DNA from: Nakamurella alba
Lineage (GTDB): Bacteria; Actinomycetota; Actinomycetes; Mycobacteriales; Nakamurellaceae
Length of the DNA: 64,000 nt
Assembly: GCF_009707545.1 (NCBI RefSeq)
Contig: NZ_WLYK01000001.1
Span: 1,736,001-1,800,000 of the forward strand
Reading direction: 5' to 3'
The translations under genes and the position numbers were made by a program. Below are positions 1 to 64,000 of this stretch, piece by piece. The notes beneath the pieces were generated by a model, which made no database searches, was not told the DNA's origin, and worked only from the letters and a program-made list of their open reading frames with translations. Position 1 is the first letter of the stretch, and the number at the start of each line of letters is the position of its first letter.

Positions 1-1381
1 ACTGCTGCCCGACCGGCTGACGCCCTTCGGGCCGACCGATGACGACCCCGAGACCTGGTGGTACCTCGCGATCAACCTGGTCGTCGCCCTGCTCATCGCC
101 AACGGACTGCGCCGCGGCTACCGGCTGGCCTGGTGGGTCGCGCTCATCCAGGTGTCGATCCCGCTGGTGCTCAGTGTGCTCGTGGTCCTGCTGGTCATCG
201 TGCTGGCGTTCATCCCCGGCGCCGAGACACAGATCGACGCGATCCCGCAGTTCGCCGCGAATGCCGTGCTCTCCGCGGCCTTCTTCCTGCTGCTGCTGCT
301 CGGCCGACGCGCGTTCCAGGTGCCGCGGCGCAGCAAACGCCGGCTGGCCATCAGCACCTCGCACCCCGGGGTGGCCAGGGACCTGCTGCAGCGCTGGGGC
401 GGCGACACCATCTCCTGGATGACCACCTGGCCGGAGAACCGGCACATGATCACCGAGGACGGCCAGAGCTACCTCGCCTTCCGCCGGCATGCCGGGGTCG
501 CGGTGGCGCTCGGGGATCCGGTCGGCCCGCCGGAATCCACCGCCGCCACCATCCAGGCCTTCGTCGGGCTGTGCGACCGCGCCGCGCTGGTGCCGTACAT
601 CTTCTCCTGCACTGCCCGGACCGCCGAGATCACCGACGCGCTCGGCTGGCAGAGCGCGCAGGTGGCCGAGGACAACCTGATCGACCTGCCGCAGCTCGAG
701 TTCAAGGGCAAGAAGTGGCAGGACATCCGGACCGCGCTGAACAAGGCGCCGAAGGAGGGCATCACCTTCAGCATGCTCACCCTCGCCGAGCAGTCCTGGA
801 CGCTGGTGAACCAGGTCGAGAAGCTCTCCGAGGAATGGCTCGGCGACAAGGAACTGCCGGAGATGGGCTTCACCCTCGGCGGGATGACCGAGGCCCTCGA
901 CCCACTGGTCAAGGTCGGGCTGGCCATCGGCGAGGACGGCACCGTGCACGGGGTGACCTCCTGGATGCCGGTGTACGCCGGCGACGGGAAGGTCGCCGGG
1001 TGGACCCTGGACCTGATGCGCCGCAAGGACGGTGGCTTCCGGTCGACCATGGAGTTCCTGATCGCCTCGTCCTGCTTGTGGTTCAAGGCCGACGGTGCCC
1101 AGTTCCTCTCGCTCTCCGGCGCACCGCTGGCCCGGTCCGCCGGCGGCGACCGCCAGGAGACCGCGGTCGAGAAGTTCCTCGACACCCTGGGGGAGCAGCT
1201 CGAGCCGGTCTACGGGTTCCGCTCCCTGCACTCCTTCAAGAGCAAGTTCCAGCCCCGGCTCTCGCCGATGTACATGGTCTACCGCGACGAGGCCGACCTG
1301 CCCCGCATCGGCATCGCCATCACCAAGGCCTACCTCCCCGACTCCGGCATCCGCGACCTCATCGCCCTCGCAAGACACTGA
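1..1381 (+). CDS. DUF2156 / MprF C-terminal-like membrane protein, 5' partial
   Basis: The reading frame is open from the first bases of the window, so the N-terminus lies upstream. The visible part starts with at least two hydrophobic segments, one near the window edge and one around positions 150-310. A soluble region follows that contains the DUF2156 pattern (SWMTTWPEN, then DPVGPPES and GWTLDLMRR). This domain is the GNAT-like catalytic part of MprF-type proteins, which transfer an aminoacyl group from tRNA to phosphatidylglycerol at the membrane. The donor amino acid cannot be read from sequence, and many actinobacterial DUF2156 proteins have no tested function. The gene ends with TGA at 1379-1381 before a non-coding gap. 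Confidence 0.75.
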   Translation, partial: LLPDRLTPFGPTDDDPETWWYLAINLVVALLIANGLRRGYRLAWWVALIQVSIPLVLSVLVVLLVIVLAFIPGAETQIDAIPQFAANAVLSAAFFLLLLLGRRAFQVPRRSKRRLAISTSHPGVARDLLQRWGGDTISWMTTWPENRHMITEDGQSYLAFRRHAGVAVALGDPVGPPESTAATIQAFVGLCDRAALVPYIFSCTARTAEITDALGWQSAQVAEDNLIDLPQLEFKGKKWQDIRTALNKAPKEGITFSMLTLAEQSWTLVNQVEKLSEEWLGDKELPEMGFTLGGMTEALDPLVKVGLAIGEDGTVHGVTSWMPVYAGDGKVAGWTLDLMRRKDGGFRSTMEFLIASSCLWFKADGAQFLSLSGAPLARSAGGDRQETAVEKFLDTLGEQLEPVYGFRSLHSFKSKFQPRLSPMYMVYRDEADLPRIGIAITKAYLPDSGIRDLIALARH

Positions 1382-1390
1382 GCTGTGACT

Positions 1391-1510
1391 TGGCGAGCTG
1401 GCGCTCGGCGGGTCGCTCGTCTTGTCAGGGATCCCGCGTTCTGCGCTGAACATGGCGAGCTGGCGCTCGCGTGTCGCTGGTCCCCAGAGGGGATCCCGCG
1501 TCCTGTGCTT
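1391..1510. repeat. Imperfect tandem repeat, two copies, 62-bp period
   Basis: Two imperfect copies begin with the same 10 bases at 1391 and 1453. Both carry a GGGATCCCGCGT block near the end (1428-1439 and 1490-1501). They sit in the 368-bp gap (1382-1749) between the MprF-like gene and the SIMPL gene. The rest of the gap has short repeated words, such as GCGATGCTCGACCGC near 1540 and 1590, and no convincing gene. The repeat has no long palindrome and no coding signal. Confidence 0.6.
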
Positions 1511-1749
1511 CTCGCCTCTGCCCGTTCCTCGCGACGGCTGCGATGCTCGACCGCACGATCCCGGGACCGACGACCCGACATTGCGAGCGATGCTCGACCG
1601 CGCCGGGCCGAATACCGACAACCCATGTAGCCATACGGACCCGGAACGAACCGCGGCCCGTACCACGACCCCGAACCCGGTCGAACCCGAACGACACTGC
1701 ACGATCCCGGCCTCCGACCGGACATGGCGGCTGGGGAAACCACCCACCC

Positions 1750-2538
1750 TCACCCGATCAAATACACCACCTGGACGGTGACGCTGAGTTCCTGGCTGCC
1801 GGCCTCGACGGGCATGGACATGGCGGAGTCGGAGGCCGACGCTGCGTAGCCCATGGGGTAGGGGGAGACCGTGCGCGGGGCCTCGGTGATGGAGGCGACG
1901 GCGCCCAGCGGGACGCCGGCTGCCTCGGCCATCTGCTGGGCCTGGGCCTGCGCCTGCCGGACGGCATCGGCCCGGGCGGCCGCCTTGAGCTCGCTGTCGT
2001 CGTCGATCGAGAAGGAGATGCCGTCGACCCGGATGGCGTCGCCCGCGGCGGACTGCGCGGCGTCGATGAGGTCGCCGGCGGCCGTGATGTCGTGCACGGT
2101 GGCGGTGACCATGTTGCTCACCCGGTACCCGGTGACCGTCCGGCCCTCCTTGTCGTACACCGGCTGCACCGACAACTGGCTGGTCTGCAGATCCTCGGGC
2201 AGCACACCGCCGGCCTTGAGCTGGGCGATCAGCGCGGTCGCCTTCTCCGCGTTCGACTCCATCGCACCCTTGGCCGTGGCGCCACTGGTCGCGACACCGA
2301 GTTGCAGGGTGAAGGTGTCCGGCGTGCCGGTGACGATGCCGACCCCGGTCGCGGTGATCACCCGACGGTCGGCGGTGCTGCCGCCACCGGGCGCGGTGCC
2401 CGACGACGTGACGGTGGCCGTCGCCCCTGCCGGGGCGCCGGCGGCGGCGGTGCCGGTCGAACACCCGGCGGCGGTCAGCAGTGCGGTGGCGATCCCGGAC
2501 GCCACGACGACGGTGCGGATCCTTGCGGTACGGCTCAT
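1750..2538 (-). CDS. SIMPL (DUF541) domain lipoprotein
   Basis: A 262-residue secreted protein. The N-terminus has a basic start, a hydrophobic core and a lipobox LTAAGC, so it is probably a lipid-anchored surface protein. The mature part starts with a low-complexity Ala/Thr/Gly linker. The SIMPL/DUF541 domain follows (ITATGVGIVTGTPD, then AQAQAQQMAEAAG and a conserved C-terminal SVTVQVVYLI). SIMPL proteins form periplasmic or surface assemblies, and their substrate is unknown in most bacteria. The start at 2538 is preferred over an in-frame start nine codons upstream, because it puts arginines directly before the hydrophobic core. The gene diverges from the acyl-CoA dehydrogenase operon. Confidence 0.85.
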   Translation of the reverse strand: MSRTARIRTVVVASGIATALLTAAGCSTGTAAAGAPAGATATVTSSGTAPGGGSTADRRVITATGVGIVTGTPDTFTLQLGVATSGATAKGAMESNAEKATALIAQLKAGGVLPEDLQTSQLSVQPVYDKEGRTVTGYRVSNMVTATVHDITAAGDLIDAAQSAAGDAIRVDGISFSIDDDSELKAAARADAVRQAQAQAQQMAEAAGVPLGAVASITEAPRTVSPYPMGYAASASDSAMSMPVEAGSQELSVTVQVVYLIG

Positions 2539-2638
2539 GTCTGCCTCCTCGGTACCGGCCGGCATCCGTCGCCGCCCGCTGGGTGAGGGGACGGAACACC
2601 ACCGGTGACCGGTTGCACCGCGAGGCTGCTTCCGGTTC

Positions 2639-2652
2639 CTAGCGATTGCTAG
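2639..2652. promoter_or_regulatory. Putative TetR-type operator, copy 1
   Basis: The 14-bp sequence CTAGCGATTGCTAG is a near-perfect palindrome (CTAGCG-AT-TGCTAG). It lies between the divergent SIMPL and acyl-CoA dehydrogenase genes, about 100 bp before the dehydrogenase start. It matches the repeated island motif YTANCG-NN-CGNTAG. Confidence 0.65.
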
Positions 2653-2704
2653 TTAACATGAGCCGGACACCCGGCACCGTTGCCACGCCCCGAGGAGAAA
2701 CGTC

Positions 2705-2758
2705 ATGGAACTGTCGTTCACACCGCTCGCCCGGCCGAAGGGCACGGTGTCGCGGTGA
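2705..2758 (+). CDS. Possible 17-codon leader ORF overlapping the acyl-CoA dehydrogenase start
   Basis: An ATG at 2705 follows a good ribosome site (GAGGAGAA, about 5 bases away). It opens a frame of 17 codons that ends with TGA at 2756-2758. That stop overlaps the GTG start of the dehydrogenase (2755) in a GTGA arrangement. This would make dehydrogenase translation coupled to a leader peptide. The alternative is an old or artefactual frameshift in the gene's N-terminus. Confidence 0.4.
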   Translation: MELSFTPLARPKGTVSR

Positions 2759-3921
2759 GTCGGGAGATCGCCGCGCTGCGCAGCCCGCGCACCATCTACG
2801 GCCCCGAGCACGAGCAGTTCCGGGCGGCCTTCCGCAGCTTCCTGCAGCGCGAGGCGCTGCCGCACCGGGAGCGGTGGCTGGCCGACGGCATCATCGACCG
2901 CGACTTCTGGAAGAAGGCTGCGGCCGACGGATTCGTGGCGTTCACCGCCCCGGAGCGGTTCGGCGGCCTGGGTATCGACGACTTCCGGTTCAACGCCGTC
3001 ATCGACGAGGAGGTCGCCTACCTGGGCGCCGCCACCGATGCGTTCCAACTGACCAACGACATCGTCGGCCCGTACTTCTGGGACCTGGCCTCGCCGGAGC
3101 AGCAGGAGCGCTGGCTGCCCGGGATCGTCGACGGCAGCACCGTGCCGGCGATCGCGATGACCGAACCCGGCACCGGATCGGACCTCCGTGGGATCCGCAG
3201 CACCGCCACCCGGACCGACGGCGGCTGGCTGGTCAACGGGTCCAAGACCTTCATCACCAGCGGGATCCAGGCGGACCTGATCATCGTCGCGGCGAAGGTC
3301 GTCGATCCGGAGATCAACGGGATCGGACTGTTCGTGGTGGACGCCACCACCCCCGGGTTCCGGCGCGGCCGCAAACTGGACAAGGTCGGCCGGCAGGCGC
3401 AGGACACCGCGGAGCTGTTCTTCGACGACGTGCTCGTCCCGGACGCCGATGTGCTGGGCGAGGCAGGCCGCGGATTGCCTTTGCTGATGGGCAATCTCGC
3501 GCAGGAGCGACTGGCGATGGCGGTGTCCGCGATCGCCGATGCGGAGCAGGCGCTGCAGGACACGCTCGAGTACGTGTCCACGCGGACCGCATTCGGCGCG
3601 CCGGTGGGCACCTTCCAGGCGAACCGGTTCTCGATGGCCGACATGGTGACCGAGGTCCGGATCGGGCGGGTCTACGTCGACGACTGCATCGAGCGGCAGA
3701 GCCGGAAGGCGTTGCCGGACGCCGAGGCGGCGGGCGCCAAGTACTGGGCGACCGAGCTGCAGTGGCGGGTGCTGGACCGGTGCCTGCAGCTGCACGGCGG
3801 GTACGGCTACATGAACGAGTACGACATCGCCCGCCGCTGGCGGGATGCGAGGGTCCAGCGCATCTACGGCGGGACCTCCGAGATCATGCAGGAGATCGTC
3901 GGGCGCTCGATCGGCCTGTGA
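2755..3921 (+). CDS. Acyl-CoA dehydrogenase family protein
   Basis: A 388-residue flavoprotein of the acyl-CoA dehydrogenase family. It should introduce an alpha,beta double bond into an acyl-CoA and pass electrons to ETF. Visible family marks are AMTEPGTGSDL, the NGSKTFITSG stretch and the C-terminal IYGGTSEIM. In that last motif the position that is the catalytic Glu in medium-chain enzymes (YEGT) is Gly, so the base must lie elsewhere, as in isovaleryl- and long-chain-type enzymes. The GTG at 2755 gives a normal N-terminus and follows an apparent 17-codon leader. Its 3' end overlaps the convergent tetR gene by 38 bp. An operator-like palindrome lies upstream at 2639. Confidence 0.88.
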   Translation: MSREIAALRSPRTIYGPEHEQFRAAFRSFLQREALPHRERWLADGIIDRDFWKKAAADGFVAFTAPERFGGLGIDDFRFNAVIDEEVAYLGAATDAFQLTNDIVGPYFWDLASPEQQERWLPGIVDGSTVPAIAMTEPGTGSDLRGIRSTATRTDGGWLVNGSKTFITSGIQADLIIVAAKVVDPEINGIGLFVVDATTPGFRRGRKLDKVGRQAQDTAELFFDDVLVPDADVLGEAGRGLPLLMGNLAQERLAMAVSAIADAEQALQDTLEYVSTRTAFGAPVGTFQANRFSMADMVTEVRIGRVYVDDCIERQSRKALPDAEAAGAKYWATELQWRVLDRCLQLHGGYGYMNEYDIARRWRDARVQRIYGGTSEIMQEIVGRSIGL

Positions 3922-4729
3922 CGGTCGCCGCCCGGGCCCGCCGGCGGGGCGACGGGGGGAGCGGGGTGACCACCGACTCCTCCGGCTCCGCCGGCACACC
4001 GGCGTCCGGTGTGGCCGCGGCGGCCGCCGGCGCGGTGCGCGTGTCGGGCGTGGCCTCCAGCTCACGGATCCGGGCCCGCGCCTGCTCGATGACACCGGTG
4101 GAGGCGCCGACCGTGTGCGCGGCGATCTCGACGTAGTCGGCGGCGATCCGGTCCGGGCTGATCCGCCCCTCCGGGCGGTACCAGGTGGCGACCGACTGGA
4201 TCATGCCGAGCAGCGCCCGTGCCGTCTGTTTCGGCGACACCACGTCGAAAAGCCTTGCCTGCACGCCGTCCTCGATCGCGACCCGGAGCATGTCCTCCAC
4301 CTGCTTGCGCTTGGCGGCGTACACGGTGCGGTTCTCCGGCCCGAGGCTGCGCACCTCCGCATCGAGGTGCGCCAGCCGGCCGGTGGTGCTCATGTAGAGC
4401 ACGAGACACTCGACCAGGGTGAGGAACCGGGCATCCGGATCGGTACCCGCGTCCTCGAGAGCCTGTGCCGCCAGCAGGTTCACGTGCGAGATCCCGGCGT
4501 CCAGCAGCGCCGTCAGGATCCCTTCCTTGTTGTCGTGGTAGTAGTACAGGACGGGCACGGTCACCCCGACGCGCCCGGCGATGTCGCGGACAGACGTTCC
4601 GTGGTAACCGTTCTCGTTGAACGCCTCGAGCGCCGCGGTCAGGATGGGACTCAGCGGGGTGGTGATGGAATCCCGCCACCCTGCGGCGTCGCCCGCGGTC
4701 CCGTCGTTGTCCTGCACGATCCCTCCCAT
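3884..4729 (-). CDS. TetR family regulator, probable local regulator of the catabolic island
   Basis: A 281-residue regulator. The N-terminal helix-turn-helix spans residues 28-72, with FNENGYHGTSVRDIAGRVGV followed by LYYYHDNKEGIL. The ligand-binding region runs to about residue 220. After that comes an Ala/Pro-rich and then arginine-rich tail that is unusual for the family. I chose the ATG at 4729 because a GGAG ribosome site precedes it. The longer start at 4801 would sit right against the operator at 4803. That palindrome lies in the leader of this gene and matches the sites across the island, so autoregulation and control of the island are likely. The ligand is probably an acyl-CoA of the pathway, by analogy with the family. 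Confidence 0.88.
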   Translation of the reverse strand: MGGIVQDNDGTAGDAAGWRDSITTPLSPILTAALEAFNENGYHGTSVRDIAGRVGVTVPVLYYYHDNKEGILTALLDAGISHVNLLAAQALEDAGTDPDARFLTLVECLVLYMSTTGRLAHLDAEVRSLGPENRTVYAAKRKQVEDMLRVAIEDGVQARLFDVVSPKQTARALLGMIQSVATWYRPEGRISPDRIAADYVEIAAHTVGASTGVIEQARARIRELEATPDTRTAPAAAAATPDAGVPAEPEESVVTPLPPSPRRRARAATVTGRSSARRSPA

Positions 4730-4802
4730 GGCTGTTGCTCCAGTTCCTGCGCGGTTCCGTCGTCCGTCGATCCGCTGTCCGGCGGCGTTGTTCCGGGACA
4801 TG

Positions 4803-4816
4803 CTAGCGACCGTTAC
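4803..4816. promoter_or_regulatory. Putative TetR operator, copy 2 (tetR autoregulation site)
   Basis: CTAGCG-AC-CGTTAC lies 74 bp before the chosen tetR start and just after the end of the upstream SDR gene. Its reverse complement GTAACG-GT-CGCTAG fits the island motif. Its place in front of tetR supports the link between this regulator and the motif. Confidence 0.6.
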
Positions 4817-4843
4817 ACCGTGATGGGGGCAGCACGACGGAGG

Positions 4844-5647
4844 TCACCACACCGAGTCCCCGCGCAGCACCGCATCGGCACCACCGTCGGCGAAGAGCAC
4901 CTGTCCGGTGATCAGCGTGTTCCCCGCACCGGCCAGCCAGGCCACCACGGCCGCGATCTCCTCCGGGGCGGCCGGGCCGCGCAGGGGCATCGGCACGGTG
5001 TCCTCCAGCCTGGCCCGCCGTTCCGGCGTGGCGAGCTGCGCGGCGATCATCGGGGTGCGGACCATTCCCGGCGCGACCGCGTTCAGCGTGATCCCGTCGG
5101 CCGCCCAGCCCGGGGCGCTGCGGCGTACCCAGCGGGCCAGAGCCGTCTTCGCCGCCGGGTAGATCCCGGCCCGGTCCGGCTCGGCACCGTCGACCTCGCC
5201 GGCCATACGGAGGGTGAGACGCTCGGTCTCCGCCTCGTCCCCGGCGAGCAGGGCGTCCACCAGGCCGGAACGTGCACCGGTCATCGGGAAGGCGGCAGCG
5301 AAGGAGGCGAGCGCCACCACCCGCGCCGCATCGGAACGGGCCAACCAGGGGCGTAACGACTCCAGCAGTCGCACGGTGCCGTCGAAGTTCAACCGGACGG
5401 TCTGCAGGGTCGGCGCGATGGTGCCCGCGCAGGTGACGACCACGTCCAACGGGTCCTCGCCGAGCAGGTCGCCGATCGCCGCCACTGCGGTGGCCCGACC
5501 GTCCGGAGCCGACAGGTCGGCGGTCACCGCGGCATCCCGGAGATCCACCCCGATGACCCGACATCCCTGCGCGGTCAGCAGGTCCGCGGTCGCGGCACCG
5601 ATACCGGATGCTGCTCCGGTGACCACCGCGGTGCGTCGAGGACTCAC
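4844..5647 (-). CDS. Short-chain dehydrogenase/reductase, 3-alpha-hydroxysteroid dehydrogenase-like
   Basis: A 267-residue classical-type SDR. It has the nucleotide site TGAASGIG near the N-terminus and a YPAAK active-site pair. The spacing and the short segment after the first beta strands resemble the 3-alpha-hydroxysteroid dehydrogenase/coniferyl-alcohol dehydrogenase group, which oxidises or reduces hydroxyls on ring compounds. This assignment is by eye. The GTG start (5647) overlaps the stop of the upstream luciferase-like gene as GTGA, so the two are translationally coupled. The tetR gene follows in the same direction. Confidence 0.85.
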   Translation of the reverse strand: MSPRRTAVVTGAASGIGAATADLLTAQGCRVIGVDLRDAAVTADLSAPDGRATAVAAIGDLLGEDPLDVVVTCAGTIAPTLQTVRLNFDGTVRLLESLRPWLARSDAARVVALASFAAAFPMTGARSGLVDALLAGDEAETERLTLRMAGEVDGAEPDRAGIYPAAKTALARWVRRSAPGWAADGITLNAVAPGMVRTPMIAAQLATPERRARLEDTVPMPLRGPAAPEEIAAVVAWLAGAGNTLITGQVLFADGGADAVLRGDSVW

Positions 5648-6588
5648 CCGGCGGCCCCGATCCGGGGCGTGACCGCCTGCTGCAGTCCGGTGCGGAACGG
5701 TCCGGTGAGCAGTTCCAGGTGCCGTCCGGTGAGCTCCTCACTCATTCCACCGATGCGGTCGAAGAGGAACACGTCGGTGACCGGGAGTCCGTCCAGGTCG
5801 GCCGAGAGTCGCTGTACCGCTTGGTCGACCGTGAGGAACTGCAGCTTCGGCAGGGCAGAGGGCCGGCCCTTCGGCTCCGCGTCGGTGTAGGTGGCGCGCC
5901 GGGCGGCGCGGGCGTGCTCGATGATCTCCGAGCGGGCCCGTTCCGGGTCGTCGCACAGCACGATGTTGGCCAGACCGCCCATCCTGGCGACCGACCGGTC
6001 GTGGCCGCCTTCGTCCAGACCGTCGAGGTACGGCTCGAGCAGGTCCCGGTCCAGCCAGAGCAGACCGACGCCCAGCTTCCCCGCCCACCGGGCGCCGACG
6101 GGCCCGCGGGCGCCGTACCAGAGCGGTACCGGATCCTGGACCGGCCCCGGCGTCACGGTGCCGTCCGACCAGAGCCCGGGCAGCGCGCGGAGGGTGCGCC
6201 GGAAGTCCCGGTAGCGATCGGCGTGGGAGGCACCGAACGCGGTGAACTCCTTGGGGTCCCAGCCCGAACCGAGCCCCAGCTCGAGCCTTCCGGCACTGAG
6301 GATGTCCACCAGCGCCGCCTCCTCGGCGAGCAGCCGGTCGCTGCGGAACGGGGTGACGACGACGGCGGTGCCCAGCCGCACCCGGCTGGTCCGGGCGGCG
6401 AGGGCGGCGAGCAGGGTGAGCGGCTGCGAGAGGTAGCCGTCCGGCGCCATGTGGTGCTCTGTGGTCCACACCGCATCCAGGCCGGCCTGCTCCGCGTGCA
6501 CCACACGGTCGAGGGCAGCGGCGTACAGCTCCGCCCAGTCCTCCTTGGCGCCGGGGTTACGGAGGTCCATGTACAGGCCGATGCGCAT
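5644..6588 (-). CDS. LLM class (luciferase-like) flavin-dependent oxidoreductase
   Basis: A 314-residue TIM-barrel enzyme of the bacterial-luciferase/F420-dependent family. Family marks are the early WTTEHH motif, the VRLGTAVVV strand and GRLELGLGSGWDPKEF. Members use FMN or F420 for oxidation, reduction or mono-oxygenation; the cofactor cannot be decided here. The start MRIGLYMD at 6588 is the usual N-terminus, and six extra codons are possible upstream. It is first in a three-gene operon with an SDR and tetR. An operator-like palindrome at 6600-6613 lies directly before it. Confidence 0.87.
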   Translation of the reverse strand: MRIGLYMDLRNPGAKEDWAELYAAALDRVVHAEQAGLDAVWTTEHHMAPDGYLSQPLTLLAALAARTSRVRLGTAVVVTPFRSDRLLAEEAALVDILSAGRLELGLGSGWDPKEFTAFGASHADRYRDFRRTLRALPGLWSDGTVTPGPVQDPVPLWYGARGPVGARWAGKLGVGLLWLDRDLLEPYLDGLDEGGHDRSVARMGGLANIVLCDDPERARSEIIEHARAARRATYTDAEPKGRPSALPKLQFLTVDQAVQRLSADLDGLPVTDVFLFDRIGGMSEELTGRHLELLTGPFRTGLQQAVTPRIGAAG

Positions 6589-6599
6589 CGCCCCATCGT

Positions 6600-6613
6600 T
6601 TATCAACCGCTAG
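6600..6613. promoter_or_regulatory. Putative TetR operator, copy 3
   Basis: TTATCA-AC-CGCTAG followed by GTATA lies 12 bp before the luciferase-like gene start. The right half is a perfect motif half-site and the left half is degenerate. It shares the divergent region with copy 4. Confidence 0.55.
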
Positions 6614-6685
6614 GTATAGGTCAAGTGAAACTGGCGGAGAGGTCCGGATCCGCGTGGCCCGCGCCACAATTGGGGCTTGCACTGT

Positions 6686-6699
6686 TTAACCAACGATAG
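6686..6699. promoter_or_regulatory. Putative TetR operator, copy 4
   Basis: TTAACC-AA-CGATAG followed by GTAGG lies about 70 bp before the acyl-CoA synthetase gene. It would sit between a possible -35 box (TTGCAC at about 6676) and a -10-like TAGGCT at about 6701. A regulator bound here would block the promoter. Confidence 0.5.
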
Positions 6700-6766
6700 G
6701 TAGGCTCGTCGCGTTCGATCATCACGGGCGTCTCCCGCCCGTCCCGCACCGTCGCGAGAGGTGAAC

Positions 6767-8440
6767 ATGTCCGGTCCGGTGCTCTCCCTGCGCGACTCCG
6801 GTGCTCCCGCCGGTCCGGCGGGCGAGACCCTCGGCGGGGTACTGGTTTCCGCCGCGCAGGACCACCCGTCGACCGTGGCGGTGGCGTTCCCCGACCACCG
6901 GCTCACCGTCGCCGCGCTGCTCGGGCGTGCCGACGAACTGGCCGCGGCCCTGATCGGCCACGGCATCGGCCCGGGGGACAAGGTCGGCATCCTGATGCCG
7001 AACTCCGGCGACTACGTGGTTGCGCTCTTCGGCATCGCCCGTGCCGGCGCGGTCGCGGTCCCGATCAACGGCCGCTTCAAGGAGACCGAGTTCGGGCACG
7101 TGGTCCGCCACGCCGATCTGCGGATCCTGCTCGCCGCACCGGCGGCCGGCGCCGACTACGCACGCCTGCTCGGCACCCTCGGCGACGCCGATCGTGGCCT
7201 GCTGGAGCTGGTCGTCTGGTCCGGGGAAGCACTGTCCGGCACCGTCCGGCCCGACGAGTTCCTCACCGCGGCAGCAGGTGTCGAGGCCACCGAGGTGGAG
7301 CGCAGGTCCGCCGGGGTCCGCCCGGACGATGTCGCAATCCTCATGTACACGTCCGGGACGACGGCGCTGCCCAAGGGCTGCCTGCTCGCCCACGGGGCCA
7401 TCGTCCGGCACGCCACCAACATCGGCCGGGAGCGCTTCCACCTCACCGCGGACGACCGCTTCTGGGACCCGCTGCCGCTGTTCCACTGCGGCGGCATCGT
7501 CCCGATGGTCTCCTGCATCCAGGTGGGCGCCGAGTACCACCACGCCGGTCACTTCGACGCCGACACCGCGCTCCGGGTGCTGGAGACCGAACGGATCACG
7601 CTCGCCTACCCGGCTTTCGAGGCGATCTGGCTGGGCATCCTCAACCACCCGCGGCGGCGCTCGGCCGATCTGTCGTCGATCCGGATGGTCATGAACATCG
7701 CGACGCCGGAGCGACTGGCCTGGTACGAGGAGCAGATGCCCTGGGCGCCGCAGGTGTCCTCCTTCGGCTCCACCGAGTCCGCCAGCCACCTCACGCTCAC
7801 CGAGCCGGACGAACCCTACGAGGTCCGGATGCGCACCACCGGACGGCCCATCGGCGGCATGGAGATGAAGATCGTCTCGCCGGAGTCCGGCGTCGAGGTC
7901 GCCGAGGGGGAGCGGGGCGAACTCTGCTTCCGCGGGTACGCGCGGTTCCTCGGGTACTACAAGGACCCGGAGGCCACCGCCCGCACCATCGACAGCAACG
8001 GGTGGTTCCACACCGGTGATCTCGCCTCCGTGGAGGACGGCCGGCTGATCTACCGCGGCCGGCTGAAGGACATGCTCAAGGTCGGCGGCGAGAACGTCGC
8101 CGCACTGGAGATCGAGGACTACCTGGTCCGGCACCCGGCGATCGCGGTGGCCCAGGTCGTGGCCGCGCCGGACGCCCGGTACGGCGAGGTCCCGGCGGCC
8201 TTCGTGCAGTTGCAGCCCGGTGCGTCGATCACCCAGGACGAGGTCATCGACTTCTGCCTGGACCGCATCGCCACGTACAAGATCCCGCGCTACCTGCGCA
8301 TCGTCGACGAGTGGCCGATGTCCGGGACGAAGGTGCGCAAGTACGAACTGCGCGACCGGATCCGGCAGGAACTCGAGGACGCCCACATCACCGAGGCGCC
8401 GGCGCCGCGCGCCCGCCCGACGACGGAAGGTTCGGTGTGA
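6767..8440 (+). CDS. AMP-dependent acyl-CoA synthetase
   Basis: A 557-residue ANL-family ligase that should activate a carboxylic acid to its CoA thioester through an acyl-adenylate. It shows the P-loop YTSGTTALPKG, the FGSTES adenine motif, GWFHTGD and the hinge RGRLKDMLKVGGENV. A C-terminal lysine sits in SGTKVRKYELR where the adenylation lysine is expected. The start at 6767 follows an AGAGG ribosome site. It overlaps the next gene by GTGA and begins a long operon that continues into an ABC importer. This places substrate activation next to uptake. A close relative lies at 21570. Confidence 0.92.
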   Translation: MSGPVLSLRDSGAPAGPAGETLGGVLVSAAQDHPSTVAVAFPDHRLTVAALLGRADELAAALIGHGIGPGDKVGILMPNSGDYVVALFGIARAGAVAVPINGRFKETEFGHVVRHADLRILLAAPAAGADYARLLGTLGDADRGLLELVVWSGEALSGTVRPDEFLTAAAGVEATEVERRSAGVRPDDVAILMYTSGTTALPKGCLLAHGAIVRHATNIGRERFHLTADDRFWDPLPLFHCGGIVPMVSCIQVGAEYHHAGHFDADTALRVLETERITLAYPAFEAIWLGILNHPRRRSADLSSIRMVMNIATPERLAWYEEQMPWAPQVSSFGSTESASHLTLTEPDEPYEVRMRTTGRPIGGMEMKIVSPESGVEVAEGERGELCFRGYARFLGYYKDPEATARTIDSNGWFHTGDLASVEDGRLIYRGRLKDMLKVGGENVAALEIEDYLVRHPAIAVAQVVAAPDARYGEVPAAFVQLQPGASITQDEVIDFCLDRIATYKIPRYLRIVDEWPMSGTKVRKYELRDRIRQELEDAHITEAPAPRARPTTEGSV

Positions 8441-8964
8441 CCACCGATCTCGACACCGCTACGACCCCGGACCTGCGCACCGAGCACGAGCTCCGGCGCC
8501 TGGCCGAGCGCTACGCGGTCGCCATGGACCGCACGGACCTGGACGAGCTCGCCCGGCTGTTCGTCCCGGACGGGCGACTGGAGGTACGCGCCCCGGGCCG
8601 GGAGGCGACGATGGGCGTCTTCCACGGGCCGGGCCCGGACGGCGTCGGCCGGATCGCGCTGCTGCTCGGCGAGCTCTACGAGTCGACCATGCACCACATC
8701 ACCGGCCAGGTCGTGCATCCCGATCCGGACGGGAACCCCGACCGGGCCACCGGTCTCACCTACTGCCTGGCCTACCACATCGTCAACGACACCGCGAACG
8801 GCGGCGGTCGTTCGCTGGAGACCCTGGGTGTGCAGTACGAGGACACCTTCGTCCGGGTCGACGGCCGGTGGCGGTTCGCCGTGCGCGGCGCCCTGCGGGT
8901 CTGGTCGCAGATCACCGACACCCCGCGCACGCCGTTGATCGTGGACCGCGCCGCCACCCGCTGA
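8437..8964 (+). CDS. SnoaL-like / NTF2-fold protein
   Basis: A 175-residue protein with a typical SnoaL_4/NTF2-like pattern: an N-terminal helix LRRLAERYAVAMDR, the DLDELARLF segment and a C-terminal strand set ending GRWRFAVRGALRVW. Proteins with this fold in catabolic clusters are often ring hydratases, isomerases or small hydroxylase-like subunits. No catalytic residue set is clear enough to choose. The GTG start is embedded in the synthetase stop (GTGA), so the two are made together. Confidence 0.8.
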   Translation: MTTDLDTATTPDLRTEHELRRLAERYAVAMDRTDLDELARLFVPDGRLEVRAPGREATMGVFHGPGPDGVGRIALLLGELYESTMHHITGQVVHPDPDGNPDRATGLTYCLAYHIVNDTANGGGRSLETLGVQYEDTFVRVDGRWRFAVRGALRVWSQITDTPRTPLIVDRAATR

Positions 8965-9118
8965 CGCCGCCGATCCCGCCAATCCCGCTGACCCATGGTC
9001 CGGCGCCGCCGGACCACCGCACCACCGCACCACCGCAGCATCGGTGCACGAGAGCCTCCCACCACCAGCAGTTGTCATCGCACGTCCCCCCGTCCAGAGA
9101 GAACCGGAGAAGACAGCA

Positions 9119-10396
9119 ATGCGCCTCAGAACAAAGTCGTTCGCGCTGCTCGCCGCGGTGGCGCTGACCGCCGCCGCGTGCGGGAGCGACAGCAGCACCA
9201 CCACGTCCAGCAGCACCGCGGCACCGACGACCTCGGCGAGCGCCGCCACCTCGGCACCCACCAGCGCCGAGAGCTCCTCGACGGGTGCGTCGACCGATGC
9301 GTCGTCCGGCGGCTCGGAGACCTCCCCCGCCGGCGGCTCGGACGTACTGCCCGCCGAGGTCAAGGCGACCTTCCTCGGTGACCTGACCGGTGCCGCGGCG
9401 TTCTGCGGCGGCTCCGCCCGCACCGGCATCGAGCAGGCGGTGAACAAGGTCAACGAGGACAAGATGCTCGGCGACGGTGTCACCCTGTCGGTCGACTTCC
9501 AGGACACCGGCTCCGATCCCAAGCAGGCTGCGACCCAGATGTCGCAGATCGCCGGCACCGACACCATGGCCACGCTGATCGGCTGCGCGTCCGCGGTCGG
9601 TCAGGGCACCGTGCCGGTCGCACAGCAAGCGGGCGTGCCGGTGATCGCCATGCAGTCCGGTACTCAGGCCATCCTGGACGCCGGCAACTACGTCTTCCGC
9701 ACCACCGCGCCGCAGTCCACCTACCACGGTGTGCAGGTCGACTACTACGCCGCGCAGGGGGCCAAGACGGCCGCCATGGTGTACCAGAGCGATAACCCGA
9801 CGTTGACCGAGTTGGCCGAGAAGATCTACCCGGACCTGCTCGCGGCCAAGGGCATCGAGCTCATCTCCACCGAGGCGTTCCAGGGCGAGAACTTCGACTT
9901 CTCCGCGCTGGCCAGCAAGGTCGTCGGCGAGAACCCGGACGTCGTCTTCCTCATGGGCCAGGGCACCCCGAACGTCACCGTCGCCACCCAGCTGCTGCAG
10001 CAGGGATTCGAGGGACGGGTCGGCGGATCCGCCGGCTTCGCCAACGGTGTGCTAGAGCCGCTCGGGGCCGACGCGAACGGCTTCACCTGGCCGACCGACT
10101 TCAACCCCGCTTCGCCGGAGCCGTCGACCCAGGCCTTCGTCCAGTACTACACCGAGAAGACCGGCAAGGCTCCGGATGCCTTCGCCGCCGAGTCGTGGGA
10201 CACCGTGATGCTGCTGGTCGCCGGCCTGAACAAGACCACCGACTACACCCGCGCCGGTCTGCGGGACGGCATCGAGGCTGCTACCCAGGACGGCCTGGAC
10301 GGTGCGGTCGGCCCGATCACCTTCGAGAACCGGGACGCCCGCATCGGCGGCCTGCTCGTCGAGTGGGAGGACGGCGCCACCAAGATCGTCGAGTGA
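9119..10396 (+). CDS. Branched-chain amino acid-type ABC importer, binding lipoprotein
   Basis: A 425-residue LivJ-like lipoprotein. The signal ends in a lipobox LTAAAC. A Ser/Thr-rich linker of about 50 residues follows and probably spans the cell wall. The periplasmic-binding fold type I starts at about VKATFLGDLTG and includes NPDVVFLMGQG. In catabolic islands such proteins often bind aromatic or other carboxylates rather than amino acids. The start follows a GGAGAAG ribosome site. The gene is 154 bp after the SnoaL-like gene and may have its own promoter. A strong hairpin separates it from the permease gene. Confidence 0.9.
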   Translation: MRLRTKSFALLAAVALTAAACGSDSSTTTSSSTAAPTTSASAATSAPTSAESSSTGASTDASSGGSETSPAGGSDVLPAEVKATFLGDLTGAAAFCGGSARTGIEQAVNKVNEDKMLGDGVTLSVDFQDTGSDPKQAATQMSQIAGTDTMATLIGCASAVGQGTVPVAQQAGVPVIAMQSGTQAILDAGNYVFRTTAPQSTYHGVQVDYYAAQGAKTAAMVYQSDNPTLTELAEKIYPDLLAAKGIELISTEAFQGENFDFSALASKVVGENPDVVFLMGQGTPNVTVATQLLQQGFEGRVGGSAGFANGVLEPLGADANGFTWPTDFNPASPEPSTQAFVQYYTEKTGKAPDAFAAESWDTVMLLVAGLNKTTDYTRAGLRDGIEAATQDGLDGAVGPITFENRDARIGGLLVEWEDGATKIVE

Positions 10397-10402
10397 TGTG
10401 AC

Positions 10403-10441
10403 ACCCGCGGTGGGGCCGGACTTCCCGGCCCTACCGCGGGT
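10403..10441 (+). promoter_or_regulatory. Intercistronic hairpin after the binding-protein gene
   Basis: Arms 10403-10419 and 10425-10441 pair over 17 positions with one G-U pair and a 5-base loop. No U-run follows. Such hairpins between binding-protein and permease genes usually stabilise the upstream message or cause partial termination, giving more binding protein than permease. Confidence 0.7.
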
Positions 10442-10489
10442 CCGACAGGTACACCACGGCACCACCGCTCTTGCAGAATCGGGAAGGCG

Positions 10490-11386
10490 ATGCTCGGACA
10501 ACTCAGCAATGCCGTCGTACTCGGGTCGATCTACCTGCTCTTCGCCCTGGGACTGACGCTGTCGTGGGGGGTGCTCAGCATCCTCAACCTCGCGCACGGC
10601 TCCATCTTCATGTTCGGCGCCTTCAGCGCCTACCTGATCACCCGCGAGATCTCCGACGCCATACCGCTTCCCGTGCTCGTGGTGATCGCGGCCGTGATCG
10701 GTGCGGTGCTAGCGGCGCTGCTCCAGATCCTGGTCTACGGACCACTGCTGTCCAGGGCCCAGGACAAACACGCGGGTGAACTGAACGTGTTGATCGCCAG
10801 CATCGGCGTCGGGCTGATCCCGGTGGCGGTGGCGCTCAACCTGTCCACCGCCGAGGTGGTGAACCTGCCGTTGTCGGTGACCCGGACCGAGCGTCACCGC
10901 TGGGGTTCGCTGGCCATCACCAACCTGCAGATCGCCATCGTGGTGCTGGCTCTCGTGCTGACGGTGGCACTCTGGTGGTGGGTGTCCCGGACGCAGACCG
11001 GGCGCGCGTTGCGCACCATCGCGCACTCACCGGGCACGGCCGAGCTGATGGGCGTCCCGGTGGCCCGGATGTCGGTGATCACCATGGCGGTCAGCGGCGC
11101 ATTGGCCGGCACGGCCGGCCTGCTGCTCGCCGCGAACGCCAACGCGATCGAGGCGCACATGGGCGACGGCCTGCTGATCAAGGCCTTCGCCGTGATCATC
11201 CTGGGCGGTGTGGGCAGTGTGGTCGGCGCGGCGGTCGGCGCGTTCGCGCTGGCGTTCGCCGAGACCGGGGCCGTCGTCTGGCTGTCCGGTGACGTGCGCA
11301 ACATCATCGCGTTCGCCCTGATCCTGATCGTGCTGCTGGTGCGGCCGCAGGGCATCTTCGGACAGAGGGCGTGGCAGCGGGCATGA
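10490..11386 (+). CDS. LivH-type ABC transporter permease
   Basis: A 298-residue polytopic membrane protein with about eight hydrophobic segments. It carries the LivH-family pattern NLAHGSIFMFGAF in the first third and the C-terminal FALILIVLLVRPQGIFG. It forms the channel together with the LivM-type protein. The start is at 10490, after the hairpin. Its stop overlaps the livM start in ATGA. Confidence 0.9.
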   Translation: MLGQLSNAVVLGSIYLLFALGLTLSWGVLSILNLAHGSIFMFGAFSAYLITREISDAIPLPVLVVIAAVIGAVLAALLQILVYGPLLSRAQDKHAGELNVLIASIGVGLIPVAVALNLSTAEVVNLPLSVTRTERHRWGSLAITNLQIAIVVLALVLTVALWWWVSRTQTGRALRTIAHSPGTAELMGVPVARMSVITMAVSGALAGTAGLLLAANANAIEAHMGDGLLIKAFAVIILGGVGSVVGAAVGAFALAFAETGAVVWLSGDVRNIIAFALILIVLLVRPQGIFGQRAWQRA

Positions 11387-12285
11387 GCGGCTTCTTCTCC
11401 AGCAACGACATCCTGTTCAAGACCCTGCTGATCTACGTCGTGATGGGCCTGAGCGTCCAGGTGGTCCTGCGCGCCGGCGTCTTCTCGCTGGCCAGCGCGG
11501 GCTTCTGGGGCATCAGCGCGTACACCACGGCATTGCTCGTCGACGACCTCGGCTGGGCCCTGGCCGGTCTGGTCGGACTCGTCCTGTCCCTGGTGATCTC
11601 GGCGCTGCTCGCGCTCCTGCTCGGCCGGTTGCGCGGGTTGTACCTCGGCATGGCCACCATCGCGTTCGACCTGCTGGTGGTCGCCCTCGCGAACAGCTGG
11701 GACTCGCTGACCGGCGGCCCGGCCGGGTTGTTCAACATCCCGCGCCCGCTGTCCCTGGTGGGCAGCCTGGCCATCGCCGTGGTGTGCGTGCTCGCGGTGG
11801 CGCTGTGGCACTCCCGGGCCGGCGGCCGGTTCGCCGACGTGCTGCGCACCGACGAGCCGCTGGCCAAGACGCTCGGGGTGGAGACGCAGAAACTCCGCGT
11901 CGCCACCTTCGTCTTCAGTGCCGGGCTCGGAGCGGTCTCCGGCTCCATGGCCGCGCTGACCTACGGCGTGCTGGGCCCCAACGACTCCGGCTTCTCACTG
12001 GTCGTGCTCGCGCTGACCATCGTGGTGCTGGGCGGTTCCTCGTCCTGGGTCGGTGCGCTGATCGGCGCCGTGGTGGTCACCCTGCTCCCGCAGTTCCTCG
12101 GATTCCTCTCGGAGTGGGGCGATCTCGTCTACGGAGCGCTGGTGGTGGTCGTGGTGCTGTTCGCCCCGAAGGGCCTGCTCGGCCTGCTCCGGAAGGTCGG
12201 GGACCTCCGGCACCGACCGCCGCCGGACGGGCCGCCGACGGCGGCACCGGAACAGGCCGAACGGCAGCCGGCGGTGCGGTCATGA
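11383..12285 (+). CDS. LivM-type ABC transporter permease
   Basis: A 300-residue permease with about eight to ten hydrophobic segments and the family pattern FSLASAGFWGISAY near residue 40. It ends with LVVVVVLFAPKGLLGLLR and a short charged tail. The ATG at 11383 overlaps the previous stop. This is the second channel half of the importer. Confidence 0.9.
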   Translation: MSGFFSSNDILFKTLLIYVVMGLSVQVVLRAGVFSLASAGFWGISAYTTALLVDDLGWALAGLVGLVLSLVISALLALLLGRLRGLYLGMATIAFDLLVVALANSWDSLTGGPAGLFNIPRPLSLVGSLAIAVVCVLAVALWHSRAGGRFADVLRTDEPLAKTLGVETQKLRVATFVFSAGLGAVSGSMAALTYGVLGPNDSGFSLVVLALTIVVLGGSSSWVGALIGAVVVTLLPQFLGFLSEWGDLVYGALVVVVVLFAPKGLLGLLRKVGDLRHRPPPDGPPTAAPEQAERQPAVRS

Positions 12286-13067
12286 CCCCGATGCTGGAGG
12301 TCGACGACCTCAAGGTGCACTTCGGCGGCGTGAAGGCCGTGGACGGCGTCAGCTTCACCGTCGAGCAGGGCTCGCTGTGCGGGTTGGTCGGTCCGAACGG
12401 ATCGGGCAAGACCACGACCATCAATGCGATCTCGGCGCTCGTGCACCTGACCGCCGGCAGCATCTCAGTCGGCGGCCGGGTGAGTTCGGGCCGGACCGCG
12501 TCGGTCATCGCCCGGTCGGGCGTGCGCCGCACCTTCCAGGCGATCCGGCTGCTGCCGGACCTGACGGTGCTGCAGAACGCCATGCTCGGCGCCGACGACG
12601 GCGAGAAGGTGCTGCAGCCCGCATTCGCACCCTGGCGCGCGGCACGCGCCCAGCGCCGGGCCCGGGAGGCCGCGATGACCGCCCTGGAACGGGTCGGCGT
12701 GGCCCACCTCGCCTCCGTCCGGCCCACGGCGCTGCCCTACGGGCACCAGCGCCGGGTGGAGATCGCCAGGGCGCTGGCCGGCGAGCCGGACCTGCTGCTG
12801 CTGGACGAGCCGGTGGCCGGCATGTCGCCGGCGGAACGGATCGAGATCGGCGAGCTGCTGCTCTCGTTGAAGGCCGACGGCACCACCCAGCTGCTGATCG
12901 AGCACGACCTCGGCATGGTGACCCGGGTGTGCGACTTCCTGGTGGTCATGGACTTCGGGAAGGTGATCGCCAGTGGCGATCCGGTCCCGACCACCCGCAA
13001 CGAACTGGTGAGGGAGGCCTACTTTGGACGCAAGCACGTCGCCGCTGATGACAGTCTCGGGGCTTGA
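12282..13067 (+). CDS. LivG-type ABC transporter ATPase
   Basis: A 261-residue ATPase. Walker A GPNGSGKT is at residues 37-44 and Walker B is LLLLDEP. The signature is the LivG-type variant PYGHQRRVEIARAL in place of LSGGQ. The start at 12282 overlaps the livM stop (ATGA). Its C-terminus overlaps the next ATPase gene by 44 bp. Confidence 0.92.
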   Translation: MTPMLEVDDLKVHFGGVKAVDGVSFTVEQGSLCGLVGPNGSGKTTTINAISALVHLTAGSISVGGRVSSGRTASVIARSGVRRTFQAIRLLPDLTVLQNAMLGADDGEKVLQPAFAPWRAARAQRRAREAAMTALERVGVAHLASVRPTALPYGHQRRVEIARALAGEPDLLLLDEPVAGMSPAERIEIGELLLSLKADGTTQLLIEHDLGMVTRVCDFLVVMDFGKVIASGDPVPTTRNELVREAYFGRKHVAADDSLGA

Positions 13068-13746
13068 GGTCGCGTACGGCAACGTCGTCGGCCTGCGCCG
13101 GCTGGACCTGGCGGTCGAAGCCGGGCAGGTGCAACTGATCCTCGGCTCCAACGGCGCCGGGAAGTCGTCCGCACTCGGCGCGATCGCCGGATCGGTCCGG
13201 AAGCGGGCGGGCACCGTGCACCTGGACGGCACCGACATCTCCCGGCAGCGGGCCTGGCGGGTCGCCCAGCGCGGGATGGTGCTGGTGCCCGAGGGGCGGC
13301 AGATCATCGGCCCGCTCACCGTGGAGGAGAACCTGCGGCTGGGCGGCTACGCGAACCGGACCGGCACCGCCGCCCGGATCCTCGACGAGGTGTACGAGCT
13401 GTTCCCGATCCTGGGCGAGCGCAAGGACCAGGCCGGCGGCCTGCTCAGCGGTGGCCAGCAGCAGATGCTGGCCTTCGGCCGGGCACTGATGGCGGACCCG
13501 AAGGTGATCCTGCTGGACGAACCGTCGATGGGCCTGGCCCCGGTCATGGTCGACCGGGTGCTGGAGGCGGTCACCGGTATCGCCGCGCGGGGGATCGGTG
13601 TGGTCATGGTCGAGCAGAACGCCTCCGCCCTGGACATCGCCGACGAGGTCAGGGTTCTCGAGCAGGGCCTGGTGGTGCTCGAGGGCACCCCGGCCGAACT
13701 GCGGGACGACCCGCGGGTGATCAGCGCGTTCCTCGGTGCGGCCTGA
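13024..13746 (+). CDS. LivF-type ABC transporter ATPase
   Basis: A 240-residue ATPase with Walker A GSNGAGKS, signature LLSGGQQQM and Walker B VILLDEP. The LivF-type VPEGRQIIGPLTVEENL is present. The TTG at 13024 is preferred because a GGGAGG site lies before it. An ATG eight codons later (13048) has no such site. It completes the five-gene importer and is followed by the CoA-transferase gene 30 bp downstream. Confidence 0.9.
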   Translation: MDASTSPLMTVSGLEVAYGNVVGLRRLDLAVEAGQVQLILGSNGAGKSSALGAIAGSVRKRAGTVHLDGTDISRQRAWRVAQRGMVLVPEGRQIIGPLTVEENLRLGGYANRTGTAARILDEVYELFPILGERKDQAGGLLSGGQQQMLAFGRALMADPKVILLDEPSMGLAPVMVDRVLEAVTGIAARGIGVVMVEQNASALDIADEVRVLEQGLVVLEGTPAELRDDPRVISAFLGAA

Positions 13747-13776
13747 CATGGCCGGCAGGGGCTGAAGGGGACAGCG

Positions 13777-14946
13777 ATGACAGAGGGAACGACCCCGGGC
13801 CGGGCCGGTCCGGGGGGCTGGCGGCCGCTCACCGGCATCACCGTCCTGGACTTCACCCGGATGCTGCCCGGGGGTACGGCGACGATGGTGCTCGCTGACC
13901 TGGGCGCCCGGGTGATCAAGATCGAGCACCCGCCACGCGGGGACGAGACCCGTTGGCTGGCACCGCGGGTGGGTACCGACTCGTCGGTGCAGCACCAGTA
14001 CCTGGACCGGGGCAAGGAATCGGTGTTCCTGGACCTGAAGTCGGAGGACGGACGGGCCGAGGCGGTCCGGCTGGCGGGCACCGTGGACGCGGTGATCGAG
14101 AGCTTCCGTCCCGGCGTGGCCGACCGGCTCGGCGTCGGCTACACCGACCTGCTGGCGGTGCAGCCACGGTTGGTCTACCTGTCGCTGTCCGGATACGGCG
14201 CCGACGGTCCGAAGGCCACCGAGGCCGGGCACGACCTCAACTTCTGGGGCTCGGCCGGGCTGCTCGGCCCGGAGCCGGACGAGAGGTCCGCCGGGCCGGG
14301 CGCCGACGCGGTGAACGGCGGCGGAACACCCGACGCCGACAGTGATCCGGCGTTGCGCACACCGACGGTGCTCGGTGCCGACATGACCGGCGGAACGCTG
14401 GCGGCACTGGCCCTGGTGGCCGGTGTGCAACAGGCCCGGACCACCGGTGCCGGGGTGCACCTGGATCTCGCGCTGGCCGATGCCGCGCTCTACCTGGGTG
14501 GTCAGCAGATCGCCGAGCGGCTGGGCAGTGCGGAACTGGGGGAGCCGGTGCAGTCGCCGTTGCTGGGGTCCAGCCCCTGCTACAACCTGTACCGCTGCTC
14601 CGACGGGCTCCGCATCGCGGTGGCCGCGGTGGAGCCCAAGTTCTGGGCCCGCACCGCCACCCTCGTCGGGCATCCCGATTGGGCGGCCCGGCAGTTCGAC
14701 CGCTCGCTGATCCCCGAGGTGCGCCACCTGTTCGCCGGGCACCCCCGCGGGCACTGGGTCGACCTGCTGGTCGGACAGGACACCTGCGTCACCGCGGTGC
14801 TCGACATCGCCGACCTGCCAGCCGATCCCGGGGTGCTCGACCGCGGCTCGCTGGTCCGCGCCGAGACGGCCGCGGGAGAGGTCTGGCAGGTCGCGCCTCC
14901 GGTGCGTACCGCAGGGGTGCACGTCACAAACACTAGCGCTCGTTAA
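13777..14946 (+). CDS. CaiB/BaiF family (class III) CoA-transferase
   Basis: A 389-residue enzyme of the family that includes formyl-CoA transferase, BaiF and alpha-methylacyl-CoA racemase. The nucleophilic Asp is visible as D153 in GHDLNFWG. The N-terminal VLDFTRMLPG and the ADLGARVIKIE segment are typical. It could move CoA between acids or racemise a 2-methylacyl-CoA. The sequence does not decide, and both fit the pathway. It is last in the operon that starts at 6767. Its stop codon lies inside the operator for the next unit. Confidence 0.88.
   Translation: MTEGTTPGRAGPGGWRPLTGITVLDFTRMLPGGTATMVLADLGARVIKIEHPPRGDETRWLAPRVGTDSSVQHQYLDRGKESVFLDLKSEDGRAEAVRLAGTVDAVIESFRPGVADRLGVGYTDLLAVQPRLVYLSLSGYGADGPKATEAGHDLNFWGSAGLLGPEPDERSAGPGADAVNGGGTPDADSDPALRTPTVLGADMTGGTLAALALVAGVQQARTTGAGVHLDLALADAALYLGGQQIAERLGSAELGEPVQSPLLGSSPCYNLYRCSDGLRIAVAAVEPKFWARTATLVGHPDWAARQFDRSLIPEVRHLFAGHPRGHWVDLLVGQDTCVTAVLDIADLPADPGVLDRGSLVRAETAAGEVWQVAPPVRTAGVHVTNTSAR
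14933..14946. promoter_or_regulatory. Putative TetR operator, copy 5
   Basis: CTAGCG-CT-CGTTAA overlaps the last codons and stop of the CoA-transferase gene and lies 25 bp before the GTG of the quinone-oxidoreductase-like gene. The site fits the island motif and marks the promoter of a seven-gene unit to 23252. Confidence 0.62.
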
Positions 14947-14970
14947 AGAGAATGCGGTAAGGTCGGTCCT

Positions 14971-15942
14971 GTGAGAGTTGCCCGTGCCGTGCGGTTCACC
15001 GACGAGGAGCCGGCAGCGGTGATCGAGGTGGTCGACGTCGACGCCCCGGTCGCCCGCCCCGGATGGTCCGTCGTCGACGTCCGCGCCGCCTCCCTGAACC
15101 GTCATGATCTGTGGTCCATCGCCGGCGTCGGCGTCACCGCCGATGACCTGCCCCTGCCGCTCGGCTCCGACGTCGCCGGGGTCACCGCCGACGGCCGCGA
15201 GGTACTGGTGCACTCGCTGGTCGCCGATCCGGTGGGTGGTGGCGGTGACGAGCTGCTGGACCCGCGGCGCAAGCTGCTGGCGGACGCCGGTTCCGGTGGC
15301 GGGCTGGCCGAGCAGGTGCTGGTGCCGACCCGGAACCTGGTGGACAAGCCGGCCGGACTCACCTTCGAGCAGGCCTGCTGTCTGCCCACCGCCTGGCTCA
15401 CGGCCTATCACATGCTGTTCGTCAAGGCGGCGCTGCGACCGGGCCGGACCGTCCTGGTCCAGGGCGCGGGCGGTGGCGTGTCCACGGCGGTCGTGGTGCT
15501 GGGTGCCGCGGCCGGACTGCGGGTCTGGGCGACCAGTCGCAGCGAGGAGAAACGTGCCCGTGCGGTCGAACTCGGCGCCGACCGCGCCTTCGCCACCGGC
15601 GAGCGGCTGCCGGAACGGGTCGACGTCGTGATCGAGACCGTGGGCGGCGCCACCTGGGACCACAGCGTCCGCTCGACGAAGCCCGGCGGCAGCATCGTGG
15701 TGGCCGGCGCCACCGCCGGCGCCGTGGTGTCGACGGACCTGAACCGGCTGTTCCTGCAGCACATCTCGGTGATCGGGTCGGCCATGGGCCGCATCCGCGA
15801 CCTGCAGGACCTGGTGAGCTTCTGCGTGCAGCAGCGCATCTCACCGCCCATCGACTCGGTGTTCGCGCTCGACGATGCGGCCGCGGCGATCCGCCGGCTG
15901 TCCGACGGCGACGCCTTCGGCAAGATCGTCGTCACCCCCTGA
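14971..15942 (+). CDS. Zinc-type alcohol dehydrogenase / quinone oxidoreductase family protein
   Basis: A 323-residue MDR-superfamily oxidoreductase. The N-terminal GroES-like part is followed by a nucleotide-binding part with VLVQGAGGGVSTAVVVLGAAAG. Zinc-ligand cysteines are absent, so it fits the quinone oxidoreductase or enoyl reductase group, which uses NADPH. It may act on an unsaturated or carbonyl intermediate. GTG start at 14971, directly after the operator. The acyl-CoA dehydrogenase gene follows 68 bp downstream. Confidence 0.85.
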   Translation: MRVARAVRFTDEEPAAVIEVVDVDAPVARPGWSVVDVRAASLNRHDLWSIAGVGVTADDLPLPLGSDVAGVTADGREVLVHSLVADPVGGGGDELLDPRRKLLADAGSGGGLAEQVLVPTRNLVDKPAGLTFEQACCLPTAWLTAYHMLFVKAALRPGRTVLVQGAGGGVSTAVVVLGAAAGLRVWATSRSEEKRARAVELGADRAFATGERLPERVDVVIETVGGATWDHSVRSTKPGGSIVVAGATAGAVVSTDLNRLFLQHISVIGSAMGRIRDLQDLVSFCVQQRISPPIDSVFALDDAAAAIRRLSDGDAFGKIVVTP

Positions 15943-16010
15943 ACCACCGGGCACCGCCCCGGGATCTGCCCTCCTGACACCTACTCATCGACGAGAGAAG
16001 CGAGACAACA

Positions 16011-17174
16011 ATGGATTTCGGCCTCGACGAGGACCAGCAGACGTTCGCGAAGATGGTCCACGAGTGGGTGGACAAGGAAGCGCCGAAGTCGGCCGCCCGC
16101 GAGTGGGAGAAGAACGAGCACGAGTTCCCGTTCGAGCTGTGGGACAAGTTGGCCGCGGCCGGCTTCCACGGCATCGGCATCCCGGAGGAGTACGGCGGGC
16201 AGGGCGGTGACGTGCTCACCCAGATGATCCTGGCCCGTGAGCTGTCCCGGTCGCTGGCCGGCCTGACCTGGGTGTGGGGCATCACCTCCTTCGCCGGCGG
16301 CAAGTCGGTGGGCTACTACGGTTCCGAGGAGCAGAAGCAGAAGTACCTGCCGCGGATCGCCGCCGGCCAGGACAAGTGGGCGATCGGGTTCACCGAGCCG
16401 GGTGGCGGCACCGACGTGCTCGGTGCCATGCGCACGAAGGCCACCAAGGTCGACGGCGGCTGGCGGATCTCCGGGCAGAAGACCTGGAGCTCGATGTCGC
16501 ACGTCGCCGACTACATCCTGCTGCTCGCCCGCACCGACGACAACGTCGCGAAGCGGCACCAGGGGCTGACCCTGTTCATCCTGCCGACGAAGTCGGAGGG
16601 CGTGCAGATCAACGAGATCCCGAAGCTGGGCATGCGGGCGCTCGGCTCCTGCGACGTCTACCTGGACGACGTGTTCGTGCCGGACGAGAACGTGCTCGGC
16701 GAGGCCAACAAGGCCTGGTACATGCTGCTGCCGACGCTCAACAACGAGCGCATCATGCTGTCGTCCTTCTGCGTGGGCATCCTGGACGGCGTCCTCGAGG
16801 ACGCCCTGCGGTACATGCACGAGCGGGAGGCCTTCGGCGGCCCGATCGGCCGGTTCCAGTCGCTGCAGCACCACGTCGCCAACATCGCGATGTGGCGGGA
16901 CCAGGCCGAGCTGATGGTGTTCAAGGCCGCCTGGATGCAGTCGCTCGGCCGGGACTGCAAGCGCGAGTCGACGATGGCCAAGATCGTCGCCTCCGAGCTG
17001 GCCGGGCAGGGTGCGGACCTCGGTCTGCAGATCCTCGGCGGCATGGGCTACTCCGCGGAGACCGACATGCAGCGCTACTGGCGCGATGTCCGGCTGTTCC
17101 GCATCGGGCCGATCACCAACGAGATGGCCCGCAACACGATCGCCGAGGACCTCGGCCTGCCCCGGTCGTTCTGA
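16011..17174 (+). CDS. Acyl-CoA dehydrogenase family protein
   Basis: A 387-residue flavoprotein, the second dehydrogenase of the island. Marks include AIGFTEPGGGTDVL, SGQKTWSSMSHVADY and the C-terminal half LQILGGMGYSAETDMQRYWRDVRLFRIGPITNEM (residues about 340-375). The usual YEGT Glu is not present; RIGPITNEM occupies that place. The two dehydrogenases are clearly different and may act on different steps or chain positions. It follows an AGAGAAGCGAGA ribosome region and leads into the MaoC gene pair. Confidence 0.9.
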   Translation: MDFGLDEDQQTFAKMVHEWVDKEAPKSAAREWEKNEHEFPFELWDKLAAAGFHGIGIPEEYGGQGGDVLTQMILARELSRSLAGLTWVWGITSFAGGKSVGYYGSEEQKQKYLPRIAAGQDKWAIGFTEPGGGTDVLGAMRTKATKVDGGWRISGQKTWSSMSHVADYILLLARTDDNVAKRHQGLTLFILPTKSEGVQINEIPKLGMRALGSCDVYLDDVFVPDENVLGEANKAWYMLLPTLNNERIMLSSFCVGILDGVLEDALRYMHEREAFGGPIGRFQSLQHHVANIAMWRDQAELMVFKAAWMQSLGRDCKRESTMAKIVASELAGQGADLGLQILGGMGYSAETDMQRYWRDVRLFRIGPITNEMARNTIAEDLGLPRSF

Positions 17175-17185
17175 GGCCGGATTCC

Positions 17186-17611
17186 ATGAGCGACGGACCG
17201 ATGGCCCACCTGGTGGGCCGGCGTGTGCCCGGAGGCACCTACCGGATGGAGCCGTACGAGAGCCGGCTCGCCCGGGAGGCGCTGCACGCGGTGGCCGACG
17301 ACGAGCCGCATCCGGTGATGGCCTTCATCGGGGTGCAGCGCGGGATGGGCTGTTCGGTCCGCGAGCTGTTCGAGCTGCTGGAGTTCGACATCGACGACGG
17401 TCCGTTGCTGGCCCGCACCACCATCTCCGTCCCGGCGGCGTTGCACACCGACACGCCCTATGCGGTGGCCGGCGCGGTCACCGACGTGCGGCGCAAGTCC
17501 GGTCGCGCGCTGGGCGACTTCGACCTGGTGACCTGCGAGTTCACCATGGACGATGCGACGGGGCGGGCCGCCACGGTGACCAACGTCTACGCCCTCCGGC
17601 GGTCGGCATGA
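17186..17611 (+). CDS. MaoC-like / FAS1-type dehydratase subunit
   Basis: A 141-residue single hot-dog-fold protein. The long helix pattern and strand order fit the N-terminal half of MaoC-type hydratases. The Asp/His catalytic motif is not present here, but it is in the next gene product. The two are probably a heteromeric enoyl-CoA hydratase, as in ChsH1/ChsH2-type or HtdX/Y-type pairs. ATG start at 17186. The stop overlaps the next ATG (ATGA). Confidence 0.72.
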   Translation: MSDGPMAHLVGRRVPGGTYRMEPYESRLAREALHAVADDEPHPVMAFIGVQRGMGCSVRELFELLEFDIDDGPLLARTTISVPAALHTDTPYAVAGAVTDVRRKSGRALGDFDLVTCEFTMDDATGRAATVTNVYALRRSA

Positions 17612-18093
17612 CGGGCGCCCTGCCGGAGTGGCACCTGGCGGAGGTGCAGGCGGCGCCGATGAAGGTGCTGGCGCTGTTGCTCGCCGATCCCAACCCGATC
17701 CACTGGGACCGGGCCGCCGCGGCACAGGTGCTCGGCACGCCGCGCGAGGTCAACCAGGGGCCGTCCAACATCGCGATGATCTACCGGCAACTGGCCGAGG
17801 CCTTCCCGGGCCGCCGGATCACCGAACTGTCAGTCGCCCTGCAGGGCAACGTCTTCGCCGGTGATGCGGTGACCGCCGCGGGCACCGTGACCGGCACCGG
17901 CGAGGACGGCAGCACCCTGGTCGACGTCACGCTGACCGTCGACGGCGGCGCCACCGTGGTGACCGGCGCCGCCCGCGTCGCCCCACCTGCCACAGGCACA
18001 GATCCCGCCGCCGACACCGAGTCCGCAGCCGACACCGAGTCCGCACCAGCAGTTCCCACCCCGGCACCCCCACAGGAGAGCACCCATGCGTGA
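17608..18093 (+). CDS. MaoC-like hydratase, catalytic subunit
   Basis: A 161-residue hot-dog protein with the hydratase-2 motif ADPNPIHWDRAAA, in which Asp and His are the expected catalytic pair. It should hydrate an enoyl-CoA with its partner at 17186. The C-terminal 35 residues are low complexity and hold a short repeat AADTES. The start overlaps the upstream stop as ATGA, and the end overlaps the thiolase start by 8 bp. Confidence 0.82.
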   Translation: MTGALPEWHLAEVQAAPMKVLALLLADPNPIHWDRAAAAQVLGTPREVNQGPSNIAMIYRQLAEAFPGRRITELSVALQGNVFAGDAVTAAGTVTGTGEDGSTLVDVTLTVDGGATVVTGAARVAPPATGTDPAADTESAADTESAPAVPTPAPPQESTHA

Positions 18094-19240
18094 AGCAGTC
18101 ATCGTCGAAGCCGTCCGCACCCCGATCGGCCGGCGCAACGGCGCACTGTCGTCGGTGCATCCGGTGGACCTGTCCGCGGCGGTGCTGAACGCGCTGGTGG
18201 ACCGGACCGGCATCGATCCGGCGCTGGTCGACGACGTGATCTGGGGCTGCGTCAGCCAGATCGGCGAGCAGGCGATGAACGTCGGCCGGATGGGCGTGCT
18301 CGCCGCCGGCTGGCCGGAGTCGGTGCCCGCCACCACCGTCGACCGGCAGTGCGGGTCGTCCCAGCAGGCCGCAACGTTCGCCGCGGCCGGAGTCATCGCC
18401 GGGCACTACGACATCGCAGTGGCCGGAGGCGTCGAGTCGATGAGTCGGGTGCCGATGTTCTCCACCGTGCAGGACGGACCGGGCCACCCGAACTCGCCGC
18501 GCGTGCTGGACCGCTACCAGGACCGACTGGTCCCGCAGGGCATCGGCGCCGAGATGATCGCCGAGCAGTGGGGTCTGAGCAAGGAGCGGCTGGACTCCAT
18601 CGCCGTCCGGTCGCACGAGCGGGCGCAGGCCGCGATCACCGGCGGCCGGTTCGCCGGCCAGATCGTGCCGGTGGAGAACGGCGACGGCGTCAAGGTCGAC
18701 ACCGACGAGGGCGTCCGGCCGGGCACCAGCCTGGAGACCCTGGCCACCCTGAAGACCCCGTTCCGGGAGAACGGCCGGGTCACTGCCGGCAACGCCAGCC
18801 AGATCTCCGACGGCGCCGCGGCGCTGCTGATCATGACCCCGGAGAAGGCGGCCGAGCTGGGTCTGCGGCCGATCGTGAAGTTCACCGCCTCCACCGTCGT
18901 CGGCGTCGACCCGGTCACCATGCTGACCGGGCCCATCCCGGCCACCCGGAAGATCCTGCAGCGCACCGGTCTCGGCGTCGACGACATCGGCGCCTTCGAG
19001 GTCAACGAGGCCTTCGCCTCCGTCATCGGCGCCTGGGAGAACGAGATCGGGCCGGACACCGACCGGGTCAACGTCAACGGCGGCGCCATCGCCCTGGGTC
19101 ACCCGCTGGGCTGCTCCGGCGCCCGGGTGATGACCACGCTGGTGCACCACATGCGGGACAACAACGTCCGCTACGGCCTGCAGACCATCTGCGAGGGCGG
19201 CGGACTGGCCAACGCGGCCGTGCTGGAACTGGTGAACTGA
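18086..19240 (+). CDS. Thiolase (acetyl-CoA acetyltransferase family)
   Basis: A 384-residue thiolase that should cleave a 3-ketoacyl-CoA with CoA. The nucleophile is C89 in DRQCGSSQQ. The GHPLGCSGAR segment gives the catalytic His, and CEGGG carries the second Cys. Length and motifs match FadA-type degradative thiolases. It sits after the two hydratase genes and before the molybdopterin enzyme gene, which is 4 bp downstream. Confidence 0.93.
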   Translation: MREAVIVEAVRTPIGRRNGALSSVHPVDLSAAVLNALVDRTGIDPALVDDVIWGCVSQIGEQAMNVGRMGVLAAGWPESVPATTVDRQCGSSQQAATFAAAGVIAGHYDIAVAGGVESMSRVPMFSTVQDGPGHPNSPRVLDRYQDRLVPQGIGAEMIAEQWGLSKERLDSIAVRSHERAQAAITGGRFAGQIVPVENGDGVKVDTDEGVRPGTSLETLATLKTPFRENGRVTAGNASQISDGAAALLIMTPEKAAELGLRPIVKFTASTVVGVDPVTMLTGPIPATRKILQRTGLGVDDIGAFEVNEAFASVIGAWENEIGPDTDRVNVNGGAIALGHPLGCSGARVMTTLVHHMRDNNVRYGLQTICEGGGLANAAVLELVN

Positions 19241-19244
19241 CACC

Positions 19245-21482
19245 ATGCCCGTGGATCAGGGCACCGCGCCGGGGTACGAGACCGCCGCCGGCGCCCGGAT
19301 CTGCCCGCTCTGCGAGGCGTGCTGCGGGCTGGACGCGTCGGTGCAGGACGGGCGCCTGGTGAAGGTCGTACCGCGCGCCACCGACGTGTTCAGCCACGGC
19401 TACGCCTGCCCGAAAGGGCTCGCGCTGGAACGCATCGACGGTGATCCCGATCGGCTCACCTCGCCGATGGTGCGGATCGACGGCGTGCTCCGCCCGGTCG
19501 GCTGGGACGAGGCCTTCGCGGTGATCGCCGAGCGGTTGCCGCCGTTGCTCGCCGAGGACCGCAACGCCTGCGCGATCTACCTCGGCAACCCGTCCGGTCA
19601 CAACCTGGACCTGGGCTTCTACGAGGCCGCCCTGGTCAGCGCCGTGCGCAGCCGGAACCTGTTCTCGGCGGCGACCGTCGACTCGATGCCCCGGCACCTG
19701 GTCAACGGCATGATGTACGGCACCGGGTTCGGGGTGCCGGTGCCCGACCTGGAGCGGACCTCGTACCTGCTGGTGATCGGCTCGAACCCGATGGTCTCCA
19801 ACGGCAGCCTGATGTCGGCACCGGGCATCCCGGGGAAATTGCGGGACCTGAAGGCGCGCGGCGGCCGGCTCGCCGTGGTCGATCCGGTCCGCACCAGGAC
19901 CGCGGCGATGGCGGACCGGCACCTGGCGATCCGGCCCGGCGCCGACGCGCACCTGCTTGCTGCGATGATCACCACCCTGGCGGGACGCGGGTTGATCGAC
20001 ACCGGCACCGCCGGAGCGCATCTGGAGGGCCTGGACGAGCTGCTCGCCGCGCTGGCGCCGTTCACCCCGGCCGCGGTGGCAGCCCGGTGCGGGCTGGAGC
20101 CGGCCGCCATCGAAGACCTGGCCATCGAGTTCGCCGCGGCCGACGGCGCCGCCGCGCACGTCCGGATCGGCGGCAGCACGCAGCGTTTCGGCGCCACCAC
20201 GAACTGGCTCGTGGACGTGCTCAACATCGTCACCGGCAACCTGGACCGGCCGGGCGGCGTGATGTTCGCGGCGGCGCCCGGTGGTGCCCCGAACACCCGG
20301 CCCGCCGACGGGCGGGGCTGGCCGCACTCCCGCTGGACCAGTCGGGTGCGCGGGTTCCCGGAGCGTCAGGGCGAGCTGCCGGCCGCCTGCCTGGCCGAGG
20401 AGATGGAGGTCCCGGGGCCGGGCCAGGTCCGCGCCCTGATCAGCATCGCCGGCAACGTCGCCCGCTCGCTGCCGCACTCGGCGCGCATCGAGAAGGCGCT
20501 GGCCGGGTTGGACCTGCTGATCTGCCTGGACGGCTACCTCAACGAGACCACCCGGTACGCCGACGTGATCCTGCCGCCGCCGCGGCTGGTCACCCGCGGC
20601 CACTTCGATCTCACGATCAACCAGTTCGCCACCCGGAACGTCGCCCGCTACTCGCGTCCGCTGTCCGCGCTGCGGCCCGGCGAACGCTCGGAACGGGAGG
20701 TGCTGCTCCGGCTCGCCTCCGTCGCCCGCGGCGACGGCGACCTTCCCGTCGAGGAACTGGACGAGGCCTTCGCCCGCAAGGCGGCCGACCGCAGCGACAC
20801 GCTGTACGGCCTGGAGCCCGGTACCGCCTGGGCCGGCATCCGGCACCGTCGCGGGGCCGAACGGCTGCTCGAGCTGGGCCTGCGCACCGGCCCCTACGGC
20901 GACCTCTTCGGCCGCCGGCCCGGACGGCTGGACCTGGACGCCGTGGAGAACGCCCCGGACGGCGTCGATCTCGGGCCGCTCGAGCCACGACTGCCGGAGG
21001 TGCTGCGCACACCGAGCGGCCGCATCGAGCTGGCCCCGCCGGATCTGGTCGCCGACCTGGACAGGCTGGAGCAGGACCTGGCCCCGGAGCCGCCCGGCAC
21101 CATGCTGCTGATCGGGCGCCGGCAGCCGCGCGGGATGAACTCCTGGCTGCACAACGCGCTGCCGGTCAACCGGAACCACCCGTGCACGGCGCAGGTCTCG
21201 CCAGCCTCGGCACAGAGACTGGGCGCCGCCGACGGCGGCCTGGTCCGGGTCGCCTCCGCCGTCGGCGAGGTCGAGATCCCGCTGGAGATCTCCGACACCG
21301 TGCCCGACGACCTGATCAGCATCCCGCACGGCTGGGGTCATTCCGCCGACGGCACCCGGCAGCAGATCGCCGTCACCACCCCCGGCGTCAACGCCAACCT
21401 GCTGAACGACGACGCCGATCTGGACCCGGTCTCCGGAACTGCCGTGCTCACCGGACAGTTGGTCACGGTGACGGCGCTGTGA
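19245..21482 (+). CDS. Molybdopterin (bis-MGD) oxidoreductase with one [4Fe-4S] site
   Basis: A 745-residue member of the DMSO-reductase/formate-dehydrogenase superfamily. The N-terminal cluster motif is complete: C20-x2-C23-x3-C27 and C55 (YACPKG). The middle part has two MGD-binding regions (NLFSAATVDSMPRH and VIGSNPMVSNGSL), and the C-terminal cap domain includes NDDADLDPVSG. No Cys or selenocysteine is obvious where the Mo ligand usually lies; TVDSMPRH occupies that region. No twin-arginine signal is seen, so it is probably cytoplasmic. No electron-transfer subunit is encoded beside it. The substrate is unknown; the operon position suggests an intermediate of this pathway. Confidence 0.85.
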   Translation: MPVDQGTAPGYETAAGARICPLCEACCGLDASVQDGRLVKVVPRATDVFSHGYACPKGLALERIDGDPDRLTSPMVRIDGVLRPVGWDEAFAVIAERLPPLLAEDRNACAIYLGNPSGHNLDLGFYEAALVSAVRSRNLFSAATVDSMPRHLVNGMMYGTGFGVPVPDLERTSYLLVIGSNPMVSNGSLMSAPGIPGKLRDLKARGGRLAVVDPVRTRTAAMADRHLAIRPGADAHLLAAMITTLAGRGLIDTGTAGAHLEGLDELLAALAPFTPAAVAARCGLEPAAIEDLAIEFAAADGAAAHVRIGGSTQRFGATTNWLVDVLNIVTGNLDRPGGVMFAAAPGGAPNTRPADGRGWPHSRWTSRVRGFPERQGELPAACLAEEMEVPGPGQVRALISIAGNVARSLPHSARIEKALAGLDLLICLDGYLNETTRYADVILPPPRLVTRGHFDLTINQFATRNVARYSRPLSALRPGERSEREVLLRLASVARGDGDLPVEELDEAFARKAADRSDTLYGLEPGTAWAGIRHRRGAERLLELGLRTGPYGDLFGRRPGRLDLDAVENAPDGVDLGPLEPRLPEVLRTPSGRIELAPPDLVADLDRLEQDLAPEPPGTMLLIGRRQPRGMNSWLHNALPVNRNHPCTAQVSPASAQRLGAADGGLVRVASAVGEVEIPLEISDTVPDDLISIPHGWGHSADGTRQQIAVTTPGVNANLLNDDADLDPVSGTAVLTGQLVTVTAL

Positions 21483-21509
21483 ACCGCGCTGTGAACCGCG
21501 CTGTGAACC
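21474..21509 (+). repeat. Three exact 12-bp tandem copies across a stop codon
   Basis: The unit GCGCTGTGAACC is repeated three times (21474-21485, 21486-21497, 21498-21509). The first copy contains the TGA of the molybdopterin enzyme gene. Because 12 is a multiple of three, every copy repeats the same in-frame TGA, so the gene has three stops in series. Confidence 0.9.
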
Positions 21510-21569
21510 GCACCGCCCCAGCACTTCCCAGCACCTCCTGATCGACCGCTGCAGCTCGAGAGGACCCCG

Positions 21570-23252
21570 ATGACGCTCCACGACATTCCGACCGACACTC
21601 CCACCGACAGCACCGTCGGCGCACAGCCGGGCGGGGGCACCGTGCCGGACGACTTCCCGCGCACCGTGCCCGAGATGGTGCTGCGCAGCGCGCAGCGGTA
21701 CGCCGACCGTGAGGCGTTCATCTTCGACGACACCCGCGAGACCTATGCCGAGCTGCTCGACCGGAGTCTCGAGATCGCCCGTGCCCTGGTCGGTCTCGGC
21801 GTGCAGCCGGGGGACCGGGTCGGGGTGCTGCTGCACAACAGCCTGGACTACATCCACCTGCTGTTCGGCTGCGCCTTCGCCCGGGCGACCGCGGTGCTGA
21901 TGAACATCCGGCTCGCCCCGCCGGAGCTGGCCTACATCGCCCGCGACTCCGGCATGCGGTTCCTGGTCACCGACGACCTGGCACTGGACTTCAGCGACCT
22001 GCCCGGTCGCATGCGGACGGCCCTGCCCGGTCTCGCCGACGCACCCGAGGGGGTGGCCGGCCGGTCCGACGCCGCCCCCGACCTGGTGGCCTGCTTCCTG
22101 TTCGGCGACACCACGGCTCGCGGGTTCCTCGGTCGGGCCGAGTTGCTGGCCGCCGCGGAGCCGGTGTCCGCCGACAGCGTGCTGGCCGGGATCGGGCAGA
22201 CCGACCCCGAGGACTGCTACATCATGATGTACACCTCCGGGACCACGGCGAACCCGAAGGGCTGCCGGCTGCCGCACCGGTCGATCCTGCGCACCGGGTT
22301 CGAGGTCGGCCGGCACGGGTTCCGGTTCACCGAGACGGACAAGCTGTGGAACGCGCTGCCGCTGTTCCACGTGAGTGCGCAGGCGCCGATGACCGGTGTG
22401 CTCAATGCCGGTGCCACCTACGTCTCCGAACTGCACTTCGACGCCGAGGAGTCGCTGGCGTTGATCCTCCGCGAGGGCGTCACCGCCATGTTCCCGGCGT
22501 ACTCGACGCTGACCCAGCCGCTGCTGAACGTCTCCGGGGACCCGAAGACGACCTTCGCCGGGGTCCGGGCCATGCTCACCGTCGGCCCGCCGGAGTTGCT
22601 GATCTCCTACCAGGAGCAGCTGCCCGACACCACGATCCACATCAGCTGCTACGGCTCCACCGAGCTCGGCGGGATCGTGACGCTGGGCCGGCTGGACGAT
22701 CCGGTGGAGGTCCGTGCGACATCGGGCAAGCCGTTGTCCGGCATCGAGCTGGAGATCCGCGACCCGCTGACCCGCGAGGTCGTACCGGCGGGCACCCAGG
22801 GCTCGATCTGGATCCGCGGCTACAACCTGTTCACCGAGTACCACAACGATCCGGTGAAGACGGCCGAGAGCCATGACGAGCACGGCTGGTTCGACACCGG
22901 TGACCTCGGGAAGGTCGACGCCGACGGCAATCTCACCTTCCTCGGGCGGATCAAGGACATGCTGAAGGTCGGCGGCGAGAACGTCGCGTGCGTGGAGATC
23001 GAGGCGCTGCTCGCCGCCCACCCGGACGTCGCGATCGCGGCCGTCATCGGAAAGCCCGACCCGAAGTACGACGAGGTCCCGGTGGCGTTCGTGGAGCTGA
23101 TCCCCGGCCGGTCGATCAGCGAGGAGGCGCTGATCGACTACAGCCGGAAGAACCTGGCGAAGTGGAAGGTGCCGCGCGAGGTGCGGTTCGTGACCGAGTG
23201 GCCGATGTCCATCACCAAGATCCAGAAGTACAAGCTCAGGGAGCTGCTGTGA
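21570..23252 (+). CDS. AMP-dependent acyl-CoA synthetase (second copy)
   Basis: A 560-residue ANL-family ligase. It has the P-loop YTSGTTANPKG, the CYGSTELGG motif, GWFDTGD and the hinge IKDMLKVGGENV. The C-terminal lysine lies in SITKIQKYKLREL. It resembles the 6767 synthetase in layout but differs enough to suggest another substrate or pathway stage. It is last in the unit that starts at 14971, and its 3' end overlaps the convergent NTF2-like gene by 17 bp. The ATG at 21570 follows a GAGAGGA ribosome site. Confidence 0.92.
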   Translation: MTLHDIPTDTPTDSTVGAQPGGGTVPDDFPRTVPEMVLRSAQRYADREAFIFDDTRETYAELLDRSLEIARALVGLGVQPGDRVGVLLHNSLDYIHLLFGCAFARATAVLMNIRLAPPELAYIARDSGMRFLVTDDLALDFSDLPGRMRTALPGLADAPEGVAGRSDAAPDLVACFLFGDTTARGFLGRAELLAAAEPVSADSVLAGIGQTDPEDCYIMMYTSGTTANPKGCRLPHRSILRTGFEVGRHGFRFTETDKLWNALPLFHVSAQAPMTGVLNAGATYVSELHFDAEESLALILREGVTAMFPAYSTLTQPLLNVSGDPKTTFAGVRAMLTVGPPELLISYQEQLPDTTIHISCYGSTELGGIVTLGRLDDPVEVRATSGKPLSGIELEIRDPLTREVVPAGTQGSIWIRGYNLFTEYHNDPVKTAESHDEHGWFDTGDLGKVDADGNLTFLGRIKDMLKVGGENVACVEIEALLAAHPDVAIAAVIGKPDPKYDEVPVAFVELIPGRSISEEALIDYSRKNLAKWKVPREVRFVTEWPMSITKIQKYKLRELL

Positions 23253-24036
23253 GCCTGCGGGCCGCGGTGTAGCGGTCGGTGACCAGGTGACCCGTCACCT
23301 GGTCACCGCCGCCGACGGTCACGATGCCGGTGATGTACAGATCCGCCGGCCGGCCGGCCCGGTCCTCCGGGACGGCCAGTCCGCTGCGGTAGGACCCGTC
23401 CAACCGGACGTGGAACGCGACCCGCTCCCCGGCCCCGAACAGGTCCAGCACGGTCACCGTCGCGTCGTCGAGCCGTACCCGCGGCCCATGTGCGTCGTCC
23501 ACCTCGAGGACCTCGTCCTGCAGGAAGGCCGGGTCCGCCAGTAGGTCCCGCACGACCTGCTCGATCCGCGGGTCGGCCGGCATCGGTTCCTGCAGCCACG
23601 GGTCGAGCGCGGGGGAGGGGACGGGCAACGGGCCGAGGACGCCCTCGAGCTGCTCCCGCCGGGAGTGGTAGTCCTGTTCCACCCGGCACTCCGACAACAA
23701 CCCGTCCCGGGTGCGGTACATGCTGATGCCGCGCCAGGACCCGGACGTCCCGGTGCGCAGTGAGCGGCCGTGCTCGCTGAACCGCAGCGCCGCCCGGTCG
23801 GTGCCCAGCACCAGGTCGTGCACGGTGAAGCCGAGGGTCGGGAACTGCTGGTACAGGCGGGCCGTGGCGGGCTTGTAGTTCTCCTCCCGGCCACTGACCT
23901 GCGCCGGGCCCATGATCAACAGGTAGTCGTCGACCATCAGCTCGTCGCAGACCGAGAAGTCATGGGCCGCGGTGTATCCGAACGCATAGCGCCGGAGCAG
24001 CTCGGACAGGTGGTCAGGGGCGGTGCGGGGCGTCAT
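23236..24036 (-). CDS. Uncharacterised protein with probable two NTF2-like halves
   Basis: A 266-residue protein without a name I can give. The N-terminal half looks SnoaL/NTF2-like (YAFGYTAAHDF, ELMVDDYLLIMGP, LGFTVHDL, RFSEHGRSLR, CRVEQDY). The C-terminal half, from about residue 150, has another set of helices and strands ending VTGHLVTDR, which suggests a second NTF2-like domain. A clear paralog lies at 30329, with the same motifs in the same order. It follows the SDR gene on the minus strand and shares that gene's operator. A catalytic role on a cyclic CoA intermediate is possible but only inferred. Confidence 0.75.
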   Translation of the reverse strand: MTPRTAPDHLSELLRRYAFGYTAAHDFSVCDELMVDDYLLIMGPAQVSGREENYKPATARLYQQFPTLGFTVHDLVLGTDRAALRFSEHGRSLRTGTSGSWRGISMYRTRDGLLSECRVEQDYHSRREQLEGVLGPLPVPSPALDPWLQEPMPADPRIEQVVRDLLADPAFLQDEVLEVDDAHGPRVRLDDATVTVLDLFGAGERVAFHVRLDGSYRSGLAVPEDRAGRPADLYITGIVTVGGGDQVTGHLVTDRYTAARRLTAAP

Positions 24037-24068
24037 CCGGGCCTCTCAGCGGTCGGCGTCGTACTCGG

Positions 24069-24902
24069 TCAGCGGTCGTCGTACTTGTCGCCGCGGCCGG
24101 CCGCCGAGAGCACCGCGGTCCAGCCGCCGTCCACCACGATCGACTGGCCGTTCACGTAGGCGCTCAGGTCCGAGGCGAGATACACGCAGGCACCGGCGAT
24201 GTCACCAGGGGTGCCGAGCCGCCCCAGCGGGACCACGCCGAGCATCGGGTGGTGGTCCGCGCCGCTGGCCAACGGCCGATCGATGAGCGTCATCGCCGTC
24301 TCGATGACACCCGGGTGCACGGCGTTGACGCGGACTCCGCGCCCGGCCAGCTTCGGATCGCCGGCCGCGGCATAGGTGATCAGCCGCACCCCGCCCTTGC
24401 TCGCCGAGTAGCCGGGGGAGGCGACCGAGCCGTGCAGGCCGGCGACGCTGGACATGTTGATGATGCTGCCGCCGCCCTTCTCCGCCATCCGGCTGCCCGC
24501 GGCCTTGATCCCGAAGAACACACTGCGCAGATTGATCCCGAGGATGCGGTCGAACTCCTCGACCGGAAGGTCCAGGATTGAACCGGGCTTGCCGACGATG
24601 CCGGCGTTGTTGACCAGGACATCGACGCCGCCGAACTCGTCGGCGGCGGCCATCAGCGCCTCCCAGTCCGACTCGCTGCTCACGTCGCAGGTGACGAAAC
24701 GGTAGGTGGCGCCGAGCTCGTCGAGCAGCTCCGTGGTGGGCTTCCCGCCCTCCCGCGGCTCGGAGATCAGGTCGGCGAGGATGATCGCGGCAGCGCCCTG
24801 CCGGGCGTACTCGAGTGCGATCTCCCGGCCGTTGCCGCTCGCGGCGCCGGTCACGACGGCGACCTTGCCGGCCAGCAGGCCGGCGGTGGGTGCGGTGCCC
24901 AT
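24069..24902 (-). CDS. Short-chain dehydrogenase/reductase
   Basis: A 277-residue SDR with cofactor site TGAASGNG, NNAG at the end of beta-4, and catalytic YSASK. An Asp after beta-2 (ILADLI) suggests NAD(H) use. It resembles the mycofactocin-associated or carveol-type SDR group in its long insert after beta-2, though that link is by eye. The gene is first on its strand, diverging from the hydrolase at 25002 with a perfect operator palindrome between. Confidence 0.87.
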   Translation of the reverse strand: MGTAPTAGLLAGKVAVVTGAASGNGREIALEYARQGAAAIILADLISEPREGGKPTTELLDELGATYRFVTCDVSSESDWEALMAAADEFGGVDVLVNNAGIVGKPGSILDLPVEEFDRILGINLRSVFFGIKAAGSRMAEKGGGSIINMSSVAGLHGSVASPGYSASKGGVRLITYAAAGDPKLAGRGVRVNAVHPGVIETAMTLIDRPLASGADHHPMLGVVPLGRLGTPGDIAGACVYLASDLSAYVNGQSIVVDGGWTAVLSAAGRGDKYDDR

Positions 24903-24955
24903 GCTGAAGTCCCTTCTCCCGGTGCCGGCCCCGGTGCCGGTCCACCCGACCGGTT

Positions 24956-24969
24956 CTAGCGGTCGCTAG
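24956..24969. promoter_or_regulatory. Putative TetR operator, copy 6 (best palindrome)
   Basis: CTAGCG-GT-CGCTAG is perfect in both 6-bp halves. It lies between the divergent SDR gene (start 24902) and hydrolase gene (start 25002), so one site could control both. Confidence 0.72.
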
Positions 24970-25001
24970 GTAGATAGTGGCACACCGACCGCGCGCCGTC
25001 G

Positions 25002-25841
25002 ATGGTGCATGATCCGGGGGTGGCAACGGATCCGGTGCAAGCGGGCACCCTGGACGTCGACGGGTCCCGGATCGCCTGGTGGACAGCGGGTACCGGCCCG
25101 GGTACGCCGTGGCTGCTGCTGCACGGCGGCGGAGCCCATGCGGGCTGGTGGCGGCCGATGGCAGCTGTCGTGCGAGGGCGCCCGGTGGTGGCGCTCGACC
25201 TGTCCGGGCACGGCCGGTCCGGCTCCCGGGAGCGGTACAGCTACCAGGGCTGGGCGCAGGAACTCGTCGCGGTCGCCGGAGAGGTGTGCGGAGGTCCGGT
25301 GGTGGTCGTTGCGCACAGCATGCACGGCCGCACCGGTGTGGCCGCTGCGGCCCGCCACCCGGACGCCGTGGCCGGCCTGGTCCTGCTGGACACCATCATC
25401 CCCACCCGGTCCGGCGAACCCGACCCGCGGCGGCCCGGAGGTCCGGTCCGGCAGCCGACCCGCGAGGACGCGCTGCGTCGGTTCCGGCTGCGGCCCGGGA
25501 CCGGCCTGGTCGATCCGGCCATCCTCTCGGTGCTGGCCGAGGAGTCAGTGGTGCAGGACGCAGGCGGCTGGACCTTCGCCTTCGACCCGCGGACCTTCGA
25601 GGCGGCGGACCTGGTCTCGATCAACGGCCTGGTCCACCGGGTGCGGTGCCCGGTGGCGGTGGTGCGGGGATCGCTGAGTGCGATCGCGACGCCGCCGATG
25701 GCGGCGGAGTTCTCGGCCGCGCTCGGGCGTCCCGTCGTGCGGGCCGAGGTGCCCGGTACCGACCACCACATGATGCTGGAGGACCCGGAGGGCACCGCGC
25801 GCGTGCTCGGCGCCTCGGTCCGGGCGCTCCGCATCCGGTGA
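25002..25841 (+). CDS. Alpha/beta hydrolase
   Basis: A 279-residue alpha/beta-hydrolase-fold enzyme. It has the oxyanion segment LLLHGGGAHAGWW, LDLSGHGRS, and a nucleophile elbow VAHSMHGRTG in which the usual Gly-x-Ser-x-Gly has Ala and His replacing parts. The C-terminal His is visible in GTDHHMM. The acid residue is unclear, since the usual strand reads VVRGSLSAI without Asp. It could cleave an ester, a thioester or a C-C bond of a ring-opened product. A GTG at 25020 is an alternative start. It lies directly after the operator. Confidence 0.8.
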   Translation: MVHDPGVATDPVQAGTLDVDGSRIAWWTAGTGPGTPWLLLHGGGAHAGWWRPMAAVVRGRPVVALDLSGHGRSGSRERYSYQGWAQELVAVAGEVCGGPVVVVAHSMHGRTGVAAAARHPDAVAGLVLLDTIIPTRSGEPDPRRPGGPVRQPTREDALRRFRLRPGTGLVDPAILSVLAEESVVQDAGGWTFAFDPRTFEAADLVSINGLVHRVRCPVAVVRGSLSAIATPPMAAEFSAALGRPVVRAEVPGTDHHMMLEDPEGTARVLGASVRALRIR

Positions 25842-25884
25842 GGCGTGAATCGTCGTTCTGATGTCGGCGAGGTCACTGGTCGAT

Positions 25885-25898
25885 CTGACGAGCGCTAG
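25885..25898. promoter_or_regulatory. Putative TetR operator, copy 7
   Basis: CTGACG-AG-CGCTAG followed by GTATAC lies about 55 bp before the fused hydratase/dehydrogenase gene. The right half is perfect. A TATACG just downstream could be part of the -10 region. Confidence 0.6.
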
Positions 25899-25951
25899 GT
25901 ATACGGTAGGCATCCCGAGCCCGACACCGCCGTCGCCCGACTGGAGACCTC

Positions 25952-28045
25952 ATGACCGTGATCAGCCGTACCGACGACGGGTCCGTGGCCGTCCTGACGC
26001 TCGACGTCCCGGGCCGGTCCACCAACGTGGTGGACGAGCAGGTGCTCGCCGAGCTGGCCGACCACCACAGTGCTCTCGAGGCCGACCCGGCGATCGAGGC
26101 CTTCGTCGTCACCTCGGGCAAGAAGAGCGGCTTCGGGGCCGGTGCCGACCTCGACTGGCTCCCGCAGCTCGTCGCCCGACCGGATGCCGCCGAGTACCTC
26201 GGTGGTGTGCACGCGCTGATGGCACGGATCGCCGGCTCCGGTACACCGATGGTCGCGGCGGTCGACGGGTTCGCGTTCGGCGGCGCCCTGGAACTGCTGC
26301 TCGCCGGGGAGGAGATCGTGGTGACGCCGTCGGCCACCCTGGGCCTGCCGGAGGTCACACTCGGGCTGCTGCCCGGTGGGGCCGGCACCCAGCTGGTCCG
26401 CCGCTGGCTCACCGCCGAGCAGGCCCTCGACGTCCTGCTCACCGGCCGTCCGCTGACCGCCGCGGCGGCGCAGGAGGCCGGCCTGGTGCAGGAGATCGTG
26501 GCCCCCGAGGACCTGCTGGCCGTCGCCATCGGCCGGGCGCGGGCTGCTGCCGCCCGCACCACCCGTCGTACCGACCGCGACAGCAGCGAGTCGCTCGCAG
26601 CCGCAGCTGCATCCCGGCGCGAGACCCTCGCCCCGGCCGCCGGTTCCGCGCCCGACCGGATCCTGGGGGCGGTGGCCGCAGGGGCAGCCGGCGGATTCGC
26701 CGCCGGGTCGGCTGCGGAGGTGGCCGCGTTCCTGGACCTGGCCGTCTCGCCCACCTCCCTCGCACTGCGCCACCTGTTCCAGGCCGAGGCGGACATCAAG
26801 CGCCGCAGCCGGTCCGACGGTGCACCGGTGTCGGCCCTCGGCGTGGTCGGGGCCGGCCGGATGGGTGCGGCGATCGCTGCCACCGCGGTCACCAAGGGTC
26901 TGCAGGCGGTGGTCAGGGACGTCGGTCAGGACAAGGTGGACGAGGCGCACGGCTACCTCGACCAGGTCCTCTCGCGCACCAAGGCCTCGCCGGACAAGCG
27001 GGCCGCGGCCGAGGAACGATGGTCGGGCACGACGGAGTGGGAGGGCTTCGCCGGCGCTGACGCGGTGATCGAGGCGGTCTTCGAACTGCCCTCGCTCAAG
27101 AACGAGACCCTCTCCGCGATCTCCGGTCTCGTCGCACCGGATGCACTGATCAGCACCAACACCTCGGCGATCCCGATCTCGTCGCTGGCCCCCGCGGTGT
27201 CCAACCCGGGCCGGTTCATGGGCACCCACTTCTTCTCCCCGGTGGACCGCATGCCGCTGGTCGAGCTGATCCCGCACACCGGCACCGACCCGGCCACGGT
27301 GGCCCGGGTGGCCGGCCTGGCCCGGTCCCTGGGCAAGGTGCCGGTCGTGGTCGCCGACGTGCCCGGCTTCCTCACCTCGCGGGTCTACGCCCGCTGGCTC
27401 ATCGAGGGCGTCCGGCTGCTGCTGGAGGGCGTGCCGGTACCGGCCGTCGACGCGGCGGCCAAGGCCGGCGGCTTCCCGGTCGGGCCACTGCAGGCGCACG
27501 ACGAGGCGTCGCTGGACCTGGTGGTCAAGGCCAGCATCACCCAGGTCGCCGAGGCGGTGATGACCGACCGGCTCGATGTCGCGACGGTCCGGGCCGCCCT
27601 GGAGAAGCTCATCGCCGCCGGGGTCACCGGCCGTAAGGACGGCTCCGGCTTCTACGCCTACGCCGACGGCCGCCGGTCCGGCGCCAACCCTCTGGTGGCC
27701 GACACCCTGGGCGTCACTGCCGATGTCGACGCCGTTCCGGCCGACGTGGTCCGCGACCGGCTGCTGTACGCCTTCGCCTCGGAGTGCTGGGTCTGCTGGG
27801 ACGAGGGCATCGTCTGCCACCCGGACGATGGCGACGTGGCCGCGGTGCTGGGCATCGGGTTCCCCCGCCCGCTGGGCGGCCCGTACCACTGGGCCGATGC
27901 CGTCGGCGCCGCCACCGTCGTCGCCCGGGCGGCCGAGCTGGATCCGGTGGCCTTCCCGGTCGGTGCCCGGCTGCCCGCGTTCGCGGCCGATGGCGGCAGC
28001 TTCGCCGCCGAGACCCGGCTCGCGGTGCCGGGCCGGCCGGCATGA
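25952..28045 (+). CDS. Fused enoyl-CoA hydratase / 3-hydroxyacyl-CoA dehydrogenase
   Basis: A 697-residue FadB/FadJ-like bifunctional enzyme for hydration and NAD-dependent oxidation in beta-oxidation. The crotonase half (about 1-190) holds GFGAGADLDWL and both catalytic Glu positions, in GGALELLLA and LPEVTLGLLP. An Ala/Arg-rich linker follows. The dehydrogenase half begins near residue 295 with GVVGAGRMG and has the catalytic His region GTHFFSPVDRMPLVEL and NTSAIPIS. The island also has a MaoC pair, so two hydratase systems of possibly opposite stereochemistry coexist. Its stop overlaps the next gene (ATGA). Confidence 0.92.
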   Translation: MTVISRTDDGSVAVLTLDVPGRSTNVVDEQVLAELADHHSALEADPAIEAFVVTSGKKSGFGAGADLDWLPQLVARPDAAEYLGGVHALMARIAGSGTPMVAAVDGFAFGGALELLLAGEEIVVTPSATLGLPEVTLGLLPGGAGTQLVRRWLTAEQALDVLLTGRPLTAAAAQEAGLVQEIVAPEDLLAVAIGRARAAAARTTRRTDRDSSESLAAAAASRRETLAPAAGSAPDRILGAVAAGAAGGFAAGSAAEVAAFLDLAVSPTSLALRHLFQAEADIKRRSRSDGAPVSALGVVGAGRMGAAIAATAVTKGLQAVVRDVGQDKVDEAHGYLDQVLSRTKASPDKRAAAEERWSGTTEWEGFAGADAVIEAVFELPSLKNETLSAISGLVAPDALISTNTSAIPISSLAPAVSNPGRFMGTHFFSPVDRMPLVELIPHTGTDPATVARVAGLARSLGKVPVVVADVPGFLTSRVYARWLIEGVRLLLEGVPVPAVDAAAKAGGFPVGPLQAHDEASLDLVVKASITQVAEAVMTDRLDVATVRAALEKLIAAGVTGRKDGSGFYAYADGRRSGANPLVADTLGVTADVDAVPADVVRDRLLYAFASECWVCWDEGIVCHPDDGDVAAVLGIGFPRPLGGPYHWADAVGAATVVARAAELDPVAFPVGARLPAFAADGGSFAAETRLAVPGRPA

Positions 28046-28794
28046 CCGCCCGACTGGCGCTGGTCACCGGCGGCAGCCGTGGCATCGGCCGGTGCACGGC
28101 GGAGATCCTGCTGGCCCGGGGCCATGCCGTGGTGATCACCGGCCGGGACCCGGAGCGGCTGGAGAAGGCTGCCGCCGAGCTCGGCGGGGACGTCCGCACC
28201 CTGGCGATGGACGCCGCGGACGTGGCCGGGACGGCGACCTCGTTCGCCGAGGTGGCGCCCGACATCCTCGTCGCCAACGCCGGTGTCGGCTACTCCGGCA
28301 CCGTCGCCTCCACCCCGCTCACCGACTGGGACGATGTCATCGCGACCAACGTCACGAGTGCGTTCGTCGCGATCAAGGCCGTGCTGCCGCACATGCTGGA
28401 GGCCGGGTGGGGGCGCATCGTCACCGTCGGGTCGATGGCGGCGCACGTGCCGATCCGCTACGGGATCGCCTACACCGCCTCGAAGCACGCGCTGTGGGGA
28501 CTGACCAGGGCGGTCTCCGTGGAGTGCCGGAAGAAGGGGGTCACCGCCAACATGGTGGCCCCGGCTTTCGTGCGCACCGACATGACGCGCGCCAACGCCG
28601 AGCTGCTCGGTGGTCCGATCGAGGAGGCCGAGGCCAAGCTCGGCGCGCTGTCCACCTGGGGCCGGCTGATCGAGCCGGAGGAGGTGGCCGAGCAGATCTG
28701 CCGGTTCACCGGCCCGGAGGCCGACGGCATCACCGGTACCTCGGTGACCATGGGCTTCGACAGCACCCTGGACACCGACCCGCTGACCGTCTGA
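28042..28794 (+). CDS. Short-chain dehydrogenase/reductase
   Basis: A 250-residue SDR with TGGSRGIG, NAGVGYSG and the active-site pair YTASK. The Arg after beta-2 (ITGRDPERL) suggests NADP(H) preference. It is coupled to the upstream fused enzyme by an ATGA overlap and probably acts on the same pathway. It is followed after 16 bp by the convergent PhzF-like gene. Confidence 0.88.
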   Translation: MTARLALVTGGSRGIGRCTAEILLARGHAVVITGRDPERLEKAAAELGGDVRTLAMDAADVAGTATSFAEVAPDILVANAGVGYSGTVASTPLTDWDDVIATNVTSAFVAIKAVLPHMLEAGWGRIVTVGSMAAHVPIRYGIAYTASKHALWGLTRAVSVECRKKGVTANMVAPAFVRTDMTRANAELLGGPIEEAEAKLGALSTWGRLIEPEEVAEQICRFTGPEADGITGTSVTMGFDSTLDTDPLTV

Positions 28795-28810
28795 CCCGGG
28801 TGGGCCGGCG

Positions 28811-29644
28811 TCAGTCGGCGCCGAGTGCCACCTCGCCGGTGATGCCGACGACAGTGCCGCCGCCCACCCAGATGTCATCGCCGACGGCCTCGACCGACAC
28901 CCGGCCGCGCCGCTGCAACCGGGTGCCCTGGGACGCGAGGTAGGAGCGCGGCGCGATGCCGGCCCCGATCAGCCACTGCGCGATCGAGGCGTTGAGACTA
29001 CCGGTCACCGGGTCCTCTCCCTCTCGGCTCACGAAGGCCCGAACCTCGTACTGCGCGGGCGAGCCCGGCGGGTAGGCGCCGACCACGCCGATGTTCGGGA
29101 CGCCGTCCAGCCGAAGTTCCTCGCGCTGCAGCGCCAGGACGGCGTCGGCGCCCCGCAGCAGCACCGCCAGCCAGCCCGGACCGTTGTCCGCCCACTGCGC
29201 ACCCAGGATCTCGTCCGGCCTCAGCCCGAGACCGTCCAACACCGCAGCCAGGTCCGCCTCGGACACCGGTCCGGACCGCAGCCGCGGCGGCGCCGCGAAG
29301 GCCAGCCGCTGGTCGGTGATCCGCACCCGCACCAGCCCGACGCCGCATTCCTGGACGAGTTCGGACGACCGGTGGGGGACTCCTCCCGCCTCCAGCCAGG
29401 CCCGGGCGGATCCGAGGGTGGGGTGGCCGGCGAACGGCAGTTCGCCGGCCGCGGTGAAGATCCGCAGCCGGTAGTCGGCGGCCGGGTCGGTGGGGGACAG
29501 CAGGAACGTCGTCTCGCTGAGGTTCGTCCACCGGGCGAACGCGGCCATCGTCGCGTCGTCGAGCGTGTCCGCGTCGTGCACCACCGCGACCGGGTTGCCC
29601 AGCAGGAACTCATCGGTGAACACGTCGATCTGGCTGAAGCGCAT
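28811..29644 (-). CDS. PhzF family isomerase/epimerase-like protein
   Basis: A 277-residue PhzF-fold protein. The active-site Glu is E44 in NLSETTFL. The family motifs FTAAGELPFAGHPTLGSA (about 65-82) and DPVTGSLNASIAQW (near 215) are complete. Members catalyse proton shifts or isomerisation on small cyclic or amino-acid-like substrates; most have no known substrate. It has no copy of the island operator in front and may not belong to the regulon. Confidence 0.88.
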   Translation of the reverse strand: MRFSQIDVFTDEFLLGNPVAVVHDADTLDDATMAAFARWTNLSETTFLLSPTDPAADYRLRIFTAAGELPFAGHPTLGSARAWLEAGGVPHRSSELVQECGVGLVRVRITDQRLAFAAPPRLRSGPVSEADLAAVLDGLGLRPDEILGAQWADNGPGWLAVLLRGADAVLALQREELRLDGVPNIGVVGAYPPGSPAQYEVRAFVSREGEDPVTGSLNASIAQWLIGAGIAPRSYLASQGTRLQRRGRVSVEAVGDDIWVGGGTVVGITGEVALGAD

Positions 29645-29804
29645 GGGAACACCCTGTCACGGCGGTGGCCGCTGCTGCGCGCCCGTCCCGATCGGCGGCA
29701 GACCCGCTGCGTCGTCGGGCGCTTCCATTGTTCCCGCCTGCGACCAGAGGCGCCCGCTCTCGTCGTCCCATCGCGGTGCACCGGCTCCGCGACCGGGGGG
29801 GGGC

Positions 29805-30332
29805 TCAGTTGCCGACCGGGAAGGGTCCTCCGGCGAACCATGCCTCGAACCCGGGCCGCCGGGACGACGCGCAGATCTCCAGCAGCACGCCGCCGGGGAG
29901 CCGGTGGTAGGCGAAGCCGGACGCGCCGTCCTGGCCGGAGTCGTAGGTGGCCAGCATCGGGGACCCGGATGCCGCGAGCGCGGCGGACGCCGCGGGCACG
30001 TCGTCGCACCAGGCGCCGATGTGGTGCGGGGCGATGATGCCGCCGACCCCGACCGGCTGCAGTGCCCACAGCGTGCCGGGCACGGCCTGGATCACCTCGA
30101 GGTGATGCGGGCCCTCGACGGTGTAGGCCAGACGCATCTCCGGCCGCACCGGGCCGTCCGGGCCCTTCAGCACCATCGTGCGGTCCTCGATCGGCGTCCA
30201 GCGCACTCCGAGCAGACGGCTGAGATCCGCCATGTCGCGTTCGATGTCGGAGACCACGAAGCCGGTGTGGAAGACCTCGAAGGCGGCGTCCGGCAGCGAA
30301 CCCGTGGGCAGTCCGCCGGGGAGGGCGGTCAT
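29805..30332 (-). CDS. VOC (glyoxalase/methylmalonyl-CoA epimerase-like) family protein
   Basis: A 175-residue vicinal-oxygen-chelate protein. Repeated beta-alpha-beta units are seen at FEVFHTGFVVSDIERDM and APHHIGAWCDDV, with metal-ligand candidates His, His and the Glu in VLLEICA. It may act as an epimerase or lyase on a CoA intermediate. The start overlaps the stop of the NTF2-like paralog at 30329, so these two form an operon behind operator copy 8. A run of nine G lies just after its end (about 29797-29805). Confidence 0.82.
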   Translation of the reverse strand: MTALPGGLPTGSLPDAAFEVFHTGFVVSDIERDMADLSRLLGVRWTPIEDRTMVLKGPDGPVRPEMRLAYTVEGPHHLEVIQAVPGTLWALQPVGVGGIIAPHHIGAWCDDVPAASAALAASGSPMLATYDSGQDGASGFAYHRLPGGVLLEICASSRRPGFEAWFAGGPFPVGN

Positions 30333-31147
30333 GCGATCGCCGCCGAGAGTCGGCGACCGCAGGCCAGCCGGTCGGTCACCACGTGGCCGGTGATGTCCCC
30401 GGTGGCCGGCGCGACGTGCAGGATGGCGGTGGCGTACAGCCGCGCGGTCGAGCCGACGGCCGACGCGAACCCGTCGCCGAGGCCGCCCAGGTAGCTGCCG
30501 TCGACCGCCACGTGCGCGGCCACCGCCGGGCCGGCGCCGAACAGGTCGAGCACCTCCACGGTCGGGGCATCGAGCCGCACCCGGTTCTCCGGATGGTCAC
30601 CCGCGTCCTCGGCGTCGAAGACGATCCCCGGCGCCGTGAGAAACGCTGCGCTGCAGAGATGGTCCCGAACGAGTTGCTCGCCCGCGGCGTCCGCAGGCGC
30701 GGGCGGGGCGGTCCACGGATCCATCGCGGGCGCGGGGATGACGTCGGCCCGTCCGTCGGCGGCCTGCCGTTGCCGCGACTCGTAGTCCTGCTCGACCCGG
30801 CACCGGGTCAACCGCTCCCCGTCGTACTCGTACAGGCTGATACCGCGCCAGACGGCGTCCTGCCCGTTGCGGAGCGAACGGCCGTGCTCGGAGAAGCGGA
30901 ACGCGGCGCGCGAGCCGTTGTTGAGCAGCTCGTGCACCGTGAATCCGAGCCCGGGGTACTGCCGGTACTGCTTCTCGGTCGCGGGCCGGTAGTGCTGCTC
31001 CCGGCCGCGGGCCACGAACGGGCCCATCAGCAGCTCGTAGTCGTCCACCATCAGCTCGCCGATGATCGACAGGTCGTGAGATGCGGTGTAGGAATAGGCG
31101 TATCGGCGCAGCAGTGCGCTGAGCGGATGCAGGTCCGGGCCGGGCAT
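30329..31147 (-). CDS. Uncharacterised NTF2-like protein, paralog of the 23236 gene
   Basis: A 272-residue protein with the same plan as the 23236 product. Shared pieces are ELMVDDY, GREQHYRPAT, LGFTVHEL, RFSEHGRSLR, WRGIS, CRVEQDYESR and TVEVLDLFGAG. By eye about half of the residues are shared. Both copies lie next to SDR genes and an operator, so they probably share one kind of reaction or form a hetero-oligomer. No catalytic assignment is possible from sequence alone. Confidence 0.75.
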   Translation of the reverse strand: MPGPDLHPLSALLRRYAYSYTASHDLSIIGELMVDDYELLMGPFVARGREQHYRPATEKQYRQYPGLGFTVHELLNNGSRAAFRFSEHGRSLRNGQDAVWRGISLYEYDGERLTRCRVEQDYESRQRQAADGRADVIPAPAMDPWTAPPAPADAAGEQLVRDHLCSAAFLTAPGIVFDAEDAGDHPENRVRLDAPTVEVLDLFGAGPAVAAHVAVDGSYLGGLGDGFASAVGSTARLYATAILHVAPATGDITGHVVTDRLACGRRLSAAIA

Positions 31148-31155
31148 CCGGTTAC

Positions 31156-31169
31156 CTTACAATCGGTTG
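31156..31169. promoter_or_regulatory. Putative TetR operator, copy 8
   Basis: CTTACA-AT-CGGTTG followed by GTAG lies between the divergent NTF2-like (start 31147) and SDR (start 31214) genes. It is one of the weaker matches, but its position is the same as in the other divergent pair at 24956. Confidence 0.48.
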
Positions 31170-31213
31170 GTAGAAATGTCGATGCCGTGCGCGGCGGTGA
31201 TGGAGGTGTCGGG

Positions 31214-31963
31214 ATGACGTCCCGGTTCGCAGTCGGCAAGGCCCTGGTCACCGGGGGCGCCCAGGGCATCGGTGCCGCGATCGGTCGGCGGCTCGCCGAG
31301 GAAGGGATGAGCGTCGCCCTGGTCGACCGGAACGAGCAGGGAGCACTGGCGACCGCCGCTGCCATCGGCGAGGCCACCGGCAGCCGGGTCTTCGGGTACG
31401 GCGCGGACGTCACCGATGCGGCCGGCCTCGGGGCGACCGTGGGGAAGGCCGCTGCCGAGATGGGCGGCCTGGACTGCTACATCGGCAACGCCGGCATCAC
31501 GCGCGACAAGGCCTTCCACAAGCTCACCGACGAGGACTGGGACGCCGTCATCGCCGTCAACCTGACCGGTGTGTTCAACGGTCTACGGGCCTGCGCGCCG
31601 TGGCTGCGCGCACCTGGGCCCGGCCGGGTGGTGCTGATCTCGTCGGTGGTGGCCAAGGCGGGCAACTTCGGCCAGATGAACTACATCGCAGCCAAGGCCG
31701 GGGTTGTCGGACTGGTCCGCTCCGGGGCTTCCGAGCTCGCCCGTGCCGGCACCACCGTCAACGGCATCCGGCCCGGCTTCATCGAGACCGACATGACCGC
31801 GGCGATGCCGGAGGAAGCACAGGCGGCCATGCGTGCGGCCAGCCCGCTCGGCCGCGCCGGCACGCCGGCCGACATCGCCGGAGCGGTGGCCTTCCTCTGC
31901 TCCGAGGACGCTTCCTTCGTCACCGGCCACATCCTCGACGTGAACGGTGGCATGGCCTTCTGA
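31214..31963 (+). CDS. FabG-like short-chain dehydrogenase/reductase
   Basis: A 249-residue SDR close in plan to 3-oxoacyl-ACP/CoA reductases. It has TGGAQGIG, NAGITRDKAF, catalytic YIAAK and the end HILDVNGGMAF. An Asp-Arg after beta-2 (LVDRNE) suggests NAD(H) use. The ATG at 31214 follows a GGAGG site. It is the last gene of the operator-linked island, and a strong hairpin follows 31 bp after its stop. Confidence 0.88.
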   Translation: MTSRFAVGKALVTGGAQGIGAAIGRRLAEEGMSVALVDRNEQGALATAAAIGEATGSRVFGYGADVTDAAGLGATVGKAAAEMGGLDCYIGNAGITRDKAFHKLTDEDWDAVIAVNLTGVFNGLRACAPWLRAPGPGRVVLISSVVAKAGNFGQMNYIAAKAGVVGLVRSGASELARAGTTVNGIRPGFIETDMTAAMPEEAQAAMRAASPLGRAGTPADIAGAVAFLCSEDASFVTGHILDVNGGMAF

Positions 31964-31994
31964 TTCCTTGCCCCGGGAACCGGACGTCCCGCAG

Positions 31995-32041
31995 TTCGTT
32001 GGCCCGACATCCGTTCTCCAGACGGTTGTTCGGCCAACGAA
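31995..32041 (+). terminator. Strong inverted repeat after the last island gene
   Basis: Arms 31995-32014 and 32022-32041 pair at 17 of 20 positions, including a perfect outer 10 bp (TTCGTTGGCC), with a 7-base loop. No U-run follows, as is common in high-GC actinobacteria. It probably terminates or protects the SDR transcript. Confidence 0.6.
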
Positions 32042-32171
32042 TGGGGATGGCGACGGATCCGTTGTGGTTGACGGGCCAGGGAAGGCGAACTACGGAGGGC
32101 CGCTGCCTCCGGGGCCGTTCAGGTACACGTGGTGTCAATCTGAGGACCGTGAAGGAACTCCCCACCGCCGG

Positions 32172-32325
32172 CCGGCTCGAGAACTCCATGCCTGCAGCCG
32201 CTCTCGGTGGTCAGGGCAAGCAGTGAACGCGACCACCCACCCGCTGCCGCCGGACTCGAGAACTTCACGCCTGTAGCAGCTCTCGCTCGCCAGGGCAGGC
32301 ACTGAACCCGACCGCCCCACCGACC
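32172..32325. repeat. Imperfect tandem repeat, two copies of about 79 bp
   Basis: Two imperfect copies begin with CTCGAGAACT at 32176 and 32255, share GCTCTCG and CAGGGCA blocks, and end near the stop of the convergent fusion gene. The 362-bp gap (31964-32325) otherwise holds only the hairpin at 31995 and no convincing gene. Confidence 0.6.
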
Positions 32326-34602
32326 TCAGCCGGTCACCGCCTGCTCGGGACGGATGTTGAAGTTGTCACGGAACACGTTGTCCGGGTCGTAGCGGCGCTT
32401 GAGATCGCGCAGCCGCGCGATGGTCGCGGGTGGGAAGGCATCGTCGAGTCTCGCCTCGCGCAGGTCGGTGTCGAAACTGGGGTACAGGCCGGAGAAGTGC
32501 GGGTGCAGGGCGTCCCAGCGGTCGTCGAGCCGCGCCCTGTCACCGCCGAACGCGATCACCGAGAAGTTGGCCGACCGGTTGCCGTAGGCGGTGGCGGCAG
32601 GATCGACGTCGCCGACAGCACCGCCGACACAGCGGATCTGGAAGAAATAGCTGGTGCCTGCGTCGAGCAGGCCGGCGATCCCGGAGGTGAACGCCGGGGT
32701 CAGGTGGTCGATCAGACCGGATCTCGCCACCGGGTCACCCTGACCGTTGTGGGCGGCCGGGCTGGCGTTGTTCATCACGCTCGCGTACCGGGTGAGCGAG
32801 ACCGACTGGTCCAGCAGCGGTCCGGTGTCGGCGAGCGGTTGCAGGCGGGAGATGATCGTGTCCGGGTCGTCGCAGTCCACCATTGCCATCAGCTGGGCCA
32901 CCTGCGGCCGCCCGGGCCGGGTCGCGCCCATGATCAGGAAGCAGGTCAGGTCGCGGGGCGCTGCCTCCATCACCGCACCGAACCGCACCAGGTAGTCGGC
33001 GATGTCGTCCACCCGGATCGCGAGCTGGGCCCAGCCCACGTCACCGACCTCGTCCACCTCGAACTCGAACGCCGTGACGATGCCGAAGTTGGCCCCGGCG
33101 CCCCGCACCGCCCAGAACAGATCCGGCTCGTGCTCCGCGTCGGCCCGCACGAGAGTCCCGTCCGAGAGCACGATCTCAACCGCGCGCAGGTGGTCGACGG
33201 TCAACCCGTGCTGACGGGCCAGCCAGCCGATCCCGCCCGCTGTGGCCAGCCCGCCGACGCCGACCCCGCCGTAATCGCCGGAGCTGAGCGCCCAGCCGTA
33301 CGGGTCGAGGGCCGCGGCCACCTCGCCCCACCTCGCCCCCGGGCCGAGCCGGACGATCCGCCGCGCCTCGTCCAGCACGGTGATCTCGTTCATCCCGGCC
33401 AGGTCGATCACGATGCCGCCGTCGTTCGTCGACCGCCCGCTGATGCCGTGGCCGCCGCTGCGCACCGCCAGTGGGACCTGCTGCCGGCGGGCGAACTCGA
33501 GTGCGGTCACCACGTCCTGCACGGATCCGGCCTGCAGGACCAGACCCGGTGAGCCGCCGCGCATGTAGGTGTTGCGGACCCGGCCGAACCGCGCGTCCCC
33601 GGGCTCGATCGCAGTGAGCCGGGCGGGGACGGCCTCGTAGTCGATTCCCGGTCGTCGACGCGCGCGCACCTCTGCACTCCGCACCGGGGCGAGATCGGCG
33701 GCACCCGGGCCACGGTGCTCCGCGACCGCCTCCCGCAGCGCAGGCGCGACCTCCTCGGCGAACATCTGGAGCGAGTACGGGTCGTCGGAGCCGAGGACGA
33801 AGGTGTCGACGCCCTGCTCGACGGCCAGCGGAAGCAGGTCTTCGACCCAGGTCGCCGGGGGCCCGGTGAGGATCTTGTCGGCGGCCCGGGCCGAACCGAA
33901 CTGCCCCATCACGTTGAGCAGCCGCCGGATCTCGCGCGGATCCCGCCCGGCCGCGACCGCGGCATCGTCGATCGTCCGGTTCCCCTTCTCGAGATCCCCG
34001 GGCTGCAGGTACGGCAGCGACGGCAGCCAGCCGTCGGCCGAGCGCCCGACCAAGCGGAGCATCCGGGGCTTGTAGGCCCCGATGTGGATGGGGATGTCGT
34101 GCGCCGGTGCCGGCCCACGCTTCGCGCCGTCGACCGAGTACACGGTGCCGGCCACCCGCAACGGTCGGCGCTCGGCGGGATCCCAGACGCCGCGGATGAT
34201 CCCGATCGCCTCCTCCAGGGAGGTCACCGCTTCGGCCGGCGTCAGACGGCGCCCGCCCATCGCCTCGATCGCGTCCCAGAAGGCGCCCGATCCCAGGCCG
34301 AGCTGCACCCGGCCGCCGGACAGCAGGTCCAGACTCGCCGCCGCCCGCGCCGCGACCGCCGGCAGGCGCAGCGGGAGGTTCAGCACGTTCGCCGACAACT
34401 GGATCGTGGTGGTGCGGGCAGCCACCCAGCAGAGCAAGGTCCAGGTGTCGTGGAAGGTCGGCTGATAGGGGTGGTCCTGGAAGGTGACGAGGTCGTAGCC
34501 CCACTCCTCGCTGCGCCGCGCGAGGTCGACCGGCTGGGACGGCGGATCGTTCACCGGGGTGAGGAACGTGCCGAAGCTGAGCGGCCGGTGGTAGTCGGGC
34601 AT
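32326..34602 (-). CDS. Fusion: luciferase-like oxidoreductase plus FAD-linked (BBE-type) oxidase
   Basis: A 758-residue two-enzyme fusion. Residues about 5-300 form an LLM/F420-type TIM barrel (LVTFQDHPYQP, GRVQLGLGSGAFWD, PIHIGAYKPRML). Residues about 335-758 form an FAD-binding PCMH domain with a berberine-bridge C-terminus (YDPDNVFRDNFNI). The histidine that can bind FAD covalently is present in RSGGHGISGR. The cysteine used for a second bond in berberine-bridge enzymes is replaced (SSGDYGGVGVGG), so a single bond is likely. No signal peptide is seen. The start at 34602 (MPDYHRPLSFG) is the usual LLM N-terminus. The reading frame runs through both parts without a break. Confidence 0.85.
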   Translation of the reverse strand: MPDYHRPLSFGTFLTPVNDPPSQPVDLARRSEEWGYDLVTFQDHPYQPTFHDTWTLLCWVAARTTTIQLSANVLNLPLRLPAVAARAAASLDLLSGGRVQLGLGSGAFWDAIEAMGGRRLTPAEAVTSLEEAIGIIRGVWDPAERRPLRVAGTVYSVDGAKRGPAPAHDIPIHIGAYKPRMLRLVGRSADGWLPSLPYLQPGDLEKGNRTIDDAAVAAGRDPREIRRLLNVMGQFGSARAADKILTGPPATWVEDLLPLAVEQGVDTFVLGSDDPYSLQMFAEEVAPALREAVAEHRGPGAADLAPVRSAEVRARRRPGIDYEAVPARLTAIEPGDARFGRVRNTYMRGGSPGLVLQAGSVQDVVTALEFARRQQVPLAVRSGGHGISGRSTNDGGIVIDLAGMNEITVLDEARRIVRLGPGARWGEVAAALDPYGWALSSGDYGGVGVGGLATAGGIGWLARQHGLTVDHLRAVEIVLSDGTLVRADAEHEPDLFWAVRGAGANFGIVTAFEFEVDEVGDVGWAQLAIRVDDIADYLVRFGAVMEAAPRDLTCFLIMGATRPGRPQVAQLMAMVDCDDPDTIISRLQPLADTGPLLDQSVSLTRYASVMNNASPAAHNGQGDPVARSGLIDHLTPAFTSGIAGLLDAGTSYFFQIRCVGGAVGDVDPAATAYGNRSANFSVIAFGGDRARLDDRWDALHPHFSGLYPSFDTDLREARLDDAFPPATIARLRDLKRRYDPDNVFRDNFNIRPEQAVTG

Positions 34603-34664
34603 GCTCCGAGTCTGCGCCGGTGAGCGCACCCGGTGCAAACCACGGAGAAGTTACTTCGAAATTC

Positions 34665-34678
34665 CTAGCCAACGGCTG
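34665..34678. promoter_or_regulatory. Weak ninth match to the island TetR operator
   Basis: CTAGCC-AA-CGGCTG lies 63 bp before the fusion gene start. It keeps the spacing of the motif but has more mismatches. It would link the fusion enzyme to the catabolic regulon if real. Confidence 0.3.
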
Positions 34679-34739
34679 ATCGCTTCCTGGACGTCGAGGC
34701 GATGGTGTGCCGCGCGCGTCGTCGCGCGAGAATGGCGGG

Positions 34740-35546
34740 ATGGCAACCCCGCCGGAGGTCACCACGTCGACCCTGCAGCAGCAGGCGTGGGACGCGGCCG
34801 CGCGTTGGGCGGACAGCGACATGCCGCTGGCGGAGATCGTCCGCCGGGTGCCCGCCGATCTGGCTGACGGCGTGCGGGCGCAGGCCGAGGCGGCGGTGCC
34901 GGCCCGGGGTCGACTCTTCGCCGGTTCCCTCGCGTTCGCCCTGGCCTGGGCCGTGGCTGTCGACGTCAGCCTGCTCGTCATCGGATCGAGCGCAGCCCGC
35001 CCGGTCCCCGGACTCACCGTGCTGATCTGCGTGGGCGCGGTCCTGGTGGCGCTGGTGTTCGGCACGGTGGCCGGCCGGCACCGGGTGAAGGAGCGACGCA
35101 TCCGCTGGGGACATCTGCGGAGTCAGGGGCTCGCCGCGGTGGCCGAGGACGCGGCCCGTACGGTCTGGTCCCGCCAGGTGGGAGGTCGTTGGCGACCGTA
35201 CGGACCGGTGCCGCCGGCCGGCACGGACCAGCGCGCGGCCGAGGCCTGGATGCGCCGCTTGGGTGCCGCCGACGGGCGGTTGCGCGTCGTGGTGTCCGCG
35301 CCGTCGCCTGATGCGATCCGTCGTGTTGCTCCCGGCGGACCGATCGTCTTCCTGTCGGCCGATCCCGACCAGCCACCTGACATCGACGACGCCGCAGATG
35401 ATCTCGGGCTCGCCGTGTTCGGGGTCGAGCATCGCACCCTGATCGCCCACAGTGCTCTCGCCCGTCAGGTGGTCGACGCTCTCCGCAACGGTGCCGGCGC
35501 CCCTGCCGATCTGCTCAGCCCAGCGGAGCGGACAACTCCAGGTTGA
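34740..35546 (+). CDS. Hypothetical two-TM membrane protein
   Basis: A 268-residue protein I do not recognise. Residues 1-60 are soluble and helical. Two hydrophobic segments follow (SLAFALAWAVAVDVSLLVIG and LTVLICVGAVLVALVFGTVAG). A cytoplasmic domain of about 140 residues comes after them, with strand-like segments (RLRVVVSAP, PIVFLSADP, GLAVFGV). The C-terminal domain has the look of a small alpha/beta fold, but no catalytic motif is clear. The start MATPPEV at 34740 is chosen because the upstream extension lacks hydrophobic or conserved character. Its 3' end overlaps the VOC gene on the other strand. Confidence 0.65.
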   Translation: MATPPEVTTSTLQQQAWDAAARWADSDMPLAEIVRRVPADLADGVRAQAEAAVPARGRLFAGSLAFALAWAVAVDVSLLVIGSSAARPVPGLTVLICVGAVLVALVFGTVAGRHRVKERRIRWGHLRSQGLAAVAEDAARTVWSRQVGGRWRPYGPVPPAGTDQRAAEAWMRRLGAADGRLRVVVSAPSPDAIRRVAPGGPIVFLSADPDQPPDIDDAADDLGLAVFGVEHRTLIAHSALARQVVDALRNGAGAPADLLSPAERTTPG

Positions 35547-35952
35547 TGCCGTCCGGGTCCTGGAACGACAGGATCGCCATGCCGGCCGCGGTCAGGTCGA
35601 TGACCTCACCGTGCTCGATGCCCTCCGCGGAGAAGCGCTCCGCCGCCGCGACCAGGTCGTCCCGGGACGCGACCGCGAAGCTGACGTGATCGAGACCGGC
35701 CTGGTCCGGATCGAAGACGCTGTCACCGGGCGCCACCGGGCGAAGCCCGAGGAGTGCGCCGGAGGGCGTGCTGAACACCGTGCCGCCGTAGAACTTCTCG
35801 GGAGCCTCACGGACCCCCGGTTCGTCCACGTGGTCGGACATGTCCACGGCGATCGGCCAGCCCAACACCTGCGAGTAGAAGGCCTTGGACCGGGCGATGT
35901 CGCTGACGGTGAGCCGGACGTGGGAGAAACCGGAACTGTCGATGATGGCCAT
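35515..35952 (-). CDS. VOC family protein
   Basis: A 145-residue glyoxalase/bleomycin-resistance-fold protein. Two beta-alpha-beta-beta-beta units are visible: FSHVRLTVSDIARSKAFYSQVLGW (about 9-32) and LDHVSFAVASRDDL. The end FQDPDGINLELSAPL is typical and carries the last metal-ligand Glu. It could bind a small toxic molecule or act on a small substrate. It is convergent with the upstream membrane protein gene, overlapping by 32 bp. Confidence 0.85.
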   Translation of the reverse strand: MAIIDSSGFSHVRLTVSDIARSKAFYSQVLGWPIAVDMSDHVDEPGVREAPEKFYGGTVFSTPSGALLGLRPVAPGDSVFDPDQAGLDHVSFAVASRDDLVAAAERFSAEGIEHGEVIDLTAAGMAILSFQDPDGINLELSAPLG

Positions 35953-36023
35953 GTTTCCGGCGGTTCCCGCCTCGCGCTTACCGGAATCGGGACTCTCGTC
36001 GGGAGTAGAGACTTCTTGGGGCG

Positions 36024-36269
36024 TCAGATCAACACCAGGAGAAGGACGACGAGGGCGACCAGGATCACCAGCAGCCCGACCAGGACGAACCGGAGTGTGC
36101 CCGGGGACCTTTGTGCGGATGGCGCCGGGACGAATTCCATCGACGGGGCCTGGCCGGGTGCGAACGGAACCCCGGTATGTGGCCGGTCCATCGGATTCTC
36201 CGGCGATCCGTACGGCTGCGGCGGGCCGAAGTTCGACCCTTCACGGATGCGGAACTCGTCCTCGGTCAT
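36024..36269 (-). CDS. Small tail-anchored membrane protein
   Basis: An 81-residue protein with a Pro/Gly-rich hydrophilic N-terminal part (about 60 residues) and a single C-terminal hydrophobic segment of about 20 residues that ends the protein. This layout is that of a tail-anchored protein exposed to the cytoplasm. It overlaps the upstream gene by ATGA and is surely made together with it. The function is unknown. Confidence 0.65.
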   Translation of the reverse strand: MTEDEFRIREGSNFGPPQPYGSPENPMDRPHTGVPFAPGQAPSMEFVPAPSAQRSPGTLRFVLVGLLVILVALVVLLLVLI

Positions 36270-36751
36270 GGGCGCCCGACTCCGATCGCGATCATCAACA
36301 CGGCAACCTCCCCGACCAGCAGTGCCACGCCGGCTCGGTACGCGTTGAACCGCCGCTCGATCAACGGCTGGTTCCTGTCCGCTGCGCGGCTTGCACTCAC
36401 AGTCGCCATCCGGAGGATCTTGTTGGCATCTCTCCGCGACTCCTCGTCGAGCACGTCCAGCGCGTTGATGCCGAACGCCCACCGCTTCACCGGGAACAGC
36501 ACGAACATCGCGCAACCACCGACCGAGAGAACCACCGCCGCGAGCACCCACGTCGCCCAGGTGGGCAGCAGGTACTCGGGGGACGACTGATCGGCGCCGA
36601 ACAAGCCCAGACCCGCCGTGAAGGAGGTGCCGATCGCGGCAGCGGCCAGCAGCCCGGCCGAGCGTGTCCGAAGATCCGCGATCGTCTGCAGCTGTTCCTT
36701 CAGCCGGGCATCGGCGAGGTCGTAGGCGAACCGGTAGGTCTCGTTGATCAT
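36266..36751 (-). CDS. Hypothetical three-TM membrane protein
   Basis: A 161-residue membrane protein. An amphipathic N-terminal helix (INETYRFAYDLADARLKEQL) leads into a hydrophobic hairpin (about residues 30-80). A charged helix of about 50 residues follows, then a last membrane segment (AGVALLVGEVAVLMIAIGV). The layout recalls small 2TM effector-like families (SLATT or Pycsar-TM types), but I see no defining motif. The start at 36751 is chosen because GGAGGG lies before it. It is coupled to the tail-anchored protein gene at 36024. Confidence 0.65.
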   Translation of the reverse strand: MINETYRFAYDLADARLKEQLQTIADLRTRSAGLLAAAAIGTSFTAGLGLFGADQSSPEYLLPTWATWVLAAVVLSVGGCAMFVLFPVKRWAFGINALDVLDEESRRDANKILRMATVSASRAADRNQPLIERRFNAYRAGVALLVGEVAVLMIAIGVGRP

Positions 36752-36891
36752 CGACGACTGGCCCTCCGATCCGCTCGTCACCTGCGAGAACGATGGCGTG
36801 GACCAGCATGACACCGGAACGGCAGTTTGTCCGATCCGATGAAGCGGTGCGGCAATGATTGGTGTGGCAAACAATGGCGTAGCATGGAACC

Positions 36892-37368
36892 GTGACCAAC
36901 AGGCCCGCTACCGCTGCCCCACCCGACGATCCGCTGACGCTCGATCAGCAGGTGTGTTTCGCCCTCGTCGTGGCGTCGCGGGGTGTGCTGTCGCTGTACC
37001 GGCCGCTGCTCGAACCGATGGGGCTGACGCACCCGCAGTACCTGGTGATGCTGGCGCTGTGGGAGAAGGATCCGCGGTCGGTCAAGGAGCTGTCCGAGGT
37101 GCTGGACCTGGACCCGGGCACGCTCTCGCCGTTGCTCAAGCGCCTGGAGGCCTCCGGTCTGGTCGAGCGACGGCGCTCGACGACCGACGAGCGGCTGCTC
37201 GCGGTGACGCTGACCGGCCCCGGTCGCGCACTGCGGACAAAGGCGTTGGAGATCCCACCGGCAATCGTCCAGCGGCTCGGGATGCCGCTCGACCAACTCG
37301 AGCGGCTACGGGACGACCTGCACCGGCTGATGGCGGCCGCCGCCACGGATCGGGCAGGAGAGAGCTGA
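36892..37368 (+). CDS. OhrR-like MarR family regulator
   Basis: A 158-residue winged-helix repressor. The N-terminal pattern LDQQVCFALVVASR matches the OhrR subgroup, in which the reactive Cys (here C22) senses organic hydroperoxides. The following LYRPLLEPMGLTHPQYLVML and the wing region ERRRSTTDERLLAV are also typical. No ohr peroxidase gene is next to it. A small membrane protein gene overlaps its stop by one base (TGATG). Direct repression of its own operon is probable. Confidence 0.85.
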   Translation: MTNRPATAAPPDDPLTLDQQVCFALVVASRGVLSLYRPLLEPMGLTHPQYLVMLALWEKDPRSVKELSEVLDLDPGTLSPLLKRLEASGLVERRRSTTDERLLAVTLTGPGRALRTKALEIPPAIVQRLGMPLDQLERLRDDLHRLMAAAATDRAGES

Positions 37369-37571
37369 TGTCGCACTCCGGGTCCATCCCGCCCGCGCAA
37401 CGGCGCCTCACCATCGTGCTCGCCGCGGTGTTCGTCGTGCTCGTGGTCGGTGGCTCGCTCGTCGGCAACGCCCTCGCCGGTACCCCGATCGACTGGCTCT
37501 GGATGATCGCGGGCACCGCCTTCATCACCCTGCTGTTCGCGCTGTTCCTCTGGGTCCGGCTCAGTGACTGA
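37368..37571 (+). CDS. Small two-TM membrane protein
   Basis: A 67-residue protein with two hydrophobic segments (LTIVLAAVFVVLVVGGSLVG and WMIAGTAFITLLFALFLWV). The ATG overlaps the stop of the OhrR-like gene, so the two are coupled. The function is unknown; membrane stress or transport of an oxidant are guesses only. Confidence 0.65.
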   Translation: MSHSGSIPPAQRRLTIVLAAVFVVLVVGGSLVGNALAGTPIDWLWMIAGTAFITLLFALFLWVRLSD

Positions 37572-37622
37572 CGCGCCTGACAAGGCCTGACGTCACCGAT
37601 CACGCCGCGTCAGGACCGCACC

Positions 37623-37650
37623 GGAACCGGACCTGAAGGGAACCGTAAGG
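37623..37650 (+). promoter_or_regulatory. Putative SARP/BTAD-regulator box: three 11-bp-spaced repeats
   Basis: GGAACC (37623), TGAAGG (37634) and GTAAGG (37645) are spaced exactly 11 bp apart. They lie 81 bp before the DHFR-family gene. The 18-base core from 37632 to 37649 occurs almost unchanged at 41513. Direct repeats with 11-bp spacing are the usual target of SARP-type regulators, and a BTAD regulator gene lies next door. Confidence 0.6.
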
Positions 37651-37730
37651 TCGGCCCGGCAGTGTTCTCGGTGTCAGGAGAACACGAACGGCCCGGACGA
37701 AGAGCCGGACCAGAACCCAAGGAGCCCGAC

Positions 37731-38285
37731 ATGCGCAAGCTGATCAACTCGACCTACATCACCCTCGACGGCCACATCGAGAACCCTATGTTCACGATGG
37801 ACTACTTCGACGAGGAGGCCGGCGCCGTCGCCGGTGCCATCACCGAGGCCGCCGACGCGATGCTGATGGGGCGGGCCACGTACGACGGGATGTCGCAGGC
37901 CTGGCCGAACCGGGACGAGAACGACCCGTCCACCGGCGCCGCCTACTTCAACAACGTCAAGAAGTACGTCGCCTCCACCACGCTGACCGATCCCACCTGG
38001 AAGAACACCGAGGTGCTGCAGGGCGACCTGGTCGAAGCGGTCACCGCACTGAAGGCCACCGAGGGCAAGGACATCATCCAGTACGGCTACGGCTCGGTCA
38101 CCGACCAGCTGGTCAAGGCCGGTCTGGTGGACGAGGTGATCTTCTGGATCCACCCGGTCCTGGTCGGCGGCCCCTCGCTGACCTCGCCGCTGCAGGACGC
38201 CGCGGCCACGTTCGAGCTGATCGGCACCAAGGTCTTCGGCAACGGCGTGATCGTCGCGACCTACCGCCCGAAGACCGCCGGCTGA
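37731..38285 (+). CDS. Dihydrofolate reductase family (RibD C-terminal-like) protein
   Basis: A 184-residue protein of the RibD-C/DHFR-like fold. Typical segments are INSTYITLDGHIENP at the start, MLMGRATYDGMSQAWP, and VDEVIFWIHPVLVGG. Proteins of this group are NADPH-dependent reductases of unknown substrate in actinobacteria, not true folate enzymes. The ATG at 37731 has a strong AAGGAG site 6 bp before it. Its 3' end overlaps the convergent BTAD regulator gene by 25 bp. The repeats at 37623 suggest control by that regulator. Confidence 0.88.
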   Translation: MRKLINSTYITLDGHIENPMFTMDYFDEEAGAVAGAITEAADAMLMGRATYDGMSQAWPNRDENDPSTGAAYFNNVKKYVASTTLTDPTWKNTEVLQGDLVEAVTALKATEGKDIIQYGYGSVTDQLVKAGLVDEVIFWIHPVLVGGPSLTSPLQDAAATFELIGTKVFGNGVIVATYRPKTAG

Positions 38286-41200
38286 TCGGCGGCGCCGTCG
38301 CCGGTGCGCCCGTCCGGTCTCCCGGGCGCGCCGGCGAGGTCGGCCGTTCGGCCCACCAGCGCCTGGAGGTCGGCAACGTCCAGAGCGGCGCCTTCGGCCT
38401 CGGCAAGGCCGAAGGGTCCGGCCCCGAGGACCTCCCGGAGACGCCCCGCAAGCGCGCCGACCGTCTCCGTCTCCGCCGTGGGCAACGGGGGATCGGCGGA
38501 GTGCGAGGCTCCGGCCGCCCCCAGCAGGCGGGCGCCGTCGGTGGGATCGACGGCCAGCGCGGCCAACGACTCCAGTGCCCCGGCCGCATCGCGCGGGGAA
38601 CCCATCGCCATCGACGCCGTGAACGCCTCGGCGCAGAGCGCGGCAGCCGGACCCGGGAGATCCTGCTCCGAGTGGATCGACGCCAGCTCGAGCAGGATCA
38701 TCGGAAGATGCACGGGCGGCGAGCACTCCGCCCGAGCGGCTGCGATCATGGAGTCGAGAAGGCCTGCAGCCGTTCCAGTCTCGCCAAGGCGGCGGAGGGC
38801 CGTCGCCAGGCAGATGTCGGCGAGCACGGTCCCCGCAGAGGACCCCTGGTCCGCGGCCACCCGACGGGCCCGCTCGGCGAGTTCCCGCCCGGCCGCGACG
38901 TCGCCTGCCTGCAACCGGATCCACGCCAGCCAGGACAGCTTGCCCACCACATCGGGCCAGAGCTGCAGCTCTTCCGCCTGGTGCAGGCCCGTCGACAGCA
39001 GGGCAGCCGCGTCGTCCAACCGGCCCTCCATCTCGGCCAGGCCCGCCTGCCAGTCCGCGGCCTGCAGTTGTCCCCAGGGATCACCGATCACCGCGAAGAG
39101 CTCTGCGCCACGAGAACTCTCCCTCGCCAACGCGTCGAGATCACCGATCACATGCGCCAACCGGGCCCGGTCCACGGCCACCGCCGCCGTGACCCAGAGA
39201 GTGTCGTCACCATCGCCGTCGGCGCCGCCACCGTCGGCATCGGGTGTGCCCACCGGCAGTGCAGCCGCTCCGGGTTCGAGTTCGCTGCGCTCGATCAGCG
39301 CATGCGCGAGGAACCACCGCGCCCGCATCGGCGTTGCGGCGGCCGCCAGGACACCGGCGACCTCGTCGATCTCGATCGGCCCACCCAGCAGGATCGACAG
39401 CCCCAGCCGCCACGGCGCGGCCGCATCGGACGCCGCGGGGCTCCCCGTCACCGACAGCGCGGACAGCGCCTCGGTCAACCGGCCACGGAGGAACCGGTAC
39501 CAGAGCAACACCGTCGCGAGCCGCAGGCCACCTCCCGCGGCCTCGGCGGCGGCGAGGTTCCCACTCTCCGCGTCCAGGATGGGCAGCGCCGCAGCCTGTT
39601 CCGGGCCGCGCAGTCGCGCATCGGCGGATGTGGCGACGGCGACGCACCACTGCAGGTGCCGGTCGCGGAGGGCATCGGGTTCGGTCACCCGGGCGGCCGC
39701 GTACTCCCGGACCGACTCCAGGAGGTGGTACCGCGGTCCGGCTCCGCCGTCCTGCGGATCCGCACCGGCAGCGCCGTCGACGACCTCGTCGACCACCACC
39801 CCGTCGACCACCACCTCGTCGACCACCACCAGGGAGCGGTCGACGAGTCGTTCCAGCAGATCCGTGTCGGCATCGCAGACCACCGCGGCCGCTGCGCCGG
39901 TCCAGCCGCCCGAGAACACCGACAGCCGGGCCAGCGCGTCCCGGTCCGATGGGTCGAGCAGGTCCCAGCTCCAGCCGATGACGGCGGCCAGCGTGCGCTG
40001 CCGCGCCGGCTGGTCCCGTCGCCCCGAGTCCAGCAGCGCGAACCGGTCGTCCAGCCGGTCGAGCACGCCCTGGATGCCGAGTGTCCGCACCCGGGCCGCG
40101 GCCAGCTCCAGTGCCAGCGGCAGTCCGTCCAGCCGGCGGCAGAGCCGGGCGATCGGCGCGGCCGTGCGGTCGTCGATGCGGATGTCGCGGCGGTGCGCAG
40201 CGGCCCGTGCGGTGAAGAGCCGGGCCGCGGCCGACCGGCGCACGGTGTCCGTGTCGTCGGCGTCCGGCAGAGCGAGAGGCGCGACGTCGTAGAGGAACTC
40301 GCCGCCGATCCGGAGCGACTCCCGACTGGTCACCAGGAGTCGGAGGCCGGGCAGGGCGGCCAGCAGGGTCGCAGCCAGCTCGGCCACCGGCTCGATCACG
40401 TGCTCGGCGTTGTCCAGCACGAGCAGCGCGTCCCGGCCGTCGAGCGCCGCGACCAGCCGTCGGTCCGGGGGCGTCGCGTCGCCGGCCGACTCGTGCAGTC
40501 CGAGGGCGAGGGCCACCCGGCTCGCGACGTCGGGTGACCCGGCGGGCAGGGCAGCGAGTTCGACGAACCAGTTGCCGTCGGGACGCGGGGCATCCCGGGC
40601 GGTCTCGGTCGCCAGTCGGGTCTTGCCGACCCCGCCGGGGCCGATCAGGGTCACCAGCCGGTGCGCGTCCAGTGCCGCGCGCAGCGCGGCGAGCGCCGCA
40701 CCGCGGCCGATCAGCTCGTCGACCCCGGCGGGCACGCTGTTGCGGACCAGTGCGGCCCGCGGCGCCGGGGCGAGACCGGCGTCCTGGTCGAGGATCCGGG
40801 CCTGCAGTGCGGTCAGCTCCGGCCCGGGATCCAACCCCAGCTCGTCGGCCAGCCGCTCCCGGACATCGGCGTAGACCTCGAGCGCCTCCTTCTGCCGACC
40901 CGCCGCGTACAGCGCCCGCATCTGCAGGCCGCGCACGCTCTCCCGCAGCGGGTCCTCGTCGGCCCACCCGGCCAGCTCGCCGACCAGCAGGTCGTGGTCG
41001 CCGGCGGTCAGCCGGAGGTCGGCGAGCCGCTCGCGGAGCACCAGACGGTGCTCCTGCAGCCGGGTGATCTCGGTGTCGGCGAACCCGGCGTCGGCCATGT
41101 CGGCGAACGCCGGGCCGCGCCACAGCCCGAGCGCGCGAACCAGCGACGTCATGTCCCCGGCCGCTCCGAACGCGGCGAACTCGTCGGCGTCCACCTCCGT

Positions 41201-41488
41201 GGCCCGCAGCAGGTACCCGGGCGGTTGGGACACCACCAGATCCCGCGCCCCGGACTCCGCATCCTGCAACGCCTTGCGCAGCTGGGACACCCGGACCTGC
41301 AGCGCCCCGGCCGGATTCACCGGAGCCGCCTCGCCCCAGAGCTCGTCGATCAGCCGGTCCGCCGACACCACCCGGTTGCGGTGCACCAGGAGCACCGCGA
41401 GCAACTGGCGGACCTTCGCACCCGGGATCGGCACGACCGCCCCGTCGTCGGTCGTCGCCGTGACCGTGCCGAGCACACCGAACCGCAT
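38261..41488 (-). CDS. BTAD-domain (SARP/AfsR-like) transcriptional regulator with NB-ARC ATPase
   Basis: A 1075-residue regulator. An OmpR-type winged helix (about 1-90: MRFGVLGTV and DRLIDELWGE) and a bacterial transcriptional activation domain (to about 245) are followed by an NTPase with Walker A GPGGVGKTR near residue 281, LVLDNAEHV near 355 and GLPLALELAAARVR. The C-terminal 450 residues are helical and TPR-like. ATP binding or a partner probably switches the protein. The start at 41488 is the conserved MRFGVLG. A Val/Asp-rich stretch is encoded by three 15-bp repeats at 39787-39831. It diverges from a hydrolase gene with a shared 64-bp control region. Confidence 0.9.
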   Translation of the reverse strand: MRFGVLGTVTATTDDGAVVPIPGAKVRQLLAVLLVHRNRVVSADRLIDELWGEAAPVNPAGALQVRVSQLRKALQDAESGARDLVVSQPPGYLLRATEVDADEFAAFGAAGDMTSLVRALGLWRGPAFADMADAGFADTEITRLQEHRLVLRERLADLRLTAGDHDLLVGELAGWADEDPLRESVRGLQMRALYAAGRQKEALEVYADVRERLADELGLDPGPELTALQARILDQDAGLAPAPRAALVRNSVPAGVDELIGRGAALAALRAALDAHRLVTLIGPGGVGKTRLATETARDAPRPDGNWFVELAALPAGSPDVASRVALALGLHESAGDATPPDRRLVAALDGRDALLVLDNAEHVIEPVAELAATLLAALPGLRLLVTSRESLRIGGEFLYDVAPLALPDADDTDTVRRSAAARLFTARAAAHRRDIRIDDRTAAPIARLCRRLDGLPLALELAAARVRTLGIQGVLDRLDDRFALLDSGRRDQPARQRTLAAVIGWSWDLLDPSDRDALARLSVFSGGWTGAAAAVVCDADTDLLERLVDRSLVVVDEVVVDGVVVDEVVDGAAGADPQDGGAGPRYHLLESVREYAAARVTEPDALRDRHLQWCVAVATSADARLRGPEQAAALPILDAESGNLAAAEAAGGGLRLATVLLWYRFLRGRLTEALSALSVTGSPAASDAAAPWRLGLSILLGGPIEIDEVAGVLAAAATPMRARWFLAHALIERSELEPGAAALPVGTPDADGGGADGDGDDTLWVTAAVAVDRARLAHVIGDLDALARESSRGAELFAVIGDPWGQLQAADWQAGLAEMEGRLDDAAALLSTGLHQAEELQLWPDVVGKLSWLAWIRLQAGDVAAGRELAERARRVAADQGSSAGTVLADICLATALRRLGETGTAAGLLDSMIAAARAECSPPVHLPMILLELASIHSEQDLPGPAAALCAEAFTASMAMGSPRDAAGALESLAALAVDPTDGARLLGAAGASHSADPPLPTAETETVGALAGRLREVLGAGPFGLAEAEGAALDVADLQALVGRTADLAGAPGRPDGRTGDGAADQPAVFGR
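39787..39831. repeat. Three 15-bp tandem copies inside the BTAD regulator gene
   Basis: The unit CGTCGACCACCACCN is repeated three times (39787, 39802, 39817). On the coding strand it gives a Val-Val-Val-Asp-Glu/Gly repeat in a linker of the regulator. The reading frame is kept, so it is a possible length-variable site. Confidence 0.8.
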
Positions 41489-41503
41489 CCGGCGGCACCC
41501 CCT

Positions 41504-41531
41504 GGAAGTCGTCCTGAAGGAAACCGTAAGC
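41504..41531 (+). promoter_or_regulatory. Putative SARP/BTAD-regulator box upstream of the hydrolase
   Basis: GGAAGT (41504), TGAAGG (41515) and GTAAGC (41526) are spaced 11 bp apart. The 18-base core at 41513-41530 differs from the one at 37632 by one base. The box ends 22 bp before the hydrolase ATG and 16 bp upstream of the BTAD gene start on the other strand, so it could serve both. Confidence 0.6.
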
Positions 41532-41552
41532 GACGCGGCCGACAGTAGAGGC

Positions 41553-42341
41553 ATGGACATCCATCACGAGGAGTTCGGCCCCGAGATCCCCGGGGTCCGG
41601 CCGCTGGTGCTGCTGCACGGCGCACTGTCCGGGATCCGCAGTTCCTTCGGGGACTACCTGCCCCTGCTCGCGCGCCGGCGGCGGGTGATCGCCGTCGAGT
41701 TCCAAGGGCACTGCCACACCCCGGACATCGACCGGCCGTTCACGGTCGCCGACTTCGCCGGCGACGTGCTCGGCGTGCTGGACCTGCTGGGCGTGGAGGC
41801 GGCCGACATGTTCGGCTGGAGCATGGGTGCCGCAGTGGCCCTGCACCTGGGCACGGAGCACCCGGAGCGGGTCGGCCGCCTGGTGCTCGCCTCGGTCAGC
41901 GCCGACGACTCGGGGCTGTACCCGGGCCTGCTCGACGGGATCGCACAGCTGGAGCCGGAACACCTGCACGGCTCGGAGTTCCACGAGGACTACCTGCGCA
42001 CGGCGCCCGACCCGTCCGGCTGGGCCGGACTGGTCCGCCGGATGAAGGTGCTGGACGCGCACCTTCCGCAGTGGTCCGAGGAGCGGATCCGTGGGCTCGC
42101 CGCGCCGACCATGCTGGTGCTCGCGGACTCCGACATCATCCGGCCGGAACACTCGGTGGCGATGTTCCGCTGGCTGGGCGGGGGAGTGCCGGGTGACCTG
42201 GTCGGGCTACCGGAGAGCCGGCTCGCCGTGCTGCCCGGCTCCACCCACACCTCGATGCCGCAGCGGGCGGCGTGGCTGGTGCCGATGATGGACGAGTTCC
42301 TGGACGCCGACCGGACGGCGGTGTCACCACTGGTCGCGTAG
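41553..42341 (+). CDS. Alpha/beta hydrolase
   Basis: A 262-residue alpha/beta-hydrolase with a complete-looking triad: Ser in FGWSMGAA, Asp in LVLADSDIIRP and His in GSTHTSMP. The oxyanion motif LLHGALSG and VIAVEFQGHCHTPD are also typical. The substrate is unknown; the closest look is to the pimeloyl-ester/lactone hydrolase-like group. The ATG at 41553 is so near the regulatory repeats that a short leader is likely. Its stop overlaps the convergent Gfo/Idh gene by 18 bp. Confidence 0.87.
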   Translation: MDIHHEEFGPEIPGVRPLVLLHGALSGIRSSFGDYLPLLARRRRVIAVEFQGHCHTPDIDRPFTVADFAGDVLGVLDLLGVEAADMFGWSMGAAVALHLGTEHPERVGRLVLASVSADDSGLYPGLLDGIAQLEPEHLHGSEFHEDYLRTAPDPSGWAGLVRRMKVLDAHLPQWSEERIRGLAAPTMLVLADSDIIRPEHSVAMFRWLGGGVPGDLVGLPESRLAVLPGSTHTSMPQRAAWLVPMMDEFLDADRTAVSPLVA

Positions 42342-43403
42342 CGGCACCGGATCGGGCACCGGCGGCATGGAGAGCACCCGGACCGGGGCGCCGCCGCGGC
42401 GGGCGGAGTCCCGCGCGGCGAGCATCGTCTCCAGCACGTGCAGGGCGACCGCGCCGGACGCCCGGGGCGGTGCACCGTCGGCGAGCCGGGACGCCAGGTC
42501 GACCAGGCCGAGCCCACGACCGCCGCCGACGTATCCGGCGCTCACCGGGACCGGCTCGAAGGTCCGGCGGCCACGTTCGCGCACCGACACCGCACCCTCG
42601 AAGTGGTTCGGGTCCGGGACGGTCATCGAGCCTGCGGTGCCGTGGATCTCGATCGGGTCCGCAGTGGTCGCGGTGGCGTCGAAGCTCATCACCACCGTGC
42701 TCAGCGCACCGCCGGCATGCTCCAGCACCGCCACCTCATGGGTGTCGATCTCGGTCGGGAAGTCGCAGCCGGCGCGCGGGCCGCGGTCGATGGTCCGCAC
42801 CGGTCGGGGCCGGCTGCTGCGCCCGGTGACCGTGGCCACCGGTCCGAGCAGGTGCACCAGCGCGGTCAGGTAGTACGGACCCATGTCGAAGAGCGGTCCG
42901 CCGCCGGCCCGGTAGTGGAACTCGGGGTCGGGATGCCAGCGTTCGTGCCCGGGCGTGACCATGACCGCGTGCGCGGCGAACGGTGTGCCGATGCGGCCGG
43001 AATCGACCACCCGCCGCGCGGTCTGCAGCCCGGTGCCGAGCACCGTGTCCGGAGCGCAGGCCAGGAACGGACCGGAGCCGGCCGTCACGGCGAGCGACTC
43101 CAGCCCGGAACGGTCGACGGCGACGGGCTTCTCGCTGTAGACGTGGTGCCCGGCGGCCAGCGCGGCACGGGTGATCGCGGCGTGGAAGGCGGGGGTGGTG
43201 AGGTTGAGGACGACGTCGACAGCCGGGTCGGCGAGCAGGTCGTCGGTGTCGCAGACCTGCGCCCCGGGGAACGCACCCGCCAACTGCCCGGCCCGTTCGG
43301 CGTGACGGTCGGCGACCATGACCACGTCGAGATCCGCGCGCCCGGCGAGTGTCTCGCGGTACTGGGCGCTCACGTGCCCGGCCCCGACGACGCCGACCCT
43401 CAC
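42324..43403 (-). CDS. Gfo/Idh/MocA family oxidoreductase
   Basis: A 359-residue NAD(P)-dependent sugar or inositol oxidoreductase. The Rossmann start VRVGVVGAGHVSAQ, the YSEKPVAVD (EKP) motif and GGGPLFDMGPYYLTALVHLLG are visible. The usual catalytic His of DxGxH is replaced by Tyr. Enzymes of this family oxidise or reduce sugars, including ThuB-type 3-keto formation on glycosides. The GTG start overlaps the ThuA-like stop (GTGA), which makes a ThuA/ThuB-like gene pair. Confidence 0.88.
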   Translation of the reverse strand: MRVGVVGAGHVSAQYRETLAGRADLDVVMVADRHAERAGQLAGAFPGAQVCDTDDLLADPAVDVVLNLTTPAFHAAITRAALAAGHHVYSEKPVAVDRSGLESLAVTAGSGPFLACAPDTVLGTGLQTARRVVDSGRIGTPFAAHAVMVTPGHERWHPDPEFHYRAGGGPLFDMGPYYLTALVHLLGPVATVTGRSSRPRPVRTIDRGPRAGCDFPTEIDTHEVAVLEHAGGALSTVVMSFDATATTADPIEIHGTAGSMTVPDPNHFEGAVSVRERGRRTFEPVPVSAGYVGGGRGLGLVDLASRLADGAPPRASGAVALHVLETMLAARDSARRGGAPVRVLSMPPVPDPVPLRDQW

Positions 43404-44062
43404 CGGGCCGCCCAGAGCAGGCCGCGCTCGAGCAGCCCGCGGATCTCCGGGACCAGCAGGTCGGCAGGGTGGTGCCCGACGGTGCACACGAACACCCGGC
43501 CGGCGCCCCAGTTCCGGGTCCAGACGGCCGGACAGGTGACCGGCCGGTCCCAGAACTCGCCCGGCGGGATTGTGGTGGTGGCGAGCACATCGACCAGATC
43601 GTCGGTGAGGACCCAGTACTGCTCGGTGTGCAGTGCGAACGGGCTCGGCAGGCCGGCCACCACCGGGTGGTCCGCACGCTCCGGCACCACCTCGATGGTG
43701 TGGTCGACGAAGCCGCCGGGATGTGCGACGAACTGCCCACCGACGAGCTGCAGGTACTCGGTACGGGACCGGAAGGAGTCCGCGATGCCGCCGTGCCAGC
43801 CGGCGAACCCGGTGCCGCCGGCGACCGCGCGGATCAGACCCGACGCCTGTTCCTCGGAGATCCGTCCCATGGTCCAGCACTGCACGACCAGCGAGAGTCC
43901 GTCCATCACCCCGGGTTCGGTGTAGCAGTCCAGGTCGTCCCGTACGGTCACGTCGAACCCCTCCGCGCGCAGGAACGGCACCATCACCTCGGTGGCCTCG
44001 ACCGGGCTGTGCCCGGGCCAGCCCCCGCGCACGACCAGCGCCCGACGTCCGACCGGCGGCAT
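43400..44062 (-). CDS. ThuA-like domain protein
   Basis: A 220-residue ThuA/trehalose-utilisation-type protein with a class I glutamine-amidotransferase-like fold. Segments such as ALVVRGGWPGHSP, GTGFAGWHGGIAD and GGQFVAHPGG fit the family. ThuA works with ThuB in conversion of disaccharides to 3-keto forms in rhizobia; the exact reaction of ThuA is unsettled. It is first in its operon and diverges from a LacI-type gene with three identical operator-like palindromes between. Confidence 0.87.
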   Translation of the reverse strand: MPPVGRRALVVRGGWPGHSPVEATEVMVPFLRAEGFDVTVRDDLDCYTEPGVMDGLSLVVQCWTMGRISEEQASGLIRAVAGGTGFAGWHGGIADSFRSRTEYLQLVGGQFVAHPGGFVDHTIEVVPERADHPVVAGLPSPFALHTEQYWVLTDDLVDVLATTTIPPGEFWDRPVTCPAVWTRNWGAGRVFVCTVGHHPADLLVPEIRGLLERGLLWAAR

Positions 44063-44107
44063 CCTCGGTCCTCCCTGTGCAGCCCGAACCGCACCGGCCG
44101 GGAGCGC

Positions 44108-44182
44108 TTGCGCAACCGTCGCAGCAACGGTCCGATCCGGACCCTAGCGGACCACCACGTTTGCGCAACAATGTTTGCGCAA
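44108..44182. promoter_or_regulatory. Three TTGCGCAA palindromes, putative LacI-family operators
   Basis: TTGCGCAA occurs at 44108-44115, 44161-44168 and 44175-44182 between the divergent thuA-like and lacI-like genes. LacI-family sites are usually palindromes with a central CG, as here. Two copies are 14 bp apart, and the third is 53 bp away. Confidence 0.72.
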
Positions 44183-44209
44183 CTCGCGACGACGGGACAT
44201 CATGCGGGG

Positions 44210-45271
44210 GTGTCCAGCCAGATCCGTCGACGCCCCGCGGGGGCACCGACGCTGGCTGCCATCGCCGAGGCCGCCGGCGTGGCCGTGCCCACTGTGTCGA
44301 AGGTGCTCAACGGTCGCAGTGACGTCTCGGACGCCACCCGGCAGCGGGTCACGGACCTCCTGCTGCGCGCGGGGTACCCCTTCCCGGAGCCCGATCCCCA
44401 CCGCGGTGCGCCACCGGCAGGACTGGTGGACCTGGTCGTGCCGGGCATCGAAGGGTCCTGGGCGACCTTCATGCTGGCCGGCGTCGAGGAGGTCGTCTCC
44501 GAGGCCGGCAAGGACGTCGTGGTCACGGTCGCACACCAGCGACCCGGCACCGCCGACTGGGTGGACCGGCTGATCGCCCGTGGCAGCAGGGGAGCGGTGC
44601 TGGCCCTGGTCACCCCGAGCCCGGAGGAGATCGCCCGGCTGTCCGCGGCCGGGATCTCGGTGGTGCTGCTCGATCCCGGCGCCGAACCCACGCCCGGGGT
44701 GCCCACCGTGGGCGCGACGAACTGGGCGGGCGGGTACGCCGCCACCGAGTTCCTGCTGGCGCTGGGGCACCGACGGATCGGGGTGGTCGGCGGGCTCGCC
44801 AGTCACCGGTACGGCCAGGCCCGGATCGACGGGCACCGGTCGGCGATGGTTGCTGCGGGGGAACGTTTCTCGCCCGAACTGGTGCGGCACGGCGACTGGA
44901 CCAGAGGTGGCGCGGTACTGGCCGCGACCAGGCTGCTGACCTCCAAACGCCCGCCGACGGCGATCTTCGCCTGTTCCGACCGGATGGCGCTCGGCGTCTA
45001 CGAGGCCGCGGCGGCGCGCGGGTTGCGGATCCCGGAGGACCTGTCGGTGGTCGGCTTCGACGACCTGCCCGAGGCCCGGTGGATCACCCCTTCGCTCACC
45101 ACCGTCCGGCAACCGGTGCGCGAGATGGGCTCCAGTGCCGCCCGGATCCTGTTGCGTCTCACCGAAGGTCAGCGGGCCGGCACCGACCGGCTCGAGCTGT
45201 CCACGGTGCTGGTCGAGCGCGCCAGCACGGCCCCGCCGCGCGGGCCGGACACCGCCGACCCGGTCGACTGA
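44210..45271 (+). CDS. LacI family transcriptional regulator
   Basis: A 353-residue repressor. The HTH is APTLAAIAEAAGVAVPTVSKVLNG with the hinge region after it. The periplasmic-binding-like sugar domain includes LLDPGAEPTPGVPTVG, FLLALGHRRIGVVGG and the end FDDLPEARWITPSLTTVRQP. It likely represses the divergent ThuA/Gfo operon and itself through the TTGCGCAA sites. GTG at 44210 is preferred; an ATG at 44171 lies between operator copies and would add 13 residues. Confidence 0.9.
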   Translation: MSSQIRRRPAGAPTLAAIAEAAGVAVPTVSKVLNGRSDVSDATRQRVTDLLLRAGYPFPEPDPHRGAPPAGLVDLVVPGIEGSWATFMLAGVEEVVSEAGKDVVVTVAHQRPGTADWVDRLIARGSRGAVLALVTPSPEEIARLSAAGISVVLLDPGAEPTPGVPTVGATNWAGGYAATEFLLALGHRRIGVVGGLASHRYGQARIDGHRSAMVAAGERFSPELVRHGDWTRGGAVLAATRLLTSKRPPTAIFACSDRMALGVYEAAAARGLRIPEDLSVVGFDDLPEARWITPSLTTVRQPVREMGSSAARILLRLTEGQRAGTDRLELSTVLVERASTAPPRGPDTADPVD

Positions 45272-45287
45272 ACACACCGTCCCGCGA

Positions 45288-45300
45288 CCGAAAGTTTCGG
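45288..45300. promoter_or_regulatory. CCGAAAGTTTCGG palindrome
   Basis: A 13-bp perfect palindrome, 17 bp after the LacI gene stop. GAAANTTTC-type palindromes are known control sites of several sugar-catabolic genes in actinomycetes. It may be an operator for the next unit. Confidence 0.45.
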
Positions 45301-45456
45301 AACCTGCACGGCAGCCCCTCCCGGACTCCCGGGGCAGCGCCCCGACCGCACATCCGTCGCTGATCAGTGCTGCCGGACAACACTTCTGACGCATCCTGAC
45401 CGTACTGTCACCCCGTTGACCCTCGATGTCGGGTTCACTGGACCGACCGGGTGATC

Positions 45457-45470
45457 GCGAAATTTTTCGC
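45457..45470. promoter_or_regulatory. GCGAAA-TT-TTTCGC palindrome
   Basis: A perfect 6-bp inverted repeat with 2-bp spacer, related to the palindrome at 45288. It ends 9 bp before a likely -35 box of the ROK/ABC operon. Confidence 0.5.
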
Positions 45471-45479
45471 ACATCGGGA

Positions 45480-45530
45480 TTGACGCCGGAGCCGTGGCGA
45501 CGCCATATTTTGTTCGTTCAACGGACGAAA
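45480..45530 (+). promoter_or_regulatory. Putative promoter and operator of the ROK/sugar-ABC operon
   Basis: TTGACG at 45480-45485 and CATATT at 45504-45509 are 18 bp apart and resemble a sigma-70-type promoter. A GTTCGT-N7-ACGAAA inverted repeat (45512-45530) lies where transcription would start and ends 10 bp before the ROK gene start. ROK autoregulation at this site is likely. Confidence 0.55.
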
Positions 45531-45540
45531 CGAGGTGACG

Positions 45541-46866
45541 ATGAAGCCACCGCCCGAACGTCAGGACGCCAGTCCTGCCGATCAGGCCACCGTGCGGCGA
45601 CTCAACCTCGCCCTGGTCCTGCGCGCCGTGCTCGCGGCCGGCACCACCAGCAGATCGGCCCTCGCCGAGACCACCGGCCTGCGGAAGAACACCGTGTCCA
45701 GCCTCGTCGGGGAGCTGGTGTCCCGGGGTCTGCTCCGCGAGGGACCGGTCCTGCGAGGCGCCATCGGCCGGCCCACCCGGGTGATCGAGGCCGACCGCGG
45801 CACGGTGTGCTTCGTCGGGCTGGAGATCAACCTCGGCTACCTGGCCGCTGTGGTGCTGGACATCGCCGGGCGCCCGGTCACCCGGCGCCGTATCGGCTGG
45901 GACGCAGCGACTCTCGGGCCGGTGACCACCCTGGCGCGGGCGGCCGACCTGGTCGCCGCCCTGCTCGACGCCGCGGCGGAGGAAGGCCGGCTGATCAGCC
46001 GGCTGCACGTGGCGCTGCCCGGTCTGGTGGACACCGGCCGCGGGGTCCTGGCGCACGCCCCCAACCTGCACTGGGTGGACATCGACGTGGTCGGGGTGCT
46101 GGCCGGACACCTGGGACTGGACACCCGGCACATCGGTATCGACAACGACGCCAATCTGGCCGCCCTCGCGGAATGGGCGGTGGGTCCGGCGGCCGGTACC
46201 GACGACCTGCTCTTCGTCACCGGCGAGACCGGCATCGGCGGCGGCGTGATCGCCGGCGGGCAGTTGCTGCGCGGGGCCAGCGGGTACTTCGGCGAGATCG
46301 GCCACATGGCCGTCACCGATGTCGGCACCCGTTGCGGTTGTGGTCGTCTCGGTTGCTGGGAGACGGAGATCGGCCTGCAGGCGCTGGTCCGGGCCATGGT
46401 CGGCCCCGGCGATCCGCTGGTCGACCCGGCGGTTCCGCTGGACACCCGGCTCGAGGAGATCAGGCGGCGCGCGGAGTCCGGTCAGCCGGCGGTGCTGGCG
46501 GCACTGGACACGGTGGGCCGGCATCTCGGGCGCGGTTCGGCGGCCCTGGTCAACATCTTCAACCCCTCGGTGGTCGTCTTCGGCGGGTACATCGCCGCAC
46601 TGGCCGATCTGCTGGCCCCGGCCGTCGCCCTCGAGCTCGCCGCCCGTGTCGTGCAGCCCGAGGGCCCGTGTGCGGTCCGCTGGTCGGTGCACGGCTTCGA
46701 GGCCGCCGCCCTCGGCGGCGCCCACGCCGGCATCGAGCTGGTCAAGGCCGATCCGACGCTGGTGCCCGTGCACCTGCCCGTCCAGCCCGGCGCCCGTGAG
46801 GACTCGATATCGCCGGAACTCCCGAACAGCACCGAGGAACTGCCGACCAGGAAGGCAATCGCATGA
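45541..46866 (+). CDS. ROK family transcriptional regulator
   Basis: A 441-residue NagC/XylR-like regulator. The winged helix is near residues 20-75 (TTSRSALAETTGLRKNTVSSL). The ROK domain has DNDANLAALAE, the ETGIGGGVIAGG stretch and the zinc motif CGCGRLGCWE. The kinase phosphate loop (DxGxT) is altered to LEINLGY, as expected for a non-catalytic regulator. The start at 45541 has an AGG site 6 bp upstream; GTG 45535 is less likely. The stop overlaps the ABC ATPase gene (ATGA), so it is the first gene of the sugar operon. Confidence 0.9.
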   Translation: MKPPPERQDASPADQATVRRLNLALVLRAVLAAGTTSRSALAETTGLRKNTVSSLVGELVSRGLLREGPVLRGAIGRPTRVIEADRGTVCFVGLEINLGYLAAVVLDIAGRPVTRRRIGWDAATLGPVTTLARAADLVAALLDAAAEEGRLISRLHVALPGLVDTGRGVLAHAPNLHWVDIDVVGVLAGHLGLDTRHIGIDNDANLAALAEWAVGPAAGTDDLLFVTGETGIGGGVIAGGQLLRGASGYFGEIGHMAVTDVGTRCGCGRLGCWETEIGLQALVRAMVGPGDPLVDPAVPLDTRLEEIRRRAESGQPAVLAALDTVGRHLGRGSAALVNIFNPSVVVFGGYIAALADLLAPAVALELAARVVQPEGPCAVRWSVHGFEAAALGGAHAGIELVKADPTLVPVHLPVQPGAREDSISPELPNSTEELPTRKAIA

Positions 46867-48374
46867 CCGGCCCCGGACCGCTGCTGCGGATGACCGGCAT
46901 CACCAAACACTTCGCGGGCGTGAAGGCGCTGGACGGGGTGGACCTGGAGGTGCTGCCGGGAGAGGTGCACTGCCTGCTCGGCCAGAACGGTGCGGGCAAG
47001 TCCACGCTGATCAAGGTGATGGCGGGCGTGCACCGGCCGGACGGCGGCGAGATCGTCTGGGACGGGGAGCCGGTCACCTTTTCCGGCCCGGCGGCCGCGG
47101 TGCGGCACGGGATCGCCACCATCTACCAGGAGCTGGACCTGGTCGACGGGCTGAGCGTGGCCGAGAACGTCTACCTGGGACATGAACTCGGGCGTGGCGG
47201 GTTCACCCGGCGCGGCGCCACCGTGGAGAAGGTCCGCTCCCTCCTGATCCGGCTGGGTCATCCGGAGATCGACCCGCGCGCCGAGGTGCGCACGCTGTCG
47301 ATGGCGCAGCGGCAGATCGTCTCGATGGCCCGGGCACTGAGCCACGACGTCCGGCTGATCGTGATGGACGAACCGTCCGCGGTGCTCGACCCCGAGGAGG
47401 TGGAGAGCCTGTTCCGGCTCGTCGAGGATCTGCGCCGGGACGGCGTCGCGGTCGTCTACATCTCGCACCGGCTGGAGGAGATCCGCCGGATCGGGGACCG
47501 CATGACGGTGCTCAAGGACGGCCGTACCGTCGGGGTGAACCTGCCGGCGAGGACCACGAAGACCGCCGACCTGATCAGGCTGATGACCGGCCGGTCCATC
47601 GAGTACGTCTTCCCGCCGCGGCCAGGAGTGGCCGCGGACGCGGCGGAGGTGCTGCTGGTCGAGGGCCTCGGCCGGCGGGGCGAGTTCCGGGACGTCTCCT
47701 TCACCGTGCGGGCCGGCGAGATCGTCGGCTTCGCCGGGCTGGTCGGCGCCGGCCGCAGCGAGGTGGTGGAGACCGTCTACGGCGCCCGGCGGGCCGACCG
47801 GGGGACGGTCGCGGTCGACGGTCGTCGGATCCGCCGCGGGTCCGTGCCGGCCGCGGTGGCCGCCGGGATGGGGCTCTGCCCGGAGGAGCGCAAGGCCCAG
47901 GGCCTGCTGCTCGGCGAGTCCGTCGCGGTGAACATCGGTGCGGCCTCCATGAAGCGCTACGCCACCGCGGGTTTCCTCGACCGCGGCGCCGAGTTGCGGG
48001 ACGCCCGGACGCAGATCGACGACCTGCAGATACGGCCGGACGACCCGCGCCGGGTGATCCGCACGCTGTCCGGCGGCAACCAGCAGAAGGCGGTGCTCGG
48101 CCGTTGGCTGGTCCGCGGCTGCCGGGTGCTGCTGCTGGACGAGCCGACCCGCGGGGTCGACGTCGGCGCGAGATCCGAGATCTACGCGGTGATCCGCCGG
48201 CTCGCCGATTCCGGAGTGGCGGTGGTGGTGGTGTCGAGCGAGGTCGAGGAGGTCCTCGGGCTCGCCGACCGGGTTCTGGTGATGGCCGACGGCGCGGTGG
48301 TGCACTCCGGCCCGGCACAGGAGATCGACGAGCACCGGGTCCTCGACCTGGTGATGAAAGGGCATGCCGCATGA
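46863..48374 (+). CDS. Sugar ABC transporter ATPase, RbsA/XylG-like (two NBDs)
   Basis: A 503-residue double ATPase. The first NBD has Walker A GQNGAGKST, signature LSMAQRQI and Walker B LIVMDEPS. The second has a degenerate Walker A (GLVGAGRSE), full signature LSGGNQQK and Walker B VLLLDEPTRGVD. This asymmetry is normal in the RbsA group. It powers monosaccharide or small glycoside uptake with the permease and binding protein downstream. Confidence 0.93.
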   Translation: MTGPGPLLRMTGITKHFAGVKALDGVDLEVLPGEVHCLLGQNGAGKSTLIKVMAGVHRPDGGEIVWDGEPVTFSGPAAAVRHGIATIYQELDLVDGLSVAENVYLGHELGRGGFTRRGATVEKVRSLLIRLGHPEIDPRAEVRTLSMAQRQIVSMARALSHDVRLIVMDEPSAVLDPEEVESLFRLVEDLRRDGVAVVYISHRLEEIRRIGDRMTVLKDGRTVGVNLPARTTKTADLIRLMTGRSIEYVFPPRPGVAADAAEVLLVEGLGRRGEFRDVSFTVRAGEIVGFAGLVGAGRSEVVETVYGARRADRGTVAVDGRRIRRGSVPAAVAAGMGLCPEERKAQGLLLGESVAVNIGAASMKRYATAGFLDRGAELRDARTQIDDLQIRPDDPRRVIRTLSGGNQQKAVLGRWLVRGCRVLLLDEPTRGVDVGARSEIYAVIRRLADSGVAVVVVSSEVEEVLGLADRVLVMADGAVVHSGPAQEIDEHRVLDLVMKGHAA

Positions 48375-49417
48375 GCACTTCACCGCCTGTCGTGGCCGAG
48401 GAGCCACGCGGCATCGGCACCGAACTGCCGGTGCCACCGACCGGGCCGCGACGCCGGTCCTCCTTCCTGTCGGGCCCGGCCGGACGGCACCTCGGCCTGG
48501 TCGCCGCGCTGGTCGCGCTGTGCGTGATCGGTATGATCACCGCGGCCGACCGGTTCGGCACCGGGTCGAACATCCGGACCATCCTGACGCTCGCCGTCGT
48601 GATCGGGGTGCTGAGCGTCGGGATGACCTTCGTGATCATCGGCGGTGGCATCGACCTGTCCGTCGGGTCCCTGGTGGCGCTGGCCTCGGTCTGGTCGACA
48701 ACCGTGGCCACCCAGACGATGTCCGGGCAGGGCTGGTGGGCCATCGCGATGGTCGCGCTGATCGTCGGCACGGTCTGCGGCCTGGTGAACGGGATCTTCG
48801 TCGCCTACGGCCCCATCGTGCCGTTCATCATGACGCTGGCCACGATGGCGGCGGCGAAGGGACTGGCCGAGGTGATCTCGGCGAAGAAGACGCAGGTGAT
48901 CCGGGAGAGTTCGTTCAAGGACTTCTTCAACGGGTCGGTGATCGGCATCCCGGTGCAGGTCATCGTGTTCGCCGTGGTGGGCGTGATCGGCTGGATCGTG
49001 TTGAACCGCACGACCTTCGGCCGCCGCACCTACGCGATCGGCGGCAACCCGGAGGCGGCACGGCTGGCCGGCATCAACGTGAAGACCCACACCGTGGCGC
49101 TCTACGCGCTGATGGGCCTGTGCTGCGGGATCGCCGCGATCCTGATCTCCGCGCGCACCAACTCCGGTTCCTCGAACCTCGGCATCGGCTACGAGCTGGA
49201 CGCCATCGCCGCGGTGGTCATCGGCGGCACCCTGCTCACCGGCGGCCGGGGCACCATCGTCGGCACCGTCATCGGCGTGCTGATCTTCACCACGCTCAAC
49301 AACGTCTTCACCCTCAACAACCTGGACACCTCGACCCAGGCGGTCGCCAAGGGCGCGATCATCGTGATCGCCGTCCTGCTGCAGCAGCGGCTGGCCAGGA
49401 CCGAACTCCGCGCCTGA
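48371..49417 (+). CDS. Sugar ABC transporter permease, RbsC-like
   Basis: A 348-residue permease with about nine hydrophobic segments. Family marks are GGGIDLSVGSLVALASV, NGIFVAYGPIVPFIMTLATM and GRRTYAIGGNPEAARLAGI. The ATG at 48371 overlaps the ATPase stop. The N-terminal 35 residues are hydrophilic and Pro-rich. Confidence 0.92.
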   Translation: MSTSPPVVAEEPRGIGTELPVPPTGPRRRSSFLSGPAGRHLGLVAALVALCVIGMITAADRFGTGSNIRTILTLAVVIGVLSVGMTFVIIGGGIDLSVGSLVALASVWSTTVATQTMSGQGWWAIAMVALIVGTVCGLVNGIFVAYGPIVPFIMTLATMAAAKGLAEVISAKKTQVIRESSFKDFFNGSVIGIPVQVIVFAVVGVIGWIVLNRTTFGRRTYAIGGNPEAARLAGINVKTHTVALYALMGLCCGIAAILISARTNSGSSNLGIGYELDAIAAVVIGGTLLTGGRGTIVGTVIGVLIFTTLNNVFTLNNLDTSTQAVAKGAIIVIAVLLQQRLARTELRA

Positions 49418-49550
49418 CAACGGCTCCCGAGCAGGGCCGGTAGCCAGCGCACGCCGAACACCTGCACCAGGACCAGCAGCAGTACCCGAAACAGCACCAC
49501 GCCGACCCGACCGGGACCCGGCGCGATCCCGCACACCAGAAGGAGAACGC

Positions 49551-50735
49551 ATGCCCAGCAACGATGCTGCCCCGGGTCCGGACCCGGCGCCGCGCGGTGC
49601 ACCCACAGGGGCCCCCGGTCCCGGCCCCACCCGCGGCACCAGCCGCCGGACGTTCCTGTTCGGCGGCCTGGCCTTCGGCTCCACCGCCTTCCTGGCCGCC
49701 TGCACGAGCAACAGCGTCGGCGGCGACACCACCACGGCGGGCACGACCGCCGGCCCCACGACGAGCGCGGGCACGGCATCCGGCACCGGCGCGGTCACCA
49801 GCAGCAGTGCGGCAGTCACGGACAACCCTGGAGGAAAGATGGTCAAGATCGGCTTCTCGGCACCGGCGGCCGACCACGGCTGGATGGCGTCGATCACCGA
49901 TCAGGCGCGCAAGTTCGCCGACTCGATGACCGACATCGAGGCGAACTTCGTCGAAGGCACCAACGATGTGAACCAGCAGATCTCGCAGGTGGAGACGCTG
50001 ATCAACGCCGGGGTGGACGCGATCGTGCTGCTGCCCTTCGACGGCGCGCAGATGACCGAGGTGGCCCGCAAGGCGATGGATGCGGGGATCGAGGTGGTCA
50101 ACGTCGACCGGGTGTTCTCCTCACCGTTCAGCTACCGCACCTACATCGGAGGCGACAACTACGGCATGGGGGTCTCCGCCGGCACCTTCATCGGTCAGCA
50201 ACTCAAGGACAACGGCGTCACCGACCCGGTGATCGCCGAGATCCAGGGCATCGCCAGCCTGCCGCTGACCGTCGACCGGTCGAAGGGTTTCGCCGACGCG
50301 CTGAACACCTTCGGCTTCTCGGTGACCAACCAGGTCTCGGCCGAGTTCACCGCCGACTCCGGGGAGGAGGTCACGGCGAACCTGCTGCAGGCCGCGCCCA
50401 GGATCGATGCCATCTGGAACCACGACGACGACCAGGGTGTCGGGGTGCTGGCCGCCATCGAGACCGCCGGCCGCAGCGAGTTCTTCATGGTCGGCGGCGC
50501 CGGATCGGCGAACGTCATGCGCGCGATCAAGGACGACAACACGGTGCTCAAGGCGACGGTCATCTACCCGTCCACCCAGGCGGCGTCCGGTGTCGAGCTG
50601 GCCCGGCTGCTGGTGCTGGAGAAGGGCATGTCCGACCTCGAGGAGCTGGAGGTGCCGAAGAGCATCACGCTGTTCTCCGCGGTCGTCACCAAGGAGAACG
50701 TCGACAGCTACCTGCCGTCGGCCTTCGAATCCTGA
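49551..50735 (+). CDS. Sugar ABC transporter binding protein, Tat lipoprotein
   Basis: A 394-residue RbsB-type binding protein. The N-terminus has a 30-residue hydrophilic lead, then a twin-arginine motif SRRTFLFGG and a lipobox LAAC, so it is exported folded by Tat and lipid-anchored. A Thr/Ser/Gly linker of about 45 residues follows. The sugar-binding fold starts at MVKIGFSAPAADHGW and includes GVDAIVLLPFDG and NHDDDQGVGVLAAIE. ATG at 49551 after an AAGGAGAA site, 133 bp from the permease gene. Its stop overlaps the next gene (TGATG). Confidence 0.92.
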   Translation: MPSNDAAPGPDPAPRGAPTGAPGPGPTRGTSRRTFLFGGLAFGSTAFLAACTSNSVGGDTTTAGTTAGPTTSAGTASGTGAVTSSSAAVTDNPGGKMVKIGFSAPAADHGWMASITDQARKFADSMTDIEANFVEGTNDVNQQISQVETLINAGVDAIVLLPFDGAQMTEVARKAMDAGIEVVNVDRVFSSPFSYRTYIGGDNYGMGVSAGTFIGQQLKDNGVTDPVIAEIQGIASLPLTVDRSKGFADALNTFGFSVTNQVSAEFTADSGEEVTANLLQAAPRIDAIWNHDDDQGVGVLAAIETAGRSEFFMVGGAGSANVMRAIKDDNTVLKATVIYPSTQAASGVELARLLVLEKGMSDLEELEVPKSITLFSAVVTKENVDSYLPSAFES

Positions 50736-51910
50736 TGCCGACCCGGGAGCCGCTGGGCGTGGCCATGATCGGCTACGCCTTCATGGGCGCCGCGCACTCC
50801 GTCGGCTGGCGGTCGGTGCACCGTGCGTTCGACGTCCCGCTGGCACCGGAGATGCGGCTGCTGGTCGGGCGGGACCCGGCCGCGGTGGGCACCGCCGCCG
50901 AACGGCTGGGCTGGCAGGAGACGGCCACCGACTGGCGGGAGGTGCTGACCCGGCCGGACATCGACCTGGTCGACATCTGCACGCCGGGCGACTCGCACGC
51001 CGAGATCGCCATCGCCGCGCTGGCCGCCGGCAAGCACGTGCTGTGCGAGAAGCCGCTGGCCAACACCGTGGACGAGGCGCGGGCGATGGTCGCCGCGGCG
51101 GACGCGGCACCGGATCGCGTCGCGATGGTCGGGTTCAACTACCGCCGGCTGCCGGCGATGGCGCTGGCCCGGCGGATGATCGCCGCGGGCGAGGTCGGCA
51201 CGGTCCGGCACGTCCGTGCGGTCTACCTGCAGGACTGGATCGTCGATCCGGAGTTCCCCCTGGTCTGGCGGCTGCGCAAGGACAAGGCCGGGTCCGGCGC
51301 GCTCGGTGACATCGGAGCGCACATCGTCGATCTCACCCAGTACCTGCTGGGCGAGACGATCGAGTCGGTCACGGCGCTCACCGAGACGTTCGTCAGGGAC
51401 CGGCCGCTGCCCGGTGACGCGGGTTCGGCCGGACTGGCGTCCTCGTCGGGCAGCGGTCGTGGCGAGGTCACCGTCGACGACGCCGCCCTGTTCCTGGCGC
51501 GGTTCGCCGGCGGAGCTGTCGGCACGTTCGAGGCCACCCGGTTCGCCACCGGGCGGAAGAACGCCCTGCGGATCGAGATCAACGGTTCGGACGGAAGTCT
51601 CGCCTTCGATGTCGAGGCGCTCAACGAGCTCTGGTTCTACGACGGCCGGCGGCCGGCCTCCGGCGAGGGTTTCCGCCGGATCCTCGTCACCGAGCCGGAC
51701 CACCCGTACCTGGACGGCTGGTGGCCACCGGGCCACGGGCTCGGGTACGAGCACTCCTTCGTCCACGAGATCCGCGATCTCGTGGAGGCCGTGGCCGCCG
51801 GCACGCCGGCGAGTCCCGGCTTCGCCGACGGACTCCAGGTCCAGCAGGTGCTGGAGGCCGTCGGGACCAGTGCGGCCACGGCCGCCTGGCAGAAGGTGGT
51901 CGGGGCCTGA
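50735..51910 (+). CDS. Gfo/Idh/MocA family oxidoreductase (second)
   Basis: A 391-residue sugar oxidoreductase. The N-terminal Rossmann part begins VAMIGYAFMGAAHS, CEKPLAN gives the EKP motif, and LGDIGAHIVDLTQYLLG keeps the full DxGxH pattern with catalytic His, unlike the first copy at 42324. It should oxidise or reduce the imported sugar with NAD(P). It is coupled to the binding-protein gene by TGATG overlap. Together with the TIM-barrel gene at 58769 it fits a keto-glycoside route. Confidence 0.9.
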   Translation: MPTREPLGVAMIGYAFMGAAHSVGWRSVHRAFDVPLAPEMRLLVGRDPAAVGTAAERLGWQETATDWREVLTRPDIDLVDICTPGDSHAEIAIAALAAGKHVLCEKPLANTVDEARAMVAAADAAPDRVAMVGFNYRRLPAMALARRMIAAGEVGTVRHVRAVYLQDWIVDPEFPLVWRLRKDKAGSGALGDIGAHIVDLTQYLLGETIESVTALTETFVRDRPLPGDAGSAGLASSSGSGRGEVTVDDAALFLARFAGGAVGTFEATRFATGRKNALRIEINGSDGSLAFDVEALNELWFYDGRRPASGEGFRRILVTEPDHPYLDGWWPPGHGLGYEHSFVHEIRDLVEAVAAGTPASPGFADGLQVQQVLEAVGTSAATAAWQKVVGA

Positions 51911-52037
51911 CCCCGGCCCACCGACCCCGACCGGCCCCCGGGCCGGCCTGATCCACAGCAACACCCCGACCGGACGCGGCTGCGCGCGCCCGGTCGATTC
52001 CCCACGCCCTGATCGACCCCACGAAAGGACCACCACC

Positions 52038-55000
52038 ATGCCCGGTCCCGTCGAACCCCGCGCCGACCGTCCACCCGGGAGCACCCGCTCCCGGGGCCGG
52101 ACCCGGTCCGCCGGAGGCACGAAGGCGACCGCCCAGCGGTGGAGCGGACGGGCTGACGCAGCCTCCCGTCCGCTCCACCCCGGAGCGATCCGACACTCCC
52201 TGCGGCGCCGTCTGATCGGCGCCGCCACCGCAGCACTCACCCTGACCGCCGGCTCCGCCGTGCTGGTGCCGGCCGTTGCCGCTGCCGCCCCGCCGGCCCA
52301 GGTACAGGCGGCCGGGTCCGGACCCGTGCTGATGCACCCGGGCCACGAGGAGGACAACTACAAGGTCCTGCTGTTCAGCAAGACCGCCGGGTTCCGGCAC
52401 ACCGACGGCATCGCCGCCGGCACCTCGGCGATCCAGGCGCTCGGCGCGGCGAACCACTTCACCGTCGACGCCACCGAGGACTCGGCGGTCTTCACCTCCG
52501 AGAACCTCGAGCAGTACAGCACGGTCATCTTCCTGTCGACCACCTCGCCGACGGCCGACGCGCTGATGACGGCACCGCAGCGGCAGGCCTTCGAGTCCTA
52601 CATCGAGGGCGGCGGCGGCTTCTTCGGGATCCACGCCGCCAGCGACGCCAATTACGACTGGCCCTGGTACGGCGATCTCGTCGGCGGGTACTTCAAGGGC
52701 CATCCGGCTCCGCAGCAGGCGACCCTGCTGCTGGAGGACCGGGTGCACCCGTCGAACGCCGGCCTCGGTGAGAAGATCTCCTTCACCGAGGAGTGGTACG
52801 ACTTCCAGGCAAACCCGCGCAACAAGGTCCACGTGCTCTCCTCGGTGGACACCCGTTCCTACACCGGGTCGACCATGGGACCGGACCACCCGATCTCCTG
52901 GTGCCAGGACTACGACGGCGGACGGTCGGCCTACACCGCCCTCGGTCACGACGCGACCAACTGGTCGACGGCCTGGTTCCAGCAGATGGTGCTCGGTGGC
53001 ATCGAGACCACCGCGGGTGTGGAGGCCGCCGACTGCGGCGCCTCCGTCCCGGGCAACTACGAGGTGGTGTCGCTGGACGACAACACCAGCAACCCGATGA
53101 TGCTCGACATCGCTGCCGACAAGCGGGTCTACTTCATCGAACTCGGCGGCGCCCTCAAGATGATCGACCCGGTCACCCAGCAGACCACCGTCGTGGCCAC
53201 GCTGCCGGTGTTCACCGCGAACGAGTCCGGTCTGCTCGGCATGGCCCTGGACCCGGACTTCGCCACGAACCGGTTCGTCTATCTGTATCACTCGCCGGTG
53301 GGCGAGAACGTCGACCGGCTCAGCCGTTTCACCCTCGCCGCCGACGGGAAGTCGATCGTCGCCGGGTCGGAGAAGGTCGTTCTGGACGTCCCGGTGCAGC
53401 GCGCCGAATGCTGCCACCACGGCGGTTCCCTGGTCTTCGACAGGTCCACCGGTGATCTGTACCTGGCGACCGGCGACAACACCAACCCGTTCGCCTCCGA
53501 CGGCTACTCGCCGACCGACTACCGGTCCGGCCGGGCGAGCTGGGACGCCTCCCGCACCTCGGGCAACACGAACTCGCTGTCCGGCAAGCTGATCAGGATC
53601 CACCCGGAGGACGACGGCAGCTACACCGTGCCGTCCGGGAACCTGTTCGCCCCGGGCACCGCGAAGACCAGGGCCGAGATCTACGGCATGGGCTTCCGCA
53701 ACCCCTTCCGGATCAACATCGACCCGGAGTCCGGGCACGTCGCCGTCGCCGACTACGGACCCGATGCCGGCGGTGCGGATCCCAACCGGGGCCCGGGCAA
53801 CACCGTCGAGTGGAACATCGTCGACAAGCCCGGCAACTACGGCTGGCCGTTCTGCACCGGCGCGAACAACGCCTACAAGCGGTGGAACTTCGCCAACAAC
53901 ACCGCCGGCACCGCGTACGAGTGCGCTGCCGGGGTGAACAACGACTCCCCGAACAACACCGGTCTCGCGACACTGCCCGCCGCGATCCCGGCGACCGTCT
54001 GGTACGGCTACGACCCGTCCGTCGGCCAGTACCCGGAGATCGGCGGCGGTGGCGCACCGATGGCCGGACCGGTCTACCGGTTCGACCCGGCCAACACCTC
54101 GGAGAGCAAGTGGCCGGCCTACTGGGACGGCAAGGCACTCTTCGCGGAGTGGAACAAGAACACGATGTTCTCGGTGCTCACCGACGACGCCTTCACCGCG
54201 GTGCAGAAGATCACCCCGCTGACCCTGCACCAGCTGCCCGCCCCGGCCACCCGGTCCATCAAGATGATGGACGCGCACTTCGGGCCGGACGGCAGCCTGT
54301 ACATCATCGACTGGGGTGCCGGCTGGTCGGACAACTCCGATGCCGGGATCTACCGGATCGACTACGTGTACGGGAACCGCTCGCCGATCGCGAAGGCCTC
54401 CGCGGACGTGACGGCCGGCCCTGCACCGCTGGACGTGCAGTTCTCCTTGGCCGGCTCGGTCGACCCGGACGGCGACACCCTCAGCTACGCCTGGAACTTC
54501 GGTGACGGGCAGACCTCCACCGAGGCGAACCCGGCACACACCTTCGCCCGCGGCGTGTACGAGGTGCAGCTGACCGTCACCGATTCCGACGGCCGGACCG
54601 GCGTCTCGAACGTCGAGATCGTCTCCGGCAACACGCGTCCGGTGGTCACCATCACGGCGCCGAAGGACGGCTCGTTCTTCGAGTTCGGCGACCAGATCAC
54701 CTACACCGCCTCGGTCACCGACGCCGAGGACGGTTCGACCGAGGCCGGCACCATCTCCTGCGACCTGGTCAAGGAGTCCAGCCAGCTGGGCCACTGGTCC
54801 GGCGGCTCCTCGCACGCCCATCCGATGGACGAGACCACCGGCTGCACCGCCACCGTCCAGACGCTGGGCGAGGGCGGGCACGGCGGCGACGTCCACCTGT
54901 TCTGGATCATCGAGGTGTCCTACACCGACAAGGGCAACGGTGACCTGCCGCCGCTCACCGGCTCCAGCTCGGTGATCCTGCAGATGAAGCACCGTCAGGC

Positions 55001-58000
55001 GGAGCACTTCTCGGCCAGCGGACGGATACCGGGCACGAACTCCACCGGTGACCCGGGTGTCCAGATCGAGACCACCAGCGACCCGGCCGGCGGAACCCAG
55101 AACATCGGCTACATCGAGCCGGGGGACTGGTTCTCCTTCGACCAGGTCAACCTGACGAACATCGACGCGGTGTCGATGCGGGTGGCCGGAACCACCGGCG
55201 CGGACTTCGAAGTGCGCTGGAACGACCCCGTGGACGGGCCGCTGCTCGGCACCGTCCCGACGAAGGCCACCACCGGCTGGCAGGACTTCACCGACAGCCG
55301 TGTCGATCTCACCGGGGTGACCGGCGAGACCGGGACCATCTACTTCGTCGCGAAAAAGGCCGGGCAGACCGGTTCGGTGGTGAACGTCAACTGGGTCGAC
55401 TTCATCGGGAAGGGCGCCACGTCCAACGAGCGGCCGGTGATCTCCGCCGCCACGGCGACGCCGACCAGTGGGATCGTCCCCGTCGAGGTGGCGCTGTCCG
55501 CCGCCGCCACCGATCCGGAGGGGACCGACCTCAACTACTCGTGGGACATGGGCACCACCGACGGTGCGAAGGTGGCAGGCCCGACCGGGACCTACACCTA
55601 CACCGTCGCCGGCACCTACCGGATCACCCTCACGGTGACCGATGCCGACGGTGGCTACAGCACCCGCACCTTCACCGTGAAGGTCTCGCCACCCGCGCCG
55701 ACCTGCCTGGGTGAGCGGTCCGACGAGTTCGCCGGAACCGCACTGGACACCGACCGCTGGCAGGTCGTCCGACCGGACGGCAACCTCTCGGTCGCCGACG
55801 GGAACCTGCGCATCCCGACCGCGCCGGCGGATCTCTACCAGGGCACGAACACGGCGCCGAACGTGGTGCTGCAGCCGATGCCCGCCGGCTCCTGGGAGAT
55901 CACCACCAAGGTGACCGGCGCGATGTACACCTCCTACCAGCAGGCCGGTCTGGTGGTGTACGGCAACGACGACAACTACGTGAAGCTGGTCTTCTCCGGT
56001 CGCTCGTCCTCGGGCAACAAGGCCGACCGCATCATTCAGTTCACCCACGAGCTGAACGCCTCGGCCCAGGAGGCCAACACCGCCGGTCTGGGGGCCGACT
56101 TCCCGGACACGGTCTGGCTGCGGCTGGCCTATGACGGCACCAACCTCACGCCGTCCTACTCCGCCCACGGCATCGACTGGGTCCTGCCGTCGCAGGCCTG
56201 GAGCGGCTGGGACACGGTGCGCAAGTCGATCGGCACCTTCGACGACCCGAAGGTGGGCCTGTTGTCGCTGGCCAACTCCGGGCAGGCGGTGAACGCCGAC
56301 TTCGACTTCTTCCACCTGACGCCGGACACCACCGCCTCGACCGGGCCGGACGACGAGTTCGACGGCACCGCGATCGTCGGCTGCCGGTGGGAGATCCTGC
56401 GGCCGGACGCCGCGGCGGCCCGGGTCGCCGGTGGGTTCCTGGAGCTGGACACCGCACCGGGCGAGCCCGGGGTGGCGACCAACGTCCTGCTGCAGCCGCA
56501 GCCGGGCGGTAACCACTGGACGATCGAGACCAGGGTGGACGGCAGCGATTTCACCGGTGGCTACCAGCAGACCGGACTGATCGCGTACGTCGACGGCGAC
56601 AACTTCGTGAAGTTGAACTTCATCCGGGACAACGCCACCGCGCGCCGGATCGAGCTCCGTTCCAACGTCGCCGGGACGTTCGTGAACCCGCAGCAGAACG
56701 GCGACATCAGCGGTGACGTGGTGTCGCTGCGCCTGGAGCGCCAGGACAACAACTTCGCCGGGTACTACTCGGCGGACGGCGTGAACTGGACGAAGTTCGC
56801 CGAGACCGTGGCCAACATCCCGGTCGCCTCGGACGGGAAGGTCGGCGTCTACGCCGCGGGCGTCAACCAGGCGTCCTCCGGCACCGCGCTGGTCGACTTC
56901 TTCCACGTGGTCGGCGACGAGCCGGCGCCGGACACCACGGCACCGGTGACCACCGCGACGGTGTCCGACACGGACCCGGCCGTGCTCACCCTGACCGCCG
57001 CCGACGAGGCGGGCGGGTCCGGGGTGGCCACGACCGAGTACCGCAACGGCACCCAGACCTGGACGGCCTACACCGCCCCGGTCTCGATCCCGCGCACCGC
57101 CGTCGACCAGTCGGTGGAGTTCCGCTCCACCGACGTCGCGGGCAACGTCGAGGCGACGAAGTCCGTCGTGGTGCCCAAGGCGGCCGGTGACACCACCGCA
57201 CCGGTCACCACCGCGACGGTCGCGCCGGCCACTCCGTCCGGCACCAACGGCTGGTGGACGTCCGGGGTCACACTCACCCTGACGGCCATTGACGAGCCGG
57301 GCGGCAGCGGGGTCGCAGTGACCCAGTACGCACTCGCCGACGGCGTCTGGCACGACTGGACCGGCCCGGTGCCGGTGGACGTCGACGGTGCCCAGGCGGT
57401 GCAGTTCCGTTCCACCGACGTGGCCGGCAACATCGAGGCCACCAAGTCGGTCGAGGTCAAGGTGGACGCCACGGCTCCCGATGTCGCGGCCAACCTCGAC
57501 GGCGACAACCCGGTCACCGTCTCGCTGATCGCAGCGGACGCCACCTCGGGCATCGGCGCGGTCTCCTACCGCATCGGCGCGGGCACCTGGACGGCCTACA
57601 CGACGCCGTTCACCGTCACCCGGACCGCAGCGGTGCAGAAGGTCGAGTTCAAGGCCGTCGACAAGGCCGGCAACACCTCACCGGTCCGATCGGTGGCCGT
57701 GCCGGCAGCGCCTGTGGTGTTGAAGCCGTCGGTCACCGCGCACACCGTCAGTCCGGCCCGGGCACCGTTCGGCACCGTGGTCACCGCGAGCATCCAGGTG
57801 ACTTCCACCGGCACCATCGGTGGCGAGCTGGTCTCGCTGTACGACGGGACCGAACTGATCGGGGCCGGCATCCTGAAGAACGGCCGGGCCACCGTGAAGC
57901 TGGACGAACTCACCGTCGGCACGCACCGGCTCACCGCGCGCTTCGCCGGCAACGCCACTGTGGCGGAGTCGGTCTCGCCGGTCCGGACGGTGACGGTGGA

Positions 58001-58601
58001 CAAGGCGAAGAGCTCGGTGACGCTGAAGGCCTCGGCGATCACCCAGTCGTACGGCACGTCCTCGCCGGTGAAGCTGACGGCGACAGTGGCGCTTGACTCG
58101 AAGGCGGCGGCCGCCGGCCAGGTCCGCTTCCGGGACGGCACGAAGGTGCTGGTCACCGTCCCGGTGGTCGGCGGGAAGGCGACACTGAAGCTATCGCAGA
58201 CACTCTCGGTGGGCAGGCATTCCTTCACCGCCGAGTTCCTGCCCGCCGACACGGCCGGTAACGCCGGTGCGAAGTCCACGGCGACGGTGGTCACCGTGGT
58301 GAAGGCGGTGTCCACCACCACGCTGAAGGCCGATCGGACGTCCCAGAAGCAGGGCAAGCCGGTCGTTCTCACCGCGACCGTGGTGCTGGACACGAAGCAG
58401 GCGGCGAACGGGAAGGTGCGGTTCACCGTCGACGGCAAGGTCGCGGCGACCGTCACCGTGGCCAAGGGCAGCGCGAAGTACACGTTGCCCGGCACCACCA
58501 AGGCCGGGAAGCACACGGTGACCGCCACCTTCCTGCCGGCCTCCCCGGCCACCGTGAAGGGCTCCACCAGCAGCACCGTGCCGATCACCATCACGAAGTA
58601 G
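52038..58601 (+). CDS. Giant secreted multidomain protein: ThuA, sorbosone dehydrogenase-like, PKD, CBM, concanavalin-like and Ig-like domains
   Basis: A 2187-residue exported protein. A long basic N-region (to about 57) precedes a signal helix ending [10 protein letters not shown]. Approximate domain positions follow. ThuA-like, 107-330 ([18 protein letters not shown]). Glucose/sorbosone dehydrogenase-like beta-propeller, 340-775 ([22 protein letters not shown]). PKD, 780-870. Ig-like, 870-985. CBM6-like, 987-1125 ([16 protein letters not shown]). Second PKD, 1135-1225. Two DUF1349/concanavalin-like, 1227-1430 and 1436-1635. Three OmpL47-type repeats, 1640-1885 ([11 protein letters not shown]). 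Three Ig-like Big_3-type repeats, to the end. No LPXTG anchor is seen, so it is free or held by its binding domains. It probably binds and oxidises carbohydrate outside the cell. The ATG at 52038 has an AAAGGA site before it. Confidence 0.88.
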
Positions 58602-58621
58602 TCGCACAGCACCGATCGCAC

Positions 58622-58665
58622 GACACAGCAGTTGCAGGACACAGCAGTTGCAGGACAGCAGTGGC
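58622..58665. repeat. 16-bp tandem repeat, two exact copies plus a partial copy
   Basis: The unit GACACAGCAGTTGCAG occurs at 58622-58637 and 58638-58653, followed by a degenerate third copy. It fills part of the 167-bp gap between the giant protein gene and the isomerase gene. No hairpin is evident. Confidence 0.75.
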
Positions 58666-58768
58666 ATGTCAGCAGTTGAAGTGCAGAGCAGTACCTGTCA
58701 GGCCCGGTGCCGGGATGGAGATCCTTCCCGGCACCGGGGTTCCCGCACCAGAGGAGGCTGCGAGTCAG

Positions 58769-59773
58769 ATGGCACGACCGATCACCCTGTTCACCGGCCA
58801 GTGGGCCGACCTGCCCTTCGAGAAGGTGGCCGAACTGGCCGCCGGCTGGGGCTACGACGGCCTCGAGATCGCCTGCTGGGGAGATCATCTGGACGTCTGG
58901 AAGGCGGCCGAGGACCCGGCCTACCTGGACAGCCGCCGGGAGATACTGGACCGGTACGGGCTGAAGGTCTGGACGATCTCCAACCACCTCAAGGGCCAGG
59001 CCGTCTGCGACGACCCGATCGATGCCCGGCACGCGGCCATCCTGCCCGCGCAGGTCTGGGGCGACGGTGATCCGGAGGGAGTGCGGCAGCGGGCGGCGGA
59101 GGAGATGAAGCTGACGGCCCGGGCCGCCGCGGCGCTCGGCGTCGACACCGTCGTCGGGTTCACCGGTTCGTCGATCTGGAAGTACGTGGCGATGTTCCCG
59201 CCGGCCTCGCAGGAGATGGTGGATGCCGGCTACCGGGACTTCGCGGATCGGTGGAACCCGATCCTGGACGTCTTCGACGAGGTGGGGGTGCGGTTCGCGC
59301 ACGAGGTGCACCCGAGCGAGATCGCCTACGACTACTGGACGACCGTGGCGGCCCTGGAGGCGATCGGTCACCGCGAGGCCTTCGGGCTCAACTGGGACCC
59401 GAGCCACTTCGTCTGGCAGGACCTGGATCCCGTCGGGTTCATGTGGGACTTCCGGGACCGGATCTACCACGTCGACTGCAAGGACGCGAAACGTCAGGTG
59501 GGCAACGGGCGGAACGGCCGGTTGGGCTCCCACCTGCCGTGGGCGGATCCGCGGCGGGGCTGGGACTTCGTGTCCACCGGTCACGGCGACGTGCCGTGGG
59601 AGGCCTGCTTCCGGATGCTCAACACCATCGGCTACACCGGTCCGATCAGCGTCGAGTGGGAGGACGCCGGGATGGACCGGCTCATCGGCGCGCCGGAGGC
59701 ACTCGAGTTCGTCCGGCGGCTCGCGTTCGACAAGCCGGAGGCGGCCTTCGACAGCGCCTTCGCGGCGGGCTGA
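58769..59773 (+). CDS. Sugar phosphate isomerase/epimerase-like TIM-barrel protein
   Basis: A 334-residue xylose-isomerase-like TIM barrel. Likely metal ligands are the Glu in [11 protein letters not shown], the Asp and His in [10 protein letters not shown], and the Glu in [15 protein letters not shown] is also typical. Family members epimerise, isomerise or dehydrate sugars and some act on 3-keto-glycosides. The ATG at 58769 follows GAGGAGG at about 12 bp. It is the last gene of the sugar locus and is followed by a strong hairpin. Confidence 0.88.
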
Positions 59774-59797
59774 AACGGCCGGCACGTCACCTTCCGA

Positions 59798-59830
59798 CGA
59801 GGGCCCCGTCCGACCCGGACGGGGTCCTCG
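59798..59830 (+). terminator. Strong hairpin after the isomerase gene
   Basis: Arms 59798-59812 and 59816-59830 pair over 15 bp with one G-U pair and a 3-base loop. It lies 24 bp after the stop, without a clear U-run. It marks the end of the sugar locus. Confidence 0.75.
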
Positions 59831-59832
59831 CG

Positions 59833-59843
59833 CGTGTAACACG
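59833..59843. promoter_or_regulatory. CGTGTAACACG near-palindrome before the second Liv operon
   Basis: The 11-bp near-palindrome CGTGT-A-ACACG lies in the 239-bp gap (59774-60012) between the hairpin and the Liv ATPase gene. It may be an operator; nothing else in the gap is convincing. Confidence 0.3.
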
Positions 59844-60012
59844 TTCCGTCGCGGTCGGCAATCACACCGCGCAGCGGCTGCTGGCCTGCCTCACAACCCT
59901 GCCGACGACAAGGGTCGCGTCCCGTTGTCCCGCCGATAACGTCGTTCCGGACGGCCGGGGACTGCGTGCCGTCACCGGCATCGGCACACGGACGTGACGA
60001 GGTGGTGGTCCA

Positions 60013-60801
60013 GTGGGGCGTTTCGGCGCGGGCGTGCTCGGACGCCGTGACACCGGCGTGCTGCCGGACGGCCCCGCGGTGCTGGCCTGCACCGGGCTGT
60101 CCCGGTCCTTCGGCGGTGTGCACGCGCTGCGTGGTGTCGATCTGGAACTGGATCCCGGCCGCACGCTGGCCATCATCGGGCCCAACGGTGCCGGGAAGTC
60201 CTCGCTGATCAACGTTCTCACCGGTCTGTACGCACCGAGCAGCGGCACCGTCACACTGGACGGCACCGACCTGCGGCGCACCTCCATGGCCGACCGCACG
60301 CGCGCCGGCCTGATGCGGACCTTCCAAGGCAACCGGATCTTCGGCACGCTGACCGTGGGCGCCTGCCTGGCGATCGGGCTGGAGGCACCGCGCGCCCGGG
60401 CCGGCCGTCACGACGTCGGTTCCCTGGCGGCGGATTTCGGGCTGGAGGCCCTGCTCGACCGGCCCGTCAAGGATCTCCCGTACGGCATCCAGAAGATCCT
60501 GAACCTGGCCATGGTGGCCGCGTCCCGGCCGCGGGTGCTGCTGCTCGACGAACCCTTCGCCGGGGTGCACGCCGACGGGGTGGAGCGGCTGTCCGCGGTC
60601 ATCGACGACTTCCGGACGGCCGGCGTCGCGGTCGGGGTGGTCGAGCACAACATCGCCGCGCTGATGCGCATCGCCGACGACGTGGTGGTGCTGGATTCCG
60701 GCCGCCTCATCTTCCGGGGCACACCGACCGAGGCAGAGGTCAGCCCGGTGGTCCGCGAGGCTTACCTCGGTGCCTCGGCGGCACGGGGCGGTGCGGCGTG
60801 A
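60013..60801 (+). CDS. LivG-type ABC transporter ATPase (second system)
   Basis: A 262-residue ATPase with Walker A GPNGAGKSS, the degenerate signature PYGIQKILNLAMV and Walker B VLLLDEPFAG. FQGNRIFGTLTV is typical of the LivG group. GTG start at 60013; the first 25 residues are hydrophilic and less conserved. Here the ATPases come first in the operon, unlike the system at 9119. Confidence 0.88.
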   Translation: MGRFGAGVLGRRDTGVLPDGPAVLACTGLSRSFGGVHALRGVDLELDPGRTLAIIGPNGAGKSSLINVLTGLYAPSSGTVTLDGTDLRRTSMADRTRAGLMRTFQGNRIFGTLTVGACLAIGLEAPRARAGRHDVGSLAADFGLEALLDRPVKDLPYGIQKILNLAMVAASRPRVLLLDEPFAGVHADGVERLSAVIDDFRTAGVAVGVVEHNIAALMRIADDVVVLDSGRLIFRGTPTEAEVSPVVREAYLGASAARGGAA

Positions 60802-61520
60802 GCAGCCTGACGGTGACCGGCCTGGTGGCCGGGTACGGCGCCGCCGAGGTGCTGCACGGCATCGACCTGGAGGTCGGCGACCGGGAGGCGGTGGCGATCC
60901 TCGGGCCGAACGGGGCCGGGAAGTCGACGCTGATGAACGTGCTGTCCGGCATCGTGCGGCCAAGGGCCGGGACATGGCGGCTGGGCGACACCGATGTCAC
61001 CGGGCTGCCACCGCACCGGCTGGTCCGGGCCGGCATCGTGCACGTGCCGGAGGGCCGGCAGGTGTTCCCGCAGATGACGGTGAAAGAGAACCTGCTGCTC
61101 GGCGCGTTCGCCCGGCCGGACCGCGGCGGCAGCCGGCTCGCCGCGGTGCTGGACCTGTTCCCCAGGCTGGCCGAGCGGATCGGACAGGATGCCCAGACGC
61201 TGTCCGGTGGCGAGCAGCAGATGCTGGCCATCGGGCGCGGGCTGATGGCCGAGCCGGCGTTGCTGCTGCTCGACGAACCGACCCTTGGGCTGGCCCCGAT
61301 CCTGGTCGACGAGGTGCTCGCCCGGCTGCGGCAGATCTGCGAGACCTTCGGTGTGTCCGTGCTCGTCGCGGAGCAGAACTCCTACCTGGCCGGTGGTCTG
61401 TGCCACCGCTTCTACGTGTTGACCGATGGCTCGGTCACCGGTGTGTCCGCGGATGTGGTCGGCGACGACGCCGCCCTCATGTCGATGTACACCGGCTCCG
61501 GTGCCGACCGAAAGGACTGA
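60798..61520 (+). CDS. LivF-type ABC transporter ATPase (second system)
   Basis: A 240-residue ATPase with Walker A GPNGAGKST, signature TLSGGEQQM, Walker B LLLLDEPTLG and the LivF motif VPEGRQVFPQMTVKENLLLG. The GTG start overlaps the previous stop (GTGA). The binding-protein gene follows after 5 bp. Confidence 0.92.
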   Translation: MSSLTVTGLVAGYGAAEVLHGIDLEVGDREAVAILGPNGAGKSTLMNVLSGIVRPRAGTWRLGDTDVTGLPPHRLVRAGIVHVPEGRQVFPQMTVKENLLLGAFARPDRGGSRLAAVLDLFPRLAERIGQDAQTLSGGEQQMLAIGRGLMAEPALLLLDEPTLGLAPILVDEVLARLRQICETFGVSVLVAEQNSYLAGGLCHRFYVLTDGSVTGVSADVVGDDAALMSMYTGSGADRKD

Positions 61521-61525
61521 CGCAC

Positions 61526-62743
61526 ATGCACCGCCGCTCCCTCTCCCTGATCGGGGTCGCCGCCCTGACGGCCTCATTGCTCGCCGGCTGCGGGTCCTCC
61601 GACTCCGGCTCGGGCTCCGGCGGGAACACCGTCCGGATCGGTCAGCTCGCCGAGTTGACCGGTGGGGCAGCCTCGTTCGGTCTGCCGCAGGCCAACGGCA
61701 TCCAGCTCGCGGTCGACGAGATCAACGCCGCGGGCGGCTTCGACGTGGGCGGCACCAAGCACACGATCGAGCTGGACACCCAGGACAACAAGTCCGATGC
61801 CACGGCCGGTGTCACCGCACTGCAGAAGATCCGCAGCGACGGGGCGAAGTACCTGGTCGGGACCGGGTCCAGCGCGGTCCTGGGCGCCTACCTGCCGATC
61901 GTCAAGGACGACCAGAACTTCATCTCGCTGGTGGTCGGAGCCGCGCTCGTCGGGGCGACCGACAACGTGTCGATCTACCGCCCGCGGGTCACCCTGACCC
62001 AGTACACGGCCGCCACCCTGCAGTACCTGCAGGAGAAGAAACTCACGAAGCTGGCGCTGCTCAGCGACTCCCAGCACGCCGGCTACGTCGCCGAGACCCC
62101 CACCTATCTGGCGGGTCTGGAAGCCGCCGGCATCGAGGTGCTGGCCCAGGAGAGCTACAAGCTCGGCGACACCGACTTCGCCGCCCAGCTCACTGCGATG
62201 CTGCGCACCGATCCGGAGGTGCTGAGCCTGCGCGGGTACGCGCCGGACACCGCCCGGATCGTCAAGCAGGCCAGGGAACTCGGCTACGACGGACCGATCG
62301 TCACCAACGCCGGCCTGTCGAAGACCGAGGTGACCGACGCCCAGGCCGGCGACTCGATGACCGACGTCGTCGACATCGTGGCCCCCACCTCGCTGGACCT
62401 GGTGCAGAACGACACCTACAAGGCGGCCGCCGAGGCGTTCAACACCGCCTACGAGGCGAAGTTCAAGGAGGAGCCGGGCTTCACCTCGGCCAGCGCCTAC
62501 AGCGGGGTCAAGATCCTCGTCGCCGCGATGCAGAAGGCCGGCACCGTCACGGATGTGCCGAAGGTGCGCGAGGCGCTGGACGCTCTCACCCCGGCGGACG
62601 TGACCGGGCTGGTCGACTCGGTGAAGCCGAACGCCGAGGGCAAGATCTTCACCAACCATCAGGCCGCGTACGAGATGGTCGTCCGTGCCTACGATCCCGC
62701 CGACCAGAACTTCCACGCGGTGAGCTTCGTCGCCGGCACCTGA
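61526..62743 (+). CDS. Liv-type ABC importer, binding lipoprotein (second system)
   Basis: A 405-residue LivJ-like lipoprotein. The signal ends in the lipobox LLAGC and a short Ser/Gly linker follows. The binding fold starts at VRIGQLAELTG and includes LVGTGSSAVLGAYLP and EVLSLRGYAPDTARIVKQ. The ligand is unknown and differs from the first system by the look of the binding segments. A perfect hairpin follows the stop. Confidence 0.92.
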   Translation: MHRRSLSLIGVAALTASLLAGCGSSDSGSGSGGNTVRIGQLAELTGGAASFGLPQANGIQLAVDEINAAGGFDVGGTKHTIELDTQDNKSDATAGVTALQKIRSDGAKYLVGTGSSAVLGAYLPIVKDDQNFISLVVGAALVGATDNVSIYRPRVTLTQYTAATLQYLQEKKLTKLALLSDSQHAGYVAETPTYLAGLEAAGIEVLAQESYKLGDTDFAAQLTAMLRTDPEVLSLRGYAPDTARIVKQARELGYDGPIVTNAGLSKTEVTDAQAGDSMTDVVDIVAPTSLDLVQNDTYKAAAEAFNTAYEAKFKEEPGFTSASAYSGVKILVAAMQKAGTVTDVPKVREALDALTPADVTGLVDSVKPNAEGKIFTNHQAAYEMVVRAYDPADQNFHAVSFVAGT

Positions 62744-62751
62744 TCCCGACA

Positions 62752-62776
62752 CCCCGTCCGGTGCTCCCGGACGGGG
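62752..62776 (+). promoter_or_regulatory. Intercistronic hairpin after the second binding-protein gene
   Basis: CCCCGTCCGG (62752-62761) and CCGGACGGGG (62767-62776) form a perfect 10-bp stem with a 5-base loop, 8 bp after the stop. The place is the same as in the first Liv operon (10403). Confidence 0.72.
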
Positions 62777-62833
62777 GCGGGCGGTGTCGAAGGGAGCAGT
62801 GGAGGTGACGGCGGCGGAAGGAGGTGGGACGCG

Positions 62834-63691
62834 GTGCAGGAACTGATGAACGGACTGATCCAGGGATCGGTCTTCGCGCTGGCCGCGATCGGTCTGTCGC
62901 TGATCTTCGGCGTGGTGCGGGTACCGCACTTCGCCCACGGCGAGTCGGTGATGCTGGGCGGCATGGTGGCGCTGACGGTGGTCACCAGCTGGGGTGGTGC
63001 GCTGCTGGTCGGCATCGCGGTCGGTGTGGTCGCGGCCATCGCCTTCGGCTGCCTGATCCAGGTGATCCTCTACCACCCGCTGCGCCGCCGGGACGAGACC
63101 AACCTACTCATCTGCGCTCTCGCCGTGGTGCTGATCGTGCCGGCGATCTCCTTCAAGATCTGGGGCGATGCGCCGCGGATCATCCCGGTGGACGGCGACC
63201 GGGTGGTGGAGATCCTCGGCGCCCGGGCCACCACGATGAAGCTGGTCATCGTCGGGGTCACCCTGCTGCTGACCCTGGCGCTCATGTGGTTCGTCGGCCG
63301 GACCCGCTGGGGCCGGGCGATGAAGGCGATGGCGCTCAACCAGTACGCGGCCCGGCTGATGGGCATCCCGACCCTGCGCTACTCGATCCTGGCCTTCGCC
63401 ATCGGCTCGGCACTGGCCGGCCTGGGCGGCGCGCTGCTGGGCACCATCCAGCCGGTGCAGGTCGACATGGGCGCGACCCTGGTGCTGAAGTCGTTCATCA
63501 TCATCATCTTCGCCGGCATGGGGTCGATCGGCGGCGCCTGGGTCGGCGGCGTGCTGCTCGGCCTGGTCGAGGCGTTCGGCGGCAGCTTCCTGTCCTCGGC
63601 CTGGATCGACACCTACTCGTTCGTCTTCCTGCTGGCGGTGCTGCTGGTGCGGCCACAGGGACTGTTCACCCTGGCGAGGGCCCGTGACTGA
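62834..63691 (+). CDS. LivH-type ABC transporter permease (second system)
   Basis: A 285-residue permease with about eight hydrophobic segments. Typical motifs are VPHFAHGESVMLGGMVAL, GRAMKAMALNQYAARLMGI and the end LLAVLLVRPQGLFTLA. GTG start at 62834 after a GGAGGTGGGAC region. The end overlaps the next gene by 8 bp. Confidence 0.9.
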   Translation: MQELMNGLIQGSVFALAAIGLSLIFGVVRVPHFAHGESVMLGGMVALTVVTSWGGALLVGIAVGVVAAIAFGCLIQVILYHPLRRRDETNLLICALAVVLIVPAISFKIWGDAPRIIPVDGDRVVEILGARATTMKLVIVGVTLLLTLALMWFVGRTRWGRAMKAMALNQYAARLMGIPTLRYSILAFAIGSALAGLGGALLGTIQPVQVDMGATLVLKSFIIIIFAGMGSIGGAWVGGVLLGLVEAFGGSFLSSAWIDTYSFVFLLAVLLVRPQGLFTLARARD

Positions 63692-64000
63692 GACCCGCAC
63701 CCGCCCCGGCACTTCCGCACCGGCCAGGCCCCGCCCGGGCCTGCCGCGCCGGCTGCTGTTGCTCGTCCCGTGGATCCTGCTGGTGGTCGTCGGGGTCGGC
63801 CTGTCCACCGGCAACGCCTACCTGGTGACCGTCGGCATCGTGACCTCGATCTGGTCGATCCTGGCGCTGGGCCTGAACCTGCTGATGGGCTACACCGGGT
63901 TGATCAACCTGGGCCTCGGCGCCTTCTACGCGCTGGGTGCCTACGGTGCGGCGATCGCCACGATCCGCTGGGGCTGGCCGCCGTGGCTGGCGCTGATCGT
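63684..64000 (+). CDS. LivM-type ABC transporter permease, 3' partial
   Basis: GTG at 63684 opens a frame that stays open to the window edge (105 codons seen). After a hydrophilic Arg/Pro-rich lead, hydrophobic segments follow, and the LivM pattern LGLNLLMGYTGLINLGLGAF is visible near residues 65-85. It overlaps the livH stop by 8 bp. The rest of the operon lies beyond the window. Confidence 0.85.
   Translation, partial: MTETRTRPGTSAPARPRPGLPRRLLLLVPWILLVVVGVGLSTGNAYLVTVGIVTSIWSILALGLNLLMGYTGLINLGLGAFYALGAYGAAIATIRWGWPPWLALI

Follow-up and report, generated by a model that had tools for sequence, protein, structure and literature searches.

A 29-kb catabolic gene set in Nakamurella alba that looks like the domain of one local TetR switch

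A 29-kb gene set of Nakamurella alba for the catabolism of an acid looks as if it is under one local switch, with palindromic sites before almost every gene group. The TetR protein encoded at 3884-4729 is quite likely to repress both the island and its own gene through these palindromes, and to be released by an acyl-CoA of the pathway. The window is the whole 64-kb stretch of DNA that was analysed.

Gene groups and probable operator sites of the island

A sequence-only reading had placed one of eight palindromic 14-mers before nearly every transcription unit. All eight were found exactly where it put them, and its assignment of sites to units is correct in outline. The units are as follows.

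2680..3921, plus strand, acyl-CoA dehydrogenase 1 (start GTG 2755 or, less probably, TTG 2680)
3884..4729, minus strand, tetR (TetR_N and TetR_C_24; reading frame open to 4801)
4844..6606, minus strand, luciferase-like monooxygenase (5644-6606) and SDR (4844-5647)
6761..14946, plus strand, acyl-CoA ligase, SnoaL-like protein, LivKHMGF-type ABC transporter, class III CoA-transferase
14971..23252, plus strand, Zn-type reductase, acyl-CoA dehydrogenase 2, MaoC-like protein, thiolase, molybdopterin oxidoreductase, acyl-CoA ligase
23236..24902, minus strand, SDR (24069-24902) and SnoaL-like protein (23236-24036)
25002..25841, plus strand, alpha/beta hydrolase
25952..28794, plus strand, fused enoyl-CoA hydratase/3-hydroxyacyl-CoA dehydrogenase, then SDR
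28811..31147, minus strand, SnoaL-like, glyoxalase-like and PhzF-like proteins (PhzF without its own site)
31214..31963, plus strand, SDR (FabG-like; start ATG 31214)

The SDR gene 3' of the fused hydratase/dehydrogenase gene (adh_short, inside the reading frame 27784-28794) was added to the earlier list, and the operon ending at 23252, formerly counted as seven genes, comprises six from 14971 by the ORF calls. The PhzF-like gene (28811-29644), described as a unit lacking a site, does lack one of its own but is possibly not a separate unit: it follows the snoaL/glyoxalase pair starting at 31147 on the same strand, at a distance of 160 bp, and may be transcribed by read-through from that pair.

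The sites are listed below with their ranks among all window positions, as scored by a 22-bp matrix trained on other genomes only.

2639..2652, operator CTAGCGATTGCTAG, 5' of acyl-CoA dehydrogenase 1, rank 3
4803..4816, operator CTAGCGACCGTTAC, in the tetR leader, 73 bp ahead of ATG 4729, rank 13 (score 8.4)
6600..6613, operator TTATCAACCGCTAG, 5' of the luciferase-like/SDR pair (minus strand), rank 7
6686..6699, operator TTAACCAACGATAG, 5' of the ligase/SnoaL/Liv/CoA-transferase operon, rank 2
14933..14946, operator CTAGCGCTCGTTAA, over the CoA-transferase stop codon and 5' of the 14971-23252 operon, rank 5
24956..24969, operator CTAGCGGTCGCTAG, common to the divergent sdr2 and hydrolase genes, rank 1
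25885..25898, operator CTGACGAGCGCTAG, 5' of the fused enoyl-CoA hydratase/3-hydroxyacyl-CoA dehydrogenase, rank 6
31156..31169, weak candidate operator CTTACAATCGGTTG, between the divergent snoaL and SDR genes, rank 23

Judged by eye, the sites may overlap promoters, and the 6686 operator is flanked by TTGCAC and TAGGCT. A strict sigma-70 scan of 2500-15100 found no promoter.

Strength of the sites in the window and the genome

In leave-one-out tests, a matrix built from the remaining sites was scanned over the 64-kb window. No non-site position scored above the held-out site for six of the eight sites, 4803 included, while one did so for 6686 and thirteen for 31156. The matrix from other genomes provides a non-circular test. 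It puts 24956, 6686 and 2639 in the first three places of the window and 14933, 25885 and 6600 in the fifth to seventh, the fourth being the 2639 site in a register shifted by 4 bp. The tetR leader site scores below the best hit of the reversed matrix (8.9), and is backed by the leave-one-out test with the window's own matrix only. The 31156 site scores 5.7 and its shifted register at 31152 scores 10.0; a non-site position, 61420, reaches 11.9. A weak ninth site had been suggested at 34665. It ranks 156th with the relatives-only matrix (score -2.7), is not among the 25 best positions by the matrix of the window itself and was rejected as an operator. On the leave-one-out results and the relatives-only ranks, therefore, the sites at 2639, 6600, 6686, 14933, 24956 and 25885 are solid, 31156 is weak and the ninth is unsupported.

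At a score of at least 12, this matrix finds six places in the island, none in the rest of the window and one in a 380-kb control from the same genome. The contrast is smaller at thresholds of 10 (seven, one and seven, respectively) and 8 (nine, three and 19). With at most one mismatch, YTANCGNNCGNTAR occurs seven times in the window; shuffled sequences average 1.5, and none of 100 shuffles reached seven. In the whole genome it has 78 such places, seven of them within 2639-25898 (0.30 expected), a span that makes up 0.4% of the genome. An even spread outside promoters had been named as the outcome that would speak against the operator; the motif is instead concentrated in the island and at promoter positions. 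It is extremely improbable that the repeats are palindromes that arose by chance and caught the eye in a window of 71% GC: six to seven are observed where 0.08-1.5 are expected, which contradicts chance for at least six sites, although 31156 and 34665, taken singly, are chance-like and the originally proposed pattern with two mismatches is at chance level (54 against 53.4 expected). Patterns at two to three mismatches are useless in such a GC-rich genome.

A promoter element common to the island, such as a sigma-factor site, is a very unlikely identity for the repeats, even though TA-rich hexamers, possible -10 boxes by eye, stand close after several of them. The element is palindromic and is found in relatives too, whereas asymmetry and a wider spread would be expected of a sigma site. 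The two half-sites of the 24956 operator are the same, and this operator is the sole exact copy of CTAGCGNNCGCTAG in the 6.05-Mb genome; TAGCGNNCGCTA with at most one mismatch has 22 places in the genome, 4 of them in the island.

The same genome encodes, on contig 8, a paralogous TetR with 50% identity to the local one. Its operator variant TGARCGNNCGYTCA (TGARCG) has just two perfect matches in the 6.05-Mb genome, both near the contig 8 tetR at distances of about 0.9 and 2.4 kb, and the outer half-site bases differ (CTAGCG in the island, TGAGCG at the contig 8 copy). This paralogue, or an unlinked TetR, could be the main protein bound at the island sites, with the targets of the local TetR lying elsewhere. 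Both variants share an ARCG-NN-CGYT core and the relatives' matrix accepts both. However, the exact copies of each variant are grouped near the tetR that goes with it, one site lies in the local tetR leader, and a matrix derived from relatives of the local TetR puts six of the eight sites at the top, so that control of the island by another regulator is unlikely.

The putative operator around relatives of the TetR

The relatives' matrix was built from the repeat TAGCG-NN-CGCTA around 76 TetR relatives, with the window left out. At these loci (masked N runs excluded) the repeat was counted 12 times against 0.16 expected, the lowest p among inverted repeats of half-length five; the mirror control at that half-length gave a lower p still (CGCTA, gap 7, 28 against 1.15). 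At half-lengths 6 and 7 other inverted repeats came ahead of it, and CTAGC, gap 4, with two copies, had the lowest p of half-length five when only the window was counted. Because the repeat search alone was not decisive, the window guided which of the listed repeats was taken as seed. When one mismatch was allowed, the seed by itself occurred 77 times and its reversed form 126 times, de novo counting of dyads in 900 bp of upstream sequence gave no signal, and the 14-bp matrix from the window, reversed as a control, reached 17.7 and 18.1 in single relatives.

The matrix itself separates clearly from its control. At a score of at least 12 it finds 187 places at the 76 loci, where the reversed matrix finds 13; at least one place is present at 75 loci (13 with the reversed matrix), and at 42 such a place lies no more than 700 bp upstream of the tetR match (against 2). 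Non-coding positions account for 161 of the 187 places, though 74% of the loci is coding. The 187 places represent 157 distinct sequences, and loci from related species are not independent. Since the loci were picked by TetR similarity, the site excess is an association and not a contact. The relatives' consensus is TTAC-TTAGCG-AT-CGCTAA-GTAA; the island has mostly CTAGCG half-sites. In the negative control, homologues of the molybdopterin enzyme took the place of the TetR: their 20 loci, 374 kb in all, gave three places scoring at least 12.

Second registers shifted by 4 bp occur on the two sides of 68 and 62 of the 157 distinct sites. Dimer-of-dimers binding, as described for DarR in PMC10636190, was considered for these registers and rejected: a simulation with independent columns gave 38% and 37%, against 43% and 39% observed. 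As the rates are nearly equal, the shifted registers are a property of the motif and add no evidence.

A second copy of the island was sought through the molybdopterin enzyme and was not found at the 20 loci examined, where at most scattered SDR, ligase, transporter, hydratase or SIMPL matches accompany the enzyme. Of 397 genomes of the order, 94 contain a match to the enzyme; this count includes the window's own genome, and the matches other than the enzyme itself show 38-52% identity. None of the 16 congeners has one. The TetR, at 1e-45, has matches in only two genomes besides the window's own among 198 of the phylum.

The TetR protein, known systems and a proposed mechanism

As had been proposed, the tetR gene lies inside the island with a site in its own leader (4803). 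The product has the N-terminal helix-turn-helix domain (TetR_N, 55.2 bits against a cut-off of 24) and an all-helical ligand-binding C-terminal domain (TetR_C_24, 92.5 bits), and its model superposes on the chains of 3vpr with TMt 0.88-0.91, as expected of a TetR fold. The tail is of low confidence in the model and is probably disordered. In the manner of TetR-family regulators, palindromic operators lie near the gene itself and near the putative targets, the own-gene site being among the less strong.

The best solved match in sequence and fold is PfmR (TTHB023, Thermus thermophilus HB8, PDB 3vpr). Its published in-vitro consensus, MYKAMYGRYCRKTMRK, has the same two-base-spaced layout as the island operator. 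So does the consensus of PaaR (TTHA0973, same organism), CNAACG-NN-CGTTNG. Like these, the island operators have six-base half-sites, a two-base spacer and CG or YG toward the centre. Agreement in sequence is loose: the eight sites have 3-4 mismatches in 16 to the PfmR consensus, a level also found at 780 of 63,985 window positions, and differ from PaaR in 2-4 of 10 fixed bases, with at most four differences also at 1,416 of 63,987 positions. An orthologue of PfmR would be expected to show close identity and shared target genes; the local TetR is 26-29% identical and the target gene sets differ. PfmR is reported to have sites at a thiolase gene, where two overlap with a 4-bp shift, and at its own operon, which contains genes for SDR, MaoC, ligase and acyl-CoA dehydrogenase; its listed genomic sites are mostly ACCG, whereas those of the island are ARCG; the island, unlike the PfmR targets, is one contiguous gene set. 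PaaR is described as controlling phenylacetate genes with phenylacetyl-CoA as effector; no Paa oxygenase was among the Pfam matches of 30 window proteins.

Other fold neighbours are KstR2, AibR with isovaleryl-CoA and FadR with stearoyl-CoA. The cyclic-nucleotide binder DarR is also among them, so the ligand may belong to a class other than the acyl-CoAs. AibR of Myxococcus (PDB 5k7z, with isovaleryl-CoA and operator) has an acyl-CoA inducer and 25-27% identity. KstR2 (Rv3557c) is a neighbour in sequence as well (E about 5e-5 with the window's TetR alone), and a Rhodococcus operon beside a TetR relative (thiolase, SDR, TetR, nitronate monooxygenase-like, acyl-CoA dehydrogenase, SDR) resembles the KstR2 gene set. 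The operator cores of KstR and KstR2 are AACNNGTT or CAAGNNCTTG. The half-site had been judged by eye to be unlike these, and indeed the eight sites have 5-9 mismatches to the consensus forms (7-9 for KstR2) and lack the core. The Mce3R regulon, as described in PMC11667970, has an asymmetric, nonpalindromic 25-bp operator and a double TetR protein; the island has a single TetR and palindromes.

The motif had been suggested to define an undescribed regulon. The operator type is already known, because the PaaR/PfmR layout is published for Thermus TetR proteins; exact-word searches of open-licence PMC found no paper on the clade or its operator. One of the 11 predicted mycobacterial TetR motifs shown as logos in PMC4482099 may be the same as the island operator. 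The literature drawn on comprises PMC6651687, PMC7022988, PMC11667970, PMC4482099 and PMC10636190.

In the proposed mechanism, a TetR dimer would sit on the 14-bp core, in or beside the promoter, and block transcription of the island units, tetR included. A CoA thioester from the pathway would bind the C-terminal domain and release the repressor; uptake, activation and beta-oxidation of the substrate would therefore be switched on together.

The repressor is of an ordinary kind, but its branch appears to be little studied. We propose tentatively, with a nearly even chance of being right, that it is a member of a wide and little-studied clade of actinobacteria, represented in Rhodococcus, Amycolatopsis, Saccharopolyspora, Streptomyces, Frankia, Nocardia and other genera, where every copy has a variant of one operator beside changing sets of CoA-dependent catabolic genes, paralogues are kept apart by the outer two half-site bases, and the switch is re-used for newly assembled catabolic islands. 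The island offers a concrete regulator/operator pair for a TetR clade that adjoins catabolic genes in many actinobacteria. With such a pair, scattered CoA-pathway genes could be grouped into regulons and their substrates traced through what releases the repressor. The two paralogues with private operator variants in one genome provide a case for the insulation of switches after duplication.

Placing of the sites and the units behind them

All eight 14-bp palindromes described by the sequence-only reading were found in the window, at 2639, 4803, 6600, 6686, 14933, 24956, 25885 and 31156. In leave-one-out tests over the 64-kb window, with a matrix built from seven sites and applied to the eighth, six of the eight held-out sites were outscored by no non-site position; the exceptions are 6686 (one non-site above it) and 31156 (13 above it). 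In the 6.05-Mb Nakamurella alba genome, CTAGCG-NN-CGCTAG with at most one mismatch occurs at two places, both inside the island, versus 84 for the backwards pattern, a loose control that carries GATC where the forward pattern has CTAG. At the same tolerance TAGCGNNCGCTA has 22 places, four of them in the island (reversed, 303), and YTANCGNNCGNTAR has 78 (reversed, 308), of which seven lie within 2639-25898, where 0.30 would be expected (Poisson p 3e-8). The pattern first proposed falls to chance level at two mismatches.

The sites are intergenic or lie just 5' of a start, with two exceptions: 14933 overlaps the CoA-transferase stop codon, and 6600 overlaps an in-frame TTG, the first in the luciferase-like ORF, and none of that ORF's ATGs. 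By eye, the palindrome at 6686 sits between TTGCAC and TAGGCT, which are spaced by 18 bases, and sites 2639, 24956, 25885 and 31156 are followed by TA-rich hexamers; a strict sigma-70 scan of 2500-15100 reported no promoters. The units behind the sites are as follows.

Acyl-CoA dehydrogenase 1
tetR (3884-4729, minus strand), whose product, P0001, has the domains TetR_N and TetR_C_24
Luciferase-like protein and SDR
Ligase, SnoaL, LivKHMGF and CoA-transferase
Zn-type reductase, acyl-CoA dehydrogenase 2, MaoC-like protein, thiolase, molybdopterin oxidoreductase and ligase
SDR and SnoaL
Hydrolase
Hydratase/dehydrogenase and SDR
SnoaL and glyoxalase-like protein
SDR

The PhzF unit, singled out earlier as lacking an operator, indeed has no site of its own, but it lies on the same strand, downstream of the SnoaL/glyoxalase-like pair. 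A 17-codon ORF (2705-2758), with an RBS-like GAGGAGA before its ATG and a TGA overlapping the GTG start of acyl-CoA dehydrogenase 1 at 2755, is perhaps a translationally coupled leader. At 32326-34638, a single ORF joins a luciferase-like monooxygenase to a berberine-bridge-type FAD oxidase; it is judged here to be outside the regulon.

An independent matrix from relatives of the local TetR

Relatives of P0001 were sought in 150 related genomes and, with a seven-protein alignment as the query, in GTDB species contigs. The sample, from the best 80 of 216 matches, comprises 76 loci (1.39 Mb), many of which belong to sister species, so that the counts are of non-independent events. With the window excluded, TAGCG-NN-CGCTA had the lowest p of all inverted repeats at half-length five (12 distinct copies versus 0.16 expected). 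Different inverted repeats lead at half-lengths six and seven, the TTAGCG and CTTAGCG forms standing lower in the lists, and a mirror repeat of CGCTA with a gap of 7 has a p below that of the operator repeat (28 observed, 1.15 expected); the repeat search alone is therefore no proof. When one mismatch is allowed, the seed has fewer matches than its reversed form (77 vs 126).

A 22-bp matrix grown from this seed (consensus TTACTTAGCGATCGCTAAGTAA) separates well. In its last round, 235 distinct sequences scored at least 12, versus 12 places for the reversed matrix. At this score the merged places number 187 (reversed, 13), 75 of the 76 loci hold at least one (13 with the reversed matrix), and in 42 loci a place lies no more than 700 bp upstream of the tetR match (reversed, 2). 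With ORFs trimmed at the start, 161 of the 187 places are non-coding, although coding sequence makes up 74% of the loci.

Applied to the window, the relatives' matrix ranks 24956, 6686, 2639, 14933, 25885 and 6600 as the best distinct places, followed by a non-site, 61420, with a score of 11.9. These six sites are regarded as solid. Site 4803, 13th of all window positions with 8.4 (the best of the reversed matrix is higher, 8.9), is fair, and 31156, in 23rd position, is weak. The weak ninth site proposed at 34665 ranks 156th and was dropped. At score 12 there are six places in the island (2501-31300, 28.8 kb), none in the other 32.7 kb of the window and one in a control of 19 stretches (380 kb) of the N. 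alba genome; the corresponding counts are 7, 1 and 7 at score 10, and 9, 3 and 19 at score 8. A further control, 20 loci (~374 kb) surrounding homologues of the molybdopterin enzyme from the island, contains three places, with scores of 12.1-12.3; the operator thus accompanies this TetR clade rather than the enzyme. Less reliance can be placed on the 14-bp matrix built from the window itself, which when reversed scores 17.7 and 18.1 in single relatives.

The local regulon in the island is real and well placed, and the TetR encoded inside it is very probably the regulator of the sites. Our confidence in this explanation, still high, was lowered because the proposed autoregulatory site, 4803, is not outstanding in the independent test.

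A paralogous TetR on contig 8

A second TetR, 50% identical to P0001, is encoded on contig 8 of the N. alba genome, among genes resembling the island's thiolases, acyl-CoA dehydrogenases, CoA-transferase and SDRs. Two strong sites near it read TGARCG-NN-CGYTCA, a form whose exact matches in the whole genome are confined to 226,681 and 230,614 of contig 8, flanking this second tetR (227,583-228,254); with one mismatch the form is near background (25 vs 17 reversed).

Contig 8, 226681-230627: paralogue locus, part of another cluster of CoA-catabolic genes, with the private operator variant TGARCGNNCGYTCA

Each paralogue is therefore adjoined by its own operator variant. At the second half-site base, T and G are both common in the 76 loci: among 178 sites scoring at least 14, 85 have T in both halves, 15 have G in both and 75 have one of each. 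The recognition helix of the contig 8 paralogue, VPALYYHH, is the same as that of a relative in genome G053 whose site is TTAGCG, and so the helix (VPVLYYYH in the window TetR) is no simple explanation of the operator difference. In the recognition helix of the window TetR, within residues 81-91, V replaces A and Y replaces H relative to all six other proteins of the alignment. The outer half-site base is C in 12 of the 16 half-sites of the window and mostly T in relatives.

Known systems, predicted pathway and distribution

Systems of this kind, in which a CoA-dependent catabolic cluster has several operators for a local TetR repressor, are well known. The best solved match to the window TetR, by sequence and fold, is PfmR of Thermus thermophilus. 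For PfmR, a consensus, sites at its own operon and fatty-acid type genes, and one site pair overlapping with a 4-bp shift are described (PMC7022988); the consensus of PaaR is CNAACGNNCGTTNG, and its effector is cited as phenylacetyl-CoA (PMC6651687). The eight window sites fit the operators of PfmR and PaaR only approximately. The fold neighbours of the window TetR include AibR and FadR with bound acyl-CoA, and likewise DarR, a cyclic-nucleotide binder; by analogy, release by an acyl-CoA is likely.

In an NCBIfam scan of 20 proteins, three reached the curated cut-off among the matches listed (25 or fewer per protein): the TIGR01930 thiolase subfamily, the NF005559 SDR subfamily and the TIGR00654 PhzF family, all broad classes that name no substrate. 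The prediction is thus limited to a general route, in which the island's products would take up an acid, activate it as a CoA ester and degrade it by beta-oxidation with extra redox steps.

The island appears to be accessory in N. alba. A search of 16 sampled congeners at E 1e-120 found no homologue of the molybdopterin enzyme, and their best matches to the window TetR are weak (1e-18 or worse). The GC content of the island is unremarkable, and there is no tRNA within the 64-kb window. Counted at 40% identity or more, recurrent partners of the TetR relatives in many of the 76 loci are thiolase (42-66% identity) and acyl-CoA dehydrogenase 1 (42-55%); one Rhodococcus locus has the order thiolase, SDR, TetR, nitronate monooxygenase-like, acyl-CoA dehydrogenase, SDR. 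Six Rhodococcus loci (L062, L063, L065, L066, L068 and L069) carry two TetR relatives of the clade within ~6 kb, with candidate operators nearby. In the tree, the window TetR, on a long branch, belongs to a starred set of eight with one protein of G053 and with proteins of Phytohabitans, Micromonospora, Sphaerisporangium and others, and the contig 8 paralogue falls just outside this set. The finding is of moderate interest, because it concerns a wide, apparently little-studied TetR clade and a pair of paralogues with private operators.
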